NCBI GenBank assembly: GCA_023665245.1
Contig: JAMPEH010000001.1
Location: 310,001-374,000 of the forward strand
Source: Muribaculaceae bacterium
GTDB taxonomy: Bacteria; Pseudomonadota; Alphaproteobacteria; Rs-D84
Direction: 5' to 3'
DNA: 64,000 nt
The first letter of the stretch is position 1. Each line of letters begins with the position of its first letter. Of the stretch, positions 1 through 64,000 are shown piece by piece. The position numbers and the translations under genes were made by a program. The notes under the pieces are model-generated. The model did no database searches and was not told the origin of the DNA. It saw only the letters and a program-made list of their open reading frames with translations.

Positions 1-762
1 ATTCAGCGTAATTTTACAAAATCAAACTGTATAGTTATTTTGTCGGGAAATTTTGAACCAGATATTGTAAATTATATTGGCGAAAAGTTTGATTGTTTGC
101 CAGATGGGCCGATTGAACCCAGAATATCACCATTATTCCCATATACGTCATGCAAAATGAAGTTTGCCAGTCCGACTGCGCGCCGTACATCCGTTGCCGC
201 CGTCAGTGCAATAGATTCAGATATTGCAATAAATCGTGATAATAGATACAAATGGGCATGTCATCAGGTTTTATTTGACTGGCTGCGCCACAATATGCGC
301 ATTGATTTACGTCGTCTGGTGTATACATCTCGGTTGGTAACAATGGAAGACGTATCAAAAATATTATTGATAATGATGGCAGAATGCCAGTCAGACAAAA
401 AACAAGTTCAAGATTTGTACTCGCAAATGGCACAGACGTGCTATCGCGCATTACATACTGATAAAATTACAAAAAGATTCATAGATGATTGGCGTCAAAA
501 TGAACGTTTCAATATGGCACAATTGTTGTCAAATTCGTCCCGACGTTGTGAAATTATTGCTTACAATATAATGAGGCATTTTTGTGTTACAAATTGGTCG
601 TCAGATATGAAAATGTTGCGTCAATTAAAACGCAGTGATATTATTGAAAATACACGTGATGTATTTTCGCCTGACAAAATGTCATATGCTATCAAGGGAC
701 AGGACTTTGGGCTTGATTTGAAAACTATTTGGGCTGAAAATTTTAGATCAAAAATAAAATAA
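1..762 (+). CDS. C-terminal part of a putative M16 (insulinase-like) peptidase family protein; 5' end outside the window
   Basis: The frame is open from base 1, so the gene starts upstream of the window. The stretch near the left edge, VILSGNFEPDIVNYIGEKF, matches the end of an M16 half-domain, where a beta strand ending in Gly-Asn/Asp is followed by a helix. A second such segment (LKRSDIIENTRDVFSPDKMSYAIKG, about residues 200-225 of the visible part) fits the 'pdrl.vvvvG' end of the next half-domain. The catalytic HxxEH motif would lie upstream, so it cannot be said whether this is the active or the inactive subunit. Family assignment rests on fold-like motifs only. The next gene starts 62 bases downstream behind a good ribosome binding site, in the same direction. 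Confidence 0.5.
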   Translation: MQRNFTKSNCIVILSGNFEPDIVNYIGEKFDCLPDGPIEPRISPLFPYTSCKMKFASPTARRTSVAAVSAIDSDIAINRDNRYKWACHQVLFDWLRHNMRIDLRRLVYTSRLVTMEDVSKILLIMMAECQSDKKQVQDLYSQMAQTCYRALHTDKITKRFIDDWRQNERFNMAQLLSNSSRRCEIIAYNIMRHFCVTNWSSDMKMLRQLKRSDIIENTRDVFSPDKMSYAIKGQDFGLDLKTIWAENFRSKIK

Positions 763-824
763 TAATGGCAACCACTCAAAAAGATGATAAGATTCATTAA
801 ATCTTATTTCAAAAGGGGGATAAA

Positions 825-1268
825 ATGGTTGCATGGCTGCGAGTTTTGGCAAATCCAAAGGTTATAAAGCACGCTGGTGTGATTATTTCAAATCCGCGTG
901 TGCTGGGGCGTTTTATAAAAACACCGGCGGGGCGTCGCGCGGCGTTTAAATATGCGTCAATGGCGGTGAATTCACGGGCGGTTCAAGACAGTATAAATCG
1001 GTTTATGACGCAAAATAATGATAAATTACAGGATGATACACAATATACTGCACAGTCTGCGGAATATGCCGAATTACAGAAACGTGTTGCCGCACTGGAA
1101 TCGCAATTAAAACAATCGCGCGACAATGAATCCGAATTGCAAACCGCAACATTTACACTGGGGCGACGTGTTATTGAAATGCAACACCTGTACGCAGATA
1201 TGCAATCGGTATTACAACAGATTCGGATGGCACAAATGGCGCGCGCCACCACCGCACACACACGATAA
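825..1268 (+). CDS. Hypothetical protein with a coiled-coil C-terminal half (147 aa)
   Basis: The ATG follows an AAAAGGGGG ribosome binding site at a normal distance. The first 55 residues are basic and Ala/Val-rich (MVAWLRVLANPKVIKHAG...), without a clear signal peptide or membrane span. From about residue 75 to 130 the sequence has heptad-like Leu/Ile spacing (ELQKRVAALESQLKQ...), which predicts a coiled coil. The gene sits between an M16-like gene and another unknown gene, all on the same strand with short gaps, so they may be co-transcribed up to tgt. I do not recognise the family. Confidence 0.6.
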   Translation: MVAWLRVLANPKVIKHAGVIISNPRVLGRFIKTPAGRRAAFKYASMAVNSRAVQDSINRFMTQNNDKLQDDTQYTAQSAEYAELQKRVAALESQLKQSRDNESELQTATFTLGRRVIEMQHLYADMQSVLQQIRMAQMARATTAHTR

Positions 1269-1280
1269 CAGGGATTAGCA

Positions 1281-1706
1281 ATGACACATTTAGATTTACA
1301 TGCGGATAAACAATCGCGTATGCAATTAGGAAACAGATTATCAGGATTTGCATGTGGATTTGGTATAAAGTTATATCAATCCGATTTAGATTACGCATGT
1401 AATGTTATGTGGCGTGATAAATCCGCGCGAATTTTATTGCACGGTATGGAATATCGTGGACTGGAAAATAATCCAAATTATGCAGACCAATATATGGATA
1501 TGCCAGAACTGATAAATCTGTGGTGCAGATATATTGTTATTGCCGAACGTTTTTATTATGACCCGCGTTGTCCACGGGGGATAAAGTGTGTTTTATTCGC
1601 ATTTATGGGTATGTATCGCAATCAGCTGGGGAATATTCCAGGTGGTATGGCAGTATTAAATATGCGCCGTAAATATATTGAACGTTGGTTTGAAATGTGC
1701 AGATAA
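1281..1706 (+). CDS. Hypothetical protein (141 aa)
   Basis: It starts 12 bases after the preceding stop, behind a weak GGGATTAG site, and ends 15 bases before tgt, so it probably belongs to the same transcript. The protein is rich in Tyr, Met, Cys and Arg (for example RFYYDPRCPRGIKCVLFAFM) and has no signal peptide or obvious membrane segment. I see no known motif. Codon use resembles the neighbours. Confidence 0.6.
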   Translation: MTHLDLHADKQSRMQLGNRLSGFACGFGIKLYQSDLDYACNVMWRDKSARILLHGMEYRGLENNPNYADQYMDMPELINLWCRYIVIAERFYYDPRCPRGIKCVLFAFMGMYRNQLGNIPGGMAVLNMRRKYIERWFEMCR

Positions 1707-1721
1707 GGGGAGGAAAAGACA

Positions 1722-2837
1722 ATGTCATTAAAGTTTGATTTGATTACAACTGATGGTAATGCGCGTCGCGGGCGGGTGCACACGGCGCACGGTGACTTTG
1801 AAACACCTGCATTTATGGCGGTGGGCACGGCGGCCACGGTCAAGGCGTTAACCATGGACCAGGTTGCGGCAACTGGTACCCAGGTTATTTTGGGTAATAC
1901 ATATCATTTGATGATGCGCCCGGGCGGTGATTTGGTTGAAAAAATGGGTGGCCTGCATAAATTTTGCGGCTGGCACGGACCTATCTTAACCGATTCTGGT
2001 GGGTTCCAAGTTATGTCGTTATCCAATCTGGTAAAAATGAAAGAAGAAGGGGTTGAATTCACATCACACATTGATGGCGGTGTAAAGCATTTCTTGCGCC
2101 CCGAAGATTCTGTTCACATCCAACATCAATTGGATTCAAATATAACGATGGTGCTGGACGAATGTCTGCATTTGCCGACGACACGCGAACGCGCCGAAAA
2201 GAATGTTGATATGGTTGCCCGTTGGGCGCGTCGTTCACGCGATGCATTTATTGACCGTCCGGGATACGGAATCTTTGGCATTGTTCAGGGGGCGGATTTT
2301 CCTGACCTGCGTGAAAAATCTGCAAAACAGTTAACTGATATTGGATTTGATGGATATGCGGTCGGCGGCTTGGCGGTGGGTGAACCCCAGGATGTTATGT
2401 TTGATATGATTGCAACCACAACGCCATTATTGCCAACGGATAAACCACGCTATTTAATGGGCGTGGGCACACCGCTGGACATATTGGGCGCGGTTGAACG
2501 CGGTATTGATATGTTTGATTGTGTTATGCCAACGCGTGCCGGACGTACCGCCCAGGCATTTACGCGTCATGGCACAATGAATATGAAAAATGCGCGTTTC
2601 CGTGATGACCCGACGCCCATTGATGGCAAATGCGGATGCCCGGCGTGCAAATTGTCACGCGCGTATATGCATCACTTGATTAAATGCAATGAAATATTGG
2701 GCGCAACATTGCTGACACAACACAATTTGTGGTTCTATCAAGACCTGATGCGTGATATCCGCACGGCGATAGAGCAGGGTAATTTCCAACAATTCAAACA
2801 AGAATTTATTGACCAATATACAGGAAATAATGAATAA
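1722..2837 (+). CDS. tgt: Queuine tRNA-ribosyltransferase (tRNA-guanine transglycosylase)
   Basis: This enzyme exchanges guanine 34 of GUN anticodons for a queuosine precursor. The 371 residues match the usual family length. The substrate-pocket motif DSGGFQVMSL is near residue 90 and the catalytic-loop region (YLMGVGTPLDILGAVERG) near 247. The hallmark MFDCVMPTRAGRTAQAFT segment follows, and a zinc site CGCPACKLSRAYMHHL near residue 305 gives the C-x-C-x2-C...H set. The GGGGAGG ribosome binding site lies 9-10 bases upstream of the ATG. Confidence 0.97.
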   Translation: MSLKFDLITTDGNARRGRVHTAHGDFETPAFMAVGTAATVKALTMDQVAATGTQVILGNTYHLMMRPGGDLVEKMGGLHKFCGWHGPILTDSGGFQVMSLSNLVKMKEEGVEFTSHIDGGVKHFLRPEDSVHIQHQLDSNITMVLDECLHLPTTRERAEKNVDMVARWARRSRDAFIDRPGYGIFGIVQGADFPDLREKSAKQLTDIGFDGYAVGGLAVGEPQDVMFDMIATTTPLLPTDKPRYLMGVGTPLDILGAVERGIDMFDCVMPTRAGRTAQAFTRHGTMNMKNARFRDDPTPIDGKCGCPACKLSRAYMHHLIKCNEILGATLLTQHNLWFYQDLMRDIRTAIEQGNFQQFKQEFIDQYTGNNE

Positions 2838-2866
2838 TATTTCCTGATTAAAGAAAAGGAGAAATC

Positions 2867-3898
2867 ATGCCATGCAAGAAAAAAGAAATCGAGGTTATTG
2901 ACCACGGTGGTGCAAAAACTGTCGCAAAAAAGACGTCTTATGTGACAATGGTTAAGCGTACATTTGCCATTGTGTCTGTTATATGGATGTTGATTGTGAT
3001 AACGGCACCGCTGTATGTAAAAAATACTTATTCGCAACCGATAAAGAAATCAATTGTTGTGTCAATGTTCTTTGACCTGCAACGCAATATGGTTGAACAA
3101 TATGAAAAGTTATTAAAAGGTGTCGCCGACGCAATCAATCTGGAAAAACCTGTCGCATTCGCTATTGACAAGGTAAAGATGGCGGGTGATGCGGTTGATA
3201 AAGTGACAGACGCCACGGCCAAGGCCAAAGAACAAACTGCCAAGGCGCATGATGCCAACGCCAAAGCAAAAGAAACCACCGCTGGTGTTAAAAAATTAAC
3301 CAGCGTTGCCGGAATGTTTGGCATAAAAACCGACGGCATAAATAATGCACTGGATAAAGTAGATGCTGGCGTTGACAAGGCAGATGCCACGGTCGCCAAG
3401 GCTGATCAGGCAATTGCCAAGGTTGATGATATCGCCGCCAAGGTAAACGCCCAACTGGACAAGGCTGAACAAGACCTGACCGCGTTGTTGCAGGTTGAAT
3501 TTGATAAAATGATAGACCAGGTTATCAAAGAACAACTGGATAAAAGCACCGGTGGTCTGGGGACAACATTGCTGACCAATTATGGTATTAAACATGTGTA
3601 TCCATGGCGTCCGTCATCCTGGCCGGTTGCAACCAAGATTTACAATGACCTGGCGCGGTCTGATGTGACAATTATCACAACATTAACCAAGACTGTTGAT
3701 AAATACTTTGGTTATGTTGCCTGGTTATTGGTCATTGCCGCATGGGCAGTTGGATTGTATATCTGGATGATGGTGAACAAGAAAGTTAAAATGATGATTG
3801 CGCCGTTCCAGGTATGCCCACGCTGTGGTCACACGTTCGTTGATAAACGTGGTGCAATGAACTTTATAAAAATGTTGCAACCATGGAAATGGTTCTAA
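2867..3898 (+). CDS. Membrane protein with a long coiled-coil domain and C-terminal zinc-ribbon motif (343 aa, unknown function)
   Basis: It follows tgt by 29 bases with a strong AAAAGGAGAA site. A membrane span lies at about residues 30-50 (TFAIVSVIWMLIVITAPLYV). Residues about 95-215 are Ala/Lys/Asp-rich with repeated AKA/DKAD units, predicting a long helical or coiled-coil, probably periplasmic, domain. A second span at about 285-308 (YVAWLLVIAAWAVGLYIWMM) leads to a basic tail with CPRCGHTFVDKRG, half of a zinc ribbon with only one Cys pair visible. This topology puts the repeat domain outside the cytoplasm and the Cys pair inside. No known family was recognised. Confidence 0.7.
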   Translation: MPCKKKEIEVIDHGGAKTVAKKTSYVTMVKRTFAIVSVIWMLIVITAPLYVKNTYSQPIKKSIVVSMFFDLQRNMVEQYEKLLKGVADAINLEKPVAFAIDKVKMAGDAVDKVTDATAKAKEQTAKAHDANAKAKETTAGVKKLTSVAGMFGIKTDGINNALDKVDAGVDKADATVAKADQAIAKVDDIAAKVNAQLDKAEQDLTALLQVEFDKMIDQVIKEQLDKSTGGLGTTLLTNYGIKHVYPWRPSSWPVATKIYNDLARSDVTIITTLTKTVDKYFGYVAWLLVIAAWAVGLYIWMMVNKKVKMMIAPFQVCPRCGHTFVDKRGAMNFIKMLQPWKWF

Positions 3899-3906
3899 AA
3901 ACACAA

Positions 3907-3931
3907 AATCCCCCGTGTTCGGGGGATTTTT
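3907..3931. terminator. Intrinsic terminator shared by convergent genes
   Basis: A perfect 9-bp stem (3907-3915 with 3920-3928, core CCCCCG/CGGGGG) with a TGTT loop is followed by a T-run on the plus strand and flanked by A-rich sequence that gives a U-run on the minus strand. It separates the coiled-coil membrane gene from the convergent Cys-rich gene. Confidence 0.9.
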
Positions 3932-3945
3932 AATATTCATCTAAT

Positions 3946-4527
3946 TTAATTCTTATACGGACAATTATCAGTTATTTTGAATGTCCCTGTTGTGTCGTAA
4001 TACGTGCCTGGCGCAACATAACATTTTGTTATTGCGGTGGCGGCGGCACTGGATGTACCACGCACCAACGTTGTTTTTGCAGATGTGGTATAAACACCCG
4101 ACCATGTTGGACATGGTGTGCACGATGTCGCTGTCCCAGAATCGGATTTATACGTTCCTGCGTCGCATGCGATACATTTTTCGCCTGATAAATAATATCC
4201 TGCACGACAGCCACATTGTTGTCCATCTTCAGATGGAACCTTGGTTGTATCAGAACATTGGGTTATAAAGCAACGCGTATAGCCCGCCTGGTTCACCCCA
4301 CGATGCGCACCATTATCGCACAAACGTGAATATAACACAGATGCGCCAGCGTCTGTATAACAGTTATCATTACCGTTATAACTGTTAATTGCACACCATA
4401 CGGTATCACCCAAAATTTTTATTCCGGCGGAATCACCGCAATTGGCTGTCGTGCATGGAACGGTATCCGCCATTGAAATATTGCATATGCAACACAGACC
4501 AATTATACATATTATGTTTTTTTTCAT
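3946..4527 (-). CDS. Secreted Cys-rich protein of the leader-associated family (193 aa)
   Basis: A signal peptide of about 20 residues ends near CNISMA-DT, and the mature part has about 15 Cys. A central TNFR/EGF-like module (CGCRAGYYLSGEKCIACDAG, then C-x2-C) precedes the family C-terminal motif KCYVAPGTYYDTTGTFKITD-NCPYKN. The last 60 residues closely match the read-through frame of the broken gene at 50796 (shared WSGVYTT..KTT.VRGT and GTYYD.TGTF). Translation starts behind a weak CAGGGA site, itself preceded by the structured leader at 4556-4765. Function unknown; a disulfide-rich extracytoplasmic protein is the inference. Confidence 0.8.
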   Translation of the reverse strand: MKKNIICIIGLCCICNISMADTVPCTTANCGDSAGIKILGDTVWCAINSYNGNDNCYTDAGASVLYSRLCDNGAHRGVNQAGYTRCFITQCSDTTKVPSEDGQQCGCRAGYYLSGEKCIACDAGTYKSDSGTATSCTPCPTWSGVYTTSAKTTLVRGTSSAAATAITKCYVAPGTYYDTTGTFKITDNCPYKN

Positions 4528-4555
4528 TTTTCAACATCCCTGTTTTTTGGTTAAA

Positions 4556-4765
4556 CAAAAACCACCGAATATTTCAGGTGGTCGGGAAGTTCGAAAAATC
4601 ATATAAGCTAAATGACCACGCAGTCTTTGGGTAAGCCCTGTTGTATAACTGCGACAACCCGACCAATATGTCGGGATAACGGCATTGCGCCATTGTTAAT
4701 AACGACGCAATTCGCGCCGAGCTTATAAGGGATTTTCGAAGTCCCGAATCCACAACCGTGAATTC
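4556..4765 (-). promoter_or_regulatory. Structured 5' leader RNA, type C, copy 1
   Basis: Read on the minus strand. The promoter is TTGTTT (4796-4801), 17 bp, TATAAT (4773-4778), putting the start at the first base of hairpin P0 (GAATTCAC...GTGGATTC). P1 is GGG...CCC with loop UCGAAAA (4733-4739), complementary to UUUUCGA (4591-4597). The next helix P2 pairs UAUAAGCU with AGCUUAUA. The strand GGUCGGG can pair with upstream CCCGACA or downstream CCCGACC. An inner arm pairs CGCAG with CUGCG around GGGcuuaCCC. It ends in an ACCACC...GGUGGU hairpin and U-run before the gene at 3946. Confidence 0.85.
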
Positions 4766-4839
4766 AAAACAAATTATAATGCGCCCACGCCACAAAAACA
4801 AGAATTAAAAATTATACATAGTACATACATTCAGTATGG

Positions 4840-5185
4840 TGAATTGCCACCGCCTTTGGCGGGGGCTGTCAGGTTTTGCCTGACTGGGGGTGGCTTAAAA
4901 TATGCAGAATATATTAACTGGATTGCCACACTTCGTCCGTCTTCGCTGACGCTGCGACGCGACTCGTTCGCAATGAATCCGAGTATGCGAGAATTTGTTC
5001 GAACAACTATCGAGGATACGCGCAGATGCATCGCATCAAGCGACACATGAACCTAGCACTAGGACAGTCGAGGAACACACTGGCCCCGTTCTTCAACGGG
5101 GTGACGAATGTTTTAAGTTTTGTCTCCATGTTTTACACACTCTCGTCATGCCGTTGCAGAACGGCATCCACTGCGCCGCAGGCAC
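4840..5185. repeat. Block of dispersed intergenic repeats (444-bp gene-free interval 4810-5253)
   Basis: Four modules recur elsewhere in the window. 4847-4900 (CCACCGCC...GGCGGGGGCTGTC...GGGGGTGGC) recurs near 51855. 4920-4985 (ATTGCCACACTTCGTCCG...CGTTCGCAATGA) recurs near 51525. 5055-5105 (CTAGCACTAGGA...CAACGGGGTGACG) recurs near 16930-17100, 21965, 27295 and 34620. 5139-5180 (CGTCATGCCGT...ACGGCATCCACTG) recurs near 21775, 27365 and 43336. Each module is palindromic or half of a palindrome. No credible gene is seen here. Confidence 0.8.
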
Positions 5186-5212
5186 TATTATAAAAAAATT
5201 ACAAATAAACAC

Positions 5213-5241
5213 TTGCAATGGTTAAAAATATATGTAATAAT
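5213..5241 (+). promoter_or_regulatory. Predicted promoter of tRNA-Gly
   Basis: TTGCAA (5213-5218) lies 16-17 bp upstream of TAATAAT (5235-5241), 12 bases before the mature tRNA start. Confidence 0.65.
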
Positions 5242-5253
5242 ACCTGACGCAAT

Positions 5254-5330
5254 GCGAGCGTAGCTCAGTTGGCTAGAGCGCAACCTTGCCAAGGTTGAGG
5301 TCGAGGGTTCGAGCCCCTTTGCTCGCACCA
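5254..5330 (+). tRNA. tRNA-Gly (anticodon GCC)
   Basis: A 77-nt cloverleaf has acceptor stem GCGAGCG/CGCTCGC, D-arm AGCTCAGTTGGCTAGAGC, anticodon stem CAACC/GGTTG around TTGCCAA, T-arm with GGTTCGAG, and an encoded CCA end. Confidence 0.97.
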
Positions 5331-5337
5331 AAGTTTG

Positions 5338-5366
5338 AAAAAACACCCAACAGGGTGTTTTTTATT
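5338..5366. terminator. Bidirectional intrinsic terminator
   Basis: AAACACCC (5341-5348) pairs with GGGTGTTT (5353-5360) around AACA, with T-runs on both sides. It serves tRNA-Gly on the plus strand and the convergent Cys-rich gene on the minus strand, whose stop codon it abuts. Confidence 0.85.
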
Positions 5367-6063
5367 TTGTATAATGACAATCGCTGGTGTATTTATATGT
5401 ACCGGTTCTGTCTGTGAATGTTTTGTTCATTGGGATATAGCAATCTGTTATAGCGAGAGTCCCGCCCAAAACCGTATCTGTTGTTGCCTTAGGTGCGCCA
5501 GTAACTGGACTGGTGGCAGGACATTTTTTGCATCCTTCTAGATAATCACTGATAGAATCGGGTGTGTCATACGGTTTTCCATACCATCCAGGCGCACATG
5601 CAATAAGACTGGGGTTTTCAATATAGCAGAAATAATCATAATCCTGTGTGTCGTACATAAACACAATTCCGCGATATTCTGTATCGCCATCGTCAATTGA
5701 TGAAATCATACCGGTATCGTATTTGCCGTACAGACAGTTGTAGCACTCATCGTCTATGTCATCGTCCAGGCAATCCTGATATCTGTCATAACGTTGATAG
5801 CGGCTGTCGTCATCGATTGTGCATTCAAGTGTATCGGTATTAAATGTTATTCGTCCACGGCTGCGCAAGGTAAAGGCATTTGGGTCGGGATTACTCACTT
5901 GAAAACAAGACAAACATGCCTGTTTGGTGGTTTGATTGCGAATATTATTACAGCCATCATACCAGGTTTGGTAATATGGCACATGCGACGATATTTCGTC
6001 GGCATACGCCAATGGCGACAATATTGACAGTACCGTGGCGCCAATTAAAATTTTGTTTTTCAT
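5362..6063 (-). CDS. Secreted Cys-rich protein of the leader-associated family (233 aa)
   Basis: A signal peptide (MKNKILIGATVLSILSPLAYA) is followed by an acidic, Tyr-rich mature region with paired Cys. The protein ends CYIPMNKTF...TGTYKYTSDCHYTK. It is the closest paralogue of the gene at 33786: both start MKNKILIG, share a conserved CAPGWYG/CAAGWYG segment and have nearly the same C-terminus, so they arose by duplication or share strong constraint. The start is fixed by AAAGGAGG 8 bases upstream, and that GGAGGUU is complementary to the AACCUCC strand of the preceding leader. Function unknown; probably extracytoplasmic and disulfide-bonded. Confidence 0.82.
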   Translation of the reverse strand: MKNKILIGATVLSILSPLAYADEISSHVPYYQTWYDGCNNIRNQTTKQACLSCFQVSNPDPNAFTLRSRGRITFNTDTLECTIDDDSRYQRYDRYQDCLDDDIDDECYNCLYGKYDTGMISSIDDGDTEYRGIVFMYDTQDYDYFCYIENPSLIACAPGWYGKPYDTPDSISDYLEGCKKCPATSPVTGAPKATTDTVLGGTLAITDCYIPMNKTFTDRTGTYKYTSDCHYTK

Positions 6064-6093
6064 TCTTAAACCTCCTTTTCATTGTTGTGAATG

Positions 6094-6259
6094 AAAAACC
6101 ACCTGAATTTAAGGTGGTTGGAGGTTCATAGCTATAAGTCAGATATAGTGTGCTTATTTATATATATCGCAACCCTCCAACCGAATTGATTGGAGTTTTT
6201 TACGTCCGATGGACGCTGACTATACGGGCTATGACACCCCAATATGGCAACTGCCATAT
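6094..6259 (-). promoter_or_regulatory. Structured 5' leader RNA, type A, copy 2
   Basis: Minus strand. P0 is AUAUGGC/GCCAUAU (6242-6259). The P1 loop UCAUAGC (6228-6234) matches GCUAUGA (6126-6132); both differ from the usual UCGAAAC/GUUUCGA in a compensating way. P2 pairs AGUCAG/CUGACU, followed by a small CGUCC/GGACG hairpin. The middle strand UUGGAGGG can pair with upstream ACUCCAA or downstream CCUCCAA. The terminator is ACCACCU...AGGUGGU plus UUUUU, ending 30 bases before the start codon at 6063. The promoter is less clear here (CATTAT at 6265-6270). Confidence 0.85.
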
Positions 6260-6303
6260 CGCACATAATGGTATACTATTGTATTAGAAACTGCAATAAT
6301 TTA

Positions 6304-7371
6304 TTATTTTTGTTTTTGGTTCATCACCAGATGTTGAATATTTGACGCCAACAGTTTGCGCAGTCTTTTACATGCAACACATTTATTTACGCGTGATGCA
6401 CATTTGCCGCATATGGCGTTTGGAAACCGTCCGGGTCTGGTTTGGGCGATTTGGCCAATTGCCTTGAATTCACCCAGCCAGTGATAGAATATATCACGAT
6501 ATTGCGGATAATTATATAAATCGTTCAAGAACATGGACAGATGTTGAATTGTTGATAAATCATATGCCGCCCAATAATCTGATGGGGTGGATGCAGAATT
6601 ATCATGACGTATATATAAATACATAACATCCGGTACGGCAATGATTGTGTCGGCACGTAATACCGCCTGCATACAGAACAATATGTCTTCGTCCAGTTTC
6701 ATCGCTGGCTGAAACTTTAAATGATGCCTGGCCAGAAAATCGCGGTTATACAACGCAAAGTTTGCATTTTCACGCATGTATGCGTTGCGCAGGGCGGCGT
6801 CTTTATCACTGGGGCGTAAATCAAATTCGCATACGTCGTGGTATGTGTATGACGCCATGATGTTTTTGCGTACGTCCAATCCCAATTTGCCGCCAAAAAC
6901 AATATCTGTATCAGGTTTCGCCACCCGCAGCATATTTGTAAAATAGGTTGTCGTCATTGGTGGGACAAATTCATTAATATTCTTGTATGAAATCGCATCA
7001 ATATGCATTGGGCCGATGTTTTCACGTTCTGCATAGTGTGCATTAATTATCGGATGTATGCCGTCTGTGGATACACCAACCATATCGTCGGCATCAACAA
7101 ACGTGATAAATCGCCCACGCGCTAGGCGCATGCCACTGTTTCGTGCAACAGATATACCGTGATTGCGCATCAGGTTTGCCAGTTGAATATTTGGCCGATT
7201 ATATCGATATTCTTGTACGATTTTTCCTGTATTATCGGTTGAGCCATCGTTTACAACAATGACTTCGAAATCATTGATGCCATCCTGACGCATGATACTA
7301 TCCAGACATTTGATAATTGTGTCTTGGGCATTGTATGCTGGTATAATAACAGACATTTCAGGTGTTTTCAT
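6304..7371 (-). CDS. Family 2 (GT-A fold) glycosyltransferase (355 aa)
   Basis: The N-terminus MSVIIPAYNAQDTIIKCLDS is the GT2 nucleotide-sugar binding start. EVIVVNDGSTDNTG is the first acidic motif and FVDADD the metal-binding DxD near residue 105. The C-terminus carries an unusual Cys cluster (CGKCASRVNKCVACKRL) that could bind metal. I chose the ATG at 7371 because an in-frame GTG further upstream lies inside the promoter. The product probably transfers sugars to a surface polysaccharide or lipid; substrate unknown. It is divergent from lysS. Confidence 0.85.
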   Translation of the reverse strand: MKTPEMSVIIPAYNAQDTIIKCLDSIMRQDGINDFEVIVVNDGSTDNTGKIVQEYRYNRPNIQLANLMRNHGISVARNSGMRLARGRFITFVDADDMVGVSTDGIHPIINAHYAERENIGPMHIDAISYKNINEFVPPMTTTYFTNMLRVAKPDTDIVFGGKLGLDVRKNIMASYTYHDVCEFDLRPSDKDAALRNAYMRENANFALYNRDFLARHHLKFQPAMKLDEDILFCMQAVLRADTIIAVPDVMYLYIRHDNSASTPSDYWAAYDLSTIQHLSMFLNDLYNYPQYRDIFYHWLGEFKAIGQIAQTRPGRFPNAICGKCASRVNKCVACKRLRKLLASNIQHLVMNQKQK

Positions 7372-7373
7372 AG

Positions 7374-7408
7374 TGCTGTTATAGTATACAACGTGCACAA
7401 TTTGTCAA
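7374..7408 (-). promoter_or_regulatory. Promoter giving a near-leaderless glycosyltransferase mRNA
   Basis: On the minus strand TTGACA (7403-7408), 16 bp, TACTAT (7381-7386) predicts transcription starting about 3-5 bases before the ATG at 7371. There is no ribosome binding site. Confidence 0.6.
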
Positions 7409-7420
7409 TGTATTTATTTC

Positions 7421-7449
7421 TTTACAATTCTATAAATCTTTGTAATAAT
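7421..7449 (+). promoter_or_regulatory. Predicted lysS promoter
   Basis: TTTACA (7421-7426) lies 16-17 bp upstream of TAATAAT (7443-7449). Transcription would start near 7456, ahead of the leader peptide and attenuator. Confidence 0.6.
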
Positions 7450-7475
7450 GCACAACGCTGAACAACAGTTTAACA

Positions 7476-7574
7476 GGACGCGCGAAAAATGAAATTGAAT
7501 TTGAAAAAATCTTTGTAATGTAATGTGCGACCATCGAAATCAAGACGGACGCACTAAACTGCGTCCGTTTTTTT
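7476..7574 (+). promoter_or_regulatory. Leader-peptide transcription attenuator of lysS
   Basis: Four complementary strands are visible. Strand 1 GGACGCGC (7476-7483) precedes the leader peptide. Strand 2 GTGCGACC (7525-7532) starts 7 bases after its stop. Strand 3 GGACGCAC lies at 7547-7554 and strand 4 TGCGTCCGT (7560-7568) ends in seven T. Pairs 1:2 and 2:3 share the same A-A mismatch. Pair 3:4 (ACGGACGCA with TGCGTCCGT, 9 bp) is an intrinsic terminator. This is the logic of a trp-type attenuator: ribosomes stalled at the Lys codons would mask strand 1, favour 2:3 and allow read-through into lysS. Confidence 0.75.
7489..7518 (+). CDS. lysS leader peptide (9 aa, three Lys codons)
   Basis: The reading frame encodes MKLNLKKSL, with Lys at positions 2, 6 and 7. 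AGGA (7475-7478) lies 10 bases upstream. One third of the residues are lysine, the substrate of the enzyme encoded downstream, and the peptide sits between attenuator strands 1 and 2. Confidence 0.65.
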   Translation: MKLNLKKSL

Positions 7575-7600
7575 AATAAACGCAAAAAGGGAAAAACAAA

Positions 7601-9070
7601 ATGTCTGAAAATACAAACGCAATATCAACAAACGAATTAGAGGCACGTCTGCAAAAGGCTGAAAATATTCGCGCACGCGACGGCGTTGTATGGAAAGATA
7701 AATTTGACCGTACCCACACAATTATTGTCGCACGCGACTTGCCAGACGGCATGCCTGTTAAATTGGCAGGACGTGTGACCGCACTGCGTTGGCTGGGGAA
7801 ATTGATGTTTGGGCGTATCTATGATATCGATGGCGAAATTCAGTTTTCAATGTCCCGCGAAGAACTGGGCGAAGAAACGTACAAATTTATGAAGGCAAAC
7901 GTTGACCTGGGCGATTTTATTGGAATCACCGGCGAATTGTATCACACAACCGCGGGTGAACTGACCGTTCGCGTCAGTGCGTATGATATTTTGTCCAAGG
8001 CACTGCGCCCATTACCAGAAAAATTCCATGGGTTAACCGACATGGAAACACGTTATCGCCAGCGTTATCTGGATATAATTTCAAATGAATCAACACGCAA
8101 TACGATGAAAATGCGTTTCAAGATGTTGCGCCTGATACGTGAATATCTGAACAATAACGGATTTGTAGAGGTTGAAACCCCCATCATGCAGGTTGTGGCA
8201 TCTGGTGCGGCGGCCCGTCCGTTCGTCACCCATCATAATGCATTGGATGCAGATTTCTATTTGCGTATTGCACCAGAATTATTCTTAAAGCAGACAATTG
8301 CCGCCGGTTTTGACCGCGTATATGAATTGGGTAAAAATTTCCGCAACGAAGGCATGGATGCAATGCACTTGCAAGAATTTACTATGCTGGAATGGTATGC
8401 GGCATATTGGGACTATAAACGCAATATCGATTTTTCATGGCAAATGTTGCAGTCTATTCTGATGGAACTGCGTGGCACATTACAGATTGAATACCAGGGT
8501 ACCCAGTTGGATTTCAGTAAATATGAAGAAATCGACTATACTGCCCGTATGAACGAACTGTTGGGTGTCGATATCTTGGAATTCAAAGATACAGACGCAT
8601 TAAAAGCCCAATTGGTTGAAAAAGGCATGTTCCCAGCAGATGAACTGGAACCATTAAAATCCGTACCGTCAATCGTTGACTATGTATTCAAACGCAAGAT
8701 ACGTGACCAGATTGTCCAACCTGCGATTGTACATAACTATCCGGCGTATCTGATACCATTGGCGCGTCGCAATAATGACGACAGTCGACGTATTGATATA
8801 TTCCAATTAATCGTATGTGGTGCAGAATTGATAAAGGCGTATTCAGAACTGGTTGACCCAATCGTTCAACGTGCCGCATTTGAAGAACAGGCAAAAAACA
8901 AAGCCGCCGGTGATGATGAAGCCTTTGACTTGGACGAAGACTTTTTGCGTGCGATGGAACACGGCATGCCACCGATTTCGGGACTGGGGCTGGGGATTGA
9001 CCGTCTGTTTTCAATCTTTGCAGACGCGCCGACCCTGCGTGATGTGATACTATTTCCCATAATGAAGTAG
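7601..9070 (+). CDS. lysS: Lysyl-tRNA synthetase, class II
   Basis: This enzyme charges tRNA-Lys in the cytoplasm. The 489 residues match the class II family. An N-terminal OB-fold anticodon domain covers about residues 55-155. Motif 1 lies around residues 185-200 (NGFVEVETPIMQ), and motif 2 is FRNEGMDAMHLQEFTMLEWY near residue 250. Motif 3 is GLGLGIDRLFSIF near residue 465. The ATG follows AAAAAGGGAAAA. Expression appears to be set by the attenuator immediately upstream. The next gene starts 11 bases after the stop, so they are probably co-transcribed. Confidence 0.97.
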   Translation: MSENTNAISTNELEARLQKAENIRARDGVVWKDKFDRTHTIIVARDLPDGMPVKLAGRVTALRWLGKLMFGRIYDIDGEIQFSMSREELGEETYKFMKANVDLGDFIGITGELYHTTAGELTVRVSAYDILSKALRPLPEKFHGLTDMETRYRQRYLDIISNESTRNTMKMRFKMLRLIREYLNNNGFVEVETPIMQVVASGAAARPFVTHHNALDADFYLRIAPELFLKQTIAAGFDRVYELGKNFRNEGMDAMHLQEFTMLEWYAAYWDYKRNIDFSWQMLQSILMELRGTLQIEYQGTQLDFSKYEEIDYTARMNELLGVDILEFKDTDALKAQLVEKGMFPADELEPLKSVPSIVDYVFKRKIRDQIVQPAIVHNYPAYLIPLARRNNDDSRRIDIFQLIVCGAELIKAYSELVDPIVQRAAFEEQAKNKAAGDDEAFDLDEDFLRAMEHGMPPISGLGLGIDRLFSIFADAPTLRDVILFPIMK

Positions 9071-9081
9071 GAGGATTGCCC

Positions 9082-10485
9082 ATGACCACCACACAATGGC
9101 CGGACAATTATGCCCGTGACCTGACGGCGGACCACGACAGACGGAACCAGGCGATAATCACACGAGCCTTGGAAAACGGAAAAATTAATGCGGATGCGGC
9201 CCAATACCTGACACGTCTATATTCTGATGGATGGCTGTGGTTCCGCGAGGTTTTTCATGTTCTGGGTAAATGCTTTGGTGCGCCCAAGGCGGCGGTCACG
9301 CAATATGATTATGCAACCGACACCGCATTGCCAGACCCGGTAAAGATTTCTGATATTAACCCATTGTCGCCGTATATGGTGCATCACCGTTTGGATGCCG
9401 ACCCAATGCGTAATCAGTTCTTTTCGTCTGGTCAGGGACACAAGATTGACCTGTCCGTGTCATCGATTGTCACGGTTATTGTTGGTGCGCAAAAGAACGT
9501 TAATCGTGCGCTGGAAAAAATCACAGGCAAGTATTATGCAGACTATGTAAACGAAGTCGCAGAAACAACGTATCGCGTTATCGCCAGTCACGAGCGCGAG
9601 GCATCTGGTCGCGCCATCGCGGACAAAGTGCGGGAAAAGTTTGCATCTGCATATATTTCATCTGCATCTGAAACTGTTCTGGGGATTATTGGGCGTGGAC
9701 ACGAGAAAATTGCAGCCGACCTGGTGCGTGAATTGGACAAGGTAAAGCCGGCGCATTTGCGTATGCAGGATGTGTGGCGTGTAAAATGCCTGTTTGATTT
9801 AATCCCCCAGGCACGTACATTTATTGAACGTATTCATGACATGATGCCGGAACGAATTCTGTCTGTCAAAGATACGTTTTATAATATGGAAAATCCGCGT
9901 AATTATCGTGATGCCAAATTGATAATTGATATCGGCCACAATGGCCAGGTTGTCCCGATGGAAATTATATGCCAGGTACGTACGTTCTTTGAATTTGAAC
10001 ATCAGACGCATGGTCATTATGAACAGGCACGCAAAAAGAACTGCAAAAACAGTGACAATATCGAACGCAAATTGGCCGATTTTATGGAAGGCGGCGTCCA
10101 AGAATACAACACACTGATATGTCAATGTCTGGAAGATTTATTTGAACGTGTCGGCTGGAATATTTTGTACAGCCAGGGCAGTGATGTGTCAATGTTTGAC
10201 GGATTCCCAAAGCATTGTAAAATGTATTATCCGTCCAAGATGGTGGATAAAATCACCGACAAATTAGATAACGCGATAGAGAACGAGGTGTTCCGTTTCG
10301 AAAACGCCCCGGCAAAATTAACCCAGGCCCAAGAAAGTGAAATATTCCGTTTTATGGCAGGATTCGTTTTGGTCGCCGCGATGCCTTATTTACAGACGGG
10401 TTGGTCTGTACCATCAGATACACTGGCGGGCAAGTTATTTAATTTTGTAATGACTGAAATCCAACGGTATTATAAAAAGCAGTAA
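9082..10485 (+). CDS. Putative RelA/SpoT-like domain protein (467 aa)
   Basis: I chose the ATG at 9082, which has GAGGA 7-11 bases upstream, over a TTG two codons earlier. The segment NYRDAKLIIDI...VPMEIICQVRTFFEFEHQTHGHYE (about residues 272-315) resembles the 'YRD...EIQiRT...H..Y' core of RelA/SpoT synthetase domains. The N-terminal 150 residues resemble nothing I know, and no HD hydrolase motif is seen. Following lysS closely, it may link aminoacylation state to a nucleotide signal, but that is inference. It could also be an inactive relative. Confidence 0.45.
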   Translation: MTTTQWPDNYARDLTADHDRRNQAIITRALENGKINADAAQYLTRLYSDGWLWFREVFHVLGKCFGAPKAAVTQYDYATDTALPDPVKISDINPLSPYMVHHRLDADPMRNQFFSSGQGHKIDLSVSSIVTVIVGAQKNVNRALEKITGKYYADYVNEVAETTYRVIASHEREASGRAIADKVREKFASAYISSASETVLGIIGRGHEKIAADLVRELDKVKPAHLRMQDVWRVKCLFDLIPQARTFIERIHDMMPERILSVKDTFYNMENPRNYRDAKLIIDIGHNGQVVPMEIICQVRTFFEFEHQTHGHYEQARKKNCKNSDNIERKLADFMEGGVQEYNTLICQCLEDLFERVGWNILYSQGSDVSMFDGFPKHCKMYYPSKMVDKITDKLDNAIENEVFRFENAPAKLTQAQESEIFRFMAGFVLVAAMPYLQTGWSVPSDTLAGKLFNFVMTEIQRYYKKQ

Positions 10486-10493
10486 ACATAAAA

Positions 10494-10518
10494 ACAGCGG
10501 TGATTTTATCACCGCTGT
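10494..10518 (+). terminator. Hairpin, probable terminator
   Basis: A perfect 10-bp stem ACAGCGGTGA/TCACCGCTGT with a TTTTA loop lies just after the stop codon. There is no T-run after it, so it may act as a 3'-end stabiliser or a factor-dependent terminator. Confidence 0.55.
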
Positions 10519-10529
10519 GTCATGTCGTG

Positions 10530-10665
10530 GGCGATATTATATCATAAATTATACATAAATGCTAGGAAATCAATTTGCTTGCTTTGGTCGCCCGAATAAT
10601 AAACAATAGTATCAGGTTCTTGTATTTGATAAGAATCATAACAAGCATAACAAAGGATAAAGATT
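10530..10665 (+). promoter_or_regulatory. Long structured region before the cold-shock gene
   Basis: The interval carries the inverted repeat GGGCGA (about 10529) with TCGCCC (about 10588) and, closer to the gene, a CTTGT...AACAAG hairpin. Long structured 5' regions are common for cold-shock mRNAs. The promoter position is uncertain, so the transcribed part of this interval is not defined. Confidence 0.35.
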
Positions 10666-11007
10666 ATGCGTCAAGGAAAAGTAAAATGGTACAATGGTAA
10701 AAAGTGCTTTGGGTTTATCAGTCCAGATGCACCAAATGATGCAGGCAATACAGATGATGTGTTTGTTCATTCCAGTGCGTTAAAACAGGCTGGTATCAGA
10801 TTTTTAAATGAAAATGATATTGTTGAATTTGAAGAAGAAGACCGTAACGGCAAATTGTCAGTCACGACATTGACATTGGTTCAGCGTGATGAAGAATCTG
10901 CCCGTCGATTCCAAGAACGTCGTGCCGAACGCCGTCGTGCAACCGAAGACAGAAAACAACGCGAAGAAAAATCTACGCGTCGCGGATTTGCATTTTGGAA
11001 AAAATAA
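10666..11007 (+). CDS. Cold-shock domain protein with basic C-terminal tail (113 aa)
   Basis: Residues 1-70 form a cold-shock domain. GKVKWYNGKKCFGFI is RNP1-like (K-x-F-G-F-I) and DDVFVHSSAL is RNP2-like. The remaining 40 residues are Arg/Glu-rich (RRFQERRAERRRATEDRKQ), unlike the minimal 67-70 residue CspA type, and could bind RNA or a partner. It probably acts as an RNA chaperone. AAAGGA lies upstream of the ATG. Confidence 0.88.
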   Translation: MRQGKVKWYNGKKCFGFISPDAPNDAGNTDDVFVHSSALKQAGIRFLNENDIVEFEEEDRNGKLSVTTLTLVQRDEESARRFQERRAERRRATEDRKQREEKSTRRGFAFWKK

Positions 11008-11035
11008 GAAAAGCATATTTGTATGTTAACTGATT

Positions 11036-11065
11036 CGCCCAGAAAAAAATCTGGGCGTTTTTTTT
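11036..11065 (+). terminator. Intrinsic terminator of the cold-shock gene
   Basis: CGCCCAGA (11036-11043) pairs with TCTGGGCG (11050-11057), followed by eight T. Confidence 0.9.
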
Positions 11066-11186
11066 GTTATTCTGGCGGGGGGGACGAAGGGATTGTTCGT
11101 ATGCACTCACCACGCGTAAGGCGCGACTGCGTTTCACTTGTCTTGCCAACTATCGTGTCGAACCCTTGGGTTCTCATGGCACCTAT

Positions 11187-11228
11187 AATCCGCCATAAAT
11201 TAACCCGCCACAAGGGCGGGTAAATCTC
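11187..11228 (-). terminator. Trailer hairpin of tRNA-Ser(GGA), shared with the second tRNA-Ser
   Basis: Just after the tRNA on the minus strand, CCCGCC-CTTGT-GGCGGG is followed by TTAATTT. The surrounding sequence of about 31 bases is identical to that after tRNA-Ser(GCT) near 60819-60849. The rest of the 11066-11228 interval shows no gene. Confidence 0.6.
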
Positions 11229-11319
11229 TGGCGGAGACGAAGGGATTCGAACCCTTGATACCGTTGCCGGTATACTACATTTCCAATGTAGCGCACTAGA
11301 CCAACTATGCGACGTCTCC
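11229..11319 (-). tRNA. tRNA-Ser (anticodon GGA)
   Basis: A 91-nt class II tRNA has acceptor stem GGAGACG/CGTCTCC and anticodon stem CTACA/TGTAG around TTGGAAA. It has a long variable arm (ATACCG...CGGTAT), T-arm GGGTTCGAATCCC and an encoded CCA. Confidence 0.96.
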
Positions 11320-11326
11320 GGATTTT

Positions 11327-11683
11327 TTATTCTTCGCTGCTTTCGGCTGATTCTCCAACTGGTTCATCGGCCAACGCGCTTTCCAATTCTGCATCAATTT
11401 CACGCAGTAATGGGTCTTCGCTGGTCACTTCCAGGCCTGTATCTTCGGCGCTGGCGATTGGGGCCTCTTTATAAGACTGAACAAATTCATGACGTACATC
11501 ATCAACATTTAATTTACCACTGGCAATTTCGCGCAGGGCAACAACTGTTAATTTATCATCATCTTTATCAACCACAGGCGCTGCACCACCGTTCAGGTCG
11601 CGGACACGTTGTGATGCCAACATCCCCAACTCATAACGGCTTTCTACATATGGTAAAGTATCTGAATTTGTTGTACGGGCCAT
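11327..11683 (-). CDS. rpoZ: RNA polymerase omega subunit
   Basis: The core SRYELGMLASQRVRDLN...DDDKLTVVALREIASGKL is the omega signature, seen within residues 10-65. The start at 11683 (MARTTN) has AAAGGA 8-13 bases upstream; longer in-frame starts run back into the divergent mtaB promoter. The C-terminal 50 residues are an acidic tail (EDPLLREIDAELESALADE), longer than in many homologues. Omega helps assemble and stabilise RNA polymerase and can carry the ppGpp site. Confidence 0.92.
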   Translation of the reverse strand: MARTTNSDTLPYVESRYELGMLASQRVRDLNGGAAPVVDKDDDKLTVVALREIASGKLNVDDVRHEFVQSYKEAPIASAEDTGLEVTSEDPLLREIDAELESALADEPVGESAESSEE

Positions 11684-11697
11684 TGTAAAATCCTTTG

Positions 11698-11725
11698 TTG
11701 AAATCGTTTTTAACCTCGCTATAAT
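11698..11725. promoter_or_regulatory. Overlapping divergent promoters of mtaB and rpoZ
   Basis: Plus strand: TTGAAA (11698-11703), 16 bp, TATAAT (11720-11725) for mtaB. Minus strand: TTGCAT, 17 bp, CATTAT for rpoZ, whose -10 overlaps the mtaB -10. The shared -10 region suggests that only one direction fires at a time. Confidence 0.65.
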
Positions 11726-11743
11726 GCCCCAAGGACGGTAAAA

Positions 11744-12964
11744 ATGCAAGCAGAAAATACAAAATCTGAAATAAAGACATTATCTTTTGGCTGTCGCCTG
11801 AACGCGATGGAATCAGAAAAGATTCAAAAAATGTTGTCTGGTGTTATTGATGTGGCGATTGTGGTCAATACTTGTGCCGTCACGGCCGAGGCCGAACGTC
11901 AATGTGGCCAGGCGGTTCGTCGAACGGCACGTGAAAATCCAAACGCCCCAATTTTTGTCACAGGTTGTGCCGCAACGCGCAATCCGCAATTGTTTGCCCA
12001 AATTCCAAATACTGTTGTAATACCAAATGCAGATAAATTGAATTTGAACGCATACCTGCATCCAAATAATATCAAGTGCCCAGAAATTAAAGAATTTAAT
12101 CATCCGGCGCCAAAACTGTCCAAGAAATTTGTGCAAGTTCAAAATGGATGTAATCATCAGTGTACATATTGCGTCACGCGTCTGTTGCGTGGAACGGCGG
12201 TATCATTTGATTACAATGATATTTTGGATGATGTATCTGGTGCTGTTCGTGATGGGTTTTCTGAAATTGTGCTGACCGGTGTTGATACCGCGTCTTATGT
12301 ACGCGATGGACAATTGATTTCGGACGTATGTAAAGGACTTTTACAAGATGCACCGGGAATTCAACGCATGCGCCTGTCGTCAGTAGACCCTGCGTCGCCC
12401 CAATTATATAAAATAATTGATATTATGCATGCTGACGCACGTATGTTGCCACATTTGCATTTATCAATGCAGTCCGGGTCAGATGCGATTTTAAGGTCTA
12501 TGTTGCGTCGTCATAATGCGGATATGGTTCGTCGTGTGGTTGAATATGCTGGTGACAATATCACGTTCAGCTGGGATATAATCTGTGGATTCCCGGGTGA
12601 AACAGATGAATTATTCCACGAGACGTTGGATTTAGTACATGAATTAAAGCCAATTCGTATACATGCATTTCCATTTTCGCCGCGTCCTGGTACCGTTGCT
12701 GCGACAATGTCAGGACAGGTTCCGCGGCATATATCCAAAGAGCGTGTCAAAATCATTATGGATGCGGCACATGAAAATCTGATTTCGTTTATGAAAACAC
12801 AAATTGGCCAGCAAACACAGGTCTTGGTAGAGGCGAACAATATCGCCCGCGACCCGCATGACATTGCAGTTGAGATATCAGGATGCGCCATTGCACCACG
12901 TACGGTTTGTGATGTTGTCATCACTAGGATGCGTGGTGAAACATTTATCGGCAAAATTATTTAA
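11744..12964 (+). CDS. mtaB: tRNA (N6-threonylcarbamoyladenosine(37)-C2)-methylthiotransferase
   Basis: This radical-SAM enzyme adds a methylthio group to t6A37 of tRNAs reading ANN codons. The N-terminal UPF0004 domain carries Cys at CRLNAMES, NTCAV and TGCAA for one cluster. The radical-SAM CxxxCxxC motif is CNHQCTYCVTRLLRG near residue 138. The 406 residues include a C-terminal TRAM-like part. MtaB is preferred over MiaB because of length and the CRLN start. Ribosome binding site AAGGA. Confidence 0.9.
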   Translation: MQAENTKSEIKTLSFGCRLNAMESEKIQKMLSGVIDVAIVVNTCAVTAEAERQCGQAVRRTARENPNAPIFVTGCAATRNPQLFAQIPNTVVIPNADKLNLNAYLHPNNIKCPEIKEFNHPAPKLSKKFVQVQNGCNHQCTYCVTRLLRGTAVSFDYNDILDDVSGAVRDGFSEIVLTGVDTASYVRDGQLISDVCKGLLQDAPGIQRMRLSSVDPASPQLYKIIDIMHADARMLPHLHLSMQSGSDAILRSMLRRHNADMVRRVVEYAGDNITFSWDIICGFPGETDELFHETLDLVHELKPIRIHAFPFSPRPGTVAATMSGQVPRHISKERVKIIMDAAHENLISFMKTQIGQQTQVLVEANNIARDPHDIAVEISGCAIAPRTVCDVVITRMRGETFIGKII

Positions 12965-13010
12965 AAATGTTGTGGCACACACCTGGCGAACTTGCTATTA
13001 TTCGCATGCT

Positions 13011-14201
13011 ATGAAAAAATATTTATTATCGTCATTATTATGTTTATTTGCCACGTCAGTAATTGCTGCGCCGGCATCGGATGAATTTTCAACCAAGGCA
13101 CGTTCTGCATTTTTAATAGACTATGATTCAGGTGCAGAAATCGTTGCAAAAAATGCAGATACATTAATGCCGCCATCATCAATGATTAAACTGATGACGT
13201 TGGCGGTGTTGTTTGATGAAATCCAGTCAGGGCGCCTGACGATGGATGACCGCCTGCCAGTATCAGAAAACGCAGACTATCAGAATCCTTTGTGGTACCC
13301 GGCCAGCAAGATTTGCCTGTCTGCAGGGCAAACAATCAGTGTTCGTGATACAATTTTGGGGCTGATTGTTTTGTCGGGTGGCGATGCGTCTGTTGTTGTG
13401 GCAGAAAAATTGGCTGGTTCAGAATCCAAGTTTACAGAACTGATGACACAAAAGGCGCGTTCAATCGGTATGCCTATGTCAACATTTGGTAATGCATCGG
13501 GGCTGCCTAATGCAAATAATTTGATGACCAGTCGGGAATTGGCAACCTTGGCAACGCACATTATATCTGATTATCCCGATATTTATCCTATGTTTGCAAC
13601 CAAACGGTTCGAGTTTGCAGAACATCAGTCTGACTGGTGTCATGAATGGGGACGTACCCATACGGTAAATTACAATAAACTGCTGTTCATAATGCCTGGG
13701 GCGGATGGATTGAAAACAGGGCATACTGCTGATGGTGGATATGGCATGGTTGCATCCAGTGTTGTTGGTGGTCGCCGCCTGATTGGTGTTATAAATGGTT
13801 TTAATGGTCGTGGGCACGATGCGCTGGCGGCAGAAATGAAGAAATTGCTGAATCATGGATATACCACAACGACCAGCAAGGTTTTTTATCGCCCAGGTGA
13901 TGCAATTGCAGAAATACCCGTTTGGTATGGGCGTCAGCCAACTGTCACCGCAACAGTTAATCAGACATTTGCCATTACATTGCCAAAGTCTGTAAAAATG
14001 TCGGATGTACGTGTTTTGGCGCGATATAATGACCCATTGGCGGCACCTGTACGTCAGGGTGATATCATTGGTGAAATATTTGCTGAACAAAATGGTCGTG
14101 TAATTGCACATGCAGATTTGGTCGCAAAAAATCGGGTCAGCAAGACACAGTTCTTTGGTCGTGTAATTAAAAATATCAAAGTTATATTCGGGGGACGGTA
14201 A
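13011..14201 (+). CDS. D-alanyl-D-alanine carboxypeptidase, PBP5/6-like (peptidase S11)
   Basis: A signal peptide (MKKYLLSSLLCLFATSVIAA) targets it to the periplasm, where this family trims peptidoglycan pentapeptides. The catalytic SxxK is S-M-I-K in PPSSMIKLM near residue 57. KTG is present in ADGLKTGHTADGG near residue 240. The middle SxN motif reads S-G-G (SGGDAS, about residue 120) instead of S-G-N, which is unusual. A beta-sandwich C-terminal domain follows. I chose the ATG at 13011 because the signal peptide begins there. A TATTAT box (12996-13001) puts the transcript start only a few bases away, with no ribosome binding site. Confidence 0.9.
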   Translation: MKKYLLSSLLCLFATSVIAAPASDEFSTKARSAFLIDYDSGAEIVAKNADTLMPPSSMIKLMTLAVLFDEIQSGRLTMDDRLPVSENADYQNPLWYPASKICLSAGQTISVRDTILGLIVLSGGDASVVVAEKLAGSESKFTELMTQKARSIGMPMSTFGNASGLPNANNLMTSRELATLATHIISDYPDIYPMFATKRFEFAEHQSDWCHEWGRTHTVNYNKLLFIMPGADGLKTGHTADGGYGMVASSVVGGRRLIGVINGFNGRGHDALAAEMKKLLNHGYTTTTSKVFYRPGDAIAEIPVWYGRQPTVTATVNQTFAITLPKSVKMSDVRVLARYNDPLAAPVRQGDIIGEIFAEQNGRVIAHADLVAKNRVSKTQFFGRVIKNIKVIFGGR

Positions 14202-14207
14202 AATATC

Positions 14208-15110
14208 ATGGCACCGAAAAAGTCCGCATCTTCGTATAATTTTCCGCATCCAATGGATAATGATTGCCTGGTTGGGCATGGGGATGTTATGCGTGCGTTT
14301 ATGGATGCATGGTCGGCACGTGATGCACATCCAATACATCCGGTATGGATGTTAACTGGGCCGCGTGGCATTGGCAAGGCAACATTGGCATATAAAATTG
14401 CAAAAATGGTGTACGGCAATGTGGGGGACTTTTTTATCATAGACTTGGAACGCAATATTGATGACAAGGGTAAATCAAAGTCAGATGCAAAACAGATTTC
14501 TGTTCATACTGTGCGTGCCATTATTGAAAAAATGCAGATGTCATCAATGTCAGGTGATTGGCGCGTTATACTGATTGATGCAGTTGATGAATTAACGGTG
14601 GCGGCATCAAATGCGATATTAAAATTACTGGAAGAACCACCTGCCAAGACATTGTTTCTGTTGGTTGTACATCAATTGGCGAACGTTTTGCCAACGGTTC
14701 GGTCGCGTGCGCGTGTTGAAAAAATGCGTCCATTGACAATATCGGAACTGCGTGAACTGTGTGTGAAATTTATACCAGATGCAGATATCAGTACGGAAAT
14801 GTTAAAACTGTCAAACGGCAGTTTTGGGCGTATTGCAAATCTGAAACAATCTGGCGGTGATGTTATATACGACCAATTAATGGATGTGTTGCGTAATCCG
14901 CGTTCATCGGCATCTGATTTGATGACTGTTGCGCAAAAAATTGCCCCAGACCCCGCGTTGCATGGAATATTACTGGATGCAATTGCGGCGCTGAACTTGG
15001 CAGATTTGTATCCAATGGCCACACATGCGATTGCGGATATAAAAAATGTATATCTGGAACCGGAAATCGCGATATTTAAAATACTGACGGAAATTCGCAA
15101 ATGTTTATAG
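14208..15110 (+). CDS. holB: DNA polymerase III delta-prime subunit
   Basis: This is a clamp-loader subunit. It shows a P-loop MLTGPRGIGKATLAYKIAK (about residues 45-63) and the delta-prime segment NAILKLLEEPPAKTLFLLVVH with sensor 1 and SRAR (SRC-like) near residue 165. The zinc-finger Cys set of many bacterial homologues is not seen. Length (300 aa) is normal to slightly short. It starts 6 bases after the carboxypeptidase gene and overlaps tatD by 10 bases, so it is part of an operon. Confidence 0.92.
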   Translation: MAPKKSASSYNFPHPMDNDCLVGHGDVMRAFMDAWSARDAHPIHPVWMLTGPRGIGKATLAYKIAKMVYGNVGDFFIIDLERNIDDKGKSKSDAKQISVHTVRAIIEKMQMSSMSGDWRVILIDAVDELTVAASNAILKLLEEPPAKTLFLLVVHQLANVLPTVRSRARVEKMRPLTISELRELCVKFIPDADISTEMLKLSNGSFGRIANLKQSGGDVIYDQLMDVLRNPRSSASDLMTVAQKIAPDPALHGILLDAIAALNLADLYPMATHAIADIKNVYLEPEIAIFKILTEIRKCL

Positions 15111-15862
15111 ATACCCATTGTCATTTAACAGACCGTCTGTGCGCTGGGGCGGATTTAGATGCGGTTATATCACGCGCGGCTGCCTGTGGTGTTGGCACGA
15201 TTATTTGTCCGACGGCGGCACCTGATGATATTGCTGGTGCGATAAATATTGCAGACACGCATGATAATATATTCTGTACAATCGGTATTCACCCGGAATA
15301 TGCGGGTATAAATCCTGATGAATATCTGGCAGAAAGTGTTTTGACACACCCGCGTGTTGTGGGCGTTGGGGAAATCGGCTTGGATTATCATTATGGTGAT
15401 GAAAATAGGGCGGCACAAATTGAATTGTTCACGCGTCAGTTGGAAACCGCGCGGCGGTATAAATTACCGGTTGCAATACATACGCGTGATGCAGAAACTG
15501 ACACTGCGGACATATTGACGGGTGATGTGGGTGGTGTTATGCATTGCTTTACCAGTTCTTGGGATTTGGCCAAGGTAATGCTAGACCGCGGATTTTATTT
15601 TTCGGCCAGTGGAATCTTGACATTTAAAAACGCCGATGATGTACGCGAAACATTTAAAAAGATTCCGATTGACCGCATTGTAATTGAAACCGACAGTCCA
15701 TATTGCGCACCTGTCCCGCATCGTGGTCAACCGTGCGAACCTGCATTTGTTGTTGATACGGCGACTGTACTGGCCGACATACGGGGCTTGCATTTAAATG
15801 ATTTAGAATCTATACTGCAACAAAATACAAAAGCGTTATATCCAAAATGCCACGTCAACTAA
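15101..15862 (+). CDS. tatD: TatD-family metal-dependent hydrolase/DNase
   Basis: It begins MFIDTHCHLTD with the first metal-binding His pair. GEIGLDYHYG (about residue 90), PVAIHTRDA (about 125) and VMHCFTSS (about 150) follow, then ETDSPYCAPVPHRGQPCEP near residue 200. Its length is usual for the family. The holB-tatD order with overlapping ends is a common bacterial arrangement. It overlaps smpB by 16 bases. Confidence 0.93.
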   Translation: MFIDTHCHLTDRLCAGADLDAVISRAAACGVGTIICPTAAPDDIAGAINIADTHDNIFCTIGIHPEYAGINPDEYLAESVLTHPRVVGVGEIGLDYHYGDENRAAQIELFTRQLETARRYKLPVAIHTRDAETDTADILTGDVGGVMHCFTSSWDLAKVMLDRGFYFSASGILTFKNADDVRETFKKIPIDRIVIETDSPYCAPVPHRGQPCEPAFVVDTATVLADIRGLHLNDLESILQQNTKALYPKCHVN

Positions 15863-16314
15863 TAAAATTTGGCCAGGTTTCAGAAAATCGCCGTGCGCGG
15901 TTTAATTACTCTATTGATGACACGATAGAGGCTGGGATTTCATTAACTGGCGCAGAAATAAAATCAATTCGGTATGGACTGGTGACAATTGTTGACGGTT
16001 TTGTTCAGCGTCGTGGTGATAATTTGTTTCTGGCAGGTGTTGAAATTCAAAAACTGCCAACGGCGGCACGATATGTAAACTTTGATGAACGTCGTTCGCG
16101 CCAATTATTATTGCATCGCAGTCAGATTAACCGCCTGATTGGCAAATTACAGGACAAGGGGGCGACAATCGTTCCGTTGAAATTGTACTTTAACAATCGT
16201 GGCCGGTTAAAGGTTTTATTGGGTGTCGGATACGGCAAGAACAAGGTTGATAAACGCGAAACAATCAAGCAGCGCGAATGGAACAAGAACAAGGCCCGTA
16301 TATTAAAGGGATAA
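15847..16314 (+). CDS. smpB: SsrA-binding protein
   Basis: SmpB delivers tmRNA to stalled ribosomes. The OB-fold start (NRRARFNYSIDDTIEAGISLTGAEIKSIR) and the basic C-terminal helix (KVDKRETIKQREWNKNKARILKG) are canonical. Length 155 aa is normal. Its RNA partner ssrA is in the same window at 47927-48243. The start overlaps the end of tatD, implying translational coupling. Confidence 0.96.
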   Translation: MPRQLIKFGQVSENRRARFNYSIDDTIEAGISLTGAEIKSIRYGLVTIVDGFVQRRGDNLFLAGVEIQKLPTAARYVNFDERRSRQLLLHRSQINRLIGKLQDKGATIVPLKLYFNNRGRLKVLLGVGYGKNKVDKRETIKQREWNKNKARILKG

Positions 16315-16342
16315 TTTATAAAGCAAACAAAGGAGTCTTAAA

Positions 16343-16882
16343 ATGTGGACAGCAATCGCAATAATCGCATTTATTTTATTATATTTTGTTATGGTATATA
16401 ACGGGCTGATTGCACGCCGTAATCAGGCGCGTGAGGCATGGGCAACCATTGACACCCAGTTAAAGCGTCGGTATGACCTGATTCCAAATTTGGTAGAATC
16501 TGTCAAGGGTGCCGCCGCACATGAAAAAGATACGTTGACACAGGTGACGGCTGCCCGTACGGCTGCAATGAAAGCAACAGGTCCGGATAAAGCAGATGCA
16601 GAAAATAAATTAACCCAAACATTGAAGAGCCTGTTCGCAATATCGGAAAGTTATCCGGAACTGCGTGCAAACGCAAATTTCTTGGAATTACAGCGTGAAT
16701 TGACCGATACAGAAAACAAGATTCAGGCCACACGTCAGTTTTATAATACAACTGTTATGGCACTGAATACCCAGATTGAACAATTTCCATCAAATATTGT
16801 TGCGCGTACATTCGGCATCCAACCCGAAAAGTTATTTGAAATTGATGCCGCCGAACGCACCGCGCCACAGGTAAAGTTTTAA
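16343..16882 (+). CDS. lemA: LemA family protein
   Basis: An N-terminal membrane anchor (AIAIIAFILLYFVMVYNGLI) is followed by the family core REAWATIDTQLKRRYDLIPNLVESVKGA. A long helical region leads to the terminal YNTTVMALNTQIEQFPSNI segment. The function of LemA is unclear; it is a membrane-anchored helical protein. The AAAGGAG site is 7-8 bases upstream of the ATG. Confidence 0.93.
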   Translation: MWTAIAIIAFILLYFVMVYNGLIARRNQAREAWATIDTQLKRRYDLIPNLVESVKGAAAHEKDTLTQVTAARTAAMKATGPDKADAENKLTQTLKSLFAISESYPELRANANFLELQRELTDTENKIQATRQFYNTTVMALNTQIEQFPSNIVARTFGIQPEKLFEIDAAERTAPQVKF

Positions 16883-16889
16883 TAAAAAT

Positions 16890-16916
16890 CCCTACCCAAT
16901 TGGTGGGGCCTTTTTT
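16890..16916 (+). terminator. Intrinsic terminator of the holB-lemA cluster
   Basis: CCCTACC pairs with GGTGGGG around CAATT, followed by CC and six T. Confidence 0.85.
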
Positions 16917-16944
16917 GGATTAACACGTCTTCTGTGTTTCACAC

Positions 16945-17208
16945 CTTTTGTCACTCCTGCGCAGGCAGGAGTGACAATTGTTTCTTTTGTTTTCGTCATA
17001 CCGACGAAGGTCGGTATCCATTGGGTTCTTAATCCCCCTAGCACCAGAACAATCGAGGAACCCAATGGTCCCCGGTCTCCACCGGGGTGACGACAAGAGA
17101 GATGTATTTGCCTAATATCGTAATCTGGGTATATTCTTATAATTGTCCCGTCATGCCGTCACAGGCAAAATATGCTTAACAAAAAATCTGACTTTGTCAG
17201 ATTTTTTT
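16945..17208. repeat. Dispersed intergenic repeats plus an orphan terminator
   Basis: Inverted CTCCTGCGCAGGCAGGAG and CATACCGACGAAGGTCGGTAT units, and the CTAGCACCAGAACAATCGAGGAAC module with CACCGGGGTGACGA, all recur near 21595-22165 and 34560-34675. At 17181-17208 AATCTGAC/GTCAGATT plus a T-run forms a terminator with no obvious gene upstream. No coding sequence is credible here. Confidence 0.75.
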
Positions 17209-17245
17209 ATTGCCCGCCCATCGATTTCTGACTAATATTTACGAT

Positions 17246-17427
17246 GACGACGGGTGTTCCGTTGTCGGGGTGTCGAAACCCTTATAGTGTTGCCCGGTAT
17301 ACGCTGGGCATAAAGATAAACTCCAATCATTTTGGTTGGAGGGCTTGCGAATATATTGAATAAGCAGCACTATTACACTATATAGTTTCGAACCTCCAAC
17401 CGTCTGAAATATTTTCAGCGGTTTTTT
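17246..17427 (+). promoter_or_regulatory. Structured 5' leader RNA, type A, copy 3
   Basis: Promoter TTGCCC (17210-17215), 17 bp, TAATAT (17233-17238) places the start at about 17245. P0 is GACGACGG/CCGTTGTC (17246-17266). The P1 loop TCGAAAC (17273-17279) matches GTTTCGA (17385-17391). P2 pairs TATAGTG/CACTATA. A GCCC...GGGC hairpin follows, then ACTCCAA and GGTTGGAGG, the latter also complementary to CCTCCAACC after the pseudoknot. The terminator is ACCGTCTGAAA...TTTCAGCGGT plus T6, 27 bases before the ATG at 17455. Confidence 0.88.
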
Positions 17428-17454
17428 CGTTCATTGAAAAAAAGGAGGATTGGA

Positions 17455-18012
17455 ATGAAAAGCAAAATTTTGACCAGTGCTGTTTTGATATCATTGCTGA
17501 TACCAGCCGAGGGGATGTCTGATATAATTATAGTAGGTGAAGATTATTTAATAAGCCCACTATATTATCCTGACCCGACATGTTCTCTTGGAACAACGGA
17601 TAGATTTAATTGTGTATCGGGTATGAACATCGCACAATTTTATGCTGAATCCGAAAGGGTTGGTACAAACAAGCTTTATATAAATTATAGTAAGTATGTC
17701 ACCGTCCAAGATACCACCCCGTCTGAATACGGTTGTGGGTATAGTGGTGCAGTATATGATTTATATAATTGTTCTATAGATATGTGGGTATGTCATAATG
17801 GTGATTATTGGGATGACATGACAGAAACATGCCGCCCATGCCCGCAGGCAACGAATTATACAAATGTTATATACAGTTCGTCGGAAAGGGTGGATCCAGA
17901 AGATAGTGGACCTGAAATGTGCTATATTACAACCGACGGGGGCACAGACCATACAGGTATATTTGTATATAATGGCAGCAAATCTTGTTGGTATGATGAT
18001 TCTGGCAGTTAA
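17455..18012 (+). CDS. Secreted Cys-rich protein of the leader-associated family (185 aa)
   Basis: The start at 17455 has GGAGG 7 bases upstream and begins a signal peptide (MKSKILTSAVLISLLIPAEG). The mature part is rich in Tyr, Asp and Cys. It ends with a diverged form of the family motif: MCYITTDGGTDHTGIFVYNGSKSCWYDDSGS, so the final Cys-Trp-Tyr is followed by six extra residues. No catalytic motif is seen. The preceding leader and the C-terminal motif tie it to the genes at 3946, 5362, 25677, 26574, 33786, 50796 and 52803. Confidence 0.8.
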   Translation: MKSKILTSAVLISLLIPAEGMSDIIIVGEDYLISPLYYPDPTCSLGTTDRFNCVSGMNIAQFYAESERVGTNKLYINYSKYVTVQDTTPSEYGCGYSGAVYDLYNCSIDMWVCHNGDYWDDMTETCRPCPQATNYTNVIYSSSERVDPEDSGPEMCYITTDGGTDHTGIFVYNGSKSCWYDDSGS

Positions 18013-18057
18013 TGGTATAAAATCGCTTGATTTCTAAATAAAAACAATATAAACTAT

Positions 18058-18100
18058 GCACCGCTGGATAACCAGAACTGATTAAACGGTGGTGCTTTTT
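18058..18100 (+). terminator. Probable intrinsic terminator between the Cys-rich gene and rpsD
   Basis: GCACC (18058-18062) pairs with GGTGC (18091-18095), with an inner CTGG/CCAG hairpin, followed by TTTTT. Confidence 0.6.
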
Positions 18101-18168
18101 GGTCCCATTTGTGATAAGGATTCTGTGAAACGTTCGGCACAAACAAAAACCAAAAAAAGGAATAAATT

Positions 18169-18801
18169 ATGGCAAGAGCAGGCGCAAAACGCAGCACACG
18201 CAAATTGAAAATCGGACGCAGTCTGGGCGTGAACCTGTGGGGTCAGGCAAAATCCCCATTTAACAAACGTAAATATAAACCGGGTCAGCATGGGCCAACA
18301 TCACGTGGTGGTAATTCATCTGATTACGCAAAACAGATGCGTGCAAAGCAGACACTGAAAGGCTACTATGGCAACGTCGGTGAAAAGAAATTCCGTGCAT
18401 ATTATCTGGAAGCAGACAATATGAAGGGTGACACACCTGATAACTTAATCGGTTTGCTGGAACGCCGTTTGGACGCGGTTGTATATCGCGCAAAATTGGC
18501 CCCAACCGTATTTTCTGCCCGTCAATTGGTCAGCCACGGTCACATCTATGTTAACGGCAAACGTGTTAAAATTGCATCATACCAGGTAAAACCGGGCGAT
18601 GTTATCACCGTCAGTGAAAAAGCAAAACAGATGCCATTGGTTGTATTGGCACTGGAATCTGGCGAACGTACCTGGCCTGATTACATCAGCGTAGACAGCG
18701 CGAACTTTACTGCAACATTTACCCGTGTACCGGCATTTGCAGATGTTCCATATCCTGTCCAGATGTTCCCAGAACTGGTCGTCGAATTCTATTCTCGTTA
18801 A
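18169..18801 (+). CDS. rpsD: 30S ribosomal protein S4
   Basis: This primary 16S rRNA-binding protein is 210 residues long, usual for the family. The N-terminus ([21 protein letters not shown]) is of the zinc-free type. The S4 RNA-binding domain ([37 protein letters not shown]) is at about residues 95-135. AAAAAAAGGA precedes the ATG. It stands alone, away from the alpha operon. Confidence 0.97.
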
Positions 18802-18822
18802 TCATAACGAAAATACGACAAA

Positions 18823-18847
18823 AATCCGCCAGTTCGGCGGATTTTTA
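18823..18847 (+). terminator. Intrinsic terminator of rpsD
   Basis: AATCCGCC pairs with GGCGGATT around AGTTC, followed by a T-run. Confidence 0.88.
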
Positions 18848-18908
18848 TTTTTGCACTTTATTTTTTTATGTTGACGTCTTATCATTATGACCAAAGGAAA
18901 GAGTAATT

Positions 18909-19901
18909 ATGTCAAACGATATTATTTTAACAGGTATTAAGCCAACCGGAACCCCACACCTGGGCAACTATGTCGGCGCATTAAAGCCATTGATTGAAAT
19001 GGCCAAGACAAATAAAACATTTATGTTTATTGCGGATTTGCACGCATTAAATATAATTCATGACCCAAAATTAATACGCCAGCATACGTATGAAATCGCC
19101 GCAATGCTGGTTGCATTGGGATTGGATTTACGGAACGCGGTTTTATTCCGCCAATCTGATATTACACAGGTTTATCAGTTATCAAATCTGTTAATGAACG
19201 TGACGCCCAAGGGGTTGATGAACCGTGCCCACTCGTACAAAGCGGCAATGGACAGAAACGCTGCGGCCGGTCTGGATGTGGATTCTGGTGTTAATATGGG
19301 ACTGTACACGTATCCGATTTTAATGGCGGCGGACATTTTATTGTATAATACTGACAAAGTTCCAGTCGGTGCCGACCAGAAACAGCATGTTGAATTTGCG
19401 CGTGATATTGCCGGATACTTTAATAATATCTATGGCAAAACGTTTAAACTGCCAGAACCTGTTATCGGCGAAACAACTGGTATAATACCGGGACTTGACG
19501 GTCGGAAAATGAGCAAATCTTACGACAACATCATCCCATTGTTCGCGCCATCTAATGAATTGAAAAAGAAAATTATGCGTATCATCACGGATTCAAAAAC
19601 ACCAGATGAACCAAAAGATCCCGAAACATCAACAATATTCCAATTATACCAGAATTTTGCGACGGACGCGGAAATCGCAGATTTGCGGGACAAGTTTGTC
19701 TCTGGTGGCATGGGATATGGCACGGCCAAGACGATTTTGTTCGAAAAAATTGATTCTGTTTTGGGCGACGCACGCCGTGAATATGAACGCCTGATGGCAA
19801 ACCCTGCGGAATTGGATGCGATATTGGCCGACGGTGCCACGCGGGCCCGTGTCGTCGCCGCCGATGTATTTGCGCGTGTAAAACATGCAATGCTGGGATA
19901 A
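18909..19901 (+). CDS. trpS: Tryptophanyl-tRNA synthetase
   Basis: This class I enzyme charges tRNA-Trp. The HIGH-type motif reads PHLGNYVGAL with a preceding TGIKPTGT, typical of TrpRS. The KMSKS motif is intact (GRKMSKSYDN near residue 200). Length 330 aa is normal. AAAGGAAAGAG precedes the ATG. It is followed 22 bases later by a SIMPL-domain gene. Confidence 0.96.
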   Translation: MSNDIILTGIKPTGTPHLGNYVGALKPLIEMAKTNKTFMFIADLHALNIIHDPKLIRQHTYEIAAMLVALGLDLRNAVLFRQSDITQVYQLSNLLMNVTPKGLMNRAHSYKAAMDRNAAAGLDVDSGVNMGLYTYPILMAADILLYNTDKVPVGADQKQHVEFARDIAGYFNNIYGKTFKLPEPVIGETTGIIPGLDGRKMSKSYDNIIPLFAPSNELKKKIMRIITDSKTPDEPKDPETSTIFQLYQNFATDAEIADLRDKFVSGGMGYGTAKTILFEKIDSVLGDARREYERLMANPAELDAILADGATRARVVAADVFARVKHAMLG

Positions 19902-19923
19902 ATCAACAAAAAGGAGAGAACTC

Positions 19924-20664
19924 ATGAAAAAATCATTATTAATGGCCGGTGGTGTTGCACTGGTATTTTGCTTAATCGTTTGGGCGTTTGGCGCGTTCCA
20001 TCATGATAACACGCCGCGCACAATTGCCGTGTCTGGTGAATGCTTGACAACGGCACCAAAGGACAGAACGGCAATTACACTGCGCGTGACAACATTGGAT
20101 AAATCCGCCGCCACATCTATGAAACAGGCAACCACGCAAATTGCCGCGATAACGGAATACCTGAAAACGCAAGACGTACAAATGCAGACGACCGAGTTCA
20201 ATTCTTATGAAAAGACAGAATGGAATCGTACATTACAGAAATCTGAAACATTGGGAATTGAAACAACAATCGCTGTCGAAGTGTCCAGCGACAACATGGA
20301 AAAAATAGAACAGATTTTATCACGTTTCGCAGGCGTCCAAAATGTGTTCACAGAAAATTTACGTATGTATACCAGCAGCCAGGCCATGAAACCAATCTTG
20401 GAAGATTGTCTTTCATCAGCGGTAAAAAATGCCCAAGAACGTGCAAATGCATTGGCGGCGGGTACCGGCAATCGTGCAGGTAAAATGTTGGCGGTATCAT
20501 ATGGTGCGTCCAACAATGCACCGCAACCGTATCCAACAAACTTTCTGCGTACATCTGCCAAAATGGCAATGACCGAAGGTGCCATGGATTCAGTCGCCGG
20601 CAGTATCGTATCCAAAGATACCGAAGTATCCGTCACTGTATCTGCCGTATTTGAAATAAAATAA
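19924..20664 (+). CDS. SIMPL (DUF541) domain protein with N-terminal membrane anchor (246 aa)
   Basis: The start at 19924 has AAGGAGAG upstream. MKKSLLMAGGVALVFCLIVWAFGAF is a signal anchor, followed by RTIAVSGECLTTAPKDRTAITLRV, the characteristic beginning of SIMPL domains. C-terminal VSVTVSAVFEIK is the usual last strand. These proteins are periplasmic or outer-membrane associated and of unclear function. The next gene starts 3 bases after its stop. Confidence 0.85.
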   Translation: MKKSLLMAGGVALVFCLIVWAFGAFHHDNTPRTIAVSGECLTTAPKDRTAITLRVTTLDKSAATSMKQATTQIAAITEYLKTQDVQMQTTEFNSYEKTEWNRTLQKSETLGIETTIAVEVSSDNMEKIEQILSRFAGVQNVFTENLRMYTSSQAMKPILEDCLSSAVKNAQERANALAAGTGNRAGKMLAVSYGASNNAPQPYPTNFLRTSAKMAMTEGAMDSVAGSIVSKDTEVSVTVSAVFEIK

Positions 20665-20667
20665 AGT

Positions 20668-21585
20668 ATGAACCAAATAATCGTCGATTTTATAGACTAC
20701 CTGACCGATGTGCGCAATTATTCCACACATACATCCGGTGCCTATGAAATCGACATCCGTGATTTTATCGCGTTTTTATCTGAATATCGTGCCATAGACG
20801 TATGTATCACGGACATGGCCGCGGTTGATACAACGACGTTTCGTGCATGGCTGGCGGCGCGGGCCCGGCGTGGATTGACAGCAAAATCAACCGCACGCGC
20901 GTTATCGTCATTGCGTGGTTTTTATCGATTCTTGGCCAAGAAGTATAATATCAAAAACGATGCAATCGGATTAATATCCGCACCGAAAATCCCGCGCAAA
21001 TTATCCAAGGCAATCGATGCATCGGATGTTGCAAACATGCATGACGCGATATGTGAAACAGAAAGTGATGTCCCATGGATTGCCGCGCGTGATTGGGCGC
21101 TGGTGGTGCTGATATACGGTTGTGGCCTGCGAATATCCGAGGCATTATCACTGCATCACGCCGATATTGCACATCATCCCGACACATTACGCATCGTGGG
21201 CAAGGGCAACAAGGAACGCATAATACCTGTCTTGGCCGCGGTATGGGATGAAATGGATAAATATACATCTATCCAGCCATTTGACAATGCACCGGATTCA
21301 CCGGTATTCCGCAGTGTCCGTGGCCTGCCAATGTCGCCGCGTATGGCACAAAAAGTTATTGAACATCTGCGTAATTATTTGCAATTACCAGATTACGTCA
21401 CACCACACGCATTGCGTCATACATTTGCAACAGCATTGCTGGCGGGTGGGGCGGATTTGCGTTCACTGCAAGAATTACTGGGGCATGCATCATTATCCAC
21501 AACCCAGTTATATACCCGTGTAAATATGGCGGATATTATGTCCGTATATGAAAACGCCCACCCAATGGGACATACATCTGATTAA
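20668..21585 (+). CDS. Tyrosine recombinase of the XerC/XerD type
   Basis: An N-terminal SAM-like core-binding domain (about residues 1-90) precedes the catalytic domain. The catalytic set is complete: Arg in CGLRISEAL, Lys in GKGNKER, His-x-x-Arg in PHALRHTFAT, His in LLGHASLSTT and nucleophile Tyr in QLYTRV. Length 305 aa fits XerC/XerD, which resolve chromosome dimers at dif. I cannot decide between XerC and XerD. No dif-like site was identified nearby. Confidence 0.92.
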   Translation: MNQIIVDFIDYLTDVRNYSTHTSGAYEIDIRDFIAFLSEYRAIDVCITDMAAVDTTTFRAWLAARARRGLTAKSTARALSSLRGFYRFLAKKYNIKNDAIGLISAPKIPRKLSKAIDASDVANMHDAICETESDVPWIAARDWALVVLIYGCGLRISEALSLHHADIAHHPDTLRIVGKGNKERIIPVLAAVWDEMDKYTSIQPFDNAPDSPVFRSVRGLPMSPRMAQKVIEHLRNYLQLPDYVTPHALRHTFATALLAGGADLRSLQELLGHASLSTTQLYTRVNMADIMSVYENAHPMGHTSD

Positions 21586-21589
21586 TTGC

Positions 21590-22260
21590 CGACGCCCACA
21601 CACGCCGTCATGCCGGTGCTTGACACACCGAGAGCCAGATTAATAGACCCACTCCTGCGCAGGCAGGAGTGGGTCTATTAAGTATAATTAAAATCTTGCC
21701 GTCACCCCGACGAAGGTCGGGGACCACTGCATTCCGCGATCCTCCAGGTGCGAGAACTTTACAGAATTCAATGGATGCCGTCCTGCGACGGTGTGACGGG
21801 GGGTATGTCATCCCGGTGCCTGACACCGGGATCCAGGTAATATATGTTGCGTGCAACGCACGCACTCTTTATTAACCTAGGTTCCGCGGTCAAGCCGCGG
21901 AATGACAGCATAACAATCGAACTGGCCTGCGACGGGATATGTAAAGTATAGCGATAAAAATTAAGCATTCGTCACCCCGTTGAAGAACGGGGGCCATTGT
22001 GTGCCTCGGTTCTCCTAGTGCTAGGGGAATACAGAACTCAATGGATACCGACCTTCGTCGGTATGACAGTGTAGGAGCAGGTGTCATCCCGTGGCTCGAC
22101 CACGGGATCCAGGTTAATAGTCCCATTCCTGCCTACGCAGGAGTGACAAGTGTTTTTCTTGTCCCGTCACTCCGACACTGAATTTGAAAGAAATTGATAA
22201 TTGTTTTACAAAGAACGGGGGCTAGTGCCCCACAGGAATTCATTGTTCTTTGTTTATTAA
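21590..22260. repeat. Large block of dispersed intergenic repeats (about 670 bp)
   Basis: Many palindromic modules occur in a row: GTCATGCCGGTGCTTGACAC, CTCCTGCGCAGGCAGGAG, CACCCCGACGAAGGTCGGGG, GATGCCGTCCTGCGACGGTG, CATCCCGGTGCCTGACACCGGGATC, CCGCGGTCAAGCCGCGGAATGAC, CCCCGTTGAAGAACGGGG, CTAGTGCTAGG, TACCGACCTTCGTCGGTATGAC and CATCCCGTGGCTCGACCACGGGATCC. The same units recur in at least six other intergenic regions. No gene or RNA was recognised. Confidence 0.85.
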
Positions 22261-22261
22261 A

Positions 22262-22290
22262 AAATCCCGTCCAATCGGGCGGGAATTTGT
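22262..22290 (-). terminator. Intrinsic terminator of the small membrane protein gene
   Basis: On the minus strand TCCCGcCC-GATT-GGaCGGGA (one mismatch) is followed by TTTTTT. Confidence 0.75.
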
Positions 22291-22292
22291 TC

Positions 22293-22604
22293 TTAAAATT
22301 CTGCTAATTTGACCTGGCCGGGATTATTTTCAGACGGCATCTTTTTAAATATATACCACATTGCGCCGGCAAATACGGCCGCCGATGCAACTGATATCAT
22401 GACAATTGTACCAGTATTGCTGTGCTTTTTTGCACTGCGTTCGCTGGTGTTTGCTTCGGGACATGCGCTTGGATTATTCAGACAATAGTCGGCATTATTT
22501 GGGCCTATCCATTGTTCAGCACCGCCATCGGGCCGGCCTGTTGCGGCAAATGTTGATGTGACCAAAATCGATGAAACGCACAGTGCGGCAATAATCTTTT
22601 TCAT
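22293..22604 (-). CDS. Small exported or membrane protein (103 aa)
   Basis: A signal peptide (MKKIIAALCVSSILVTSTFA) and a C-terminal membrane span (IVMISVASAAVFAGAMWYIF, about residues 66-86) suggest an inner-membrane protein with a short periplasmic segment holding two Cys (DYCLNNPSACPE). AAAGGA lies upstream of the start. No family recognised. Confidence 0.65.
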   Translation of the reverse strand: MKKIIAALCVSSILVTSTFAATGRPDGGAEQWIGPNNADYCLNNPSACPEANTSERSAKKHSNTGTIVMISVASAAVFAGAMWYIFKKMPSENNPGQVKLAEF

Positions 22605-22692
22605 TGTCTTGTTCCTTTATCCTTTATATTTTTTACAATAGCACGTACAGGTATCTCAGGGCAAGTATATTTTAAGCGGTATTGTCCCAAAA

Positions 22693-22715
22693 TGAAAATC
22701 CCCCATTTGGGGGAC
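22693..22715 (-). terminator. Intrinsic terminator of rnj
   Basis: TCCCCC-AAAT-GGGGGA is followed by TTTTC on the minus strand. Confidence 0.85.
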
Positions 22716-22719
22716 TGTT

Positions 22720-24573
22720 TTATTTCTGGACAAAGTGCACACTGTATTGCGGCTTTTTATCCGCCCCCAGTGATGCGCGTACAACTTTGTTTGACGCAAC
22801 CTGTACGGCACGAACCAAATTATCACGGTCTTTGCGTTCGGATTTGGTCAGGTTGTCAATCGCCTTGACGATTTCAATCTGAATCTGGCGCTTCATAAAT
22901 CCGGTGTCATCGGTTTCAAAGATACCGGCACTGGAAACCTCTGGCGTGCCTTTCAAGAATCCGCGTTTGTCGACTGGCAATGTGACGAATACCGCCCCAT
23001 TAGTCGCGATTTTACGGCGGTTTTTATAAACCTGGTCGTTGGCACTGCGTTCGGTTTCGCCTTCCATAACGACAAAGCCTGTTTCGATTGTTTCGCATAC
23101 ATATGGTTCTGCACCGTCGGCCAACGCAATCATTTCACCATTGTGCACAACCATCATGAATTTTGCGCCACCGCGTTCCATCGCCATTTTACCGTTTAAC
23201 ATTTCGTTGATGTAATCGCCATGCATTGGAACAGATACCTGGGGATGAACCAAGTCATAGAATCGTTCCAGTTCTGGGCGCCCCGCGTGACCACTGGCGT
23301 GCAGATGGTCGGTGTCAAATATCGTATGTGTTTTAATACCCATGCGTGCCAGTTTGTTATACAGATACGAAACATCCTGTTCGCGGCCCGGAATAATAAT
23401 AGAACTGAACAAAATTGTATCTGTTGGCATTAATTTCATTTCTTTCACATGCCCACGGCACAAACGGGTCAGCATTGCAAATTGTTCACCCTGGGAACCT
23501 GTCAAGAATATCGCTTGCTTTTCCGCAGGCAGGTCGCGAATTTCACTGTGCAGATACACATCATCGCGGTTCAGGTATCCCATTTCCATACCCATTTCGC
23601 GGAATTCTGGCAGTCCGACATATGGCACCGGATTCGGATTACTGCGTTCCTTGATTGCGGCAACACGGCCCGCGGCATGTGCAGCCTCGGCAAACATTTT
23701 CATACGCGCAATTGAACGTGAATATCCCGTCACAATAACGCGACCCGGGGCGTTTTTCATTAATTCTGTAAATGTATCGCGAACCTGAACCTCGGTCGTT
23801 TGCTTTTCCTGGCGTGATGCAGATGTTGAATCGCACATACACGCCAATAATTTCGGATCAGAACCAATTTCACGCAGACGTGCAAAATCAGTCGGAATTT
23901 CAACCGGATTATCATCGTTAAATGTCCAGTCGCCGGTGTGTAATACCTTGCCGGCACCTGTTTTGATGATTAACATTTGTGCCTCTGGTATCGAGTGTGT
24001 GACGTGGAACGTTTCAACCGTGAACGGGTTCAAATCCAGTGTTGCACCATTATGGTCAAATTCAATAATATCTTTCTTTGGGTTGAAATCCAGTTCAATG
24101 CCTGCAAATGTCTGACGCAGAATTTCCGCCGGGAAACGTGTACAGTAAATTGGCTTTCTGAACTTTGGCCATATATATTTCAACGCGCCAATATGGTCTT
24201 CGTGGCCGTGGGTAATAACAAATCCGACAACGTCTTTCTTGCGCTTTTCCAGCCATGTCGTGTCACAGTATTGAACGTCGCCTGCGCCAATTTCTTCTTC
24301 CAGAAATCCCATACCGCAATCCACGACCAGATATTTGCCCTTGTATTTATAAATATACATGTTTTGGCCGACGTGTTCCAGACCGCCCAGCGCCATAAAG
24401 TACAATTTTTCATCGTTTTTATCACTTTCATGTGCGGGTTTGTCGGCGATTTTGGCGGGCGCCTTGGGTGTATTATCACGTTTACGCGGGGCGCGTTGTG
24501 ATTGTGGGGCCGCCGCCTGCTTTTTTTCTGCGGCACGTTTTTCGTCTGCCGCATGATCATGTAATCTTACCAT
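22720..24573 (-). CDS. rnj: Ribonuclease J
   Basis: This metallo-beta-lactamase/beta-CASP RNase has exo- and endonuclease activity. The metal site HGHEDHIGAL is near residue 140. LHTGDWTFNDDNP (about 210) and the beta-CASP segment with HASGHAGRPELERF (about 425) follow. The first 55 residues are an extra Ala/Lys/Arg-rich tail (AAEKKQAAAPQSQRAPRKR) not needed for catalysis, perhaps for RNA or partner binding. RNase J is the main 5'-3' RNase in many alphaproteobacteria. Its own mRNA leader is long and structured (24590-24800). Confidence 0.93.
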   Translation of the reverse strand: MVRLHDHAADEKRAAEKKQAAAPQSQRAPRKRDNTPKAPAKIADKPAHESDKNDEKLYFMALGGLEHVGQNMYIYKYKGKYLVVDCGMGFLEEEIGAGDVQYCDTTWLEKRKKDVVGFVITHGHEDHIGALKYIWPKFRKPIYCTRFPAEILRQTFAGIELDFNPKKDIIEFDHNGATLDLNPFTVETFHVTHSIPEAQMLIIKTGAGKVLHTGDWTFNDDNPVEIPTDFARLREIGSDPKLLACMCDSTSASRQEKQTTEVQVRDTFTELMKNAPGRVIVTGYSRSIARMKMFAEAAHAAGRVAAIKERSNPNPVPYVGLPEFREMGMEMGYLNRDDVYLHSEIRDLPAEKQAIFLTGSQGEQFAMLTRLCRGHVKEMKLMPTDTILFSSIIIPGREQDVSYLYNKLARMGIKTHTIFDTDHLHASGHAGRPELERFYDLVHPQVSVPMHGDYINEMLNGKMAMERGGAKFMMVVHNGEMIALADGAEPYVCETIETGFVVMEGETERSANDQVYKNRRKIATNGAVFVTLPVDKRGFLKGTPEVSSAGIFETDDTGFMKRQIQIEIVKAIDNLTKSERKDRDNLVRAVQVASNKVVRASLGADKKPQYSVHFVQK

Positions 24574-24589
24574 CTATATATCCTTTTGT

Positions 24590-24813
24590 TTTAGTTATCG
24601 TTATGATGACGTCACAAAATCCATTGCCAATAAAGAAAAAGCCTTTATTTGTAGTGAATCTGTGACATCACCGGCATTTGTCCCCGTTTGGTTTATAGTT
24701 CTAATAAATTCATCAGGGGGCGCATTCCAAACACGAAAATGTGCTGTGGAATAATTCTCTCGGATTCTAATAATACTAAATTTTTTGCCCAAGGCAAGCA
24801 AATTAACACAAAA
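24590..24813 (-). promoter_or_regulatory. Long structured region upstream of rnj
   Basis: Two hairpins precede the gene. ATTCCA (24724-24729) pairs with TGGAAT (24747-24752), with a GTG/CAC extension. A long arm pairs TGATG...TCACA (24604-24616) with TGTGACATCA (24661-24670), closing over AATAAAG/CTTTATT (24629-24649). A TATTAT box near 24770 on the minus strand could be the -10, giving a leader of about 190 nt. Structured leaders of RNase genes are often sites of autoregulation; here that is inference. Confidence 0.45.
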
Positions 24814-24834
24814 GAAACCGCCCATACGGGCGGT
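24811..24834 (-). terminator. Intrinsic terminator of the EF-hand gene
   Basis: ACCGCCC-GTAT-GGGCGGT followed by TTCTTTT on the minus strand. Confidence 0.8.
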
Positions 24835-24855
24835 ACATAAATATCATATGTTTTT

Positions 24856-25359
24856 TTATTCTGCGACGTCAACCTGCATTTCGCGTACTTCGCGACGCAT
24901 CTGTTGTTTTACCGCGCGGAATTCTTCGCGGGTGATGCATCCGTCTTGGTTGATGTCCATCGCCGGCAGGGCCTCTATCAATTTTGGACATTTTACAGAT
25001 TCTTCAATCATGCATCCATTTGGTGCAAATTCAATACGCGGACCGCGTGGGCCACGATGACCAGCCAATTGCGAGCCTGCAACAAATCCAATTGCCAACA
25101 AAATCAACGCAATGATTAATTTTTTAATAATGCGTGCAAATTTGCGACCGCTGCATTTGCATGCGCTGACGCATTGACAATTTGGTCCACAATGACATTC
25201 GTGTGCGGCCGGTGCAACCATTGCTGTGGCCTTTGGCGCCTTGGTGGCGGCTGGCTTGGTTGATGTTTTTACAACTTTCTTAGTCGCGGCTTTCTTTGCC
25301 ACAGGCTTTTTAACTGTGGTTGTTTTAACAGTTGCTTTTTTAGTTGTTTTTGTTGGCAT
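24856..25359 (-). CDS. Membrane protein with histone-like basic N-terminus, Cys cluster and EF-hand (167 aa)
   Basis: Residues 1-50 are Lys/Ala/Thr-rich (KKPVAKKAATKKVVKTSTK), like histone H1 tails. A Cys/His cluster follows (HECHCGPNCQCVSACKCSG, about 53-71). A membrane span (LIIALILLAIGFVAGSQLAG) is near 80-105. The outer part has one canonical EF-hand loop, DINQDGCITREEF, preceded by a CMIEESVKCPKL segment. The topology suggests a basic cytoplasmic tail that could touch DNA or RNA and a periplasmic calcium-binding end. No known family. Confidence 0.65.
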   Translation of the reverse strand: MPTKTTKKATVKTTTVKKPVAKKAATKKVVKTSTKPAATKAPKATAMVAPAAHECHCGPNCQCVSACKCSGRKFARIIKKLIIALILLAIGFVAGSQLAGHRGPRGPRIEFAPNGCMIEESVKCPKLIEALPAMDINQDGCITREEFRAVKQQMRREVREMQVDVAE

Positions 25360-25472
25360 AATCCTTCCTTTATTATGTTTGCACTATGATTTTATTCAAT
25401 ATTGTTTTTTAAGTAAAGTGAAAAAATTAAAATCCTTGCGTTTTATCCATTGGTTGAATTATCATTGATGTG

Positions 25473-25641
25473 ATGTGTGGTATTCACACATTGGGGTGTC
25501 GTAGCCCGCGAATTTGGCGTTCAGAAATGGACGAAAGAATCTCCAATCAAATTTGGTTGGGGGGCTGTGAATATATTGAATATCAGCACTATACCAAATT
25601 ATAGCTACGAACCTCCAACCACCGAAATTCCGGTGGTTTTT
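25473..25641 (+). promoter_or_regulatory. Structured 5' leader RNA, type A, copy 4
   Basis: Promoter TTGCGT (25436-25441), 18 bp, TATCAT (25460-25465) starts transcription at about 25472. P0 is ATGTGTG/CACACAT. The P1 loop is TCGTAGC (25499-25505) and its partner GCTACGA (25604-25610), both changed relative to copies 3 and 6. P2 pairs AATTTGG/CCAAATT. A CGTTC/GGACG hairpin and the ACTCCAA / TTGGTTGGGGGG / CCTCCAACC strand set follow. The terminator ACCACCG...CGGTGGT plus T5 ends before GGAGGTTTT and the ATG at 25677. Confidence 0.88.
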
Positions 25642-25676
25642 CATTCGCAACAATGAAAGGCAAAGGAGGTTTTAGA

Positions 25677-26198
25677 ATGAAAAACAAAATCATATTATAT
25701 ACCGCAGGGGGGCTGATGCTGAATATTCCACCGGCATTTGCATTAAGTTGGGTGAACCCGTCTGAGTGTGTTGATTGCAGAGATCCAATCGATGGTACAT
25801 GTACACAAACCGGTATTGGATGTTGTGACCCGTGTGCGGCGATTGGTGGAGAAATCAAACCAGTCACCTGTGATGAATCAACCTGTTCGGGGCAAACTGT
25901 GTCTGACGGGGATACATGCACCCAAACCGAAACGATGGGATGTCAAAACTTGCTTTGCCAAGTTGTCAGCACAACCGTACAATGTAAAAAAGGATACTAT
26001 GGTATGTGGCCATCGTATGATTCAGATACCAAAACTTGTTCGGGTTGCACCCGATGCCCGGCCAAGGACGGATATTATGGCACCACGTGGAATGCTGGGG
26101 CTATCACGGCGACATCATGCTATCTGCCGTCGGGCACACCGTTCAGTGACGCCACCGGCACCGGCATTTACGGCAGTGATTGTTATTGGGCCGGTTAA
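25677..26198 (+). CDS. Secreted Cys-rich protein of the leader-associated family (173 aa)
   Basis: GGAGG lies 7 bases before the ATG at 25677; an earlier in-frame ATG would put the ribosome binding site inside the gene. A signal peptide ends near NIPPAFA. Mature Cys occur in close spacing (ECVDCRDPIDGTCTQ, CCDPCAA) and the C-terminal motif is CYLPSGTPFSDATGTGIYGS-DCYWAG. The N-terminal half with its short Cys intervals differs from the paralogues. Function unknown. Confidence 0.8.
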   Translation: MKNKIILYTAGGLMLNIPPAFALSWVNPSECVDCRDPIDGTCTQTGIGCCDPCAAIGGEIKPVTCDESTCSGQTVSDGDTCTQTETMGCQNLLCQVVSTTVQCKKGYYGMWPSYDSDTKTCSGCTRCPAKDGYYGTTWNAGAITATSCYLPSGTPFSDATGTGIYGSDCYWAG

Positions 26199-26222
26199 GA
26201 AACGCCCCAAATGGGGCGTTTC
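26199..26222 (+). terminator. Intrinsic terminator
   Basis: AACGCCCC (26201-26208) pairs with GGGGCGTT (26213-26220); the flanks are A-rich and T-rich. Confidence 0.8.
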
Positions 26223-26326
26223 TGATTTGGGTGTCGCAACAATGCACCGCGAATATGGATTATAATTTTTGTAATGCAGATTTTAATGGCTTGTTTTTGC
26301 CTGTGCTGTGTTTTATACTAAATCTT

Positions 26327-26541
26327 GAAATCAATCAGATGTTGGTTTCGGGACGTCGAAAATCCCTTAATTATCCGGTGCAATGCATCGTTAAAATCTG
26401 TCACAGCAACGGTTGTTGCTGAACCTGACGCGTAATGGGTCGGGTTGTGTCGGTTATATAACAGGGTTCGCCCAAAGGCCGACAGGTCATTGATAATTAT
26501 GATTTTTCGAACTTCCCGACCACCAGTGATTTGGTGGTTTT
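26327..26541 (+). promoter_or_regulatory. Structured 5' leader RNA, type C, copy 5
   Basis: Promoter TTGTTT (26291-26296), 17 bp, TATACT (26314-26319) starts at about 26326, one base before P0 (GAAATCAA/TTGGTTTC). The P1 loop TCGAAAA (26356-26362) matches TTTTCGA (26504-26510). P2 pairs TAATTATC/GATAATTA. After a GGTGC/GCATC hairpin comes the strand GGTCGGG, complementary to CCCGACC (26515 on) and partly to upstream sequence. The inner arm TGTCGG/CCGACA encloses GGGttcgCCC. The terminator is ACCACC...GGTGGT with a T-run. Confidence 0.88.
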
Positions 26542-26573
26542 GTTTTATTCACAAACAAATAAAGGAAGCGAAA

Positions 26574-27182
26574 ATGAAAAAATTAATAATATGTACATCC
26601 GCGGTCATTTGCATGGCCATAGGCGATGCCAGTGCGTCTGTATCTGAATATACTTGCAAGACAGGGGACTGTAAGCAATCAAGTATATCTTATTCTGGTT
26701 CGTCTTGTTCGTGTGATGGGTATATGATGTCTATCAGTCCACAATACACGTGCACGCGTCCGGTCGATTGTGCATATGATGACGATGATACAGAATATGC
26801 CCACTGTTATAATGGATGGTGTGCGCGTGTTATTAGGCAGGATTCTTGTGAAGATTATCAGTACGAGGGTAGTCAATATGCCTCGGATGGTCTGTTTGAT
26901 AATACGTGTTATAATTGTCCCGCCCATGCAACATGTAATGGTTATAGTATGACGTGTGATACAGGGTATTATATGGTTTATTTGGGACAGAATCAGCAGG
27001 TTGTCGACAAGACCACTGACGTTGCACTGGTCTTGGGCTGTCAAAAATGCCCCGCAGGGACGGGCGGTCAAATAATAACCAGCGAACCCGATGCAAGAGA
27101 GATATGGGAATGTTATGCCACCGGTGGCACCGACAGTACCGGCACATATATTTATAAATCAAAATGTTATTATGATGATTAA
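26574..27182 (+). CDS. Secreted Cys-rich protein of the leader-associated family (202 aa)
   Basis: The ATG at 26574 follows AAAGGAAG, whose GGAAG is complementary to CTTCC in the leader. A signal peptide (MKKLIICTSAVICMAIGDASA) precedes a Cys-rich part with CSCDGY, CYNCPAHATCNGYSMTCDTG and CQKCPAG modules of TNFR/EGF type. The protein ends ECYATGGTDSTGTYIYKSKCYYDD. Most similar in layout to the gene at 17455. Function unknown. Confidence 0.8.
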   Translation: MKKLIICTSAVICMAIGDASASVSEYTCKTGDCKQSSISYSGSSCSCDGYMMSISPQYTCTRPVDCAYDDDDTEYAHCYNGWCARVIRQDSCEDYQYEGSQYASDGLFDNTCYNCPAHATCNGYSMTCDTGYYMVYLGQNQQVVDKTTDVALVLGCQKCPAGTGGQIITSEPDAREIWECYATGGTDSTGTYIYKSKCYYDD

Positions 27183-27197
27183 CTGTATTATAAAATA

Positions 27198-27220
27198 CGC
27201 CCCAATCGGGGCGGATTTTA
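27198..27220 (+). terminator. Intrinsic terminator
   Basis: CGCCCC-AATC-GGGGCG followed by GATTTT. Confidence 0.75.
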
Positions 27221-27284
27221 ATATGTATTGATTGGTAATTTCGTGTACTGCCAGATTTGTTCTTCTTGAACAGGGGACTGCTTC

Positions 27285-27400
27285 CCTCTCTTGCCGTCAC
27301 CCCGTTGAAGAACGTGGGCCATTGCGTTCCTCGGCTCTCCTAGTGCTAGGACAATTCATAGCACAGTGGATGCCGTCCTGCGACGGCATGACTGTGTGTG
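27285..27400. repeat. Dispersed intergenic repeat modules
   Basis: CACCCCGTTGAAGAACG, CTCCTAGTGCTAGGA and GATGCCGTCCTGCGACGGCATGAC units recur from the other repeat blocks. This block runs up to the 3' end of alaS on the opposite strand. Confidence 0.8.
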
Positions 27401-27407
27401 TATGGGA

Positions 27408-29483
27408 TTATTCTGCCAGTGTTCCGACCGACATTGTGATACGGCGAATACCACTGCTGATAGATTTTTCTTTGTTAATCTTGGCCTTTAAGATTTCACC
27501 AGTATGATAGATATGTGTCCCGCCGCACAGTTCGCATGAAACATCGCCGGCGGTAATAACCTTTACCACGTCGCCGTATTTTTCACCAAACAGCGCCATC
27601 GCACCACGTGATTTTGCGTCTTCGATTGACATTTCTTCGTGTTTGACGTCCATATCCGCGGCAATCCATTTGTTTACCAAATCTTCAACGGCCGCCTTTT
27701 CTTCGGCCGTCATCGCACGACCAAATGAAAAGTCAAAACGCACAGAATCCGGCGATACCTTGGAACCACGCTGGGCAACATCATCGTTTAATACGTGTTG
27801 CAATGCCGCCTGCAACAGGTGTGTCGCCGTGTGTGCACGTGCGGTTTGCTGACGAACCAATGCATTAATTTTTGTTTGTACCACGTCACCCACGGCCAGG
27901 TCACCTGTCAGTGTACCCTTGTGAATAACAACGTTGTCGGCACGTGCAGCCTCGGCCACGGTCATGACCAATGCGCTATCTTTGATAATTTCGCCACTGT
28001 CGCCAACCTGGCCACCCTGGGTGCCATAGAAATTGGTTTTATCCAGTGCAACCTCTACCGCGTCACCTGCATTGGCCGATTGTACAAATTCGCCATCGCG
28101 CAAAATGCCCAAAACAGTTGATTTTAATTCAGTGCTCGGTGCGTATTTAGACGTGTCGTCTGTTGCATTCAGGTTCTGTGATTCCCACAGTGTTTTTGTG
28201 CCCTTGGTATTGGCGCGTGAACGTTCTTTTTGTTCGGTCATTGATTTTTCAAATCCTGCAACATCAACGTCCAGCCCCTTGTCACGCAAAATCATTTGGG
28301 TTAAATCCAGCGGGAATCCGTACGTATCAAACAGTTTGAACGCAACATCCCCCGGCAGTGTCTTGTTATTTAATTTCGGCAATTCCGCATCCAACAGTTT
28401 CATGCCGTTTTGCAGCATGTCTGCAAATGCATTTTCTTCATTTTGAATAATTTCAACAACACGTGCCTGTTCGCGGCCCAGTTCTGGATATGCGTCACCC
28501 ATTTCTGTAATCAACGCCGGATACAGTTTTGATAACAACGCACCGCGATGCCCCAGTATCTGTCCATGTCGCATTGCGCGGCGCAAGATACGGCGAATTA
28601 CATAACCACGGTCGGTATTGGATGGAATTACACCATCTGCGATTGAAAATCCAACCGCACGCAGATGGTCTGCAATAACCTTGAACGACGCAACATTTTC
28701 ATCGGTCTTTTTTACGCCCGTCACAGATTCAGTCGCCGCAATCAAATTGCGGAACAGGTCTGTATCATAGTTATCATGTACGCCCTGTAAAATTGATGCA
28801 AATCGTTCCAGACCGGCCCCGGTATCAACGTTTTGCTTTGGCAGTGGTGTTAAATTCCCATTTGCATCGCAATCATACTGCATGAACACGTCGTTCCATA
28901 TTTCGACAAAGCGCCCGCCGTCTTCATTTTCGGACCCCGGCAAACCGCCCGGGATATCTTCGCCAAAGTCATAGTGCATTTCTGTGCATGGGCCACATGG
29001 GCCGGTATCGCCCGCCGACCACCAGTTATCTTTGCCCAAGCGAATTGCGTCTTTGCCTGCAACTTTCTTCCAGATGGCGGCGGCCTCGTCATCACTGTGA
29101 TGAACCGTCACGACAATTCTGTTTGGATCCAGACCAAAAACCTGGGTCAATAATTCCCATGACATTTCAATCGCGCCTTCTTTGAAATAATCACCAAAAG
29201 ACCAATTGCCTAACATTTCAAAGAACGTATGATGCCGGCCATCAAATCCGACTTCGTCCAAGTCATTATGTTTACCCCCGGCGCGGATACATTTTTGAAC
29301 GTCGGCAACGCGCGACGCAAACGCAGGTTCTGTCCCTTGTAAAATACCCTTCCATGGAACCATACCGGCAACCGTGAATAATAATGTCGGGTCATTCGGT
29401 ATCAGTGACGCCGACGGCACTATTTTGTGGCCCTTGGATTCAAAGTAATCTAAAAACAGTTTGCGTATTTCGTTGTATGTCAT
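27408..29483 (-). CDS. alaS: Alanyl-tRNA synthetase lacking the C-terminal C-Ala domain (691 aa)
   Basis: The class II core is intact: N-terminal IRKLFLDYFESKGH, motif 2 region and GLERFASILQGVHDNYDTDLF. The editing domain carries the metal site HTATHLL and CGGTH near the C-terminus. The protein stops about 30 residues after CGGTH, whereas typical bacterial enzymes continue for another 170-190 residues of C-Ala domain that contacts the tRNA elbow and dimerises. The sequence beyond the stop is a repeat block, so the domain is absent rather than split off. A TTGCAA, 17 bp, TAGAAT promoter precedes it. Confidence 0.93.
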   Translation of the reverse strand: MTYNEIRKLFLDYFESKGHKIVPSASLIPNDPTLLFTVAGMVPWKGILQGTEPAFASRVADVQKCIRAGGKHNDLDEVGFDGRHHTFFEMLGNWSFGDYFKEGAIEMSWELLTQVFGLDPNRIVVTVHHSDDEAAAIWKKVAGKDAIRLGKDNWWSAGDTGPCGPCTEMHYDFGEDIPGGLPGSENEDGGRFVEIWNDVFMQYDCDANGNLTPLPKQNVDTGAGLERFASILQGVHDNYDTDLFRNLIAATESVTGVKKTDENVASFKVIADHLRAVGFSIADGVIPSNTDRGYVIRRILRRAMRHGQILGHRGALLSKLYPALITEMGDAYPELGREQARVVEIIQNEENAFADMLQNGMKLLDAELPKLNNKTLPGDVAFKLFDTYGFPLDLTQMILRDKGLDVDVAGFEKSMTEQKERSRANTKGTKTLWESQNLNATDDTSKYAPSTELKSTVLGILRDGEFVQSANAGDAVEVALDKTNFYGTQGGQVGDSGEIIKDSALVMTVAEAARADNVVIHKGTLTGDLAVGDVVQTKINALVRQQTARAHTATHLLQAALQHVLNDDVAQRGSKVSPDSVRFDFSFGRAMTAEEKAAVEDLVNKWIAADMDVKHEEMSIEDAKSRGAMALFGEKYGDVVKVITAGDVSCELCGGTHIYHTGEILKAKINKEKSISSGIRRITMSVGTLAE

Positions 29484-29551
29484 TGTTTCAGTTTCCTTTA
29501 TTATTTTTGTGCAATTCTAAATATATTGCGCACATCTTGCAATCAGAATTT

Positions 29552-30364
29552 TTATTTGTCCGCGCCCGGGTTTAATGCCGCGGCCAATATCGCGTCGTAT
29601 CGTGCAATCGTGTCATTAATTCGTGCATGTCCTGCCGCACCGCGCAGAATTGCACGCCCATATTTTATCGGGGATGTGTCCAGATTCGTCGTTATATAAT
29701 TGACCGTATCCATATATATCGGACTGGCGGTTGGATTAATGTGTCGTGCGTATGTATTCAGCATTGTCCACATAATTGCATCAAATGGGGGGCGAAAATC
29801 CAAACTGTCGTCAATTTCATGCATTTTGTCATATATCTGTGCAACTGTATCGTTTAAACCACGCATCACAGAAAACCGCAATGGAATGCCGCATATTCCG
29901 ATATTTGGACGAACCAGCACCGCATTTTCACCATCAGGTACACATGCATCCGGATTCGCAATGGCTGACACCAAATCTGCCACCCGCCGGCGCAGCGATA
30001 TTGAATTTTGCATTACCGCGAATACATCCAATCCGACATCCGGAATATCCGCATTTACTAGTATGTCGTTATCATTGATGAAAATAATCCATTTTGGCAC
30101 GTGGTGTAATTTAGACGCCACCCTAACGATTTCCATACGTGCACGCATAGTGTCTACGTTTTCTGTGCCATTTATAATGTGTAATCTACCCCTGTACCCC
30201 AGACGTCGAATATCGCGACGGGTGACATTTGTTGTTGGATTGTCATTATATATAATCAGTAAAAATCGCCCACGCAGCCGTGATAACGCCGGCACCGATA
30301 TTCGCATCAGTTCATTGTGAAAGGTGGTAAGTCCGATAATCAGGTCAATTTTTTTGCCAAACAT
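29552..30364 (-). CDS. Putative glycosyltransferase-like protein (270 aa)
   Basis: The start KKIDLIIGLTTFHNELMRISVPAL and the later WIIFINDNDILVNA (about residues 90-105, an acidic D-x-D motif after a hydrophobic strand) fit a GT-A fold. The usual GT2 N-terminal signature is absent, so family placement is open. There is no signal peptide or membrane span. It is the gene upstream of alaS on the same strand and might share its transcript. Confidence 0.5.
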   Translation of the reverse strand: MFGKKIDLIIGLTTFHNELMRISVPALSRLRGRFLLIIYNDNPTTNVTRRDIRRLGYRGRLHIINGTENVDTMRARMEIVRVASKLHHVPKWIIFINDNDILVNADIPDVGLDVFAVMQNSISLRRRVADLVSAIANPDACVPDGENAVLVRPNIGICGIPLRFSVMRGLNDTVAQIYDKMHEIDDSLDFRPPFDAIMWTMLNTYARHINPTASPIYMDTVNYITTNLDTSPIKYGRAILRGAAGHARINDTIARYDAILAAALNPGADK

Positions 30365-30455
30365 AGTGTAATAAATTTTAAATAAAACTTTCTAAAATTG
30401 CAATTGGTTAATTGTTTATGATATAATCATTAATAATAACCGAGAGAATATTCAC

Positions 30456-30935
30456 ATGAAGCCATCGATGATATTTGCAATAATAATGTTAACGGCAATC
30501 GTATTGATTGTGTCATTTGATTTGCAATTGTCGCCGACAGTTCCGATTGAATTACCGGCCAGTGTCGATGCTGGCTCTGTATTATACGTGTGTCCCGCGG
30601 CCAGTGATATGTGGGATGCAGTCGCCCAGGGTATTCGCCCGTTTGTTCGTCCAATAACAATCGGATTTTTCTTTGCAGCGATGATATTACTGTTTGTATG
30701 GGGATGGGCACTGTACCAAAATTTATTAAAAGATAAATTTGACCGTGCATCATTTGCGACGCCGTGGTCTTTTACCAAGTTCTTGTTTTGGGCGATGGTT
30801 GTCATTACTATTGCAATTGCAACGCCAAATTATTTTAAAACAGTGCATTTAACCAATTGGAACGGGGATTATGTCTTGTGCGACAGTAATACCCCAAATG
30901 CCCAGGCGGTACCTGAAAATCGCGTCACGCGCTGA
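30456..30935 (+). CDS. Membrane protein with three predicted spans (159 aa)
   Basis: Spans are at about residues 4-22 (MIFAIIMLTAIVLIVSFDL), 66-85 (ITIGFFFAAMILLFVWGWAL) and 107-125 (LFWAMVVITIAIATPNYF). The loop before span 2 contains one Cys and the C-terminal tail another (YVLCDSN). No recognised family. Its start has a GAGAG site. It is divergent from the glycosyltransferase-like gene. Confidence 0.6.
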   Translation: MKPSMIFAIIMLTAIVLIVSFDLQLSPTVPIELPASVDAGSVLYVCPAASDMWDAVAQGIRPFVRPITIGFFFAAMILLFVWGWALYQNLLKDKFDRASFATPWSFTKFLFWAMVVITIAIATPNYFKTVHLTNWNGDYVLCDSNTPNAQAVPENRVTR

Positions 30936-30996
30936 TTTACAGTATTTGGCGGAATTTGTCAAGAATATAAATTTTTTGCAAAAAATAAATATAGTC

Positions 30997-31025
30997 TTGA
31001 CTTAAAGGGCGGAATTCTCTACGAT
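30997..31025 (+). promoter_or_regulatory. Promoter of hupB
   Basis: TTGACT (30997-31002), exactly 17 bp, TACGAT (31020-31025). The transcript would start near 31032, 144 bases before the gene. Confidence 0.75.
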
Positions 31026-31041
31026 TCGTACAAGCAGTACA

Positions 31042-31130
31042 GGCAATGTCCTTGAAATACGGGTGATATGCGATGTGCATCTGTTCTGAAATGCAGAAAT
31101 ATGCACGGTACAGATTTCAAAGACATTGCC
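31042..31130 (+). promoter_or_regulatory. Long hairpin leader of the HU mRNA
   Basis: GGCAATGTC (31042-31050) pairs with GACATTGCC (31122-31130) and TTGAAAT (31052-31058) with ATTTCAA (31114-31120), giving 16 base pairs with one mismatch. The enclosed 55 bases hold GTGCAT/ATGCAC and CTG/CAG hairpins. It lies between promoter and gene, so most of the HU leader is this cruciform-like structure. HU binds such structures in DNA and RNA, which makes autoregulation plausible. Confidence 0.7.
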
Positions 31131-31175
31131 GTGGACTGCCGGACACCTGAAATAATTTATGAAAGGAGAAACATT

Positions 31176-31448
31176 ATGAACAAACAGCAACTGATTGAAG
31201 CAATCGCAAACGATGTTGATGTCACCAAGGCAACAGCTGCAGCATGCCTGGATTCATTTATCAACACTGTCACAAAAGTTTTGAAAAAGAAAGGCGAAGT
31301 TCGTTTGGTCGGTTTTGGTACATTTACAACTGCAAAACGCAAGGCAACAACTGGCCGTAATCCTCAGACTGGTGCTGCTATCAAAATCCCAGCATCTGTT
31401 CAGCCTAAATTCAAACCAGGCAAGGCTTTGAAGGATACATTGAACTAA
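31176..31448 (+). CDS. hupB: DNA-binding protein HU
   Basis: The 90-residue protein has the HU fold sequence: MNKQQLIEAIANDVDVTKATAAACLDSF, then VRLVGFGTFTTAKRKATTGRNPQTG with the DNA-intercalating arm and the conserved Arg-Asn-Pro, ending KFKPGKALKDTLN. The start at 31176 has GAAAGGAGAA upstream; longer in-frame reading runs through the leader hairpin. It compacts and bends chromosomal DNA. Confidence 0.95.
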   Translation: MNKQQLIEAIANDVDVTKATAAACLDSFINTVTKVLKKKGEVRLVGFGTFTTAKRKATTGRNPQTGAAIKIPASVQPKFKPGKALKDTLN

Positions 31449-31470
31449 ATCATTTGATTTATGTTTAAAA

Positions 31471-31500
31471 AACACCCGCCAATTGGTGGGTGTTTTTTTA
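31471..31500 (+). terminator. Intrinsic terminator of hupB
   Basis: AAACACCCGCC pairs with GGTGGGTGTTT (one G-T pair) around AATT, followed by a T-run. Confidence 0.9.
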
Positions 31501-31547
31501 TAAAAATAGCACTTTCTTTTAACCCTAAAAAATGGCATAATATAGGC

Positions 31548-31871
31548 ATGAAAAAGTTAAATTTATTATTCTTGGTGGCGTTAACTATGGCGGCGTGTCA
31601 TCGTGGCGCCGATGAATATGTCGCGGATAACATGTATTATGAATCAGATACGGTTGTTGAATATACGGCCCCGGTGCCTGTGACAACACGTATTGGCGCA
31701 AATCTGGATCGGGATTTGGTTGTTGAAACAGATAAACATATTATCCAGATGGTGGGGAATCCAGATAAAAAATATGAATATCGTGTTTGGATTGGTGATA
31801 CGGATGAAAGTACAGATCCCGATGTTATTGTAAATCGTGGCACGGTAATGGTGCGGACGGATGACGAATAG
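31548..31871 (+). CDS. Small lipoprotein (107 aa)
   Basis: The start MKKLNLLFLVALTMAACHRG carries a lipobox ending in Ala-Ala-Cys at residue 17. The rest is acidic with beta-strand-like alternation (DRDLVVETDKHIIQMVG, KYEYRVWIGDTDESTD). No ribosome binding site is seen, and CATAAT (31536-31541) as -10 would start transcription at about the ATG, so the mRNA may be leaderless. It overlaps the next gene by 11 bases. Confidence 0.65.
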   Translation: MKKLNLLFLVALTMAACHRGADEYVADNMYYESDTVVEYTAPVPVTTRIGANLDRDLVVETDKHIIQMVGNPDKKYEYRVWIGDTDESTDPDVIVNRGTVMVRTDDE

Positions 31872-32349
31872 GGCGCCGGGTATAAAAACAAATGTTATGC
31901 GTGTACTGGATGCGGCGGGCGTTCAGTATGCGCATTTTTCTTATGATGCAGACAAATATAAAACCGGACTGGAAATTGCAACGGCCCTGGGGCAAAATGC
32001 GGCGATGGTATTCAAAACATTGGTGACAATTGCGCGACCGGGTAAATATTATGTTTTTATGGTGCCAGTGTGTCATGAATTAGACTTAAAGCGTGCCGCC
32101 GCCGCGGTTGGTGAAAAATCTTTAAATATGCTGCCCCAGCGGGAATTATTGGGAATAACTGGCTATATTCATGGCGGATGCAGTCCGATTGGTATGAAAA
32201 AACAGTTTGTCACAGTAATTGACGCGTCTGCACAAAACTTTGAAAAAATAATATTCAGTGCCGGCCGTGTCGGTCATCAGGTGGAAATTCCCGTCATTGA
32301 CCTACAAAAATTAATCAAACCAACATTTGCAGACATTTGTGTTCAATAA
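31861..32349 (+). CDS. ybaK: Cys-tRNA(Pro)/Cys-tRNA(Cys) deacylase, YbaK family
   Basis: This editing factor clears mischarged tRNA-Pro. Family motifs are MVFKTLVTIARPGKYYVFMVPV with the conserved Lys in VFKTL near residue 46, and GYIHGGCSPIGMKKQ near residue 103. Length 162 aa is typical. It overlaps the lipoprotein gene in another frame and ends back to back with the convergent flavoprotein gene (32349/32350). Confidence 0.9.
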   Translation: MTNRAPGIKTNVMRVLDAAGVQYAHFSYDADKYKTGLEIATALGQNAAMVFKTLVTIARPGKYYVFMVPVCHELDLKRAAAAVGEKSLNMLPQRELLGITGYIHGGCSPIGMKKQFVTVIDASAQNFEKIIFSAGRVGHQVEIPVIDLQKLIKPTFADICVQ

Positions 32350-33504
32350 TTATGCATTTGTGCCTGCAACATATCCACTGGCCCACGCCCAGTGCAGGTT
32401 GAATCCACCCAAATCCCCCGCGATATCTAATACTTCGCCAACGAAAAACAGGCCCGGACATAATTTTGATTCCATGGTCTTGGATGATATATCTGTGGTT
32501 GCAACGCCGCCACGCATAACCTCGGCCCCACGCATACCGAACAGTTTTATTTTATCCCCCGGGATAAACGTGTATGATATTTTGTCTGCAATTTGACGCA
32601 ACTGGGCATCTTTATAATCGGCGATATTTTTTGCCCCATCGCCAAACATACGCGCCGCGCGATTTGGCATGTGCGCTGCCAATATGGCGGATATGCTGCG
32701 CCGGCCGCACGTTTGTTTCGCACCGCGCAGTAATTCGTACACATCGCCCCCAGGCATCAGATTTATATGAATACCGTTTTGTAAATCCCGTACTGTTGCA
32801 CGATATGTTGCCGGCCCCCCAATACCAAAATGGGTAAATAACATCGCGTCAACTATTGTTTCGTGTCCCACTGTGATTTGCACCGGCATTGATGTCCCGG
32901 CCAGTTCGTGCGAAAATACATCCGTCACGATTCCACACAGGGCAGGGCGTGGTGGTATAATTTTGTGCCCAAAATGCTTGGCGATTTGAAATCCGATATC
33001 TGATACGCCGGCCACCGGAAATGATGTTCCGCCCGTTGCAACGATTACAGATTTTGCTGTAAAAGTATCATTGGTGCCGCGTACGATAAAAGTATCATCG
33101 TTTTTTTCAATCGCGGTGACGGTGGTATCTGTATATATTTTCGCACCATTTGCCCATTGTATCAATGCATCCACCATACAGGACGCATCGTCTGCACAGA
33201 AATATTGTCCTGCGGCTTTCTGAACCCATGTTATATTATGTGCCGCCGCCCAATCCAGCATATCGGATGGTGAAAATTGTGTAATCGCACTGCGGACAAA
33301 ATCTGGATTTTCGCCAAAGTATCGGTCACGCGCCGCCGCCATGTTGGTAAAATTGCACCGCCCACCACCAGACATCATAACCTTGCGCAGGGGTGTATGC
33401 CCCATATCCAGTACCGCAACGCGTTTGCCACGCTTTGCCACAACGCCGGCGGCAAATATTCCAGACGCACCCGCACCAATAATAATTACATCATATTTTT
33501 TCAT
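32350..33504 (-). CDS. NAD(P)/FAD-dependent oxidoreductase, HI0933/BaiN-like family (384 aa)
   Basis: The FAD-binding dinucleotide fold is at the N-terminus (YDVIIIGAGASGIFAAGVVAKRG). The family signature KVMMSGGGRCNFTN is at about residue 42 and ATGGTSFPVAG near 155. C-terminal GEVLDIAGDLGGFNLHWAWASG completes the FAD site. Physiological substrates for this family are not well defined. The start codon at 33504 begins a canonical nucleotide-binding strand. Confidence 0.9.
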   Translation of the reverse strand: MKKYDVIIIGAGASGIFAAGVVAKRGKRVAVLDMGHTPLRKVMMSGGGRCNFTNMAAARDRYFGENPDFVRSAITQFSPSDMLDWAAAHNITWVQKAAGQYFCADDASCMVDALIQWANGAKIYTDTTVTAIEKNDDTFIVRGTNDTFTAKSVIVATGGTSFPVAGVSDIGFQIAKHFGHKIIPPRPALCGIVTDVFSHELAGTSMPVQITVGHETIVDAMLFTHFGIGGPATYRATVRDLQNGIHINLMPGGDVYELLRGAKQTCGRRSISAILAAHMPNRAARMFGDGAKNIADYKDAQLRQIADKISYTFIPGDKIKLFGMRGAEVMRGGVATTDISSKTMESKLCPGLFFVGEVLDIAGDLGGFNLHWAWASGYVAGTNA

Positions 33505-33574
33505 AGTTTAATGATAAATCAATGTCGGTAAAAAATCTATTGTTAATAAACGAGCTTTGTTATATCATAAAAAC

Positions 33575-33755
33575 GACGACGGGTGTTCCGTTGTCGGGGT
33601 GTCGAAACCCTTATTATGTTGCCCAGTGTATGCTGGGTATGAACCAAACTCCAACCTTTTACGGTTGGGGGGCTGTGATATATTTGAATAAGCAGCACTA
33701 TTACATAATATAGTTTCGAACCTCCAACCGTCTGAAATGTTTTCAGCGGTTTTTT
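33575..33755 (+). promoter_or_regulatory. Structured 5' leader RNA, type A, copy 6
   Basis: Promoter TTGTTA (33540-33545), 17 bp, TATCAT (33563-33568) starts at about 33575, the first base of P0 (GACGACGG/CCGTTGTC). The P1 loop TCGAAAC (33602-33608) matches GTTTCGA (33713-33719). P2 pairs TATTATG/CATAATA. Hairpin CCCAG/CTGGG follows. CTCCAACC (33649-33656) and CCTCCAACC (33721-33729) both complement GGTTGGGGGG (33663-33672). The terminator ACCGTCTGAAA...TTTCAGCGGT plus T6 precedes GGAGGTT (33774-33780), which is complementary to AACCTCC. Confidence 0.9.
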
Positions 33756-33785
33756 CATTCACAACAATGAAAAGGAGGTTTAAGA

Positions 33786-34484
33786 ATGAAAAACAAAATT
33801 TTAATTGGTGTCACGGCATTGGCCATAATGTCGCCATTTGACATACGCGCTGAGATATTATCATCACATAATTATACTACATCAGAAATTTACGATAAAT
33901 GTTGGGAACCATACCGTAATTCCACCGCACAAACCGTACCACAAATTGTTGACGCATGTATGGATTGTTTCTTTCTGTATGATGGCGTTATTAATACAAA
34001 AAAATTTCGCAGAAAAGGTGAAATCAGATTTAATACCAATGTCGGTTCGTGCAGCGACATAGAACCCGACAGGTATTTTTATGTTGATACATACAATCAG
34101 GTGCCAGATTGGGCTGCATCAGACTTTATAGATGGTGCGGAATGGTGTTTATACGGAAAGAGTCACGAAATCGCGCACTTAGACGAAGGCGAAGACCAAT
34201 ACACCGGTATTGTATTTCGATTTGATGATTCTGGTGACGAGGAACACGAATGTTATATCGAAGATGCCAGTCTGATATCATGTGCCGCCGGATGGTATGG
34301 ATTCCCATATGATGACTATGATCTTTTGTTGTATGGTTGTACCAAGTGCCCCGGCAATGGCACATCTGACCCGAAATGGGGGCGCAGCACCAGTATAACA
34401 GATTGTTATATCCCAATGAATACGAAATCTTCTGATCTCAGTGGAACATATAAATACACCGACGATTGCTATTATACAAAATAA
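33786..34484 (+). CDS. Secreted Cys-rich protein of the leader-associated family (232 aa)
   Basis: A signal peptide (MKNKILIGVTALAIMSPFDIRA) precedes an acidic, Tyr-rich mature protein. The C-terminal motif is DCYIPMNTKSSDLSGTYKYT-DDCYYTK. It is the paralogue of the gene at 5362: similar length, same start MKNKILIG, shared CAAGWYG/CAPGWYG and CTKCPGN/CKKCPAT segments. GGAGG lies 7 bases upstream of the ATG. Probably a disulfide-stabilised extracytoplasmic protein; function unknown. Confidence 0.82.
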   Translation: MKNKILIGVTALAIMSPFDIRAEILSSHNYTTSEIYDKCWEPYRNSTAQTVPQIVDACMDCFFLYDGVINTKKFRRKGEIRFNTNVGSCSDIEPDRYFYVDTYNQVPDWAASDFIDGAEWCLYGKSHEIAHLDEGEDQYTGIVFRFDDSGDEEHECYIEDASLISCAAGWYGFPYDDYDLLLYGCTKCPGNGTSDPKWGRSTSITDCYIPMNTKSSDLSGTYKYTDDCYYTK

Positions 34485-34489
34485 ACCAA

Positions 34490-34515
34490 ATCCCACCCTG
34501 GGTGGGATATTTTAT
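34490..34515 (+). terminator. Intrinsic terminator
   Basis: TCCCACC pairs with GGTGGGA around CTG, followed by TATTTTATT. Confidence 0.8.
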
Positions 34516-34549
34516 TATGTATTTAGCATTTTTTTTATGACCGGGATAC

Positions 34550-34675
34550 CAGTGTCAATCCTATCCCGTCATGCCGACGAAGGTCGGCATTCACTGTGTT
34601 CTGTAAAGTTCCAGCACTAGCAGGGTCGAGGAACGCAATGGCCCCCGTTCTTCAACGGGGTGACGACTACTTGAC
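34550..34675. repeat. Dispersed intergenic repeat modules
   Basis: CATGCCGACGAAGGTCGGCAT, CAGCACTAGCAGGGTCGAGGAAC and CCCCGTTCTTCAACGGGGTGACG units, in the same order as near 5060 and 17000. Confidence 0.85.
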
Positions 34676-34689
34676 AATGTGCCTTGTAA

Positions 34690-34715
34690 AAAACGCCCCA
34701 CGTTTGGGGCGTTCT
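34690..34715 (-). terminator. Intrinsic terminator of the giant protein gene
   Basis: AACGCCCC (34692-34699) pairs with GGGGCGTT (34706-34713); on the minus strand TTTTTT follows. Confidence 0.88.
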
Positions 34716-34719
34716 TTCA

Positions 34720-37700
34720 TTACCATTGTGTGTATCCTGGGTTGCACTCTCTTACGCATTTTTTACGCTTGTCATCCCAGTGCCGTGTTCCTGTTTCATC
34801 TTGTTCGGCTTCACAAATTGGAACACACTCGTTATTTTCCAGGTTGTATTTTTCACCCTGGTACAGGCATGCGGCAATCTCGCATCCGCTGATGTATGTG
34901 CTGGCCGCGACTTCGCCCAGTATACTGAACTTGTTCGCACACACGCCGCATTGCGCACTGTGATCATTTGTTTGCGACGGGTCATTGGTATATCCGGCAT
35001 CGCACAATGTGGCCACGCACTTGTCCCAAGTGTTGGTTTGATGGTTCCACTCTTTGATACCAACGCCATGGTCAACCGCACAAACTTGTTCGTCTGGGAC
35101 GCATGCATTTGATGCAATGTGATAGCCAGATTCACATTCTTCGACTATACATACACTGAAACTGTTCAGTTTTGTATCCCATGTCTGTGATGCACGGATT
35201 GCATTTGCTGCGGGGCACTCCTTGACATTTTCTTCACAGTACTGACCATTTGGATGATAGCCTGTCGTGCATGATGCAACCATACAGTTCCCATTTGGCA
35301 GATATGACAGTGCATGTTCACGGTTGCACGGTACACATGTCCCGTTCACCATTTCATAGATATTGCGACATGATGTTTCAACACATGCACCATCTACGAT
35401 ATCACAGTCATTACCGTTATCAGACTTGCCCTTGAATTCGCACTTGTTGTCATAGAATTCTTTGTCATTGACCGGAACCGCCATACCACCAGAAATCGGA
35501 TACGCTTCGCATTTCTGATAGCAGTCTTTTTCAGACTTGGCCCCCTTGATAGAGTACGGCCATTTACCCTTGTCCGCGCCGGCGCCAACTGTCGCGCAGG
35601 ATTTGGTGTCTGTTCCGCAGTTCGTGCCGGTACAGTCAGAACAATCAGGGCCCGAACATCCGCCACAGAAACTGCCTTCTGGACATTCAACGCATTGTCC
35701 GTTGTCATAGTGATATCCGGCCCGGCACGTTGCAACCGCACATGTGTCTGGAACATCTGAACCATAGTAATCGCGTCCCTTCATTGTGGCGGCGTTTGTT
35801 GCCAATCCACAGTCACGATAGCACTTGGACACACTGGTCGTGCCCGCATCTGAATACGGATATTGACCATTTGTCAGTGACGAACATGTCTTTTCACCCG
35901 CACCCGTACAGTCATCGCCGTCACATGGTTCACATACAGAACCCGCCGGGCACGCATAACATGCGTTTGCACTGTCCGATGTTTGTGTCTTGGTCGTCTG
36001 GCCTGATGGGCATGATGTACGTTCCAGTTCTGGATTTGGACTATAATATCCGTATCCAACTGCAATACATGCATCAATTGCCGGTATCCCGCTGACCATT
36101 GGGCGATAATATCCGCCAACACATGCCGTAATAATTTTGTCTTTACAGTTCAAATCATACTGGCCGGCTTCTCCTGTTGTCTGGTTAACAGATGCTTCGT
36201 TGAACGAACACAGATATGTCCCTGTACCATGCGGCACAGTATACGGTACACGCAATACGCAATCTTGCGATGTGGTTGCCGTTTCCAGTTTGCCTGACAC
36301 TGTGGATTCACGTTTAGGCGTTTCGCCATTTTTTACAACGCCATTTGCATCTGTACGTGCCGGGCATGCATTGCGTTCAACCGCACCGGTAATACTATAA
36401 TTGTCTGCGCCGGCCGGTATGCATACTTTTGCACTTGTGCTTTCGCGCCAATATCCCGCGTCACAGTACTTTATGCTTTCATTTGCGCATTTATCGGTAT
36501 ATGTAAATCCATTATAGAAACATTTTTGTATACCCTTGCCATGACCATTTGTCGGTGCATATGGTACGTTTGGCAGATAACATGCGGTTGATGCTGTACT
36601 GGTTGTGGTTTCTGTTGTACCGCGTACCGTTGTAATGTCTGGGTCGGCACCTTCGACATCATATACATGTACCGTGCCAGATTCACATTGTGTGCGGCCT
36701 GTGCCGGTGCCGTCGCTCCACCAACCTGTACCAACAGCCTCGCATGCATTTGCAGCAGTTGATGTTGCGCGCCAATATCCAGCAACACATTTTGTGACGT
36801 TATAATCGCGACATTTGTCATTATAGACTTCACTGGTGTTTGCGTTGCAGACCTGTGTTCCTGTTGCGACATGATTGTCTGTGGATGTATATGACACTGT
36901 TTTATAGCAGTCTGTCACAACATCACTGGTTGTACCAGATGTTAACCCACTGTCAGGACATGCAATGCGCATGCATGTGTCTTCGCCTGTTGTGGTATTA
37001 ACCTGACACGTGGATTGCGGACGATAGAAGTTATTGCCCACTGCAACACATTTGTCTGTTGCATATATACCGCCCGTCACAGGTCGATAATACCCACCAT
37101 CGCATGACGTAATCGTCTTGTCTTCGCAGTTTTTATCGTATTGCCCTTGTTCTTGGGTTGTTGGATTTACAGATGCTTCGTTATACGAACACAGCTGCGT
37201 CCCAGTTCCGTTTGTGACTTCATACGGTACACGCAATACGCATGCCTCTGGTGTTTGTGCATTTTTTACCTTGCCAGAACCATCGGTAGTCTGCGTTGTT
37301 TCACCGTGTTTTAATACACCTGTTGCATCTGTACGTTCTGGGCATGGTGCGTTTGTTAATACCCCCGGCAAGCTGTAATGGTCTTCGCCTGCCTCAATAC
37401 AGACTTCATCAGATGCGTTTTTACGCCAGTATCCTGCATCGCAATAGCGGATGACCTTGGTTGTACACGGACGTGATTCATCATTGGTGTTATACACAAA
37501 ACCATCATAATAACATGTTTGTGTTCCCTTGCCGTGGATTGCACTTGAACCAAATGGCATATTTTCCAGATAGCAGTCTGTTGCCCGTGTGCTTGTAGTG
37601 CCTGTCGTTGTGCCACGTGCGGTACTAATGATAGGTTCTTGGCCGTCCGCTGTATACGTGTGGATTGTTCCCTGTTCACATTGCGTGCGGTCTGTGCCGG

Positions 37701-40700
37701 TGCCATCACTGTACCAACCTTTGCCAACAGCCTCGCATGCGTCTGCTGCTGTCGTTGTTGCATGGTAATATCCTGCGACACATTTTGTAACATTATAATT
37801 TGTGCACTTTGTTGCATCATATACATATTGCAGGGATGCATTGGCAGGGCACTTTGCAGTACCAGCTGTTACATGCTTGGCATCTGATGTATATGCGACA
37901 TTACTCTTATAGCACTGTGTCACATTTGCTGCACCTGCATCAGACGATATATTCAATGCGCCGATCACAAAGTCTGGACAAGTGCTAAGGCCACATACTT
38001 TGCCGTTGTTAGAACTGCAAGTACTTTCACCAGTACAGTAGTAGCCATTTTTACATGGTTGACAATTTGTTTCATCGCCTGTACCCGGATAGTATTTACC
38101 CGCCGGACATTTAATTGGTGCTGTTTGCCATATTGCCGTTATAACCATGTCATCAGACGGTGTCAGTTTGTTGACATTAAAGTTTCCACTGGCGTTTACA
38201 ACCTCGGTTCCATCGGTGTATTCATATCCGCCGAACGTATCGCCTGAACCATTTGGTATTGACGGGAATTTGGTCAGTTTTGTTCCTGTTGCCACCGCAT
38301 CAGAATACCAGCCTTCGCCATATTTTAAATATATGACAATATCTGGGGTTCCGTGCTTCGCATCACGTGCCGTCACAGGGTATACACGTGGTGTCCATTT
38401 TGGATACAATGTCATTGCAGACATGCGATTGGCCGGAATTGATGTTATACGGCTGCCAGACAGATTTGCCTGTTCATACCATCCATCAAAGACATATCCT
38501 GTCTTGGAAGCGGTTGGCAATGTGCGGTTTGCTGTTTCAACGGTAAAGTTGAATATCACATTACCACTTAATGTATAGCCTTCGCCATTAGCATATTCAT
38601 AATATGTAATAGACCAGCCTGCACCAACAACACATGTTGGGGATTCTGTGCCTGCATCGCTATTTGCAGGTTGTGGAACATAGCCATCAGAACATTGAGC
38701 ATTATATTTACATGCCGGATATGTGTCATTAGAAGTGATAAACTGCTGTGCATCAACCGGATTCTTTTGTCCGATTTTTGCGCCCGCATCAGACATTATG
38801 TCTATGGCTTTGCACTCAACAAAGCAACGTGACTTGTCTGCTGTTGCGGTACCTGCTGTTGTACCATTGCCCGGACATTTAATCTGCATACATGTATCAT
38901 TGTCTGTTGTCGGGTTCGCATTACAGATGCCTGCTGGTCTGTAATAACCTTTTTCTGTTGCAGCGCAATAACCTTGCTTTGAATTGCCTTCTTTGATAGG
39001 TACATAATATCCACCATCGCAAGATTTTACAGTCGCATTACAGTTTTGTTCATATACTGCGCTGCCATTTACACCGCTGGTATATTTACAAGACGTGTCA
39101 GCTGTTCCGTGTGAAATAGTGACATTAGTCAGTGTTTCAACACATTGTGTTTGTGCAGTTGCACCAGATTCTGACGACAAAGTACCACCTTTTGCACTGG
39201 TCGGACATCTGACAAAGCAACCCTCGGCGCCTTGGTATGCAGTATTTCCTGCAACATTACCCGGACAGTATGTTCCAGACAGGCAGTCCGCCATCAGCGT
39301 GCCAACACCGGTATAATATTTGCCAGCCACACAAGTGATTGGAATACCATGCCATACAGCCTTTAATTCTGTATCTGCGGTAAACGTAGGTTTCGCATTT
39401 ACAAATGTTCCATCTGCCTTGATTACAGTGTCACCATCTGCATTTGTATATCCTGCAAAATCATAGTTCGCACGTGTTGGAACCGTTATCTTGGGGATAG
39501 ATGTTGTTGCCGCTGCATTAGAATACCATCCAGTATTATACTTTGCATAAATGTCACTTTGGTTTGTACCACCAGTATAATTTATGTTCAGTTTAATTGT
39601 GTACACACTGGGCACGCATGTTGCGGTTGCAGTATTTTGATTCTGTGGTTCATAACCTGTGGCACATGTTGCGGTATATGTACATACCGGATACGTCTTT
39701 GTCGTTGTGTCATAGTTCATTGGTTTATTAACCGCTGTTCTATTTCCAATTGTCTTGCCGGACGCATCTTTGATTGCCTCGCTTTGTGTGCACTCAATCA
39801 AGCACTGTGTTATTTGTTCTGATTTTGTGCCGGCTGTTGTACCTGGTGTTGGACATGCCTTCTGCATACAGTTATCATTTTCTGCATTGGTCCAATTGGT
39901 ATTACATGCCCCCGCTGCGCGATAGTAACCTTTGTCAACAGGTGCGCAATAGCCTTGCTTTGAATTACCTTCTTTGATAGGCACATAGTATCCACCGATA
40001 CAAGACTTTACAGTATAAGAACAGTCTTGTGCATATATTGCATTACCATCAGTTCCGCTGGTATATCCACAGCGCTTATCGGCCGTACCGTTTTTGATTT
40101 TGCTGTCATTTTGATCGAATATATCCACATCAACCAATGTTTCAATACAGGCAGATGCACTGGTCGCTCTGGCACTAGATGTTGTCAGTGTGCCGTTGTT
40201 CTTACTCTTGGGGCAGGCAACATAGCATCCGGCCGTTCCTGTGCCAATTGCCGCTTTGCCAGTGCCCGGGCAATACCAACCACGACCCGCAGGGCAATCC
40301 AACATTGTTTCGCCTGTACCCGGATAGTATTTACCCGCCACGCACTCTAATGCGCCCTGAACACAGACCTTGTTTACCGGATCCCAATCATAGTTAGTAT
40401 CACATTTTGGAACATCTGGGCTGTCGCCAGGACATGTTGCATGTTCTGGGCAGTCTGACCATTTTGCATAGAAGGTCTTATTCCCTGTAGATGTTGTACT
40501 GATTGTTTGTGTCATGAAACAATTAGTCAATGCAGATTCTGTGCACCAACCTGCAAACAGATATCCAGTACGTGACGGCTTGCCGGTAATTGTTGCGCCA
40601 ACGCCATATGTATATGATGTCGGTACCCCAGACGTCGCATTTGTTCCGCCGTTCAGGGTATACGATATGGTATATGTAATTGCAGTACATGACGGATTAT

Positions 40701-43188
40701 ACTTGCCATTGTTTTGAATGTTGTTATAACCCGTTTTACATGACGTTGTGTACGTACATACGCCGTTTGGCGCGGTCAGTGTACATGTCGCACCGGTGCC
40801 GGCCGCACATGCCGCGCATCCATCGCTGGTGCCGGCCGCCGCCCATTGTGCGGTCAATGTGATTGTTGCATTATTTGTTGTGGTTGCGTTTTTGATACTG
40901 CCGCCTGCGGCGATTATATCACCATCACAACTGGTGCCACCACCTGTGCATTTCCATCCTGTAAACTTGCTGGTGCCGTTGGTGTATGTGTTTGCCGGCG
41001 CGGTGCATGTACCATCATATGTACAAGATACCGGTGCCGTTGGCGCACTGCCTGTCGCACCCGTTGCGCCCTCCGCATACGCAATCTTGAACGTATTCGC
41101 CGACCATTGGGCCGTAAATGTAGGGCTGGATGTGTAATTCCATGTGATGGAACCCGGTTGAACAGTTTTTGAACCATCCGACCAGCCTGTGAAAGTATAT
41201 CCTGGCTTTGAACACGTATTTGCCTTTACCGTATATGATTTGCCATATTCCAGATTTGTATCGCGGGCAGGTGCGGTACCACTTCCTGTGCCACATGAAT
41301 AAGTTGCAGAATATGAATCAATCGCATCCCATATTGCGGTAAATGTTTTTCCTTCTAGATATTTCCATGTAAATGACGCACCTGCTGTCTTAGTATCAGA
41401 CGTTCCAGACACAGACCAACCAGCGAACTGATGCCCCGCAGGTTCCACACATGTGTTGTCTTTGGGTGTATAACTGGAATTAAATGTTGCCTCGTTTGAT
41501 GTTGGGGCTGTTCCTGTACCCGTACCACAAGCATATTTTACAGTGTATTTGTTTGCGATACATGCGTCGCCCGCAGCATTTTTTGTATAGCCATCTTCGC
41601 AACACAGTGATGTCCCATCCGCGCATAATTCACCGCCAACTGGAATTGTCACACAAACATTATCCGATATATAGAATCCAGAATTACACTTTGTGACCGT
41701 ACAATATTTTAGATTATCAACCGTGACACCCCATGTACTGGTACTGTTTTTGATAGTTGATGCATTGGTTATATCAGATGCAACACAGTTACGATAACAC
41801 GCATTACGTGCAATCGCACCACCTGTTGATATTGGATGTGTTGTTGGACACGTCTTACAAGATGTACCGTCGACATAACTGTTCACACTTGCTGTCACGG
41901 ATGCCACCGTCTTGGTACAATCTGTTGGTGTACATGTTGTATCAGTTGCGCTGTAATAATCCTTGTATGTGCAAGTACCGGGCGTACAAGAATTCCACTC
42001 TGTCACAGAATTACAATTTGTTGGTGTGGAACCATTAACTTGAGAACCTGTTTTAGTCACTTCTTTATAACAGTATGCACTGCTGATACTGCCACCATCA
42101 GATTTAGGATAAGAACTATTAAAACTAGTACACGTTTTACAAGAGGTGCCATCAACATAACTGTTTGCATTTGCTGTCACAGATGTAATTGTTGCGGTCT
42201 TGGTACAATCTGTTGGTGTACATGTTGTATCAGTTGCACCGTTATAGTCTTTCCATGTACATGTTCCAGGAGTACATGCATTTGTTGTATATGTCTTGCT
42301 GGCACAGTTTGTAGGTGTCGCAGGTGCCGACGGTTCTAATTGTGAACCTGTTTTGGTTTGATTGCGATAGCAGTAGCTGGCATTAGTAGCACCTGTATCT
42401 GATAATGGATATGTGCTGTTGGCATCGCTACATTTGCCGCATGCTGCACCAGAGCCGTTTGTGTATCCATAATATCCTGATTTACCTGTTGTGGTTTTGG
42501 CCGTCTTGGTACAATCTGTTGGTGTACATGTTGTATCAGTTGCGCTGTAATAATCCTTGTATGTGCAAGTACCGGGCGTACAAGAATTCCACTCTGTCAC
42601 AGAATTACAATTTGTTGGTGTGGAACCATTAACTTGAGAACCTGTTTTAGTCACTTCTTTATAACAGTATGCACTGCTGATACTGCCACCATCAGATTTA
42701 GGATAAGAACTATTAAAACTAGTACACGTTTTACAAGAGGTGCCATCAACATAACTGTTTGCATTTGCTGTCACAGATGTAATTGTGCGTGCTGTATTAT
42801 TAGTAGAACATCCGCTTTTAATAGTACCATCACCAGTACCTGAACTGTTGGAATATGCAACATAATCACATGAACCAGGTTGTGCAGAATATGTGACGCT
42901 TGCACAGTTGTCCGGCTTGGCTGGTGTAGACCCAGACCAAGCACGTTGTTTTGTATTACTATAACATGCAGTGATACCGCTGCTATTACCAGCATCGGAA
43001 TTTGGATACGCAGTTGGACATGGTGAACATGAATTACCCGGACCTGTGCCGTTTAAATAATACCCGGCGTTGCATGACGTATACTGCTTTATATCATCGC
43101 AAGTATACCCCTCGGCATGGGCATTGCCGGTAATTGCAATCATAAATAAAGATACAAAAATAACCAGGAATCTGCGTATTTTTCCCAT
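34720..43188 (-). CDS. Giant secreted Cys-rich repeat protein (2,822 aa)
   Basis: A signal peptide (RRFLVIFVSLFMIAITGNAHA) leads into hundreds of residues of TNFR/EGF-like Cys modules of the form C-x-x-G-Y-Y...C...C-P, rich in Thr, Ser and Asn. Listeria-Bacteroides (InlB-type) repeats are interspersed: HQFAGWSVSG and YTFTGWSDGS (about residues 590-680), YLFAGWCTES (about 875), YDFAGYTNAD (about 1245) and GYVFDGWYEQ (about 1570). No membrane span or sorting motif is seen at the C-terminus (CNPGYTQW). It is likely a cell-surface or released adhesin-like protein; function is inference. It lacks the structured leader of the small Cys-rich genes. Perfect internal DNA repeats are listed separately. 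Confidence 0.85.
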   Translation of the reverse strand: MGKIRRFLVIFVSLFMIAITGNAHAEGYTCDDIKQYTSCNAGYYLNGTGPGNSCSPCPTAYPNSDAGNSSGITACYSNTKQRAWSGSTPAKPDNCASVTYSAQPGSCDYVAYSNSSGTGDGTIKSGCSTNNTARTITSVTANANSYVDGTSCKTCTSFNSSYPKSDGGSISSAYCYKEVTKTGSQVNGSTPTNCNSVTEWNSCTPGTCTYKDYYSATDTTCTPTDCTKTAKTTTGKSGYYGYTNGSGAACGKCSDANSTYPLSDTGATNASYCYRNQTKTGSQLEPSAPATPTNCASKTYTTNACTPGTCTWKDYNGATDTTCTPTDCTKTATITSVTANANSYVDGTSCKTCTSFNSSYPKSDGGSISSAYCYKEVTKTGSQVNGSTPTNCNSVTEWNSCTPGTCTYKDYYSATDTTCTPTDCTKTVASVTASVNSYVDGTSCKTCPTTHPISTGGAIARNACYRNCVASDITNASTIKNSTSTWGVTVDNLKYCTVTKCNSGFYISDNVCVTIPVGGELCADGTSLCCEDGYTKNAAGDACIANKYTVKYACGTGTGTAPTSNEATFNSSYTPKDNTCVEPAGHQFAGWSVSGTSDTKTAGASFTWKYLEGKTFTAIWDAIDSYSATYSCGTGSGTAPARDTNLEYGKSYTVKANTCSKPGYTFTGWSDGSKTVQPGSITWNYTSSPTFTAQWSANTFKIAYAEGATGATGSAPTAPVSCTYDGTCTAPANTYTNGTSKFTGWKCTGGGTSCDGDIIAAGGSIKNATTTNNATITLTAQWAAAGTSDGCAACAAGTGATCTLTAPNGVCTYTTSCKTGYNNIQNNGKYNPSCTAITYTISYTLNGGTNATSGVPTSYTYGVGATITGKPSRTGYLFAGWCTESALTNCFMTQTISTTSTGNKTFYAKWSDCPEHATCPGDSPDVPKCDTNYDWDPVNKVCVQGALECVAGKYYPGTGETMLDCPAGRGWYCPGTGKAAIGTGTAGCYVACPKSKNNGTLTTSSARATSASACIETLVDVDIFDQNDSKIKNGTADKRCGYTSGTDGNAIYAQDCSYTVKSCIGGYYVPIKEGNSKQGYCAPVDKGYYRAAGACNTNWTNAENDNCMQKACPTPGTTAGTKSEQITQCLIECTQSEAIKDASGKTIGNRTAVNKPMNYDTTTKTYPVCTYTATCATGYEPQNQNTATATCVPSVYTIKLNINYTGGTNQSDIYAKYNTGWYSNAAATTSIPKITVPTRANYDFAGYTNADGDTVIKADGTFVNAKPTFTADTELKAVWHGIPITCVAGKYYTGVGTLMADCLSGTYCPGNVAGNTAYQGAEGCFVRCPTSAKGGTLSSESGATAQTQCVETLTNVTISHGTADTSCKYTSGVNGSAVYEQNCNATVKSCDGGYYVPIKEGNSKQGYCAATEKGYYRPAGICNANPTTDNDTCMQIKCPGNGTTAGTATADKSRCFVECKAIDIMSDAGAKIGQKNPVDAQQFITSNDTYPACKYNAQCSDGYVPQPANSDAGTESPTCVVGAGWSITYYEYANGEGYTLSGNVIFNFTVETANRTLPTASKTGYVFDGWYEQANLSGSRITSIPANRMSAMTLYPKWTPRVYPVTARDAKHGTPDIVIYLKYGEGWYSDAVATGTKLTKFPSIPNGSGDTFGGYEYTDGTEVVNASGNFNVNKLTPSDDMVITAIWQTAPIKCPAGKYYPGTGDETNCQPCKNGYYCTGESTCSSNNGKVCGLSTCPDFVIGALNISSDAGAANVTQCYKSNVAYTSDAKHVTAGTAKCPANASLQYVYDATKCTNYNVTKCVAGYYHATTTAADACEAVGKGWYSDGTGTDRTQCEQGTIHTYTADGQEPIISTARGTTTGTTSTRATDCYLENMPFGSSAIHGKGTQTCYYDGFVYNTNDESRPCTTKVIRYCDAGYWRKNASDEVCIEAGEDHYSLPGVLTNAPCPERTDATGVLKHGETTQTTDGSGKVKNAQTPEACVLRVPYEVTNGTGTQLCSYNEASVNPTTQEQGQYDKNCEDKTITSCDGGYYRPVTGGIYATDKCVAVGNNFYRPQSTCQVNTTTGEDTCMRIACPDSGLTSGTTSDVVTDCYKTVSYTSTDNHVATGTQVCNANTSEVYNDKCRDYNVTKCVAGYWRATSTAANACEAVGTGWWSDGTGTGRTQCESGTVHVYDVEGADPDITTVRGTTETTTSTASTACYLPNVPYAPTNGHGKGIQKCFYNGFTYTDKCANESIKYCDAGYWRESTSAKVCIPAGADNYSITGAVERNACPARTDANGVVKNGETPKRESTVSGKLETATTSQDCVLRVPYTVPHGTGTYLCSFNEASVNQTTGEAGQYDLNCKDKIITACVGGYYRPMVSGIPAIDACIAVGYGYYSPNPELERTSCPSGQTTKTQTSDSANACYACPAGSVCEPCDGDDCTGAGEKTCSSLTNGQYPYSDAGTTSVSKCYRDCGLATNAATMKGRDYYGSDVPDTCAVATCRAGYHYDNGQCVECPEGSFCGGCSGPDCSDCTGTNCGTDTKSCATVGAGADKGKWPYSIKGAKSEKDCYQKCEAYPISGGMAVPVNDKEFYDNKCEFKGKSDNGNDCDIVDGACVETSCRNIYEMVNGTCVPCNREHALSYLPNGNCMVASCTTGYHPNGQYCEENVKECPAANAIRASQTWDTKLNSFSVCIVEECESGYHIASNACVPDEQVCAVDHGVGIKEWNHQTNTWDKCVATLCDAGYTNDPSQTNDHSAQCGVCANKFSILGEVAASTYISGCEIAACLYQGEKYNLENNECVPICEAEQDETGTRHWDDKRKKCVRECNPGYTQW
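41907..42192 (-). repeat. 286-bp direct repeat within the giant gene, copy 1
   Basis: As read by eye it is identical to 42501-42786 (offset 594 bp, exactly 198 codons, so in frame). It encodes the modules with SVTEW and SYPKSDGG. Identity at third positions implies recent duplication or gene conversion. Confidence 0.85.
42501..42786 (-). repeat. 286-bp direct repeat within the giant gene, copy 2
   Basis: Partner of 41907-42192. It lies near the 5' end of the gene, shortly after the signal-peptide region. Confidence 0.85.
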
Positions 43189-43329
43189 TTCTTCCTCTCT
43201 TTTGTATTTGATGGTAGAAAAAATCGCATATACTGTGCAAGTAAAAAATATTTTTTATTTGGTATATGTCTGGTGAATGAAAGAAATAATCATGTCGTCC
43301 GGATATTTTATATAGCATTAAATAATTTT

Positions 43330-43365
43330 TTTACAGTGGATGCCGTCCTGCGACGGCATGACGCG
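43330..43365. repeat. Single dispersed repeat module
   Basis: CAGTGGATGCCGTCCTGCGA followed by CGGCATGACG, the same unit as near 5140, 21775 and 27365. The remaining 43189-43420 interval holds the upstream region of the giant gene and shows no structured leader of the shared type. Confidence 0.75.
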
Positions 43366-43420
43366 GAGAAAAATAAAAAAACACGCCGGTGGCGTGAATT
43401 TCTTCCATCGTTAATACGGA

Positions 43421-43497
43421 TGGTGGGTTAGGTAGGACTCGAACCCACGACCAAAGCGTTATGAGCGCTCCGCTCTAACCAACTGAGCTACTAACCC
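43421..43497 (-). tRNA. tRNA with CAT anticodon, tRNA-Met (or Ile2)
   Basis: A 77-nt cloverleaf has acceptor stem GGGTTAG/CTAACCC, anticodon loop CTCATAA, T-arm GGGTTCGAGTCC and an encoded CCA. The matched first acceptor pair argues against initiator Met. Elongator Met and lysidine-modified Ile2 cannot be separated here. Confidence 0.93.
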
Positions 43498-43591
43498 ACG
43501 GCGGTGATTATATATGTATTCAAAATTTTATGCAAGTGGAAAAATAATATCCGCTTTATTTTTATGCGCCGTTATGGCACTATACATCATT

Positions 43592-44866
43592 ATGAGTGAA
43601 ATTGTTCCGATTTTAAGTGATGTACAACGCCAGGCTTTTGATGCAATTGAACACACAAATTCAAATCTGTTGATTCTGGGGCCGGCCGGCACGGGTAAAT
43701 CTACATTTATAAATTATCTGAAATCTGCGTCAAGCAAGCGTATTATTTGTGCGTGCCCCACAGCGGTGTCGGCACTGAACGTTGGGGGTCAGACTATACA
43801 TTCGCTGTTTCAGATTCAACCGCGCGATTTCATTATGCCTGATATTTTGAAATTAAAGGCAAAGCCCCGCAATATATTAAATGCGACAGATGTTTTGATT
43901 ATTGATGAAATTTCTATGGTGGCCCCCGATGTGTTGGATGCCATGGATATTCTGGCACGCCAGGCACGTCGAAACAATGCGCCATTTGGCGGGATTCAGG
44001 TTGTCGCCATCGGTGATTTATTCCAATTGCCACCGGTTATAACACGTGATGCAATGCAATATTATCAATCAGAGTACGGCAACGCGAACGCGTATTTCTT
44101 TGATAGCAATGTCTATAAACGTGCAAACTTTATAAAATACAGTTTTGACAGGGTGTATCGTCAAAACGATATGCCTTTGCTGGAAAATTTGGTGAAATTG
44201 CGTCAAAATGACGTATCAGCACTGGATTTTTTTAATAATTGTCATATTGATGATGTGGAACGCTGCGAAACGGCTGTGATTATAACCCCATTTCGCGCGG
44301 TGGCCGAACGGATAAACAGTGTTCGCCTGGCACAGATTGCCGCACCAGAAGTTAATTTCGTTGGCGAACTGTCTGGCACTTTTTCAGAACGCGATGTCCC
44401 CGCGCCAATGAATTTAACCCTGAAAATCGGGGCGTTGGTGGTATTTGTTAAAAATGCAGATAAATGGCATAACGGTTCGATGGGTATTGTGCGCGAAATT
44501 GGTGCGCGTGCGATAACTGTGCAATTATTATCAGACAATCGTGAAATTGTCACAGTAAAACCTGAAAAATGGCAAAAAATTGAATATTCACGCGATGAAA
44601 ACGACCGACTGATTGAAAATGAAGTCGGTGGATATCGACAATTTCCGTTGAATCTGGGCTATGCCATGACAATACACAAGGCCCAGGGTAAAACGCTGGA
44701 TAACGTGGTGGTGGATATTTCGCGTGGCGCATTTGCGCATGGCCAGACGTATGTCGCATTATCGCGTACGCGCCGTGCGACTGATATGCATATTGCAAGT
44801 CCCCTGCGTCCACGTGATGTAATATTTGATAGTCGTGTATTAGAATTTATGAAATGCGATAATTAA
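43592..44866 (+). CDS. PIF1-like ATP-dependent DNA helicase (424 aa)
   Basis: Walker A LILGPAGTGKSTFINYLK is near residue 30 and Walker B LIIDEISMV near 105. Motif III IGDLFQLPPV and the C-terminal UvrD-like motifs AMTIHKAQGKTLDNVVVD and YVALSRTR near 370-395 complete a superfamily 1B helicase of the PIF1/RecD2 type. The ATG at 43592 is preferred: the longer frame adds a hydrophobic stretch encoded by promoter-like sequence. TATACA sits just upstream, so the mRNA may be leaderless. Confidence 0.85.
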   Translation: MSEIVPILSDVQRQAFDAIEHTNSNLLILGPAGTGKSTFINYLKSASSKRIICACPTAVSALNVGGQTIHSLFQIQPRDFIMPDILKLKAKPRNILNATDVLIIDEISMVAPDVLDAMDILARQARRNNAPFGGIQVVAIGDLFQLPPVITRDAMQYYQSEYGNANAYFFDSNVYKRANFIKYSFDRVYRQNDMPLLENLVKLRQNDVSALDFFNNCHIDDVERCETAVIITPFRAVAERINSVRLAQIAAPEVNFVGELSGTFSERDVPAPMNLTLKIGALVVFVKNADKWHNGSMGIVREIGARAITVQLLSDNREIVTVKPEKWQKIEYSRDENDRLIENEVGGYRQFPLNLGYAMTIHKAQGKTLDNVVVDISRGAFAHGQTYVALSRTRRATDMHIASPLRPRDVIFDSRVLEFMKCDN

Positions 44867-45249
44867 ATCTGCTTTTCCATTATAATTGCGTCCACACCAT
44901 CATAATATTTGGGGCGTGTGCCAACGGTATGATATCCATTTTTTTCATACAATGCGCGTGCGGCGGCGTTATTTTCTGCAACCTCTAAGAATATCTTTTT
45001 GGCACCACGTTTTGATGCGTCGTTTTCTGCGATGGCCAACATAGCCGCCGCGATTCCGCCACGTCGTGCGTCTGGTGCAACACCGATAGTTATGATTTCT
45101 GCTTCATCTGCGACAACGCGATATACAATGAATCCGTTTTGACTGGCGATAATATCACAGCCAGATTTTTTCAAATCTGCAAAATCTGTGGCCGCCCACG
45201 GTTTGTGTGGAAAGCATTTCGCATGTAAATCGGCCAGCATGTTTATCAT
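44863..45249 (-). CDS. rimI: Ribosomal-protein-alanine N-acetyltransferase
   Basis: GNAT fold: the acetyl-CoA loop is IGVAPDARRGGIAAAML near residue 60-75, and EVAENNAAARALYEKNGYHTVGTRPKYY is the RimI-type C-terminal half. Length 128 aa is slightly short. It overlaps tsaB by 4 bases; the tsaB-rimI pairing is common in bacteria and supports the name. Confidence 0.85.
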   Translation of the reverse strand: MINMLADLHAKCFPHKPWAATDFADLKKSGCDIIASQNGFIVYRVVADEAEIITIGVAPDARRGGIAAAMLAIAENDASKRGAKKIFLEVAENNAAARALYEKNGYHTVGTRPKYYDGVDAIIMEKQI

Positions 45250-45797
45250 TTTTTGTTTTCTTCGGCATAACTGGGGCGCAGATACATTGGTACCGCCGGT
45301 GCGTTGTCGCCATGTGCAATTTTATTCGCAACGATTTGCGGCGCCAGTTTCAAGTCAAATGGTTTATGTCCAACAGTGCGTGGCCAATCCATCTGGCGTG
45401 TTTCCAGTTCATCAATTTCCATTGTGCATGGCGCCATGTTTGCCGCACCGACAAAGAAATCACCACGTCCGGAATCAATCGCGACAAATGCGTCTGGTGT
45501 GGCTGCCAAATATAATTCAAATGCATTTATTGGCACAACAGGGATGTTTAATCCCAACCCCAACCCTTTGGCGTATGCAATGCCAAGTCTGATGCCTGTA
45601 AAACTGCCTGGGCCGACAACAACGCCAATCGCGGTTAAGTCAGACCATGATTTGCCACATTGTGCGATAAACTGTTCTGTCGTCGCGGGCAGGGCGGTTG
45701 ATTGTTTTTCAGCCTCCACATGCGCATATTTGTCACCCAACACGAATTCCAGACCCGCCCCAGACGTGTTTATAATCAAAATGTTATCATTATTCAT
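45246..45797 (-). CDS. tsaB: tRNA threonylcarbamoyladenosine biosynthesis protein TsaB
   Basis: TsaB is the partner of TsaD in t6A37 formation. The N-terminal ILIINTSGAGLEFVLGD and the ASKHA-type VVGPGSFTGIRLGIAYAKGLGLG (about residues 60-82) are diagnostic. Length (183 aa) is at the short end. It starts 9 bases after the stop of the truncated lon gene. t6A is also the substrate of MtaB encoded at 11744. Confidence 0.92.
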   Translation of the reverse strand: MNNDNILIINTSGAGLEFVLGDKYAHVEAEKQSTALPATTEQFIAQCGKSWSDLTAIGVVVGPGSFTGIRLGIAYAKGLGLGLNIPVVPINAFELYLAATPDAFVAIDSGRGDFFVGAANMAPCTMEIDELETRQMDWPRTVGHKPFDLKLAPQIVANKIAHGDNAPAVPMYLRPSYAEENKK

Positions 45798-45806
45798 GTT
45801 ATGCCC

Positions 45807-47567
45807 CTATGCACGGATGCCGAATCCAATACGCTTTGAAAATCCAGCACTTTGACGGATTGATAACAGACTGTCGATTTTATCAATCGTGAATTCGGTC
45901 GGTGTATCTTCGCCATCATTTTCCAATAACTGGCGACGCAAAATCGCAGTCAATTCGCGTTGCAATTGGCGCACGCCCTGTTCAGATGTGTATGCATTTA
46001 TTATATGACGCAACGCATCATCGTCAATCGTTATGTTGTTGGTGTCCCATCCTGTATCGCGTGCGGCGCGTGCAATCAAGTGTTCACGTGCAATTTGAAC
46101 TTTTTCATCCAAACTGTATCCTGGGATTTCAATGATTTCCATGCGGTCTTTTAATGCGTTGGATAAATTTAAACTGTTCGCGGTCGCGATGAATAATACA
46201 TTCGACAGGTCAAAGTCAACTTCCAGATAATGGTCGCGGAAATTCTTGTTTTGTTCCGGGTCCAGTATTTCCAACAATGCAGATTCTGGATCGCCACGCC
46301 AATCGCGCCCCATTTTGTCGATTTCATCTAATACAATTACAGGGTTATTCGCCTTGCATCGTTTCAGTGCATCCATAATGCGCCCAGTCTGTGCGCCAAT
46401 ATAGGTCTTGCGATGGCCGCGGAAATGCGCTTCGTCTGATATTCCGCCCAATGAAATACGATGATATTTGCGTCCCAATGCCGACGCAATTGATTTCCCC
46501 AGTGACGTTTTACCAACGCCCGGTGCACCAACAAAACACAAAATACTGCCGTGATTACTGTGCGTCTTTTTCATAACAGCAATGTGTTCCAAGATGCGTT
46601 CTTTGACCGGTGTCATTCCTGAATGTTCTGAATTCAGGACATTGCGTGCCGTCTTTAAATCAATTTCATCATGGTCAGATTTTGCCCACGGCATAGCCAA
46701 CAATTCTTCTAGGTATGTTTTTATCAGGCCACCTTCGTTTGACATTGGTGATAGGCTGCGCATACGCCGCCATTCGCCCATTGCTTTTTCTTTTACCTCA
46801 GTTGGCAATGGTGCTTTTTCAATACGCTTGCGCATGGATGCAGAATCGGCTTCTTCGGTATCTTCGCCCATTTCTTTTTGCAGTGCGCGCATTTTTTCTT
46901 GTAATATTGCCTCGCGCCGGCCAGTTTCCATCTGGTGTTGGATACGTTTATTAATAGAATCTTCAATTTTTGCCGTTTCTGCCAGCAAGTTTACCTGTTC
47001 TAATAACAATATCAGTTTGTCACGCCATGATGGTGTGGCCAGAATCTTTACCGCACAATCCGTATCAATTTCCGCCATCCCAATCACAGAATCAATAAAT
47101 GCAGGTAATGGATAGTTCTGAATAATATTGCGCAGTTTGTCCATTTTTAATTTGCGGCTGACCGCCAGCAATTGCATATTATCCGCGATTTTGTCACGCA
47201 GCGCCAATGTTGTGTCAAACGCCATATCGTCCGCTAATTCAATATTTGTGGGCACACCCATAAACAGGCCGTTATCAACAGTGACGTCATCTAAGTTTAC
47301 CGCATGCGTTGTGCGTATAACGGCATGGATTGCACCGTCCGGCATGTGCAGAACCTGGGTTAAATCACCGATTGTGCCCACATGATAAATGTCGTCTGAT
47401 GCGGTCGGGTATGCCCACGTATGCTGGGCAGCAACGATTAATCGTTTGGAACCATTTGCCGCGGCATTAACGCATGCAACAGATTGCGGGTTATCAATAT
47501 ACACCGGCAATGTCATGCCTGGGTGTACAACTAAATCACGAAGAGGCAGGATATATTCTTTATTCAT
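45807..47567 (-). CDS. lon: Lon-like AAA+ ATPase without the protease domain (586 aa)
   Basis: The N-terminal substrate-binding domain (LPLRDLVVHPGMTLPVYI, coiled-coil EKMRALQKEMGED) and AAA+ module are complete. Walker A is GAPGVGKTSLGKSIA, Walker B VIVLDEIDKM and the Lon signature YIGAQTGRIMDAL. The protein ends LSIRQSAGFSKRIGFGIRA, where ordinary Lon enters its roughly 200-residue Ser-Lys protease domain. tsaB begins 9 bases later, so the domain is deleted, not frameshifted. It would be an unfoldase without proteolysis, or a remnant kept for another role. TTGAAA, 16 bp, TATATT lies close upstream of the start. Confidence 0.9.
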   Translation of the reverse strand: MNKEYILPLRDLVVHPGMTLPVYIDNPQSVACVNAAANGSKRLIVAAQHTWAYPTASDDIYHVGTIGDLTQVLHMPDGAIHAVIRTTHAVNLDDVTVDNGLFMGVPTNIELADDMAFDTTLALRDKIADNMQLLAVSRKLKMDKLRNIIQNYPLPAFIDSVIGMAEIDTDCAVKILATPSWRDKLILLLEQVNLLAETAKIEDSINKRIQHQMETGRREAILQEKMRALQKEMGEDTEEADSASMRKRIEKAPLPTEVKEKAMGEWRRMRSLSPMSNEGGLIKTYLEELLAMPWAKSDHDEIDLKTARNVLNSEHSGMTPVKERILEHIAVMKKTHSNHGSILCFVGAPGVGKTSLGKSIASALGRKYHRISLGGISDEAHFRGHRKTYIGAQTGRIMDALKRCKANNPVIVLDEIDKMGRDWRGDPESALLEILDPEQNKNFRDHYLEVDFDLSNVLFIATANSLNLSNALKDRMEIIEIPGYSLDEKVQIAREHLIARAARDTGWDTNNITIDDDALRHIINAYTSEQGVRQLQRELTAILRRQLLENDGEDTPTEFTIDKIDSLLSIRQSAGFSKRIGFGIRA

Positions 47568-47611
47568 AGTGAAATTAAATATAAGTCTTTTTCATAATAT
47601 TTCAAGGTAAT

Positions 47612-47641
47612 AAAAAACGTCCCGAATAAAAACCGGGACGT
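47612..47641 (-). terminator. Intrinsic terminator
   Basis: ACGTCCCG/CGGGACGT 8-bp stem with an A/T-rich loop and a T-run on the minus strand. Confidence 0.85.
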
Positions 47642-47662
47642 ATATTGTTTTTACAGCCGAAA

Positions 47663-47890
47663 TTAACGACGACGGTTAAAACCATTATGCTGGGCGGCGC
47701 CACTGCTACGCTTTGACAGATAGCGTGCGGCAATCAAAATCAACCATTCCAGGGATAACAAGCCCATGCCTAACATTTTGTTGTCAATATCGCCACCCCA
47801 TACCAATACGTATACCAATTGGGCGATAAAAGATACATACAAAATCCCGAAAACGCCGGTAAAGAATACTTTTTTTACTTTTCCAAACAT
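47663..47890 (-). CDS. Small membrane protein (75 aa)
   Basis: Two spans (VFFTGVFGILYVSFIAQLVYVLVW and MGLLSLEWLILIAARYL) are connected by a short polar loop, with a basic C-terminus (KRSSGAAQHNGFNRRR). AAAAGGAAC lies before the start. It is transcribed in the same direction as ssrA just upstream and may be a read-through partner. No family recognised. Confidence 0.65.
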   Translation of the reverse strand: MFGKVKKVFFTGVFGILYVSFIAQLVYVLVWGGDIDNKMLGMGLLSLEWLILIAARYLSKRSSGAAQHNGFNRRR

Positions 47891-47926
47891 ATCATGTTCC
47901 TTTTTGTGTTTTAATAATCAATCGAG

Positions 47927-48243
47927 TGTCGGGTTTCTGGTGCCAGGTACCCGACCGACCCCGCAATCGCTAAAACGGATATGTCAACAATCGCCAACAA
48001 TATCCAACGCCATCTTAGGCAGCCATTGCAAAGCGAACATTGTCGTTCGCAGCGATTCTATCGCCATTCAGTTTTTGTTTTGGTGTTTAACGACAACCGT
48101 GTCGGATTCACCCAATTTGTCTTTCGTCATCTGTCGAATCTATATCATCCCCATAATTTTTATTGGTGGAGATGCCGGGTACCGCCCCCGGGTCCAAAAT
48201 GATTATTGCACAATGGATTCAGAATCATCATCGCGTTTGCGAC
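47927..48243 (-). ncRNA. ssrA: Circularly permuted two-piece tmRNA
   Basis: On the minus strand the acceptor piece comes first and ends CATCTCC-A-CCA (CCA at 48164-48166), with a T-arm CCGGG/CCCGG. An 11-base spacer follows, then the coding piece starting GGGGATGATATAGATTCGAC (48152 down). GGGGATG pairs with CATCTCC, giving the G3-U70 wobble that AlaRS needs. The tag frame (48053-48015) encodes AANDNVRFAMAA then TAA. GTCGGGT/ACCCGAC near 47927-47955 closes the 3' end. The outer ends are approximate. Its partner smpB is at 15847. Confidence 0.9.
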
Positions 48244-48249
48244 ATTCGT

Positions 48250-48294
48250 ATTATAAATATTCGTACTGGAAAATGCAAGTTTTTAAGTTATAAT
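48250..48294. promoter_or_regulatory. Divergent promoters of ssrA and obgE
   Basis: Minus strand: TTGCAT (48273-48278), 17 bp, TATAAT (48250-48255) for ssrA, starting near 48243. Plus strand: TATAAT (48289-48294) for obgE with a weak -35. Confidence 0.75.
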
Positions 48295-48309
48295 GACCAC
48301 AAAAGGTAA

Positions 48310-49798
<1,489 letters not shown>

Positions 49799-49803
49799 AA
49801 AAG

Positions 49804-49831
49804 TTGCATTTGCAGAATATTTTGATATGAT
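49804..49831 (+). promoter_or_regulatory. Promoter of the rubrerythrin gene
   Basis: TTGCAT (49804-49809), 16 bp, TATGAT (49826-49831). Confidence 0.65.
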
Positions 49832-49874
49832 TTTATCATCAAATTAACAGCTGTTTTACAAAGGAGAAAATATC

Positions 49875-50501
49875 ATGGCAGCATTGTCCTTAAAGGGTAC
49901 ACAAACAGAAAAAAATCTGATGATTGCATTTGCTGGCGAATCCCAGGCCCGCAACCGTTATACTTTTTTTGCATCACGGGCCAAAGACGAAGGATACCAG
50001 GCAATTGGTAAAATTTTCTTGGAAACCGCGGACCAGGAAAAAGAACATGCGTCCCGTCTGTTCAAATTCTTAGAAGGTGGCATGTTGGAAATCACCGCGT
50101 CGTTTCCTGCCGGTAAAATCGGCACAACGCTGGAAAATCTGAAAGCATCTGCATTCGGTGAAAACGAAGAAAACACAGATATGTATCCAAAGTTCGCGCA
50201 AATCGCCGCCCAAGAAGGTTTCTTGGAAATTGCCGAAGTTTTGAAAAATATCGGATATGCTGAACGCTATCATGAATCACGTTTCCGTGCATTGATTGAT
50301 GCAATTGAAAATGGAACATTGTTCAAACAGGATAAAATCGTTATGTGGCGCTGCACAAACTGTGGCAATTGGCATATTGGAACCGAGGCACCACAGGTTT
50401 GCCCGGCATGCCTGCATCCCCAGGGATACTTTATCAGCGAAGGCACAATTTCACGCTGTGACACGAACGAAGGGTTCTGCGAATACACAAACATTGATTA
50501 A
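49875..50501 (+). CDS. Rubrerythrin
   Basis: The ferritin-like diiron domain shows AFAGESQARNRYTFF (first Glu), ADQEKEHASRLFKFL (E-x-x-H) and AAQEGFLEIAEVLKNIGYAERYHESRF. The rubredoxin-like C-terminus has CTNCGNWHIG...CPACLHPQGYF, giving the four iron-binding Cys. Length 208 aa is a little longer than the usual 190. Rubrerythrins reduce peroxide in anaerobes and microaerophiles, so it hints at a low-oxygen life. Confidence 0.95.
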   Translation: MAALSLKGTQTEKNLMIAFAGESQARNRYTFFASRAKDEGYQAIGKIFLETADQEKEHASRLFKFLEGGMLEITASFPAGKIGTTLENLKASAFGENEENTDMYPKFAQIAAQEGFLEIAEVLKNIGYAERYHESRFRALIDAIENGTLFKQDKIVMWRCTNCGNWHIGTEAPQVCPACLHPQGYFISEGTISRCDTNEGFCEYTNID

Positions 50502-50518
50502 TTATTATCAATCGAAAA

Positions 50519-50548
50519 AAATCCCCACAACCCGTGGGGATTTTTTTT
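50519..50548 (+). terminator. Intrinsic terminator of the rubrerythrin gene
   Basis: ATCCCCAC (50521-50528) pairs with GTGGGGAT (50534-50541), followed by T8. Confidence 0.92.
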
Positions 50549-50597
50549 ATGTAAAAAAGATTGTTATTTAATTACATATGTTATACACTGGTTATTG

Positions 50598-50767
50598 ACA
50601 TGGGGAATTCCCATGTTGGGGCGTCGAAACCCGGAATCCATTGTCCACGTGACATAAAAAATAACTCCAACTTACTTGGGTTGGAGGGCAGTGAATATTT
50701 TGAATAAACCCGCTATAATGGATTATAGTTTCGAACCTCCAACCACCAACGAAAACGGTGGTTTTTT
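50598..50767 (+). promoter_or_regulatory. Structured 5' leader RNA, type A, copy 7
   Basis: A likely promoter is TTGTTA (50561-50566), 17 bp, TACACT. P0 is ACATGGG/CCCATGT (50598-50616). The P1 loop TCGAAAC (50624-50630) matches GTTTCGA (50728-50734). P2 pairs AATCCATT/AATGGATT. A TGTC/GACA hairpin follows, and the ACTCCAACTT / GGGTTGGAGGG / CCTCCAACC set is present. The terminator ACCACC...CGGTGGT plus T6 ends 28 bases before the start at 50796. Confidence 0.87.
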
Positions 50768-50795
50768 CATTACGAAAATATAGGAGACAGAAACA

Positions 50796-51501
50796 ATGAA
50801 AAAACTATTAATCATGATACCAACGTTAATGGCGGTGCAAATGTCGCACGCCGGCACACAGTTGTTCTTGGGAAATTCTGGGTCTAACTTGAATTCAGTA
50901 ATACCCGGTGCGCGCGGCGGTTATTATAAATGCACCAACAGTGTGGCATTCAGCTGTCAATCAGATTATATATCAATAGAATACGGCAGTATGTCAGGTG
51001 GTTCCGGCACCGCCGTCAGTCCGTATATTCTGACAAATTGTTCGTTTATCACGTGTGCGTGTGGATACAAATATTATTTAATTGGCAAAACGTGTGTAGC
51101 GTGTGATTTTGATGCAATGGTTGCGCCGGATGTTTCTGTAATACACGCAAACAGCAGTGCCAGTGCATGCACATATTGTCCGTCCGACATGTTAAAGACA
51201 GAGTATCGTCCCGCCCCCCGGCGTAGAATTAACAAAATGTATAACGTGCCCATCAAATGGTACATGCGATGGCAGCTCGACACTCCGCTGCAACGCAGGA
51301 TATTATGGCAGTACCAGTTGCACCCAGTGCCAGCTATGGTCAGGTGTTTATACAACGGCCGCCAAAACAACAACGGTACGTGGTACCTGTAATGCCGGTT
51401 CTGCCCCGATAACGAATTGTTATATTCCATCTGGAACGTATTATGACATAACCGGAACATTTAAGATTAATACCGCAAATGTGTGCCCATACATCAGTTA
51501 A
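50796..51501 (+). pseudogene. Secreted Cys-rich protein gene interrupted by a one-base frameshift at a C6 run
   Basis: The first frame gives a signal peptide (MKKLLIMIPTLMAVQMSHA) and a normal Cys-rich part up to CTYCPSDMLKTEYRP. It then turns into Arg-rich sequence without the family motif and stops at 51392. Removing one C from the run CCCCCC (51214-51219) restores a frame to 51501. That frame reads CITCPSNGTCDGSSTLRCNA and ends NCYIPSGTYYDITGTFKI...VCPYIS, matching the C-terminus of the protein at 3946. So it is either a fresh frameshift, a phase-variable switch, or a sequencing error in a homopolymer. The leader and AGGAGA site are intact. Confidence 0.8.
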
Positions 51502-51504
51502 AGA

Positions 51505-51975
51505 AAAATTGACAATTAACAGGATTGCTTCACTTCGTCCGTCTTCGCTGTTGCTACGACGCAACTCGTTCGCAATGACTGGAAATCTAGGCTCTTTGTC
51601 ATTGCGAGCGTAAGCGTGGCAATCCAGGAAATAAATTTGTAAAATCATATTAACCTAGATCCCGTGGTCAGGCCACGGGATGACAAACCTAATGTATCCT
51701 GTCATGCCGTCACAGGTCAAAGTTCCCCTCCGTTGGAGGGGTGGCACTACGAAGCCTTGGCGTAGTAGTGACGGGGTGGTAAGAGAGTGCGCATAAAATA
51801 ATAATATTTTTTAATCACCTCCCGGCTGCGCCGTACTCCTCCGCAGGAGGAGAACTTGCCACCGCCATTTGCGGGGGCTGTCACGTTGAAAACGTGACTG
51901 GGGGTGGCTTATAGGTGCTTATCAACCTAGATTCCGTGGTCAGGCCACGGGATGACATTACCAAACACAGCGTGG
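51505..51975. repeat. Block of dispersed intergenic repeats (about 470 bp)
   Basis: Includes ATTGCTTCACTTCGTCCGTC...CGTTCGCAATGAC with its inverse CATTGCGAGCGTAAGCGTGGCAATCC (51599-51625). Also ATCCCGTGGTCAGGCCACGGGATGAC (twice), GTTCCCCTCCGTTGGAGGGG, and the CCACCGCC...GGGGGTGGC module as at 4847. No gene recognised in this gap. Confidence 0.82.
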
Positions 51976-51983
51976 CAATCCAG

Positions 51984-52436
51984 TTATTCTTTTATTTCTA
52001 ATTTATCCAATATTTTATCCAGTTTACGCAGGGAACTGTTTTCACATCCGCGCCCGCGCCATGACATGATTTCTTGGCCCGTTGTCTGGTCTGCAATTGA
52101 TACATTAAAATTCCACCACCAGAATCCATTAAACACACACCAAATCGGACGGAATGTTTCCTGTCGTTCGTCTACCTTGATAATATACTTGGCATCATTT
52201 GGAATTGTAGATTTGTTCATGTCGATATCTCTGTCGCCATCACCGTCGCGTTCGTGTTTTGCACGCCCAACGACAACATTGTATCCACGATTTTCCATTT
52301 GTTGCTTTATCCCGCGTCGCATTGTGTATCCACCGCGGTCAGCATAAATAACATCGTTTTTATTTAACGTATTCGGCTTAACATATACACTGTTGCATCC
52401 GGTCAGTATGACCGCCATGATTATAAATCTGCGCAT
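51984..52436 (-). CDS. Lipoprotein (150 aa)
   Basis: MRRFIIMAVILTGCNSVYVKPN carries a lipobox L-T-G-C at residues 11-14. The mature part includes YIIKVDERQETFRPIWCVFNGFWWWNFNVSIADQTTG and a SWRGRGCEN segment, giving two mature Cys, and predicts mixed alpha/beta. The AAGGAGA site is 7 bases upstream. It resembles small outer-membrane lipoproteins of unknown role; no family recognised. Confidence 0.75.
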   Translation of the reverse strand: MRRFIIMAVILTGCNSVYVKPNTLNKNDVIYADRGGYTMRRGIKQQMENRGYNVVVGRAKHERDGDGDRDIDMNKSTIPNDAKYIIKVDERQETFRPIWCVFNGFWWWNFNVSIADQTTGQEIMSWRGRGCENSSLRKLDKILDKLEIKE

Positions 52437-52552
52437 TTATCTATCTCCTTGTTTAATGCTGTACATTGTATACGTAGCGTGGGAATAAAAACAAGGATAA
52501 AAATCCGGATTAGTATTTGATTTATATTTTCATATAAATTATAATTATAACG

Positions 52553-52770
52553 TCATTGGGAATTCCAATGATGGGGTGTCGAAACCTCTGCTTGTGCGTC
52601 GGAATATAATATGGGGCGCGGTTATGCGCTGTTTTTTATATTTTGATGATGTTATCTCCTGATCATTCTGGTCAGGAGGGCTGTGAATAATGCGCACCTG
52701 CGCAGAATAAGCACACAATTCACAAGATTGTTTCGAACCTCCTGACCACTCAAAGACTTGGGTGGTTTTT
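52553..52770 (+). promoter_or_regulatory. Structured 5' leader RNA, type A variant, copy 8
   Basis: Promoter TTGATT (52517-52522), 17 bp, TATAAT (52540-52545) starts at about 52552. P0 is TCATTGG/CCAATGA. The P1 loop TCGAAAC (52579-52585) matches GTTTCGA (52730-52736). P2 pairs CTTGTG/CACAAG. Here the exchange strands are CTCCTGA / GGTCAGGAGGG / CCTCCTGACC, a coordinated change from the CTCCAAC set of other type A copies. The ribosome binding site CAGGAG follows suit and is complementary to CTCCTG. An extra TGCGCA/TGCGCA arm is inserted. Terminator ACCACTC...GGGTGGT plus T5. Confidence 0.88.
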
Positions 52771-52802
52771 CATTTTGAAAATCAAAACAGGAGAAAGGAA
52801 TA

Positions 52803-53429
52803 ATGAAAACAAAAATATTATTAATATCATGCATGGCGATGCTGTGTACTGATGCATTCGGCGATTGTGGCTCAGAGAACAATTTGTGCTATGCGAATAA
52901 TATGAAACTCGCAGACGGAAGCTTATATCGTCGGGGATACTATTATGAAGGTGCTAGCCATACCCCAACATATGTTAACAAGATTTGGGTTCAGGGCTGT
53001 GCCGACGGATATTATATGCCATCAAATGCGCCCAGGCCAAAATGCACAGGCGGTACGATCACTTTGGCAGGCGGTCAGCTGCCAAAAGATGTGATTAAGA
53101 TTGACGAATGTTGCTGGCCGTGTCCATTCCTGGACCAGGATGAATCGTATCAGCAGTGTTATCGCATAATATATGGTACTGATGCATATGTATCACAGTG
53201 TGATTTGGACTGGTGTCGTGGCAGTGTATCCGGCAAAAATCCGTATGGTGGAATCAACACGTGTCAAATAACCCCAGAAGATACATCTGATTTGCCCGTT
53301 GGGGGCGATAAAACAGGTGAATATGTAATGACAGGGGCATGTCGATTCACAGGTTTACAAACAGATGTAGACAATCAATGCGATTGTTACCCACGTACAG
53401 ATTATGCTAATCAGTATTGTGCAGGTTAA
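52803..53429 (+). CDS. Secreted Cys-rich protein of the leader-associated family, divergent (208 aa)
   Basis: A signal peptide (MKTKILLISCMAMLCTDAFG) precedes a Cys-rich mature part with CCWPCPFLD near residue 100. The motif KTGEYVMTGACRF corresponds to the usual C-terminal one, but here about 24 further residues follow (ending CDCYPRTDYANQYCAG), adding four Cys. GGAGAAAGG precedes the ATG. It is linked to the family by leader, layout and motif. Function unknown. Confidence 0.78.
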   Translation: MKTKILLISCMAMLCTDAFGDCGSENNLCYANNMKLADGSLYRRGYYYEGASHTPTYVNKIWVQGCADGYYMPSNAPRPKCTGGTITLAGGQLPKDVIKIDECCWPCPFLDQDESYQQCYRIIYGTDAYVSQCDLDWCRGSVSGKNPYGGINTCQITPEDTSDLPVGGDKTGEYVMTGACRFTGLQTDVDNQCDCYPRTDYANQYCAG

Positions 53430-53578
53430 TGAATGATTGTGCGCCCGGCGGATACACTCGGCATAAATGCCTGCGTGGCATTCGTGACATCTCGAACGGC
53501 GCAGGGGCTTGTTCTCGATTACTCATTGTCGAACGCTGCGCGTTCAAATCACTACGACTTCGTCGTAAATAAAAAACA

Positions 53579-53606
53579 AAACCATCTGACGATGGTTTCA
53601 TTTTTT
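53579..53606 (+). terminator. Intrinsic terminator
   Basis: AAACCATC pairs with GATGGTTT around TGAC, followed by CATTTTTT. The preceding 53455-53570 stretch has short inverted repeats (for example ACGACTTCGTCGT) but no gene. Confidence 0.8.
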
Positions 53607-53610
53607 ATTC

Positions 53611-53687
53611 TGGTGCACCCGGCGCGATTCGAACGCGCAGTCCCCGCCTTCGGAGGGCGATGCTCTATCCAGTTGAGCCACGGGTGC
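53611..53687 (-). tRNA. tRNA-Arg (anticodon CCG)
   Basis: A 77-nt cloverleaf has acceptor stem GCACCCG/CGGGTGC, anticodon loop CTCCGAA, T-arm GCGTTCGAATCGC and an encoded CCA. Confidence 0.95.
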
Positions 53688-53729
53688 GATTTCATCCTAT
53701 TATATTTATTTGATGCAAAATTGCAAGAA

Positions 53730-54536
53730 TTAACGCGTTATGTTAAATGCATGTTCAAATTTGCGTCGTGCAATGCTGGCGCGTTGCAACAGGTTCAACA
53801 TCGCTAAAACCTGAACCTTGGTCAGTTTTTGTTTTGTTAATTCTTCGTAAAAATCCAACAGTTCACGATATCGCGATATTGGGCACGATTGTATCATGCG
53901 TATCAAACTGAACGGCGTGTTGCTGATATTAATGCCGTCCAAGTCCAGTAAATACGATACGCGATTGTCATTTGATACTAAAATGTTTCCGGGATTTAAA
54001 TCATTATGGAACAGGTGCATTTTTCCGCTGCGCGATAATGCAAATATTGTTGCGATGGAAATGTGTGAAACAATCGGCGGTAATTCTGTTCGGGTGCGTT
54101 TTGAATAAATGTTGTAATAATACTTGTTTGATATGTCCGCCAATTCGCGTACATCAATCCTGGACATTTGATATTGTGCGCGTAATGCATCTTGGTATAC
54201 GGCGACAATGTCGTCATCGGTCATGCCGGCGATTATACGTTCTTGCAGTGTCGGGTCAGGACAATATTTATATTTTTCAAACAGTGTTTTCATATAGCAG
54301 TGCACGGTTGTGCGTGGCGCCGGCACATCGCACAGTGCCAACAGTTGACTGATTTTATGATTGCGTCTGATAAAATATTCGTCGGTAAATCTGTATACGT
54401 ATGTGTTGCGTGCAACATCGGCAAAGAATACATGTGCATTTTTGCCTGCGATTTTTGGTGTGCGAATATCACATGCATCTGCATCCACAGACTTGATTGC
54501 TGCATGGTAAAAATCCATACTGTGGGAATTTATCAT
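53730..54536 (-). CDS. Putative aminoglycoside-phosphotransferase/choline-kinase fold kinase (268 aa)
   Basis: The catalytic loop LFHNDLNPGNILVSNDNRVSYLLDLDGIN (about residues 175-203) has the H-x-D...N and following D-x-D of the APH/choline kinase superfamily. The N-terminal lobe shows YVYRFTDEYFIRRNHKISQLL, like the nucleotide-binding strand and helix. Substrate unknown; such kinases may act on sugars, choline-like head groups or lipopolysaccharide. It overlaps the upstream relative at 54533 by 4 bases, so the two are co-translated. Confidence 0.7.
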   Translation of the reverse strand: MINSHSMDFYHAAIKSVDADACDIRTPKIAGKNAHVFFADVARNTYVYRFTDEYFIRRNHKISQLLALCDVPAPRTTVHCYMKTLFEKYKYCPDPTLQERIIAGMTDDDIVAVYQDALRAQYQMSRIDVRELADISNKYYYNIYSKRTRTELPPIVSHISIATIFALSRSGKMHLFHNDLNPGNILVSNDNRVSYLLDLDGINISNTPFSLIRMIQSCPISRYRELLDFYEELTKQKLTKVQVLAMLNLLQRASIARRKFEHAFNITR

Positions 54537-55333
54537 TTGGTTTTTGTCCTGTACAGAATATTGCGACCAAAGTTTTGAACTGCAATAACCGCAGACAGGT
54601 GCAATCGATTAATATGTTGGCCCGTTGTTCGTTCGTATTCATCACACAATGATTTTGTATCCATGCCGATTAATTTTGCCTTGGCCAGCATAACACCCAG
54701 TGCATAGTTGCGGTTGCAGATACCGGCCTCGTCAATATCCAAGATGCCGGCAATTTCGCCGCGATTTGAAATAATAATGTTTTTTGGGGTCATACCATGA
54801 TGGTACAGGCCGGTGTTATTTCGGGGACCAATGTTCATTAATTGAACCGCACCCGACACCAGTCTGCCAAAGAACACGTTATTTGTTTTTTTTGTATCAC
54901 GATATGCAATTTGATGTGCGTGTCTTAATGTTCCGAAATTAACAGCGTCGCTATCAATTTGTGACATCTTTTCAAATATTTTTAATAACTGGGTATATAT
55001 GCCAACCAGTTCTGTGTGACTTATCCCATCACCAACGCATTCATACAGCGTTTGACCATTAATTGCGGGATATATCTCAAACCATTGATTATCAAATTGC
55101 ATGGCGATAATATTGGGGACGGGTATGCCTGCATCTCGCAAAGCCTGGGCAATACTGGCATTGCGTATGGCATAGTTTTGATCTGTAAACTTAAATGCAT
55201 ATGTGTCACCACCTGGTTCGCGGGCCAAAACTACATTTTGTTTTGCCCCAGGAACAGCCGGCGTCCAGATATAATTCGTACGGGGCAGGGTCTGGTAAAT
55301 AATCTCTTTATAAAAATGAAAATTATCTGTCAT
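54533..55333 (-). CDS. Kinase-like paralogue with a degenerate catalytic loop (266 aa)
   Basis: It is collinear with its neighbour at 53730 (same length, YAFKFTDQNYAIRNASIAQAL lobe). The catalytic loop reads LYHHGMTPKNIIISN...GILDIDEAGI: the Asp of H-x-D is Gly, while the Asn and the following D-x-D are retained. Loss of the catalytic Asp suggests a pseudokinase that may regulate the active partner, or a different chemistry. The two genes overlap and form a bicistronic unit. Confidence 0.65.
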   Translation of the reverse strand: MTDNFHFYKEIIYQTLPRTNYIWTPAVPGAKQNVVLAREPGGDTYAFKFTDQNYAIRNASIAQALRDAGIPVPNIIAMQFDNQWFEIYPAINGQTLYECVGDGISHTELVGIYTQLLKIFEKMSQIDSDAVNFGTLRHAHQIAYRDTKKTNNVFFGRLVSGAVQLMNIGPRNNTGLYHHGMTPKNIIISNRGEIAGILDIDEAGICNRNYALGVMLAKAKLIGMDTKSLCDEYERTTGQHINRLHLSAVIAVQNFGRNILYRTKTK

Positions 55334-55380
55334 AAAACAATTATAGACAATAAATATTTATTGTCAACAAGTATAATAGG

Positions 55381-56452
55381 TTATTCACGCACCAATGCGG
55401 CCAGCATAAAGTCATCCAAATCACCATCCAAAACCGCCCCAGAATCCGTTTTTTCAACGTTTGTGCGTACGTCTTTGACCAACTGATATGGATACAAAAC
55501 ATAGTTCCTGATTTGGCTGCCCCACTCAATTTTCTTTTGTGCGGCCTTGGCGGCGTCTTGTTCGGCGGCGCGTTTTTGCATTTCCAGTTCGTACAATTTA
55601 CTGCGCAGCATTTTCATCGCCATGTCTTTGTTTTGAATCTGGCTACGTTCGTTCTGACATGTGACGACAGTGTTTGTTGGAATATGCGTAATACGAACGG
55701 CACTGTCAGTCTTGTTAACATGCTGGCCGCCGGCACCCGATGCGCGATATGTATCAATACGCAGGTCTTTTTCATTTATTTCAATTTCGATTGTGTCATC
55801 AATATCTGGCCATACATCCACAGATGCGAAACTGGTCTGGCGTTTGCCATTGGCATTAAACGGCGATATGCGAACCAAACGATGAACCCCGATTTCGTTT
55901 TTCAGCCATCCGTATGCACGGTCGCCAGATATACGATATGTGATATTTTTAATGCCGGCAGTGTCACCTTCGTGTTCTTCGATTATTTCACAGGCAAACC
56001 CGTGACGTTCGGCCCAGCGTGCATACATGCGTGATAACATTTGTGCCCAATCTTGTGCCTCGGTCCCGCCGGCGCCGGCCTGGATAAACAAAAATGCACC
56101 GTTGTTATCGGCCGGTTCCCGGAACAGGGTGATAAATTTTGCACGATGCGCCTGGTCAGCCAACGTTTCAATCGCCGCGATAACATCAGTGTCTTCGGGT
56201 GCAATCTGGTATAATTCATTTAAATTTTCATATTCAGATTCCAACGCCGTCAATTCGGTCAATGATTTTTCTAAATTTGACTTCTTTTGCAGCAATAAAC
56301 GGGCATTATCAGGATTGTCCCATAAATCCGGGGCATTAACCTGGTTATTTAGACTGTCTATTTGTGATTTTAATTTGTCTGGGTCAAAGAAACCCCCTGA
56401 CGGCAGAAATGTCGTCTGAAATTTGTGATAAAACGTCGTTCAGCATAATCAT
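55381..56452 (-). CDS. prfB: Peptide chain release factor 2 with programmed +1 frameshift
   Basis: RF2 releases peptides at UGA and UAA. The main frame (55381 up to 56385) carries the RF2 codon-recognition tripeptide SPF (RISPFNANGKRQTS) and the catalytic GGQ (SGAGGQHVNKT). A short first frame starts at the ATG at 56452 (56446 is an alternative). It runs MIMLNDVLSQ...AVRGFL to an in-frame TGA at 56384-56386; reading shifts +1 there to continue LDPDKLKSQ. TTGATT, 16 bp, TATTAT lies just upstream, so the leader is very short. Confidence 0.93.
56384..56398 (-). promoter_or_regulatory. prfB programmed frameshift site
   Basis: AGGGGG (56393-56398) acts as internal Shine-Dalgarno, then TTT, CTT (56387-56389) and TGA followed by C. 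This is the classical autoregulatory site at which low RF2 favours the +1 shift. Confidence 0.92.
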
Positions 56453-56554
56453 GCCATAAATAATACCAACTTATTTCAATAAATCAATGCGATTTATAAA
56501 TTGCCTTTTACGTGATAATGTGTTAAAATTCACCATAACGAGAGGGATTAATCC

Positions 56555-57730
56555 ATGAAACATTTATTTGCAGGTATCGCATTGGCTGGTGTATTTTGTT
56601 GTGCTGGGGCATATGCAACAACGGCGACAAATCGCGGAAATCAGGGGCTGGCGAACGCATATAAACAAAATCAGAAAAACACATATTATATGGTTCAGTA
56701 TCCTGATGTTGATACCGCATGTCGGGAAAAGATTTTTAATTGTCTGACAGATTATTGTGGCGACGTCACGGTTGTCGCAGGCCAGCGTTCTGGTCGTTGC
56801 CAGTATGCGACAGAAAGTGAATTGTACAACTACACATTATTATGCCTGCAAAAGGATACATCTGTATTATTACCACAGTATAATTCAAATTACCGCACCA
56901 GTGGTTCTGGGATGAACACTGCGGCGCGTCTGTGCCCGTCATATGTTCAGCAAGAATTAATGTCGTATTTGTCTATGTCCAATATGGCAGAACAGTTAAG
57001 CAAATCTCACTCTGACCTGTGTCTGAAACGACGTCAAGAATTAGAGGCTGCTATGGCATGCCATTCGGTCGCGTTGGCATATGGAAACGAAACGTCCAGC
57101 ATGCTGACAACGCAACTAACCGATTATTGTGGTGCGGGTGTCCCGGGCGGTTCTGCAGAAATGGTGACGCGTTTTTCCAATGCAGGTAATGTTGGCGCAA
57201 ATATTTGGGGATGGGCTGAAAAAATCGTCAGTCTGGACATGAATAACAAGGGCGCAGATTGGCAGGCGGCGGTGGATGCCGTTTTGGCCGGATATACAAA
57301 CCGTATGAATTTGGCCTGTGGTGACAATATGCAATTGAATACTGTATCGCACACATCCGGCACATCCCAGCCATCGGCGTTGCAAACCGCGGCGGCATTG
57401 GCGGTTGGTGTTGCATTCCCAACAACTGATCAAAAGATTGAAAACCCATATGAAACATGGTCGGTTTATCAGGAAATAACCAGTCGTTCTGAATTATGGG
57501 ATGCCGATACCGCGCGTCAGGTTGTGATGGCAGGATTATCAAATTCATCACTGACGCAAAATGCATTTTTAACCAGTGCGCAAATGGATGACATGCAAAC
57601 CGCATACAAACGCGGCACCAAAGTATTTATCATCCGCGACAGTGCGCGTTGCTATATCGTGCCGGTATCAGAAATGACCGATAGTGAAAAATCACTGGTT
57701 TCACAATCATTTGCAAATTGTTTGAAATAA
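56555..57730 (+). CDS. Secreted protein of unknown function (391 aa)
   Basis: A signal peptide (MKHLFAGIALAGVFCCAGAYA) precedes a soluble, moderately Cys-rich protein. Paired Cys occur as REKIFNCLTDYCGDV and LCLQKDT, and one near the C-terminus (ARCYIVPVSEM, FANCLK). GAGAGGG precedes the ATG. It lacks the family C-terminal motif and the structured leader, so it is not grouped with the other Cys-rich proteins. It may be a periplasmic or surface protein; no family recognised. Confidence 0.7.
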   Translation: MKHLFAGIALAGVFCCAGAYATTATNRGNQGLANAYKQNQKNTYYMVQYPDVDTACREKIFNCLTDYCGDVTVVAGQRSGRCQYATESELYNYTLLCLQKDTSVLLPQYNSNYRTSGSGMNTAARLCPSYVQQELMSYLSMSNMAEQLSKSHSDLCLKRRQELEAAMACHSVALAYGNETSSMLTTQLTDYCGAGVPGGSAEMVTRFSNAGNVGANIWGWAEKIVSLDMNNKGADWQAAVDAVLAGYTNRMNLACGDNMQLNTVSHTSGTSQPSALQTAAALAVGVAFPTTDQKIENPYETWSVYQEITSRSELWDADTARQVVMAGLSNSSLTQNAFLTSAQMDDMQTAYKRGTKVFIIRDSARCYIVPVSEMTDSEKSLVSQSFANCLK

Positions 57731-57731
57731 T

Positions 57732-57758
57732 AAATCCGCCAAATGGCGGATTTATTTT
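57732..57758. terminator. Bidirectional terminator between convergent genes
   Basis: AAATCCGCC (57732-57740) pairs with GGCGGATTT (57745-57753) around AAAT, with A/T-rich flanks on both sides. Confidence 0.85.
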
Positions 57759-58638
57759 ACCAATCTAGGTATGTTGTACCGATATTTATTCCAAACAGAT
57801 AATATCGTATTTTGTTATAAAAAATATCCTTTTTAGCAATTGTTATATTGAACATCTTGAATGTATTTGTATGCACTGGCCATTCATCGTGTGACATTAA
57901 TGTTGTGGCGTTATGCTTAAACAAGAATTCTTGATATTTTTTACCGGCTGCGATGGCTGCAGGCGTATTGTTTCTTTCGTTAATTTTGCTTCTGGATTTG
58001 CCCAGTGCGGTGTCTGTGTCTACCACGTTGTAAATTGCGCTGGGGACAGTGGCAACACTGGTTGCCAAAATGATGGCAGGTTTTGTAAAGTAAACATCTT
58101 GATCACCGAAAATCGCAGATTCGTATCTCAGATTGTTTTGTTTCAAAAACGATTTTTTATACATGTACCGCCATGCAGGATTTAGACGATTTGCCCGAGT
58201 TTTATGAATTTTATCTGATAATTCTGTACAGATTTCAATGGATGCAAATTTTGGAAAGTTGTATTGTGGCTGATTAACCTCGCTGCACATAATATCTGCA
58301 TCGGTCAGTACGGCTGCGTTTATCATCTTTTCAAAATAATCTAAATTCACCCAGTCATCATGATCATGAAAATGAATATATTGTCCGCATGATGCATCCA
58401 TTCCAGTATTCATCGCGACAGATGGGCCAGAATTCTGTTGGGTTATAATCTGAATACGACTGTCAATTTTTGCATATTCTTTGCAAATGTCGACGCATTT
58501 GTCCGTACTGCCGTCATCGACAATTATTATTTCAATATTTTTATATGTTTGATGTACCAAATGTGTCAGACATTTGGATATAAACTTTTCCGCATTGTAC
58601 ATTGGTATGATTACTGAAATTAATGGTGATTGTGACAT
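57757..58638 (-). CDS. Family 2 glycosyltransferase controlled by a structured leader (293 aa)
   Basis: PLISVIIPMYNAEKFISKCL and IEIIIVDDGSTDKCVDIC are the GT2 N-terminal motifs, and HFHDHDDWVN (about residue 90) is the DxD region. It is about 60 residues shorter than the glycosyltransferase at 6304 and not closely related. Uniquely in this window, a non-Cys-rich enzyme gene follows a type C leader. Its AGGAG ribosome binding site lies inside the terminator-like hairpin, 6 bases before the ATG. Substrate unknown; surface glycan synthesis is likely. Confidence 0.87.
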   Translation of the reverse strand: MSQSPLISVIIPMYNAEKFISKCLTHLVHQTYKNIEIIIVDDGSTDKCVDICKEYAKIDSRIQIITQQNSGPSVAMNTGMDASCGQYIHFHDHDDWVNLDYFEKMINAAVLTDADIMCSEVNQPQYNFPKFASIEICTELSDKIHKTRANRLNPAWRYMYKKSFLKQNNLRYESAIFGDQDVYFTKPAIILATSVATVPSAIYNVVDTDTALGKSRSKINERNNTPAAIAAGKKYQEFLFKHNATTLMSHDEWPVHTNTFKMFNITIAKKDIFYNKIRYYLFGINIGTTYLDW

Positions 58639-58844
58639 AAAAAACTCCTGTTCTGTAAACCAGATTAGGAGTCGGGAAGTTCGATAAGTCAGATAACTTT
58701 GACCCTGTGGTTTTTAGACGCGCAAAAAAATGCGCATCCTGTTGTATGGCCACAACTTCCCGACTATTAATGTCGGGATAGTTAGTCAAAACACTTTTGT
58801 GTCAGTTATCTGGGTTATCGACGCCCAACTACTAACTGTGATTG
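58639..58844 (-). promoter_or_regulatory. Structured 5' leader RNA, type C, copy 9, with ribosome binding site inside the final hairpin
   Basis: Minus strand. The P1 loop UCGAUAA (58815-58821) matches UUAUCGA (58681-58687), a compensating change from UCGAAAA/UUUUCGA. P2 pairs CAGAUAACU/AGUUAUCUG, the longest P2. The strand AGUCGGGAAGUU pairs perfectly over 12 bases with AACUUCCCGACU, or with CCCGACA upstream. The final hairpin ACUCCU (58667-58672) pairs with AGGAGU (58644-58649), then U6 and the AUG at 58638: one structure could act both as terminator and as ribosome-site lock. P0 is weak here and the promoter unclear. Confidence 0.85.
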
Positions 58845-58935
58845 CGTTGCAAGAACATAAATTCCTGCAAACAGTGTGATTGTAAATTATTTTTTATTAT
58901 AAATCAATATTTTAGGTTTTAGGTCTCAAACACAC

Positions 58936-58964
58936 TTGAAACATAACACCGTTTTTGATAAAAT
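58936..58964 (+). promoter_or_regulatory. Promoter giving a near-leaderless amidase mRNA
   Basis: TTGAAA (58936-58941), 17 bp, TAAAAT (58959-58964). Transcription would begin about 2-3 bases before the ATG at 58973, with no ribosome binding site. Confidence 0.65.
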
Positions 58965-58972
58965 ATGTATCA

Positions 58973-60142
58973 ATGAAAAATATAAAAATAACACGTCGCA
59001 ATCTTTTAAAAATCGCAGGTTTTGGCACGGCGGCCATCGCATTGTTGCCACGTGTGGCATTTGCGGCACGCAATTCATTGCAATCAATTCGCACCGGGGT
59101 TCAACCCGGCAATAAAACGCGCCTGGTAATCGAAACATCGGCACGACCGTCATACTCGTTATCATATCCTGCGGGCCAATTGATTGTTAGCCTGTCTAAC
59201 ACCGCGGCGAACACGTCACTCAGCCCGAAATTGGCATCCGGCACGTTGGCCAAATCTGTCACCCAGGCACAATCTGGCGACCAATTGCAAATCATTGTTG
59301 ATTTACGCCAGTCTATTGCAAATATCCCGAAATCAAACATTATGATATTGGAACCAAACGGTGATAATGATTATCGTTTGGTGTTGGATTTTGTCGCCGG
59401 ACAAAATGCCACCGCAACCCAGAATACAACGGCAAATACGATTGCGGCGGCAACGACATCTGCAAAAAAATACGTAATTGTTATTGATGCCGGCCACGGG
59501 GGCAAGGATCCGGGATGCATCGGCAAAAATGGAACCAAGGAAAAGACGGTTGTTCTGGCAACTGCAAAAAAGTTAAAGGCCAAACTGGATTCTGCGGGAT
59601 TTACAACATATATGACGCGCAGCGATGACCGCTACCTAAAATTGGCCGAGCGTGCGGAAATAGCCGAAAAACGCAAGGCTGACTTGTTCTTGTCGCTGCA
59701 TGCGAACGCGAACCCCAGCCGCGCAATGAAGGGTTTTTCGATTTACACCCTGTCGGAAAAGGCGTCTGACGAAGAGGCAAAAAAACTGGCGGAATCTGAA
59801 AACGCCGCCGACAGAATAGGGGTCGAAGGTTTTTCGGAGTTTGAGGCAAATATCCGCAGCGCCCTGTCATCATTACAACAGCACGCAATTGCAGAAATGA
59901 GTGAAGAATACGCCAACGGCTGCTCGCGAACATTTCGCAGTGCCAAGATAGAGGCACAACCAGGCCCGGGCGTCCGTCATGCGCCATTTGCAGTATTGCG
60001 TTCGGCGGTGCCGGGTGCATTGATTGAATTGGGACACCTGTCTAATGCGGCCGAAGAAAAATTATTAGCCAGTGCATCCCACCAAGACAAACTGGTAAAC
60101 GCGATTGTAAAATCTATCAAAAACTATAATTTTGATGTTTAA
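58973..60142 (+). CDS. amiC: N-acetylmuramoyl-L-alanine amidase, AmiC-like
   Basis: A twin-arginine signal (TRRNLLKIAGFGTAAIALLPRVAFA) directs Tat export. An N-terminal AMIN-like domain (TRLVIETSARPSYSLSYPAG) covers residues about 40-150, and a low-complexity Thr/Ala linker follows. The amidase 3 domain starts at VIVIDAGHGGKDPGCIG (zinc His), with LFLSLHANANP (zinc His) and ALIELGHLSN (catalytic Glu). It cleaves peptidoglycan side chains at the septum. I start at 58973 rather than six codons earlier because the Tat signal and promoter position favour it. Confidence 0.92.
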   Translation: MKNIKITRRNLLKIAGFGTAAIALLPRVAFAARNSLQSIRTGVQPGNKTRLVIETSARPSYSLSYPAGQLIVSLSNTAANTSLSPKLASGTLAKSVTQAQSGDQLQIIVDLRQSIANIPKSNIMILEPNGDNDYRLVLDFVAGQNATATQNTTANTIAAATTSAKKYVIVIDAGHGGKDPGCIGKNGTKEKTVVLATAKKLKAKLDSAGFTTYMTRSDDRYLKLAERAEIAEKRKADLFLSLHANANPSRAMKGFSIYTLSEKASDEEAKKLAESENAADRIGVEGFSEFEANIRSALSSLQQHAIAEMSEEYANGCSRTFRSAKIEAQPGPGVRHAPFAVLRSAVPGALIELGHLSNAAEEKLLASASHQDKLVNAIVKSIKNYNFDV

Positions 60143-60175
60143 AAATACCGCGAAATATTTCGCGGTATTTTTTTT
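60143..60175 (+). terminator. Intrinsic terminator of amiC
   Basis: AAATACCGCG (60143-60152) pairs with CGCGGTATTT (60161-60170), followed by a T-run; it also fits the convergent small gene. Confidence 0.88.
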
Positions 60176-60347
60176 ACTTATCAATATGCAGTGTGCCACC
60201 CTTGCCAGATTTTAAGATTTGCAACATTTTTATTCTGGCATCAATCCCCGGAACTTGTGCATCCCCAACAACAGGTTTGCGGGCTTCTAATTTCTCTATA
60301 ACTGTGTCTATTAATTGAATCAGTTCATCGTTCATTATGCGTTCCAT
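60174..60347 (-). CDS. Small protein (57 aa), second gene of a two-gene operon
   Basis: The ATG at 60345-60347 has a strong AGGAGGAAT site 5-10 bases upstream. The product (MERIMNDELIQLIDTVIEKL... ending GTLHIDK) has an amphipathic N-terminal helix and a Lys/Gly-rich end, and no membrane span. It begins 14 bases after the stop of the preceding small gene and shares its promoter. Unknown function. Confidence 0.65.
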   Translation of the reverse strand: MERIMNDELIQLIDTVIEKLEARKPVVGDAQVPGIDARIKMLQILKSGKGGTLHIDK

Positions 60348-60361
60348 AATATTCCTCCTAG

Positions 60362-60632
60362 TTATCGGATTGATTGTCTTTGATTAATCCTTAATTGATT
60401 TTGCAACAGGTTTATTTTGCGTGATGGATATTTTGTTTTTAAGTCCATTAAATCGGGCCATATTCTTACGCAGTCGCCGGTTTCATCAATATCTATTATG
60501 CAAACTGCGTCCTCTGGTATAATTAATTCTTCTTGCTCTTCATCATCAGATGCGAATTTATATTTTGTTGATGGTTTTGTTTTGAAATAATATAACAACA
60601 TTGGTTTGCTTTTTTTGTGCAATAGATTTCAT
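60362..60632 (-). pseudogene. Small acidic protein gene with a frameshift at an A7 run near its start
   Basis: AAAGGAG (60641-60647) and ATG (60630-60632) open a frame MKSIAQKKQTN... that stops after 24 codons. Removing one A from the run AAAAAAA (60610-60616 as T on the plus strand) joins it to the long frame KPMLLYYFKTKPSTKYKF...DDEEQEELIIPED...IDIDETGDC, ending QSIR. So the intact protein would be about 89 aa. It is either a frameshift, transcriptional slippage on A7, or a real internal start at the later ATG (MLLYYF). Confidence 0.6.
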
Positions 60633-60679
60633 TTTTTGTACTCCTTTGAGTTTAGCTGATAAAACCTATATGCTATTTA

Positions 60680-60707
60680 ATTATATTCATGTGTAAGGGC
60701 GTGTCAA
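60680..60707 (-). promoter_or_regulatory. Promoter of the small two-gene operon
   Basis: On the minus strand TTGACA (60702-60707), 16 bp, TATAAT (60680-60685): perfect consensus in both boxes. Confidence 0.8.
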
Positions 60708-60716
60708 GGGCTAAAC

Positions 60717-60738
60717 AATGCCACCGTTTGGTGGCATT
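60717..60738 (-). terminator. Intrinsic terminator of the Cys-rich remnant
   Basis: AATGCCACC pairs with GGTGGCATT around a 4-base loop, just after the stop of the remnant at 60742. Confidence 0.7.
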
Positions 60739-60741
60739 ATT

Positions 60742-60831
60742 CTAATTTTTATAAAAACATTCGCCATCACTAATACCATATCCATCGATATAACAACATG
60801 TGATATTATATCCGCCATAAATTAACCCGCC
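60742..60831 (-). pseudogene. 3' remnant of a Cys-rich secreted protein gene
   Basis: The minus strand has an open frame ending YGGYNITCCYIDGYGISDGE-CFYKN then TAG. This fits the family C-terminal pattern Cys-Tyr ... Asp/Gly ... Cys-x-Tyr at the end, and is followed by a terminator as in intact members. No start, signal peptide or leader is present; upstream is the trailer of tRNA-Ser(GCT). It is probably a truncated relic left by rearrangement beside the tRNA. Confidence 0.5.
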
Positions 60832-60849
60832 ACAAGGGCGGGGAATATC

Positions 60850-60938
60850 TGGCGGAGCGTATAGGACTCGAACCTATGGACCGCTATAACACGGTCACGG
60901 ATTAGCAATCCGCTGCATTACCACTCTGCCAACGCTCC
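60850..60938 (-). tRNA. tRNA-Ser (anticodon GCT)
   Basis: An 89-nt class II tRNA has acceptor stem GGAGCGT/ACGCTCC, anticodon loop TTGCTAA, a long variable arm (ACCG...CGGT), T-arm AGGTTCGAGTCCT and an encoded CCA. Its trailer (CCCGCC/GGCGGG hairpin, TTAATTTATGGCGG) is nearly identical to that of tRNA-Ser(GGA). Confidence 0.95.
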
Positions 60939-61053
60939 GGATTCATGTGGTTGCAGGTGGCATTATAACGATTTCGCAAAATAATTGCAAGTGTGAAAAA
61001 TATCAAAATTTATTTTTGTTGTTAAACCCGGTGAATATGATATACTGGGAATT

Positions 61054-61280
61054 GAATCCATTGGAATTTGGGTTCGGGGCTGTAGTAAGCCTATATTTGT
61101 GCGGTGCGAAAGCATCGTTATATATCTTATACCGGTGCTTTTTGCATCGTTAAATCCCTGACATCGGTCGGGGAGCTGATGGTTATAAAATACGGACAAA
61201 CCGAAAGACCACAGAGTCATTCACAAATATGATTTACTAACTCCCCGGCCGTCAATTTCATTGGCGGTTCTGTTTTTATT
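61054..61280 (+). promoter_or_regulatory. Structured 5' leader RNA, type B, copy 10
   Basis: Promoter TTGTTA (61019-61024), 16 bp, TATACT (61041-61046) starts at about 61053. P0 is GAATCC/GGGTTC. P1 is GGCT...AGCC with loop TAGTAA (61083-61088), matching TTACTA (61234-61239). P2 pairs ATATTTGTG/CACAAATAT. A CGGTGC/GCATCG hairpin follows. TCCCTGAC and CTCCCCGGCC both complement GGTCGGGGAG. The inner arm TGGTTATAAAATACGG...CCGAAAGACCA shares its core with type C. Terminator CCGTCA...TGGCGG with a T-rich tail. Confidence 0.87.
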
Positions 61281-61302
61281 ACATGAACGGTAGGGGATAT
61301 TT

Positions 61303-62229
61303 ATGCGCATATTTTTTATCTGCATCATGGTATTTACCTGTGCTATCGCATATGCTGATTGCGGTTCGGGTATGTATGCCAACGAATTTGGCGAATGTGC
61401 GCAATGCCCAGATAGCACGCACCGTATTGAAGCAGTCGGCGCCATACGCGAATGTGGCCCAGTACTGCGTTTTGACAATGCTGAATATAAATTACAATTT
61501 ACCCAGATGAAATACACATCGCCCACAATGTGTATTGAATACAACGGCAGTACATATTATGCAGGACTGACAAACGAAACAATGGACGCCGGTCCTGGTC
61601 TGCATGCTATGTTTCAAAATACAGAATACGTGACACAAAATCCAGACAAACTGCGTCCATACATGCGGCGTCTGGAATACATCCAGGCAACCGGCACGCA
61701 ATATATCGACACCGGATATTATGTACAATATGGTATTCCTGCCAGTGTCACAATGGTAATCAGTGATGCCATATCCAACGATTCAAACCGCGAATGGAAT
61801 TGGACAGGCGCAAATGCGTTATTGCAGTTGCGTATTATGAAAAACGGATACGACACAACATTATCACAAAGGGGTTCCGAACCCGTCCCATTTGGTGGCG
61901 GCAAAGACAAATTAACCGAATATTTTGACGGGCGTTATACATACCTGGATATAAACGACGCAAAAACAGTTCAAACCCAGGATTGGATAACATACAAGGA
62001 CTATGGCCGGGTTCAATATGGGATTTTTGTACTGGGGTACCCGTCATGGTTTGCCAACACATCACTGATGAAATTATATTCATTGCAATTGACAATTAAT
62101 AACATACTGGTGCGCGATTATGTCCCGGTTTTGGATTGGGATGGGCGGCCCGCACTGTATGATTTTATCAGCAACAAATTATTTTATAATATTGGCAGTG
62201 GTGAATTCCTGTACGGTGAAATTAAATAG
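61303..62229 (+). CDS. Secreted LamG-like domain protein (308 aa)
   Basis: A signal peptide (MRIFFICIMVFTCAIAYA) is followed by a short Cys module (CGSGMYANEFGECAQCPDST). From about residue 120 there is a LamG/concanavalin-like domain: RLEYIQATGTQYIDTGYYV at its start and PVLDWDGRPALYDFISNKLFYN...GEFLYG at its end. Such domains bind sugars or proteins. AGGGGA lies before the ATG, complementary to TCCCC in the type B leader upstream. It lacks the Cys-Tyr C-terminal motif. Confidence 0.8.
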   Translation: MRIFFICIMVFTCAIAYADCGSGMYANEFGECAQCPDSTHRIEAVGAIRECGPVLRFDNAEYKLQFTQMKYTSPTMCIEYNGSTYYAGLTNETMDAGPGLHAMFQNTEYVTQNPDKLRPYMRRLEYIQATGTQYIDTGYYVQYGIPASVTMVISDAISNDSNREWNWTGANALLQLRIMKNGYDTTLSQRGSEPVPFGGGKDKLTEYFDGRYTYLDINDAKTVQTQDWITYKDYGRVQYGIFVLGYPSWFANTSLMKLYSLQLTINNILVRDYVPVLDWDGRPALYDFISNKLFYNIGSGEFLYGEIK

Positions 62230-62292
62230 TTAGGAATATCGTCCTTTAAAGTTTTATTGGAAATTAGCAATATTATTGTTATAATAGGCATT

Positions 62293-62519
62293 GAATCCGA
62301 TGGAAATTGGGTTCGGTGGCTGTGATAAGCCAGTATCAAGTCGGTGCAAGAGCACCGTAAAAACTTTATTGTGTCTCGGTTGCTTTTGCTCCGTGATATT
62401 ATCCCCGTATAACGGTCGGGGTGTTGTTGGTTATAAAATACAGGAAACTGAAAGGCCAACAAAATCATGACTTGATCTGATTTATCACCACCCCGGCCGT
62501 CAATTTCATTGACGGCTTT
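62293..62519 (+). promoter_or_regulatory. Structured 5' leader RNA, type B, copy 11
   Basis: Promoter TTGGAA (62257-62262), 17 bp, TATAAT (62280-62285) starts at about 62292. P0 is GAATCC/GGGTTC. The P1 loop GTGATAA (62322-62328) matches TTATCAC (62482-62488), a compensating change from copy 10. P2 pairs ATCAAGTC/GACTTGAT. Hairpin CGGTGC/GCACCG is perfect. CCCCG and CACCCCGGCC complement CGGTCGGGGTG. The inner arm TTGTTGG/CCAACAA encloses CAGgaaaCTG. Terminator CCGTCA/TGACGG, then CTTTA. Confidence 0.88.
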
Positions 62520-62547
62520 ATCATAATATTAACAACAAGGATTGATT

Positions 62548-62709
62548 ATGTTATTTTGGGGATTGGCAACATTACATATGTTTATATTACTTTTTATTGG
62601 CGGGCCGGCGGGCGCAATAGTTGGCGGATGCTATACCATTGTCATATTTTTGATTGCCAGATTTATCGCACGGAACAGATGCACTCCATTTTGCAAATCG
62701 GAAAAATAA
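62548..62709 (+). CDS. Very small membrane protein behind a type B leader (53 aa)
   Basis: The ATG at 62548 has AAGGA 7-8 bases upstream. The product starts MLFWGLATLHMFILLFIGGP and continues with a second hydrophobic stretch (AIVGGCYTIVIFLIARFIA), then a basic Cys-containing tail RNRCTPFCKSEK. Two short spans are predicted. That so small a gene carries a full 227-nt structured leader suggests it is a real regulon member, perhaps related to export or folding of the Cys-rich proteins; that role is speculation. Confidence 0.7.
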   Translation: MLFWGLATLHMFILLFIGGPAGAIVGGCYTIVIFLIARFIARNRCTPFCKSEK

Positions 62710-62710
62710 A

Positions 62711-62736
62711 AACCGCCCCAAATGGGGCGGCATTTT
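62711..62736. terminator. Bidirectional terminator between the small membrane gene and accDA
   Basis: CCGCCCC (62713-62719) pairs with GGGGCGG (62724-62730) around AAAT, followed by CATTTTTT on the plus strand. Confidence 0.85.
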
Positions 62737-64000
62737 TTAGTGTTCTTCGGTTGTATGTTCGGGTTGATAAATTTCAACGTCGCGCGTCATTGCGATGAAT
62801 TTATCGCCGCGCCGGCCGGTTAATTCATTAACTGGGATTTCTTGCAATTGCGTAATCTGTTCTGCAACCGCCGATGATAACAATTCCATTGTTGTTTGCC
62901 AATCGGTATGTGCGCCGCCTGCCGGTTCATCAATAATTTTATCAATTACGTTTAAATTCGCCATATCACGCGCCGTCAATTTCATCGCCGCCGCCGCAGT
63001 GGCGCGGAATTTATTATCCTTCCATAAAATACTGGCACACGATTCCGGCGCAATTACAGAATAAATCGCATTTTCCAACATTAATACGCGATCACCGGTC
63101 CCAATTGCAATTGCCCCGCCAGAACCACCTTGGCCTACGTTTACTGCCACATACGGCGCACGCATATTTAGGCCCGCGGCGATTGATGACGCAACCGCCT
63201 GGGATTGGCCGCGTTCTTCACCCTCGCGCCCGGCAAATGCACCGGCCGTATCAAACAATGATATCAGTGGCAAATTAAACTTTTCAGCCAACTTCATCAT
63301 GCGGATTGCCTTGCGATAGCCTTCGGGATTAACCATTCCAAAGCGATGCTTTTGACGGGTTTCAATTGTGCGACCCTGTTCTTGACCGATTATGACAGCT
63401 GGGATTCCGCGCCAGTATCCGATACCAGACCCCATTGCTGCATCTTCGCCAAAGCAACGGTCGCCGGCCAGATATGTCCAATCGTCAACAATGCCATTGA
63501 TATAATCCAAAAAGTGCGGGCGATTTTCGTTTCGTGCCAACAGTACTTTGTCATACGCATCTGTTTCGCCCATGCCGCGTGGCTTTTTAGATGCATCAAA
63601 TTCCGGTGTCGTCACATTGATTGTTTTTGGCGCCCGTGGCTGTTTGGTCAATATGTTTAAAATCCGAACCAGTGCATCATGCATATCTGCACGCTTTACC
63701 ACCATATCAACCATGCCGTGTTCATACAAGTATTCGGCGGTTTGGAAATTAGACGGTAATTTTTCACGTATATTTTGTTCGATTACACGACGACCGGCAA
63801 ATCCGATACGCGCACCAGATTCTGCGATATGAATATCCCCCAGCATTGCAAACGATGCCGTCACACCACCGTATGTCGGGTCTGTCAAAATAACAATGTA
63901 TGGAATTCCATTTGCATGCAGTTTATTAACTGCAACAGTTGTACGCGCCATTTGCATTAATGACAATACGTTTTCTTGCATGCGGGCGCCACCACTGGCA
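62737..64000 (-). CDS. accD-accA: Fused acetyl-CoA carboxylase carboxyltransferase beta-alpha, 5' part outside the window
   Basis: The first visible residues [21 protein letters not shown] are the AccD (beta) crotonase-fold signature. About 100 residues later the chain runs without a stop into the AccA (alpha) part: [38 protein letters not shown] and [24 protein letters not shown]. The C-terminus ends EHTTEEH. So the two carboxyltransferase subunits, separate in E. coli, are one polypeptide here. It transfers the carboxyl group from carboxybiotin to acetyl-CoA in fatty acid synthesis. The frame remains open to the right edge. Confidence 0.93.

Follow-up and report, generated by a model that had tools for sequence, protein, structure and literature searches.

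We report that eleven leaders in a 64-kb stretch of DNA (the whole stretch analysed, hereafter the window) share one covarying pseudoknotted plan, and propose that they probably descend from a C4-like antisense RNA module of phage type that has been domesticated and amplified in the chromosome; each copy would act as a code-specific attenuator and hold its own gene off. In this proposal the 5' arm, consisting of the loop strand PKa and P2a, and the 3' arm, consisting of P2b and PKb in an sRNA-Xcc1-like domain, would bear matching private codes. This links two subjects that have been described apart, the orphan small RNA sRNA-Xcc1 and C4-style phage immunity, and would place a domesticated and multiplied C4-type logic in an uncultured gut lineage.

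Identification of the leaders

A preliminary description of this DNA had placed eleven leaders of one covarying pseudoknotted plan at the positions in Table 1, and all of these coordinates hold. The complementarity that it claimed between the P1 loop and a 3' segment (the pseudoknot, PK) is present as written in 11/11 copies; the copy-specific helix P2 is real, and the five pairings given as examples were found exactly as listed. The promoter that it assigned to at least seven copies fits the count of -10 hexamers, since 7/11 window copies have at least 5/6 matches 6-7 nt before P0, a level of at least 5 matches that 11% of random 16-mers reach by chance.

Table 1 Leaders and associated features of the 64-kb window
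Feature	Position	Strand	Pairings and content	Downstream gene
Leader copy 1, type B	4556..4765	-	PK TTCGAAAA/TTTTCGAA; P2 TATAAGCT/AGCTTATA; closing GGTCGGG/CCCGACC; terminator	3946-4527 (-)
Leader copy 2, type A	6094..6259	-	PK TCATAGC/GCTATGA; P2 AGTCAG/CTGACT	5362-6063 (-)
Leader copy 3, type A	17246..17427	+	PK TCGAAAC/GTTTCGA; P2 TATAGTGT/ACACTATA	17455-18012
Leader copy 4, type A	25473..25641	+	PK TCGTAGC/GCTACGA; P2 AATTTGG/CCAAATT	25677-26198
Leader copy 5, type B	26327..26541	+	PK TCGAAAA/TTTTCGA; P2 TAATTATC/GATAATTA	26574-27182
Leader copy 6, type A (worked example)	33575..33755	+	P0 33575-33595	33786..34484
Copy 6 PK	33602-33608 with 33713-33719	+	PKa with PKb	
Copy 6 P2	33612-33619 with 33703-33710	+	P2a with P2b	
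Copy 6 closing helix	33663-33671 with 33721-33729	+		
Copy 6 terminator	about 33726 to 33755	+		
Copy 6 3' domain	33662..33730	+	In order: closing helix; P5, whose internal loop is conserved; P6, which presents P2b; PKb; model R1 match, 82.2 bits (copy 6 among R1 training sequences)	
Gene after copy 6	33786..34484	+	Protein of 232 aa, Cys-rich on visual inspection, with a hydrophobic N-terminus and no assigned Pfam family	
Leader copy 7, type A	50598..50767	+	PK TCGAAAC/GTTTCGA; P2 AATCCATT/AATGGATT	50796-51392
Leader copy 8, type A, long	52553..52770	+	PK TCGAAAC/GTTTCGA; P2 CTTGTG/CACAAG; closing GGTCAGGAGG/CCTCCTGACC	52803-53429
Leader copy 9, type B	58639..58844	-	PK TCGATAA/TTATCGA; P2 AGATAACT/AGTTATCT; closing AGTCGGGAAGTT/AACTTCCCGACT	57757-58638 (-)
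Gene after copy 9	57757-58638	-	Family 2 glycosyltransferase	
Leader copy 10, type B	61054..61280	+	PK TAGTAA/TTACTA; P2 ATATTTGTG/CACAAATAT; closing CGGTCGGGGAG/CTCCCCGGCCG	61303-62229
Leader copy 11, type B	62293..62519	+	PK GTGATAA/TTATCAC; P2 ATCAAGTC/GACTTGAT; closing ACGGTCGGGGTG/CACCCCGGCCGT	53-aa hydrophobic ORF

A scan with the bare descriptor (P1 hairpin, PK and P2) was rejected as proof of the leaders because its chance rate is too high: it gave 20 matches in the window, 11 of them the leaders, and 6-19 matches per 64 kb in ten simulated sequences. The leaders stand above chance because of three other results. Two separately built covariance models of the 3' domain, all eleven window copies being among their training sequences, identified the same 11 window places and no other at E<=1e-4; the other two results are the terminator overlap (below) and a swap test. 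The latter used 92 elements (the window copies plus relatives), among which the 5' and 3' halves of the same element matched in 86/92, as against 31/736 trials with swapped halves (score >=40), leaving six elements without a good 5' match. The C4-type feature of two short segments complementary to an upstream site (a1/b1) is found by this same comparison. Across the 86 passing elements, which were picked by score, 3-4 Watson-Crick pair types occur per position in PK and all four in P2.

Relationship to sRNA-Xcc1

Judged from its sequence, the 3' half of the leaders is a divergent relative of Rfam family RF02221 (sRNA-Xcc1). The family cut-off of 53 bits was not reached, the best score being 34.8 bits in the window and up to 48.1 in close relatives (maximum among the six relatives searched beside Xanthomonas). 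The model matched copy 1 (34.8 bits at 4573-4663) and copy 7 (30.7 bits) over its full length and copy 10 over model positions 1-87 (33.5 bits, E 2.1e-4 on 247 bases); these three copies show the RF02221 order of closing helix, P5 internal loop and P6 over full length, and the remaining eight window copies stayed below the thresholds applied. RF02221 scored above its cut-off in 35/35 genomes of the genus Xanthomonas and at six phage/E. coli places (69.1-79.7 bits).

The RF02221 model covers the 3' half only, whereas the plan of the leaders has both halves; the 5' half is shared by the true sRNA-Xcc1 loci examined in Xanthomonas and phages, where it lies outside the family model. Like the leaders, sRNA-Xcc1 has a closing helix, a P5 with an AUACAAYA..GGGGAA-type internal loop, P6, and PKb before the closing strand. 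It differs from type A leaders, which have another P5, and from the gut alphaproteobacterial copies, which finish in a terminator. The leaders had been called apparently undescribed, which is only partly right: no Rfam family matches any of them at gathering score, T-box and known riboswitch families giving no match at E<=10 either. The comparison with Rfam proposed at the time did, however, return RF02221 below its cut-off, and the plan can no longer be regarded as unknown, as the whole plan is common to genuine sRNA-Xcc1 loci and its logic works like that of the C4 antisense system.

According to the available text of PMC2996969, sRNA-Xcc1 was mapped as an 88-nt RNA, was about 100 nt in size by Northern blotting and has many predicted targets; that of PMC12444791 locates it in integron cassettes. 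In Xanthomonas, SymE lies downstream of the element (Pfam PF08845 in 2/4 proteins scanned), an association also given in PMC12444791, where sRNA-Xcc1 is upstream of the SymE gene on the same strand. The SymE/SymR type I toxin-antitoxin system likewise involves a SymE gene, but SymR of E. coli is described in the same source as a cis-encoded small RNA, whereas the RNA of the element lies upstream on the same strand.

C4 antisense RNA and phage homologs

At the phage loci examined, the genes that follow the element are of antirepressor type, and a second copy of the code lies at the ribosome-binding site. Exact words of at least 6 nt from both arms recurred downstream within 60 nt at 9/17 places (six phage/E. 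coli and eleven phylum-wide), compared with 9/272 swapped pairs; with words of at least 5 nt the counts were 14/17 and 44/272. No second code copy was enriched downstream of the elements in gut Alphaproteobacteria (own 11.10 vs swapped 10.87, n=86) or in Xanthomonas (11.45 vs 11.44, n=73), and the phage mode is therefore not simply transferable to these groups.

The phage-type loci resemble C4 of phages P1/P7 (with the c4-a1b1 motif) in the order a1/b1, antisense RNA, a2/b2, antirepressor, and the element itself resembles C4 in its two short complementary segments, of which the specificity segment is the variable one. Unlike C4, the window lacks a2/b2 and the leader finishes in a terminator. 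RF01695 (C4) matched nothing in the window (E<=10) and none of eight related loci (E<=0.1), and model R2 gave no match on two stretches of phage P1, immunity region included. A phage-derived, C4-like sRNA family of Acinetobacter baumannii (group 1) has been assigned to C4 (PMC5320573). Like the leaders, it comprises many chromosomal antisense RNA copies with the specificity loop as the only variable part; unlike them, it has no per-copy matching leader half described in the available text of that paper. If the relationship is true, antirepressor immunity groups of phages would be predictable from sequence.

The copy 6 leader, used as a DNA query against phages, gave no match. The microRNA-size phage RNA 24B_1 was not equated with the element: PMC4426718, in its available text, places it at lom-vb_24B_43 and predicts sites for it upstream of S and in d_ant.

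Divergence of the codes

In 20 Xanthomonas leaders, diversity was 0.277 in P2a and 0.327 in P2b, compared with 0.006 in P1, 0.046 in the spacer and 0.013 in the 3' domain; codon position 3, at 0.195, lay below P2. The 60 bases upstream had a diversity equal to that of P2 (0.326), which counts against our proposal. Among 13 paralogs in genome G081, P2a (0.56) and P2b (0.49) contrasted with the closing 3' strand (0.04), P5 and the spacer having 0.27 and codon position 3 0.40. The near-identical paralogs L095 and L099 of genome G004 differ at 12/33 code bases vs 9/453 others in their shared block, spacer and coding sites included. Avoidance of equal codes within Xanthomonas genomes was not significant (583/5000 shuffles as low as observed), 3/35 same-class pairs sharing a barcode. 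Since the code is hypervariable, the diversification of RNA recognition specificity after duplication is directly testable, and the large set of natural code pairs offers candidates for orthogonal RNA switches.

Trans action between units is only hinted at, by two clusters. In G043, the P2b of a leader with a 3' domain only matches the P2a of an upstream RNA at 10/10 positions, the P2b of that RNA itself matching at 9/10; in a G081 cluster, PK strands of different units match over 9 and 8 nt. For two 3'-only leaders in G049, no matching 5' arm was found by the one pattern tried.

These data bear on a plain cis attenuator, in which P2 and PK are purely structural helices without trans action and the code drifts neutrally because pairing alone matters. 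Own halves do usually fit best, the codes show no significant within-genome avoidance, and sequence-specific binding in Xanthomonas may fix the other leader parts, with P2 as one unconstrained helix. We nevertheless consider this explanation unlikely, given a P2 more variable than third codon positions, the excess of code substitutions between L095 and L099, the 3'-only leader with the cross-unit matches, and the code repeated near the start codon in phage homologs. Under the antisense attenuator favoured here, leader RNA freed by termination might also pair in trans with nascent leaders of the same code, and avoidance of cross-talk might drive the divergence of paralog codes, like the heteroimmunity of P1/P7. 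We tentatively raise the possibility that one small genome could thus hold dozens of private RNA channels, with leaders pairing in cis, and in trans only with the same code; phage heteroimmunity would have become a genome-wide set of locks, insulated from one another, on genes for regulators and secreted proteins, and each duplication would bring new codes on both arms.

Distribution and downstream genes

The element is present in 93/95 genomes of a gut Alphaproteobacteria family, with relatives also on plasmids and phages. Its density is 11 copies per 64 kb in the window, and about 75 copies were found in one related 1-Mb genome; we know of no other cis-regulatory RNA with such density. For 89/92 elements, an ORF of 25 codons or more was assignable no further than 160 nt away, some of these ORFs being probably spurious, and the G081 and G043 clusters have units with a promoter-like box and a terminator and no ORF. 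The downstream genes encode Cys-rich proteins with hydrophobic N-termini, small helix-turn-helix proteins, a glycosyltransferase, SymE and phage antirepressors, and share no obvious pathway. Scoring of 63 candidates identified four relatives of the copy 6 downstream protein besides itself, which pointed to no function.

Alternative folds and proposed control of termination

The 3' strand of the closing helix overlaps the 5' arm of the terminator by 2-7 nt in 88/92 elements and, as far as can be told from sequence, the terminator is exclusive with an alternative helix, as in an intrinsic attenuator. Two exclusive folds follow, because the P4 3' arm has an alternative partner in the strand that follows the pseudoknot, with which it can form the closing helix, overlapping the terminator. 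With true pseudoknot terms left out, the terminator-forced fold was more stable than the closing-forced fold in 84/85 elements, making OFF the predicted default; with a rough pseudoknot term added, the pseudoknot state beat the closing fold in just 62/85. The alternative pairing of the P4 3' arm had been overlooked in the preliminary description.

When the arms are paired through P2 and PK and P4 is formed, the closing helix would be blocked, the terminator would form and the gene would be off. Without this pairing, the P4 3' arm would instead join the post-pseudoknot strand, which would break the base of the terminator and allow polymerase to read through. Arms that always paired in cis would keep the gene always off, and the analysis identified no ON signal, two points that count against our favoured reading. 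A protein or ligand that sets the ON state would most plausibly bind the conserved P5 internal loop (GAATA..TGAATAA in type A, TTATACAACA..AAAGA in type B). Sequestration of the ribosome site by the AACCUCC strand was discarded: its own complementarity was 13.42 vs 12.91 (sd 0.18) after shuffling within type, a slight excess and therefore put down as secondary to the purine richness of ribosome sites.

Two exclusive folds overlapping the terminator, and internal loops conserved in both types, would suit a metabolite riboswitch, with the P5 internal loop and P1/PK as aptamer and a ligand selecting between pseudoknot plus terminator and the closing helix; it would also supply an activator where otherwise none is known. 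We regard this as quite improbable, as the downstream genes have no obvious common pathway, about 75 copies occur in 1 Mb, and the code near the start codon in phage relatives points to RNA-RNA recognition. Slightly more doubtful still are free-standing, trans-acting small RNA genes with many mRNA targets, as presumed for sRNA-Xcc1, the downstream gene being incidental: the 88-nt RNA with its predicted targets (PMC2996969, available text) and the ORF-less units of G081 and G043 agree with this, whereas the ORFs assignable to most elements, some probably spurious, and a closing helix/terminator overlap that fits a switch do not. Finally, a foldback DNA substrate of a transposase or recombinase, with arms required to match, would account for dispersed multicopy elements with relatives on plasmids and phages and for the integron cassettes of sRNA-Xcc1 (PMC12444791, available text), but is very improbable in view of the -10 boxes before the first helix in 7/11 copies, the terminators, the code repeated near phage start codons and the RNA detected in Xanthomonas, as given in the available text of PMC2996969.

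Architecture of the leaders and matching of their halves

Inspection of the window found all eleven leaders as the preliminary description had reported them, copies 1, 2 and 9 lying on the minus strand. The order of parts in every copy is P0; P1, with the pseudoknot strand PKa in its loop; P2a of the second long-range helix; P3; P4; P5; P6 with P2b; PKb; the post-pseudoknot strand; terminator; and gene. P5 distinguishes type A (copies 2, 3, 4, 6, 7 and 8) from type B (copies 1, 5, 9, 10 and 11). The proposed covariance models were built type-wise, from training sequences that included all eleven copies, and matched exactly eleven places in the window (E<=1e-4).

A geometric descriptor alone was insufficient, giving 6-19 matches per simulated 64 kb. 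Halves were therefore swapped among 92 elements from the window, twenty stretches of the relative genome G081 and thirty other family loci. The covarying pseudoknot and second helix were borne out: own halves scored >=40 in 86/92 elements, compared with 31/736 trials in which the 3' half came from another element of matching type, some of the 31 being elements with the same code (the matched strands) in another genome. The 86 passing elements carried 78 distinct P2a and 46 distinct PKa strings; their P2 cells were 651 Watson-Crick, 37 G-U and 12 mismatched, and their PK cells 622 Watson-Crick, 6 G-U and 0 mismatched. Because these elements were picked by score and their helices by best fit, the proper control for half matching is the swap. 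The first six P2a bases took 46 forms among 48 G081 elements compared.

Variability of the code

Among 20 Xanthomonas leaders of one gene class, diversity was 0.277 for P2a and 0.327 for P2b, 0.000-0.046 for other leader segments and 0.195 for third codon positions; the stretch 5' of these leaders, at 0.326, resembled P2. For 13 G081 paralogs the values were 0.56 (P2a), 0.49 (P2b), 0.39 (PKa), 0.27 (spacer and P5) and 0.40 (third codon positions). Over a block of about 485 bases, loci L095 and L099 differed by 12 substitutions in 33 code bases versus 9 in 453 elsewhere. Avoidance of equal codes within Xanthomonas genomes was not significant for the 73 elements, from 13 genomes, that fitted a P1 pattern.

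Relation to sRNA-Xcc1

The comparison with Rfam gave a divided answer: the 3' halves of copies 1, 7 and 10 align to the full sRNA-Xcc1 model (RF02221), but at relaxed thresholds only. In six close relatives searched, the best RF02221 score was 48.1 bits, below the cut-off of 53, and one of the six (G003) was without a match. The model scored above cut-off in 35/35 genomes of the genus Xanthomonas, with 1-13 copies each (E<=1e-8). sRNA-Xcc1 is described as an 88-nt mapped transcript (PMC2996969) and, in integron cassettes, as preceding symE (PMC12444791). The P1 loop and P2a recur in Xanthomonas DNA 5' of this small RNA, where their 3' partners match them, and an internal U-tract terminator sits between the halves; P1 is lost in a few copies (e.g. 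L179). Of four downstream Xanthomonas proteins scanned, two matched the SymE toxin family and two gave nothing convincing.

Phage relatives and likeness to C4

With a Xanthomonas leader as query, relatives, mostly the 3' domain alone, turned up in 10 phage and 14 plasmid records and in 289/5426 E. coli genomes. Six phage or E. coli places (five loci) were read; RF02221 scored 69.1-79.7 bits there and the 5' plan was present, P1 being read by eye at L275, where the script's choice was wrong, and ambiguous at the first L277 place. Five of the six have antirepressor, KilA-N or P22AR as the annotation of the next gene; in Smp131 the element lies inside an ORF annotated anti-repressor. The E. coli GMM060 chromosome (L278) had the highest number of places (13) of any of the 5426 genomes; the place read there precedes a P22AR-domain gene, which is followed by an ISL3 transposase.

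RF02221 matched 44/398 phylum genomes under strict filters, 39 above cut-off. Of 20 loci drawn phylum-wide, the script located 13 (two badly) and 7 were not located; presence of the 5' plan across the phylum is partly selection, as only the 11 loci scoring >=44 were kept. The code recurs downstream, amid other chance words, as b2 in 6/6 phage or E. coli places and as a2 and b2 in 5/6; both precede the start codon in 7/11 phylum-wide loci. Over these six and eleven places, both arms recurred as words >=6 nt in 9/17 own and 9/272 swapped pairs, and as words >=5 nt in 14/17 and 44/272.

The annotation of phage P1 runs a1, b1, C4 RNA, a2, b2, icd, ant. Loop a' of C4 determines specificity, b' covers part of the ribosome site, and P1 and P7 differ by 4 nt (PMC5320573); c4 and c4-a1b1 are among the motifs listed by Weinberg 2010 (PMC2864571). 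The phage relatives follow the same logic as C4 of P1/P7, in the order upstream code, RNA, second code copy, antirepressor. By this analogy the element would act like C4, but it is placed outside C4 membership, since the C4 model RF01695 gave no match in the window or in related loci and R2, one of two separately built 3'-domain models, gave none in phage P1 stretches. A literature search joining sRNA-Xcc1 and antirepressor returned no match, the 2011 sRNA-Xcc1 homolog paper being outside its scope.

Alternative folds and the terminator

Complementarity also links the P4 3' arm (GGTTGGAGG or a variant of it) to the strand directly after the pseudoknot (CCTCCAACC), and the closing helix that they would form has copy-specific changes on both sides in copies 8, 9, 10 and 11. 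In 88/92 elements this helix shares 2-7 nt with the 5' arm of the terminator. Terminators were called in 92/92 by a lenient finder (three misplaced) and in 80/92 by a stricter one. In nested folding the terminator-forced state lay below the closing-forced state in 84/85 (mean gap 12 kcal/mol); once a rough duplex term was included, the pseudoknot state did so in 62/85. From these lower computed energies, OFF is the predicted resting state of the leader.

Possible pairing between units

In G043 a full element without ORF precedes a 3'-domain-only leader, which has a TATAAT of its own; the first element's P2a matches the second unit's P2b at 10/10 positions and its own at 9/10. Five elements are packed into 1.1 kb in one G081 cluster; there, the 5' half of one matches the PK strand of the next 3'-only unit over 9 nt, and another 5' half matches a neighbour over 8 nt. 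In G049 both tandem units were without a 5' half, and the one pattern tried found no partner. The cross-unit matches, few in number, are hints of pairing in trans; some of these units appear decayed, and read-through could render the pairing cis.

Distribution and other features

The 3'-domain model R1 matched in 93/95 family genomes, with counts that are lower bounds. G081 (about 1 Mb) gave 55 R1 and 21 R2 matches (E<=1e-4), one in common, hence about 75 elements. By a rough script, 45/92 elements were followed by an ORF whose N-terminus is strongly hydrophobic; small proteins followed many others, with helix-turn-helix domains in four scanned. At least 13 similar helix-turn-helix-like proteins of ~75 aa, each with a differently coded leader, lie at G081 loci L250, L252, L254, L258 and L260-L266; their match was below the Pfam cut-off.

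The AlaRS of the window is 77-83% identical to those of five MAGs (uncultured Alphaproteobacteria or proteobacterium), which assigns the window to an uncultured alphaproteobacterium of gut type; as these AlaRS align over the same residues 1-691, a short AlaRS may be normal in this lineage. Lon may be split in the window.

Further features of the window and of related loci
Sequence	Feature	Position	Strand	Remark
Window	AlaRS, 691 aa	27408-29483	-	model positions 1-694 of 847 only
Window	2822-aa ORF	34720-43188	-	
Window	Lon-like ORF, 586 aa, then 183-aa ORF	45246-47567	-	positions 2-563 of 795
Window	tmRNA gene, permuted alphaproteobacterial kind	47925-48282	-	RF01849 161 bits, RF04321 123 bits
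Window	apparent AccD-AccA fusion, one ORF	62737-63981	-	residues 1-115 AccD C-terminal part, 140-400 AccA
L250 (G081:C11)	five-element cluster	1-1400	-	several units with promoter-like box and terminator, without ORF
L115	3'-domain-only leader	1240-1620		own promoter-like box
L135	3'-domain-only leader	1500-1745	-	own promoter-like box
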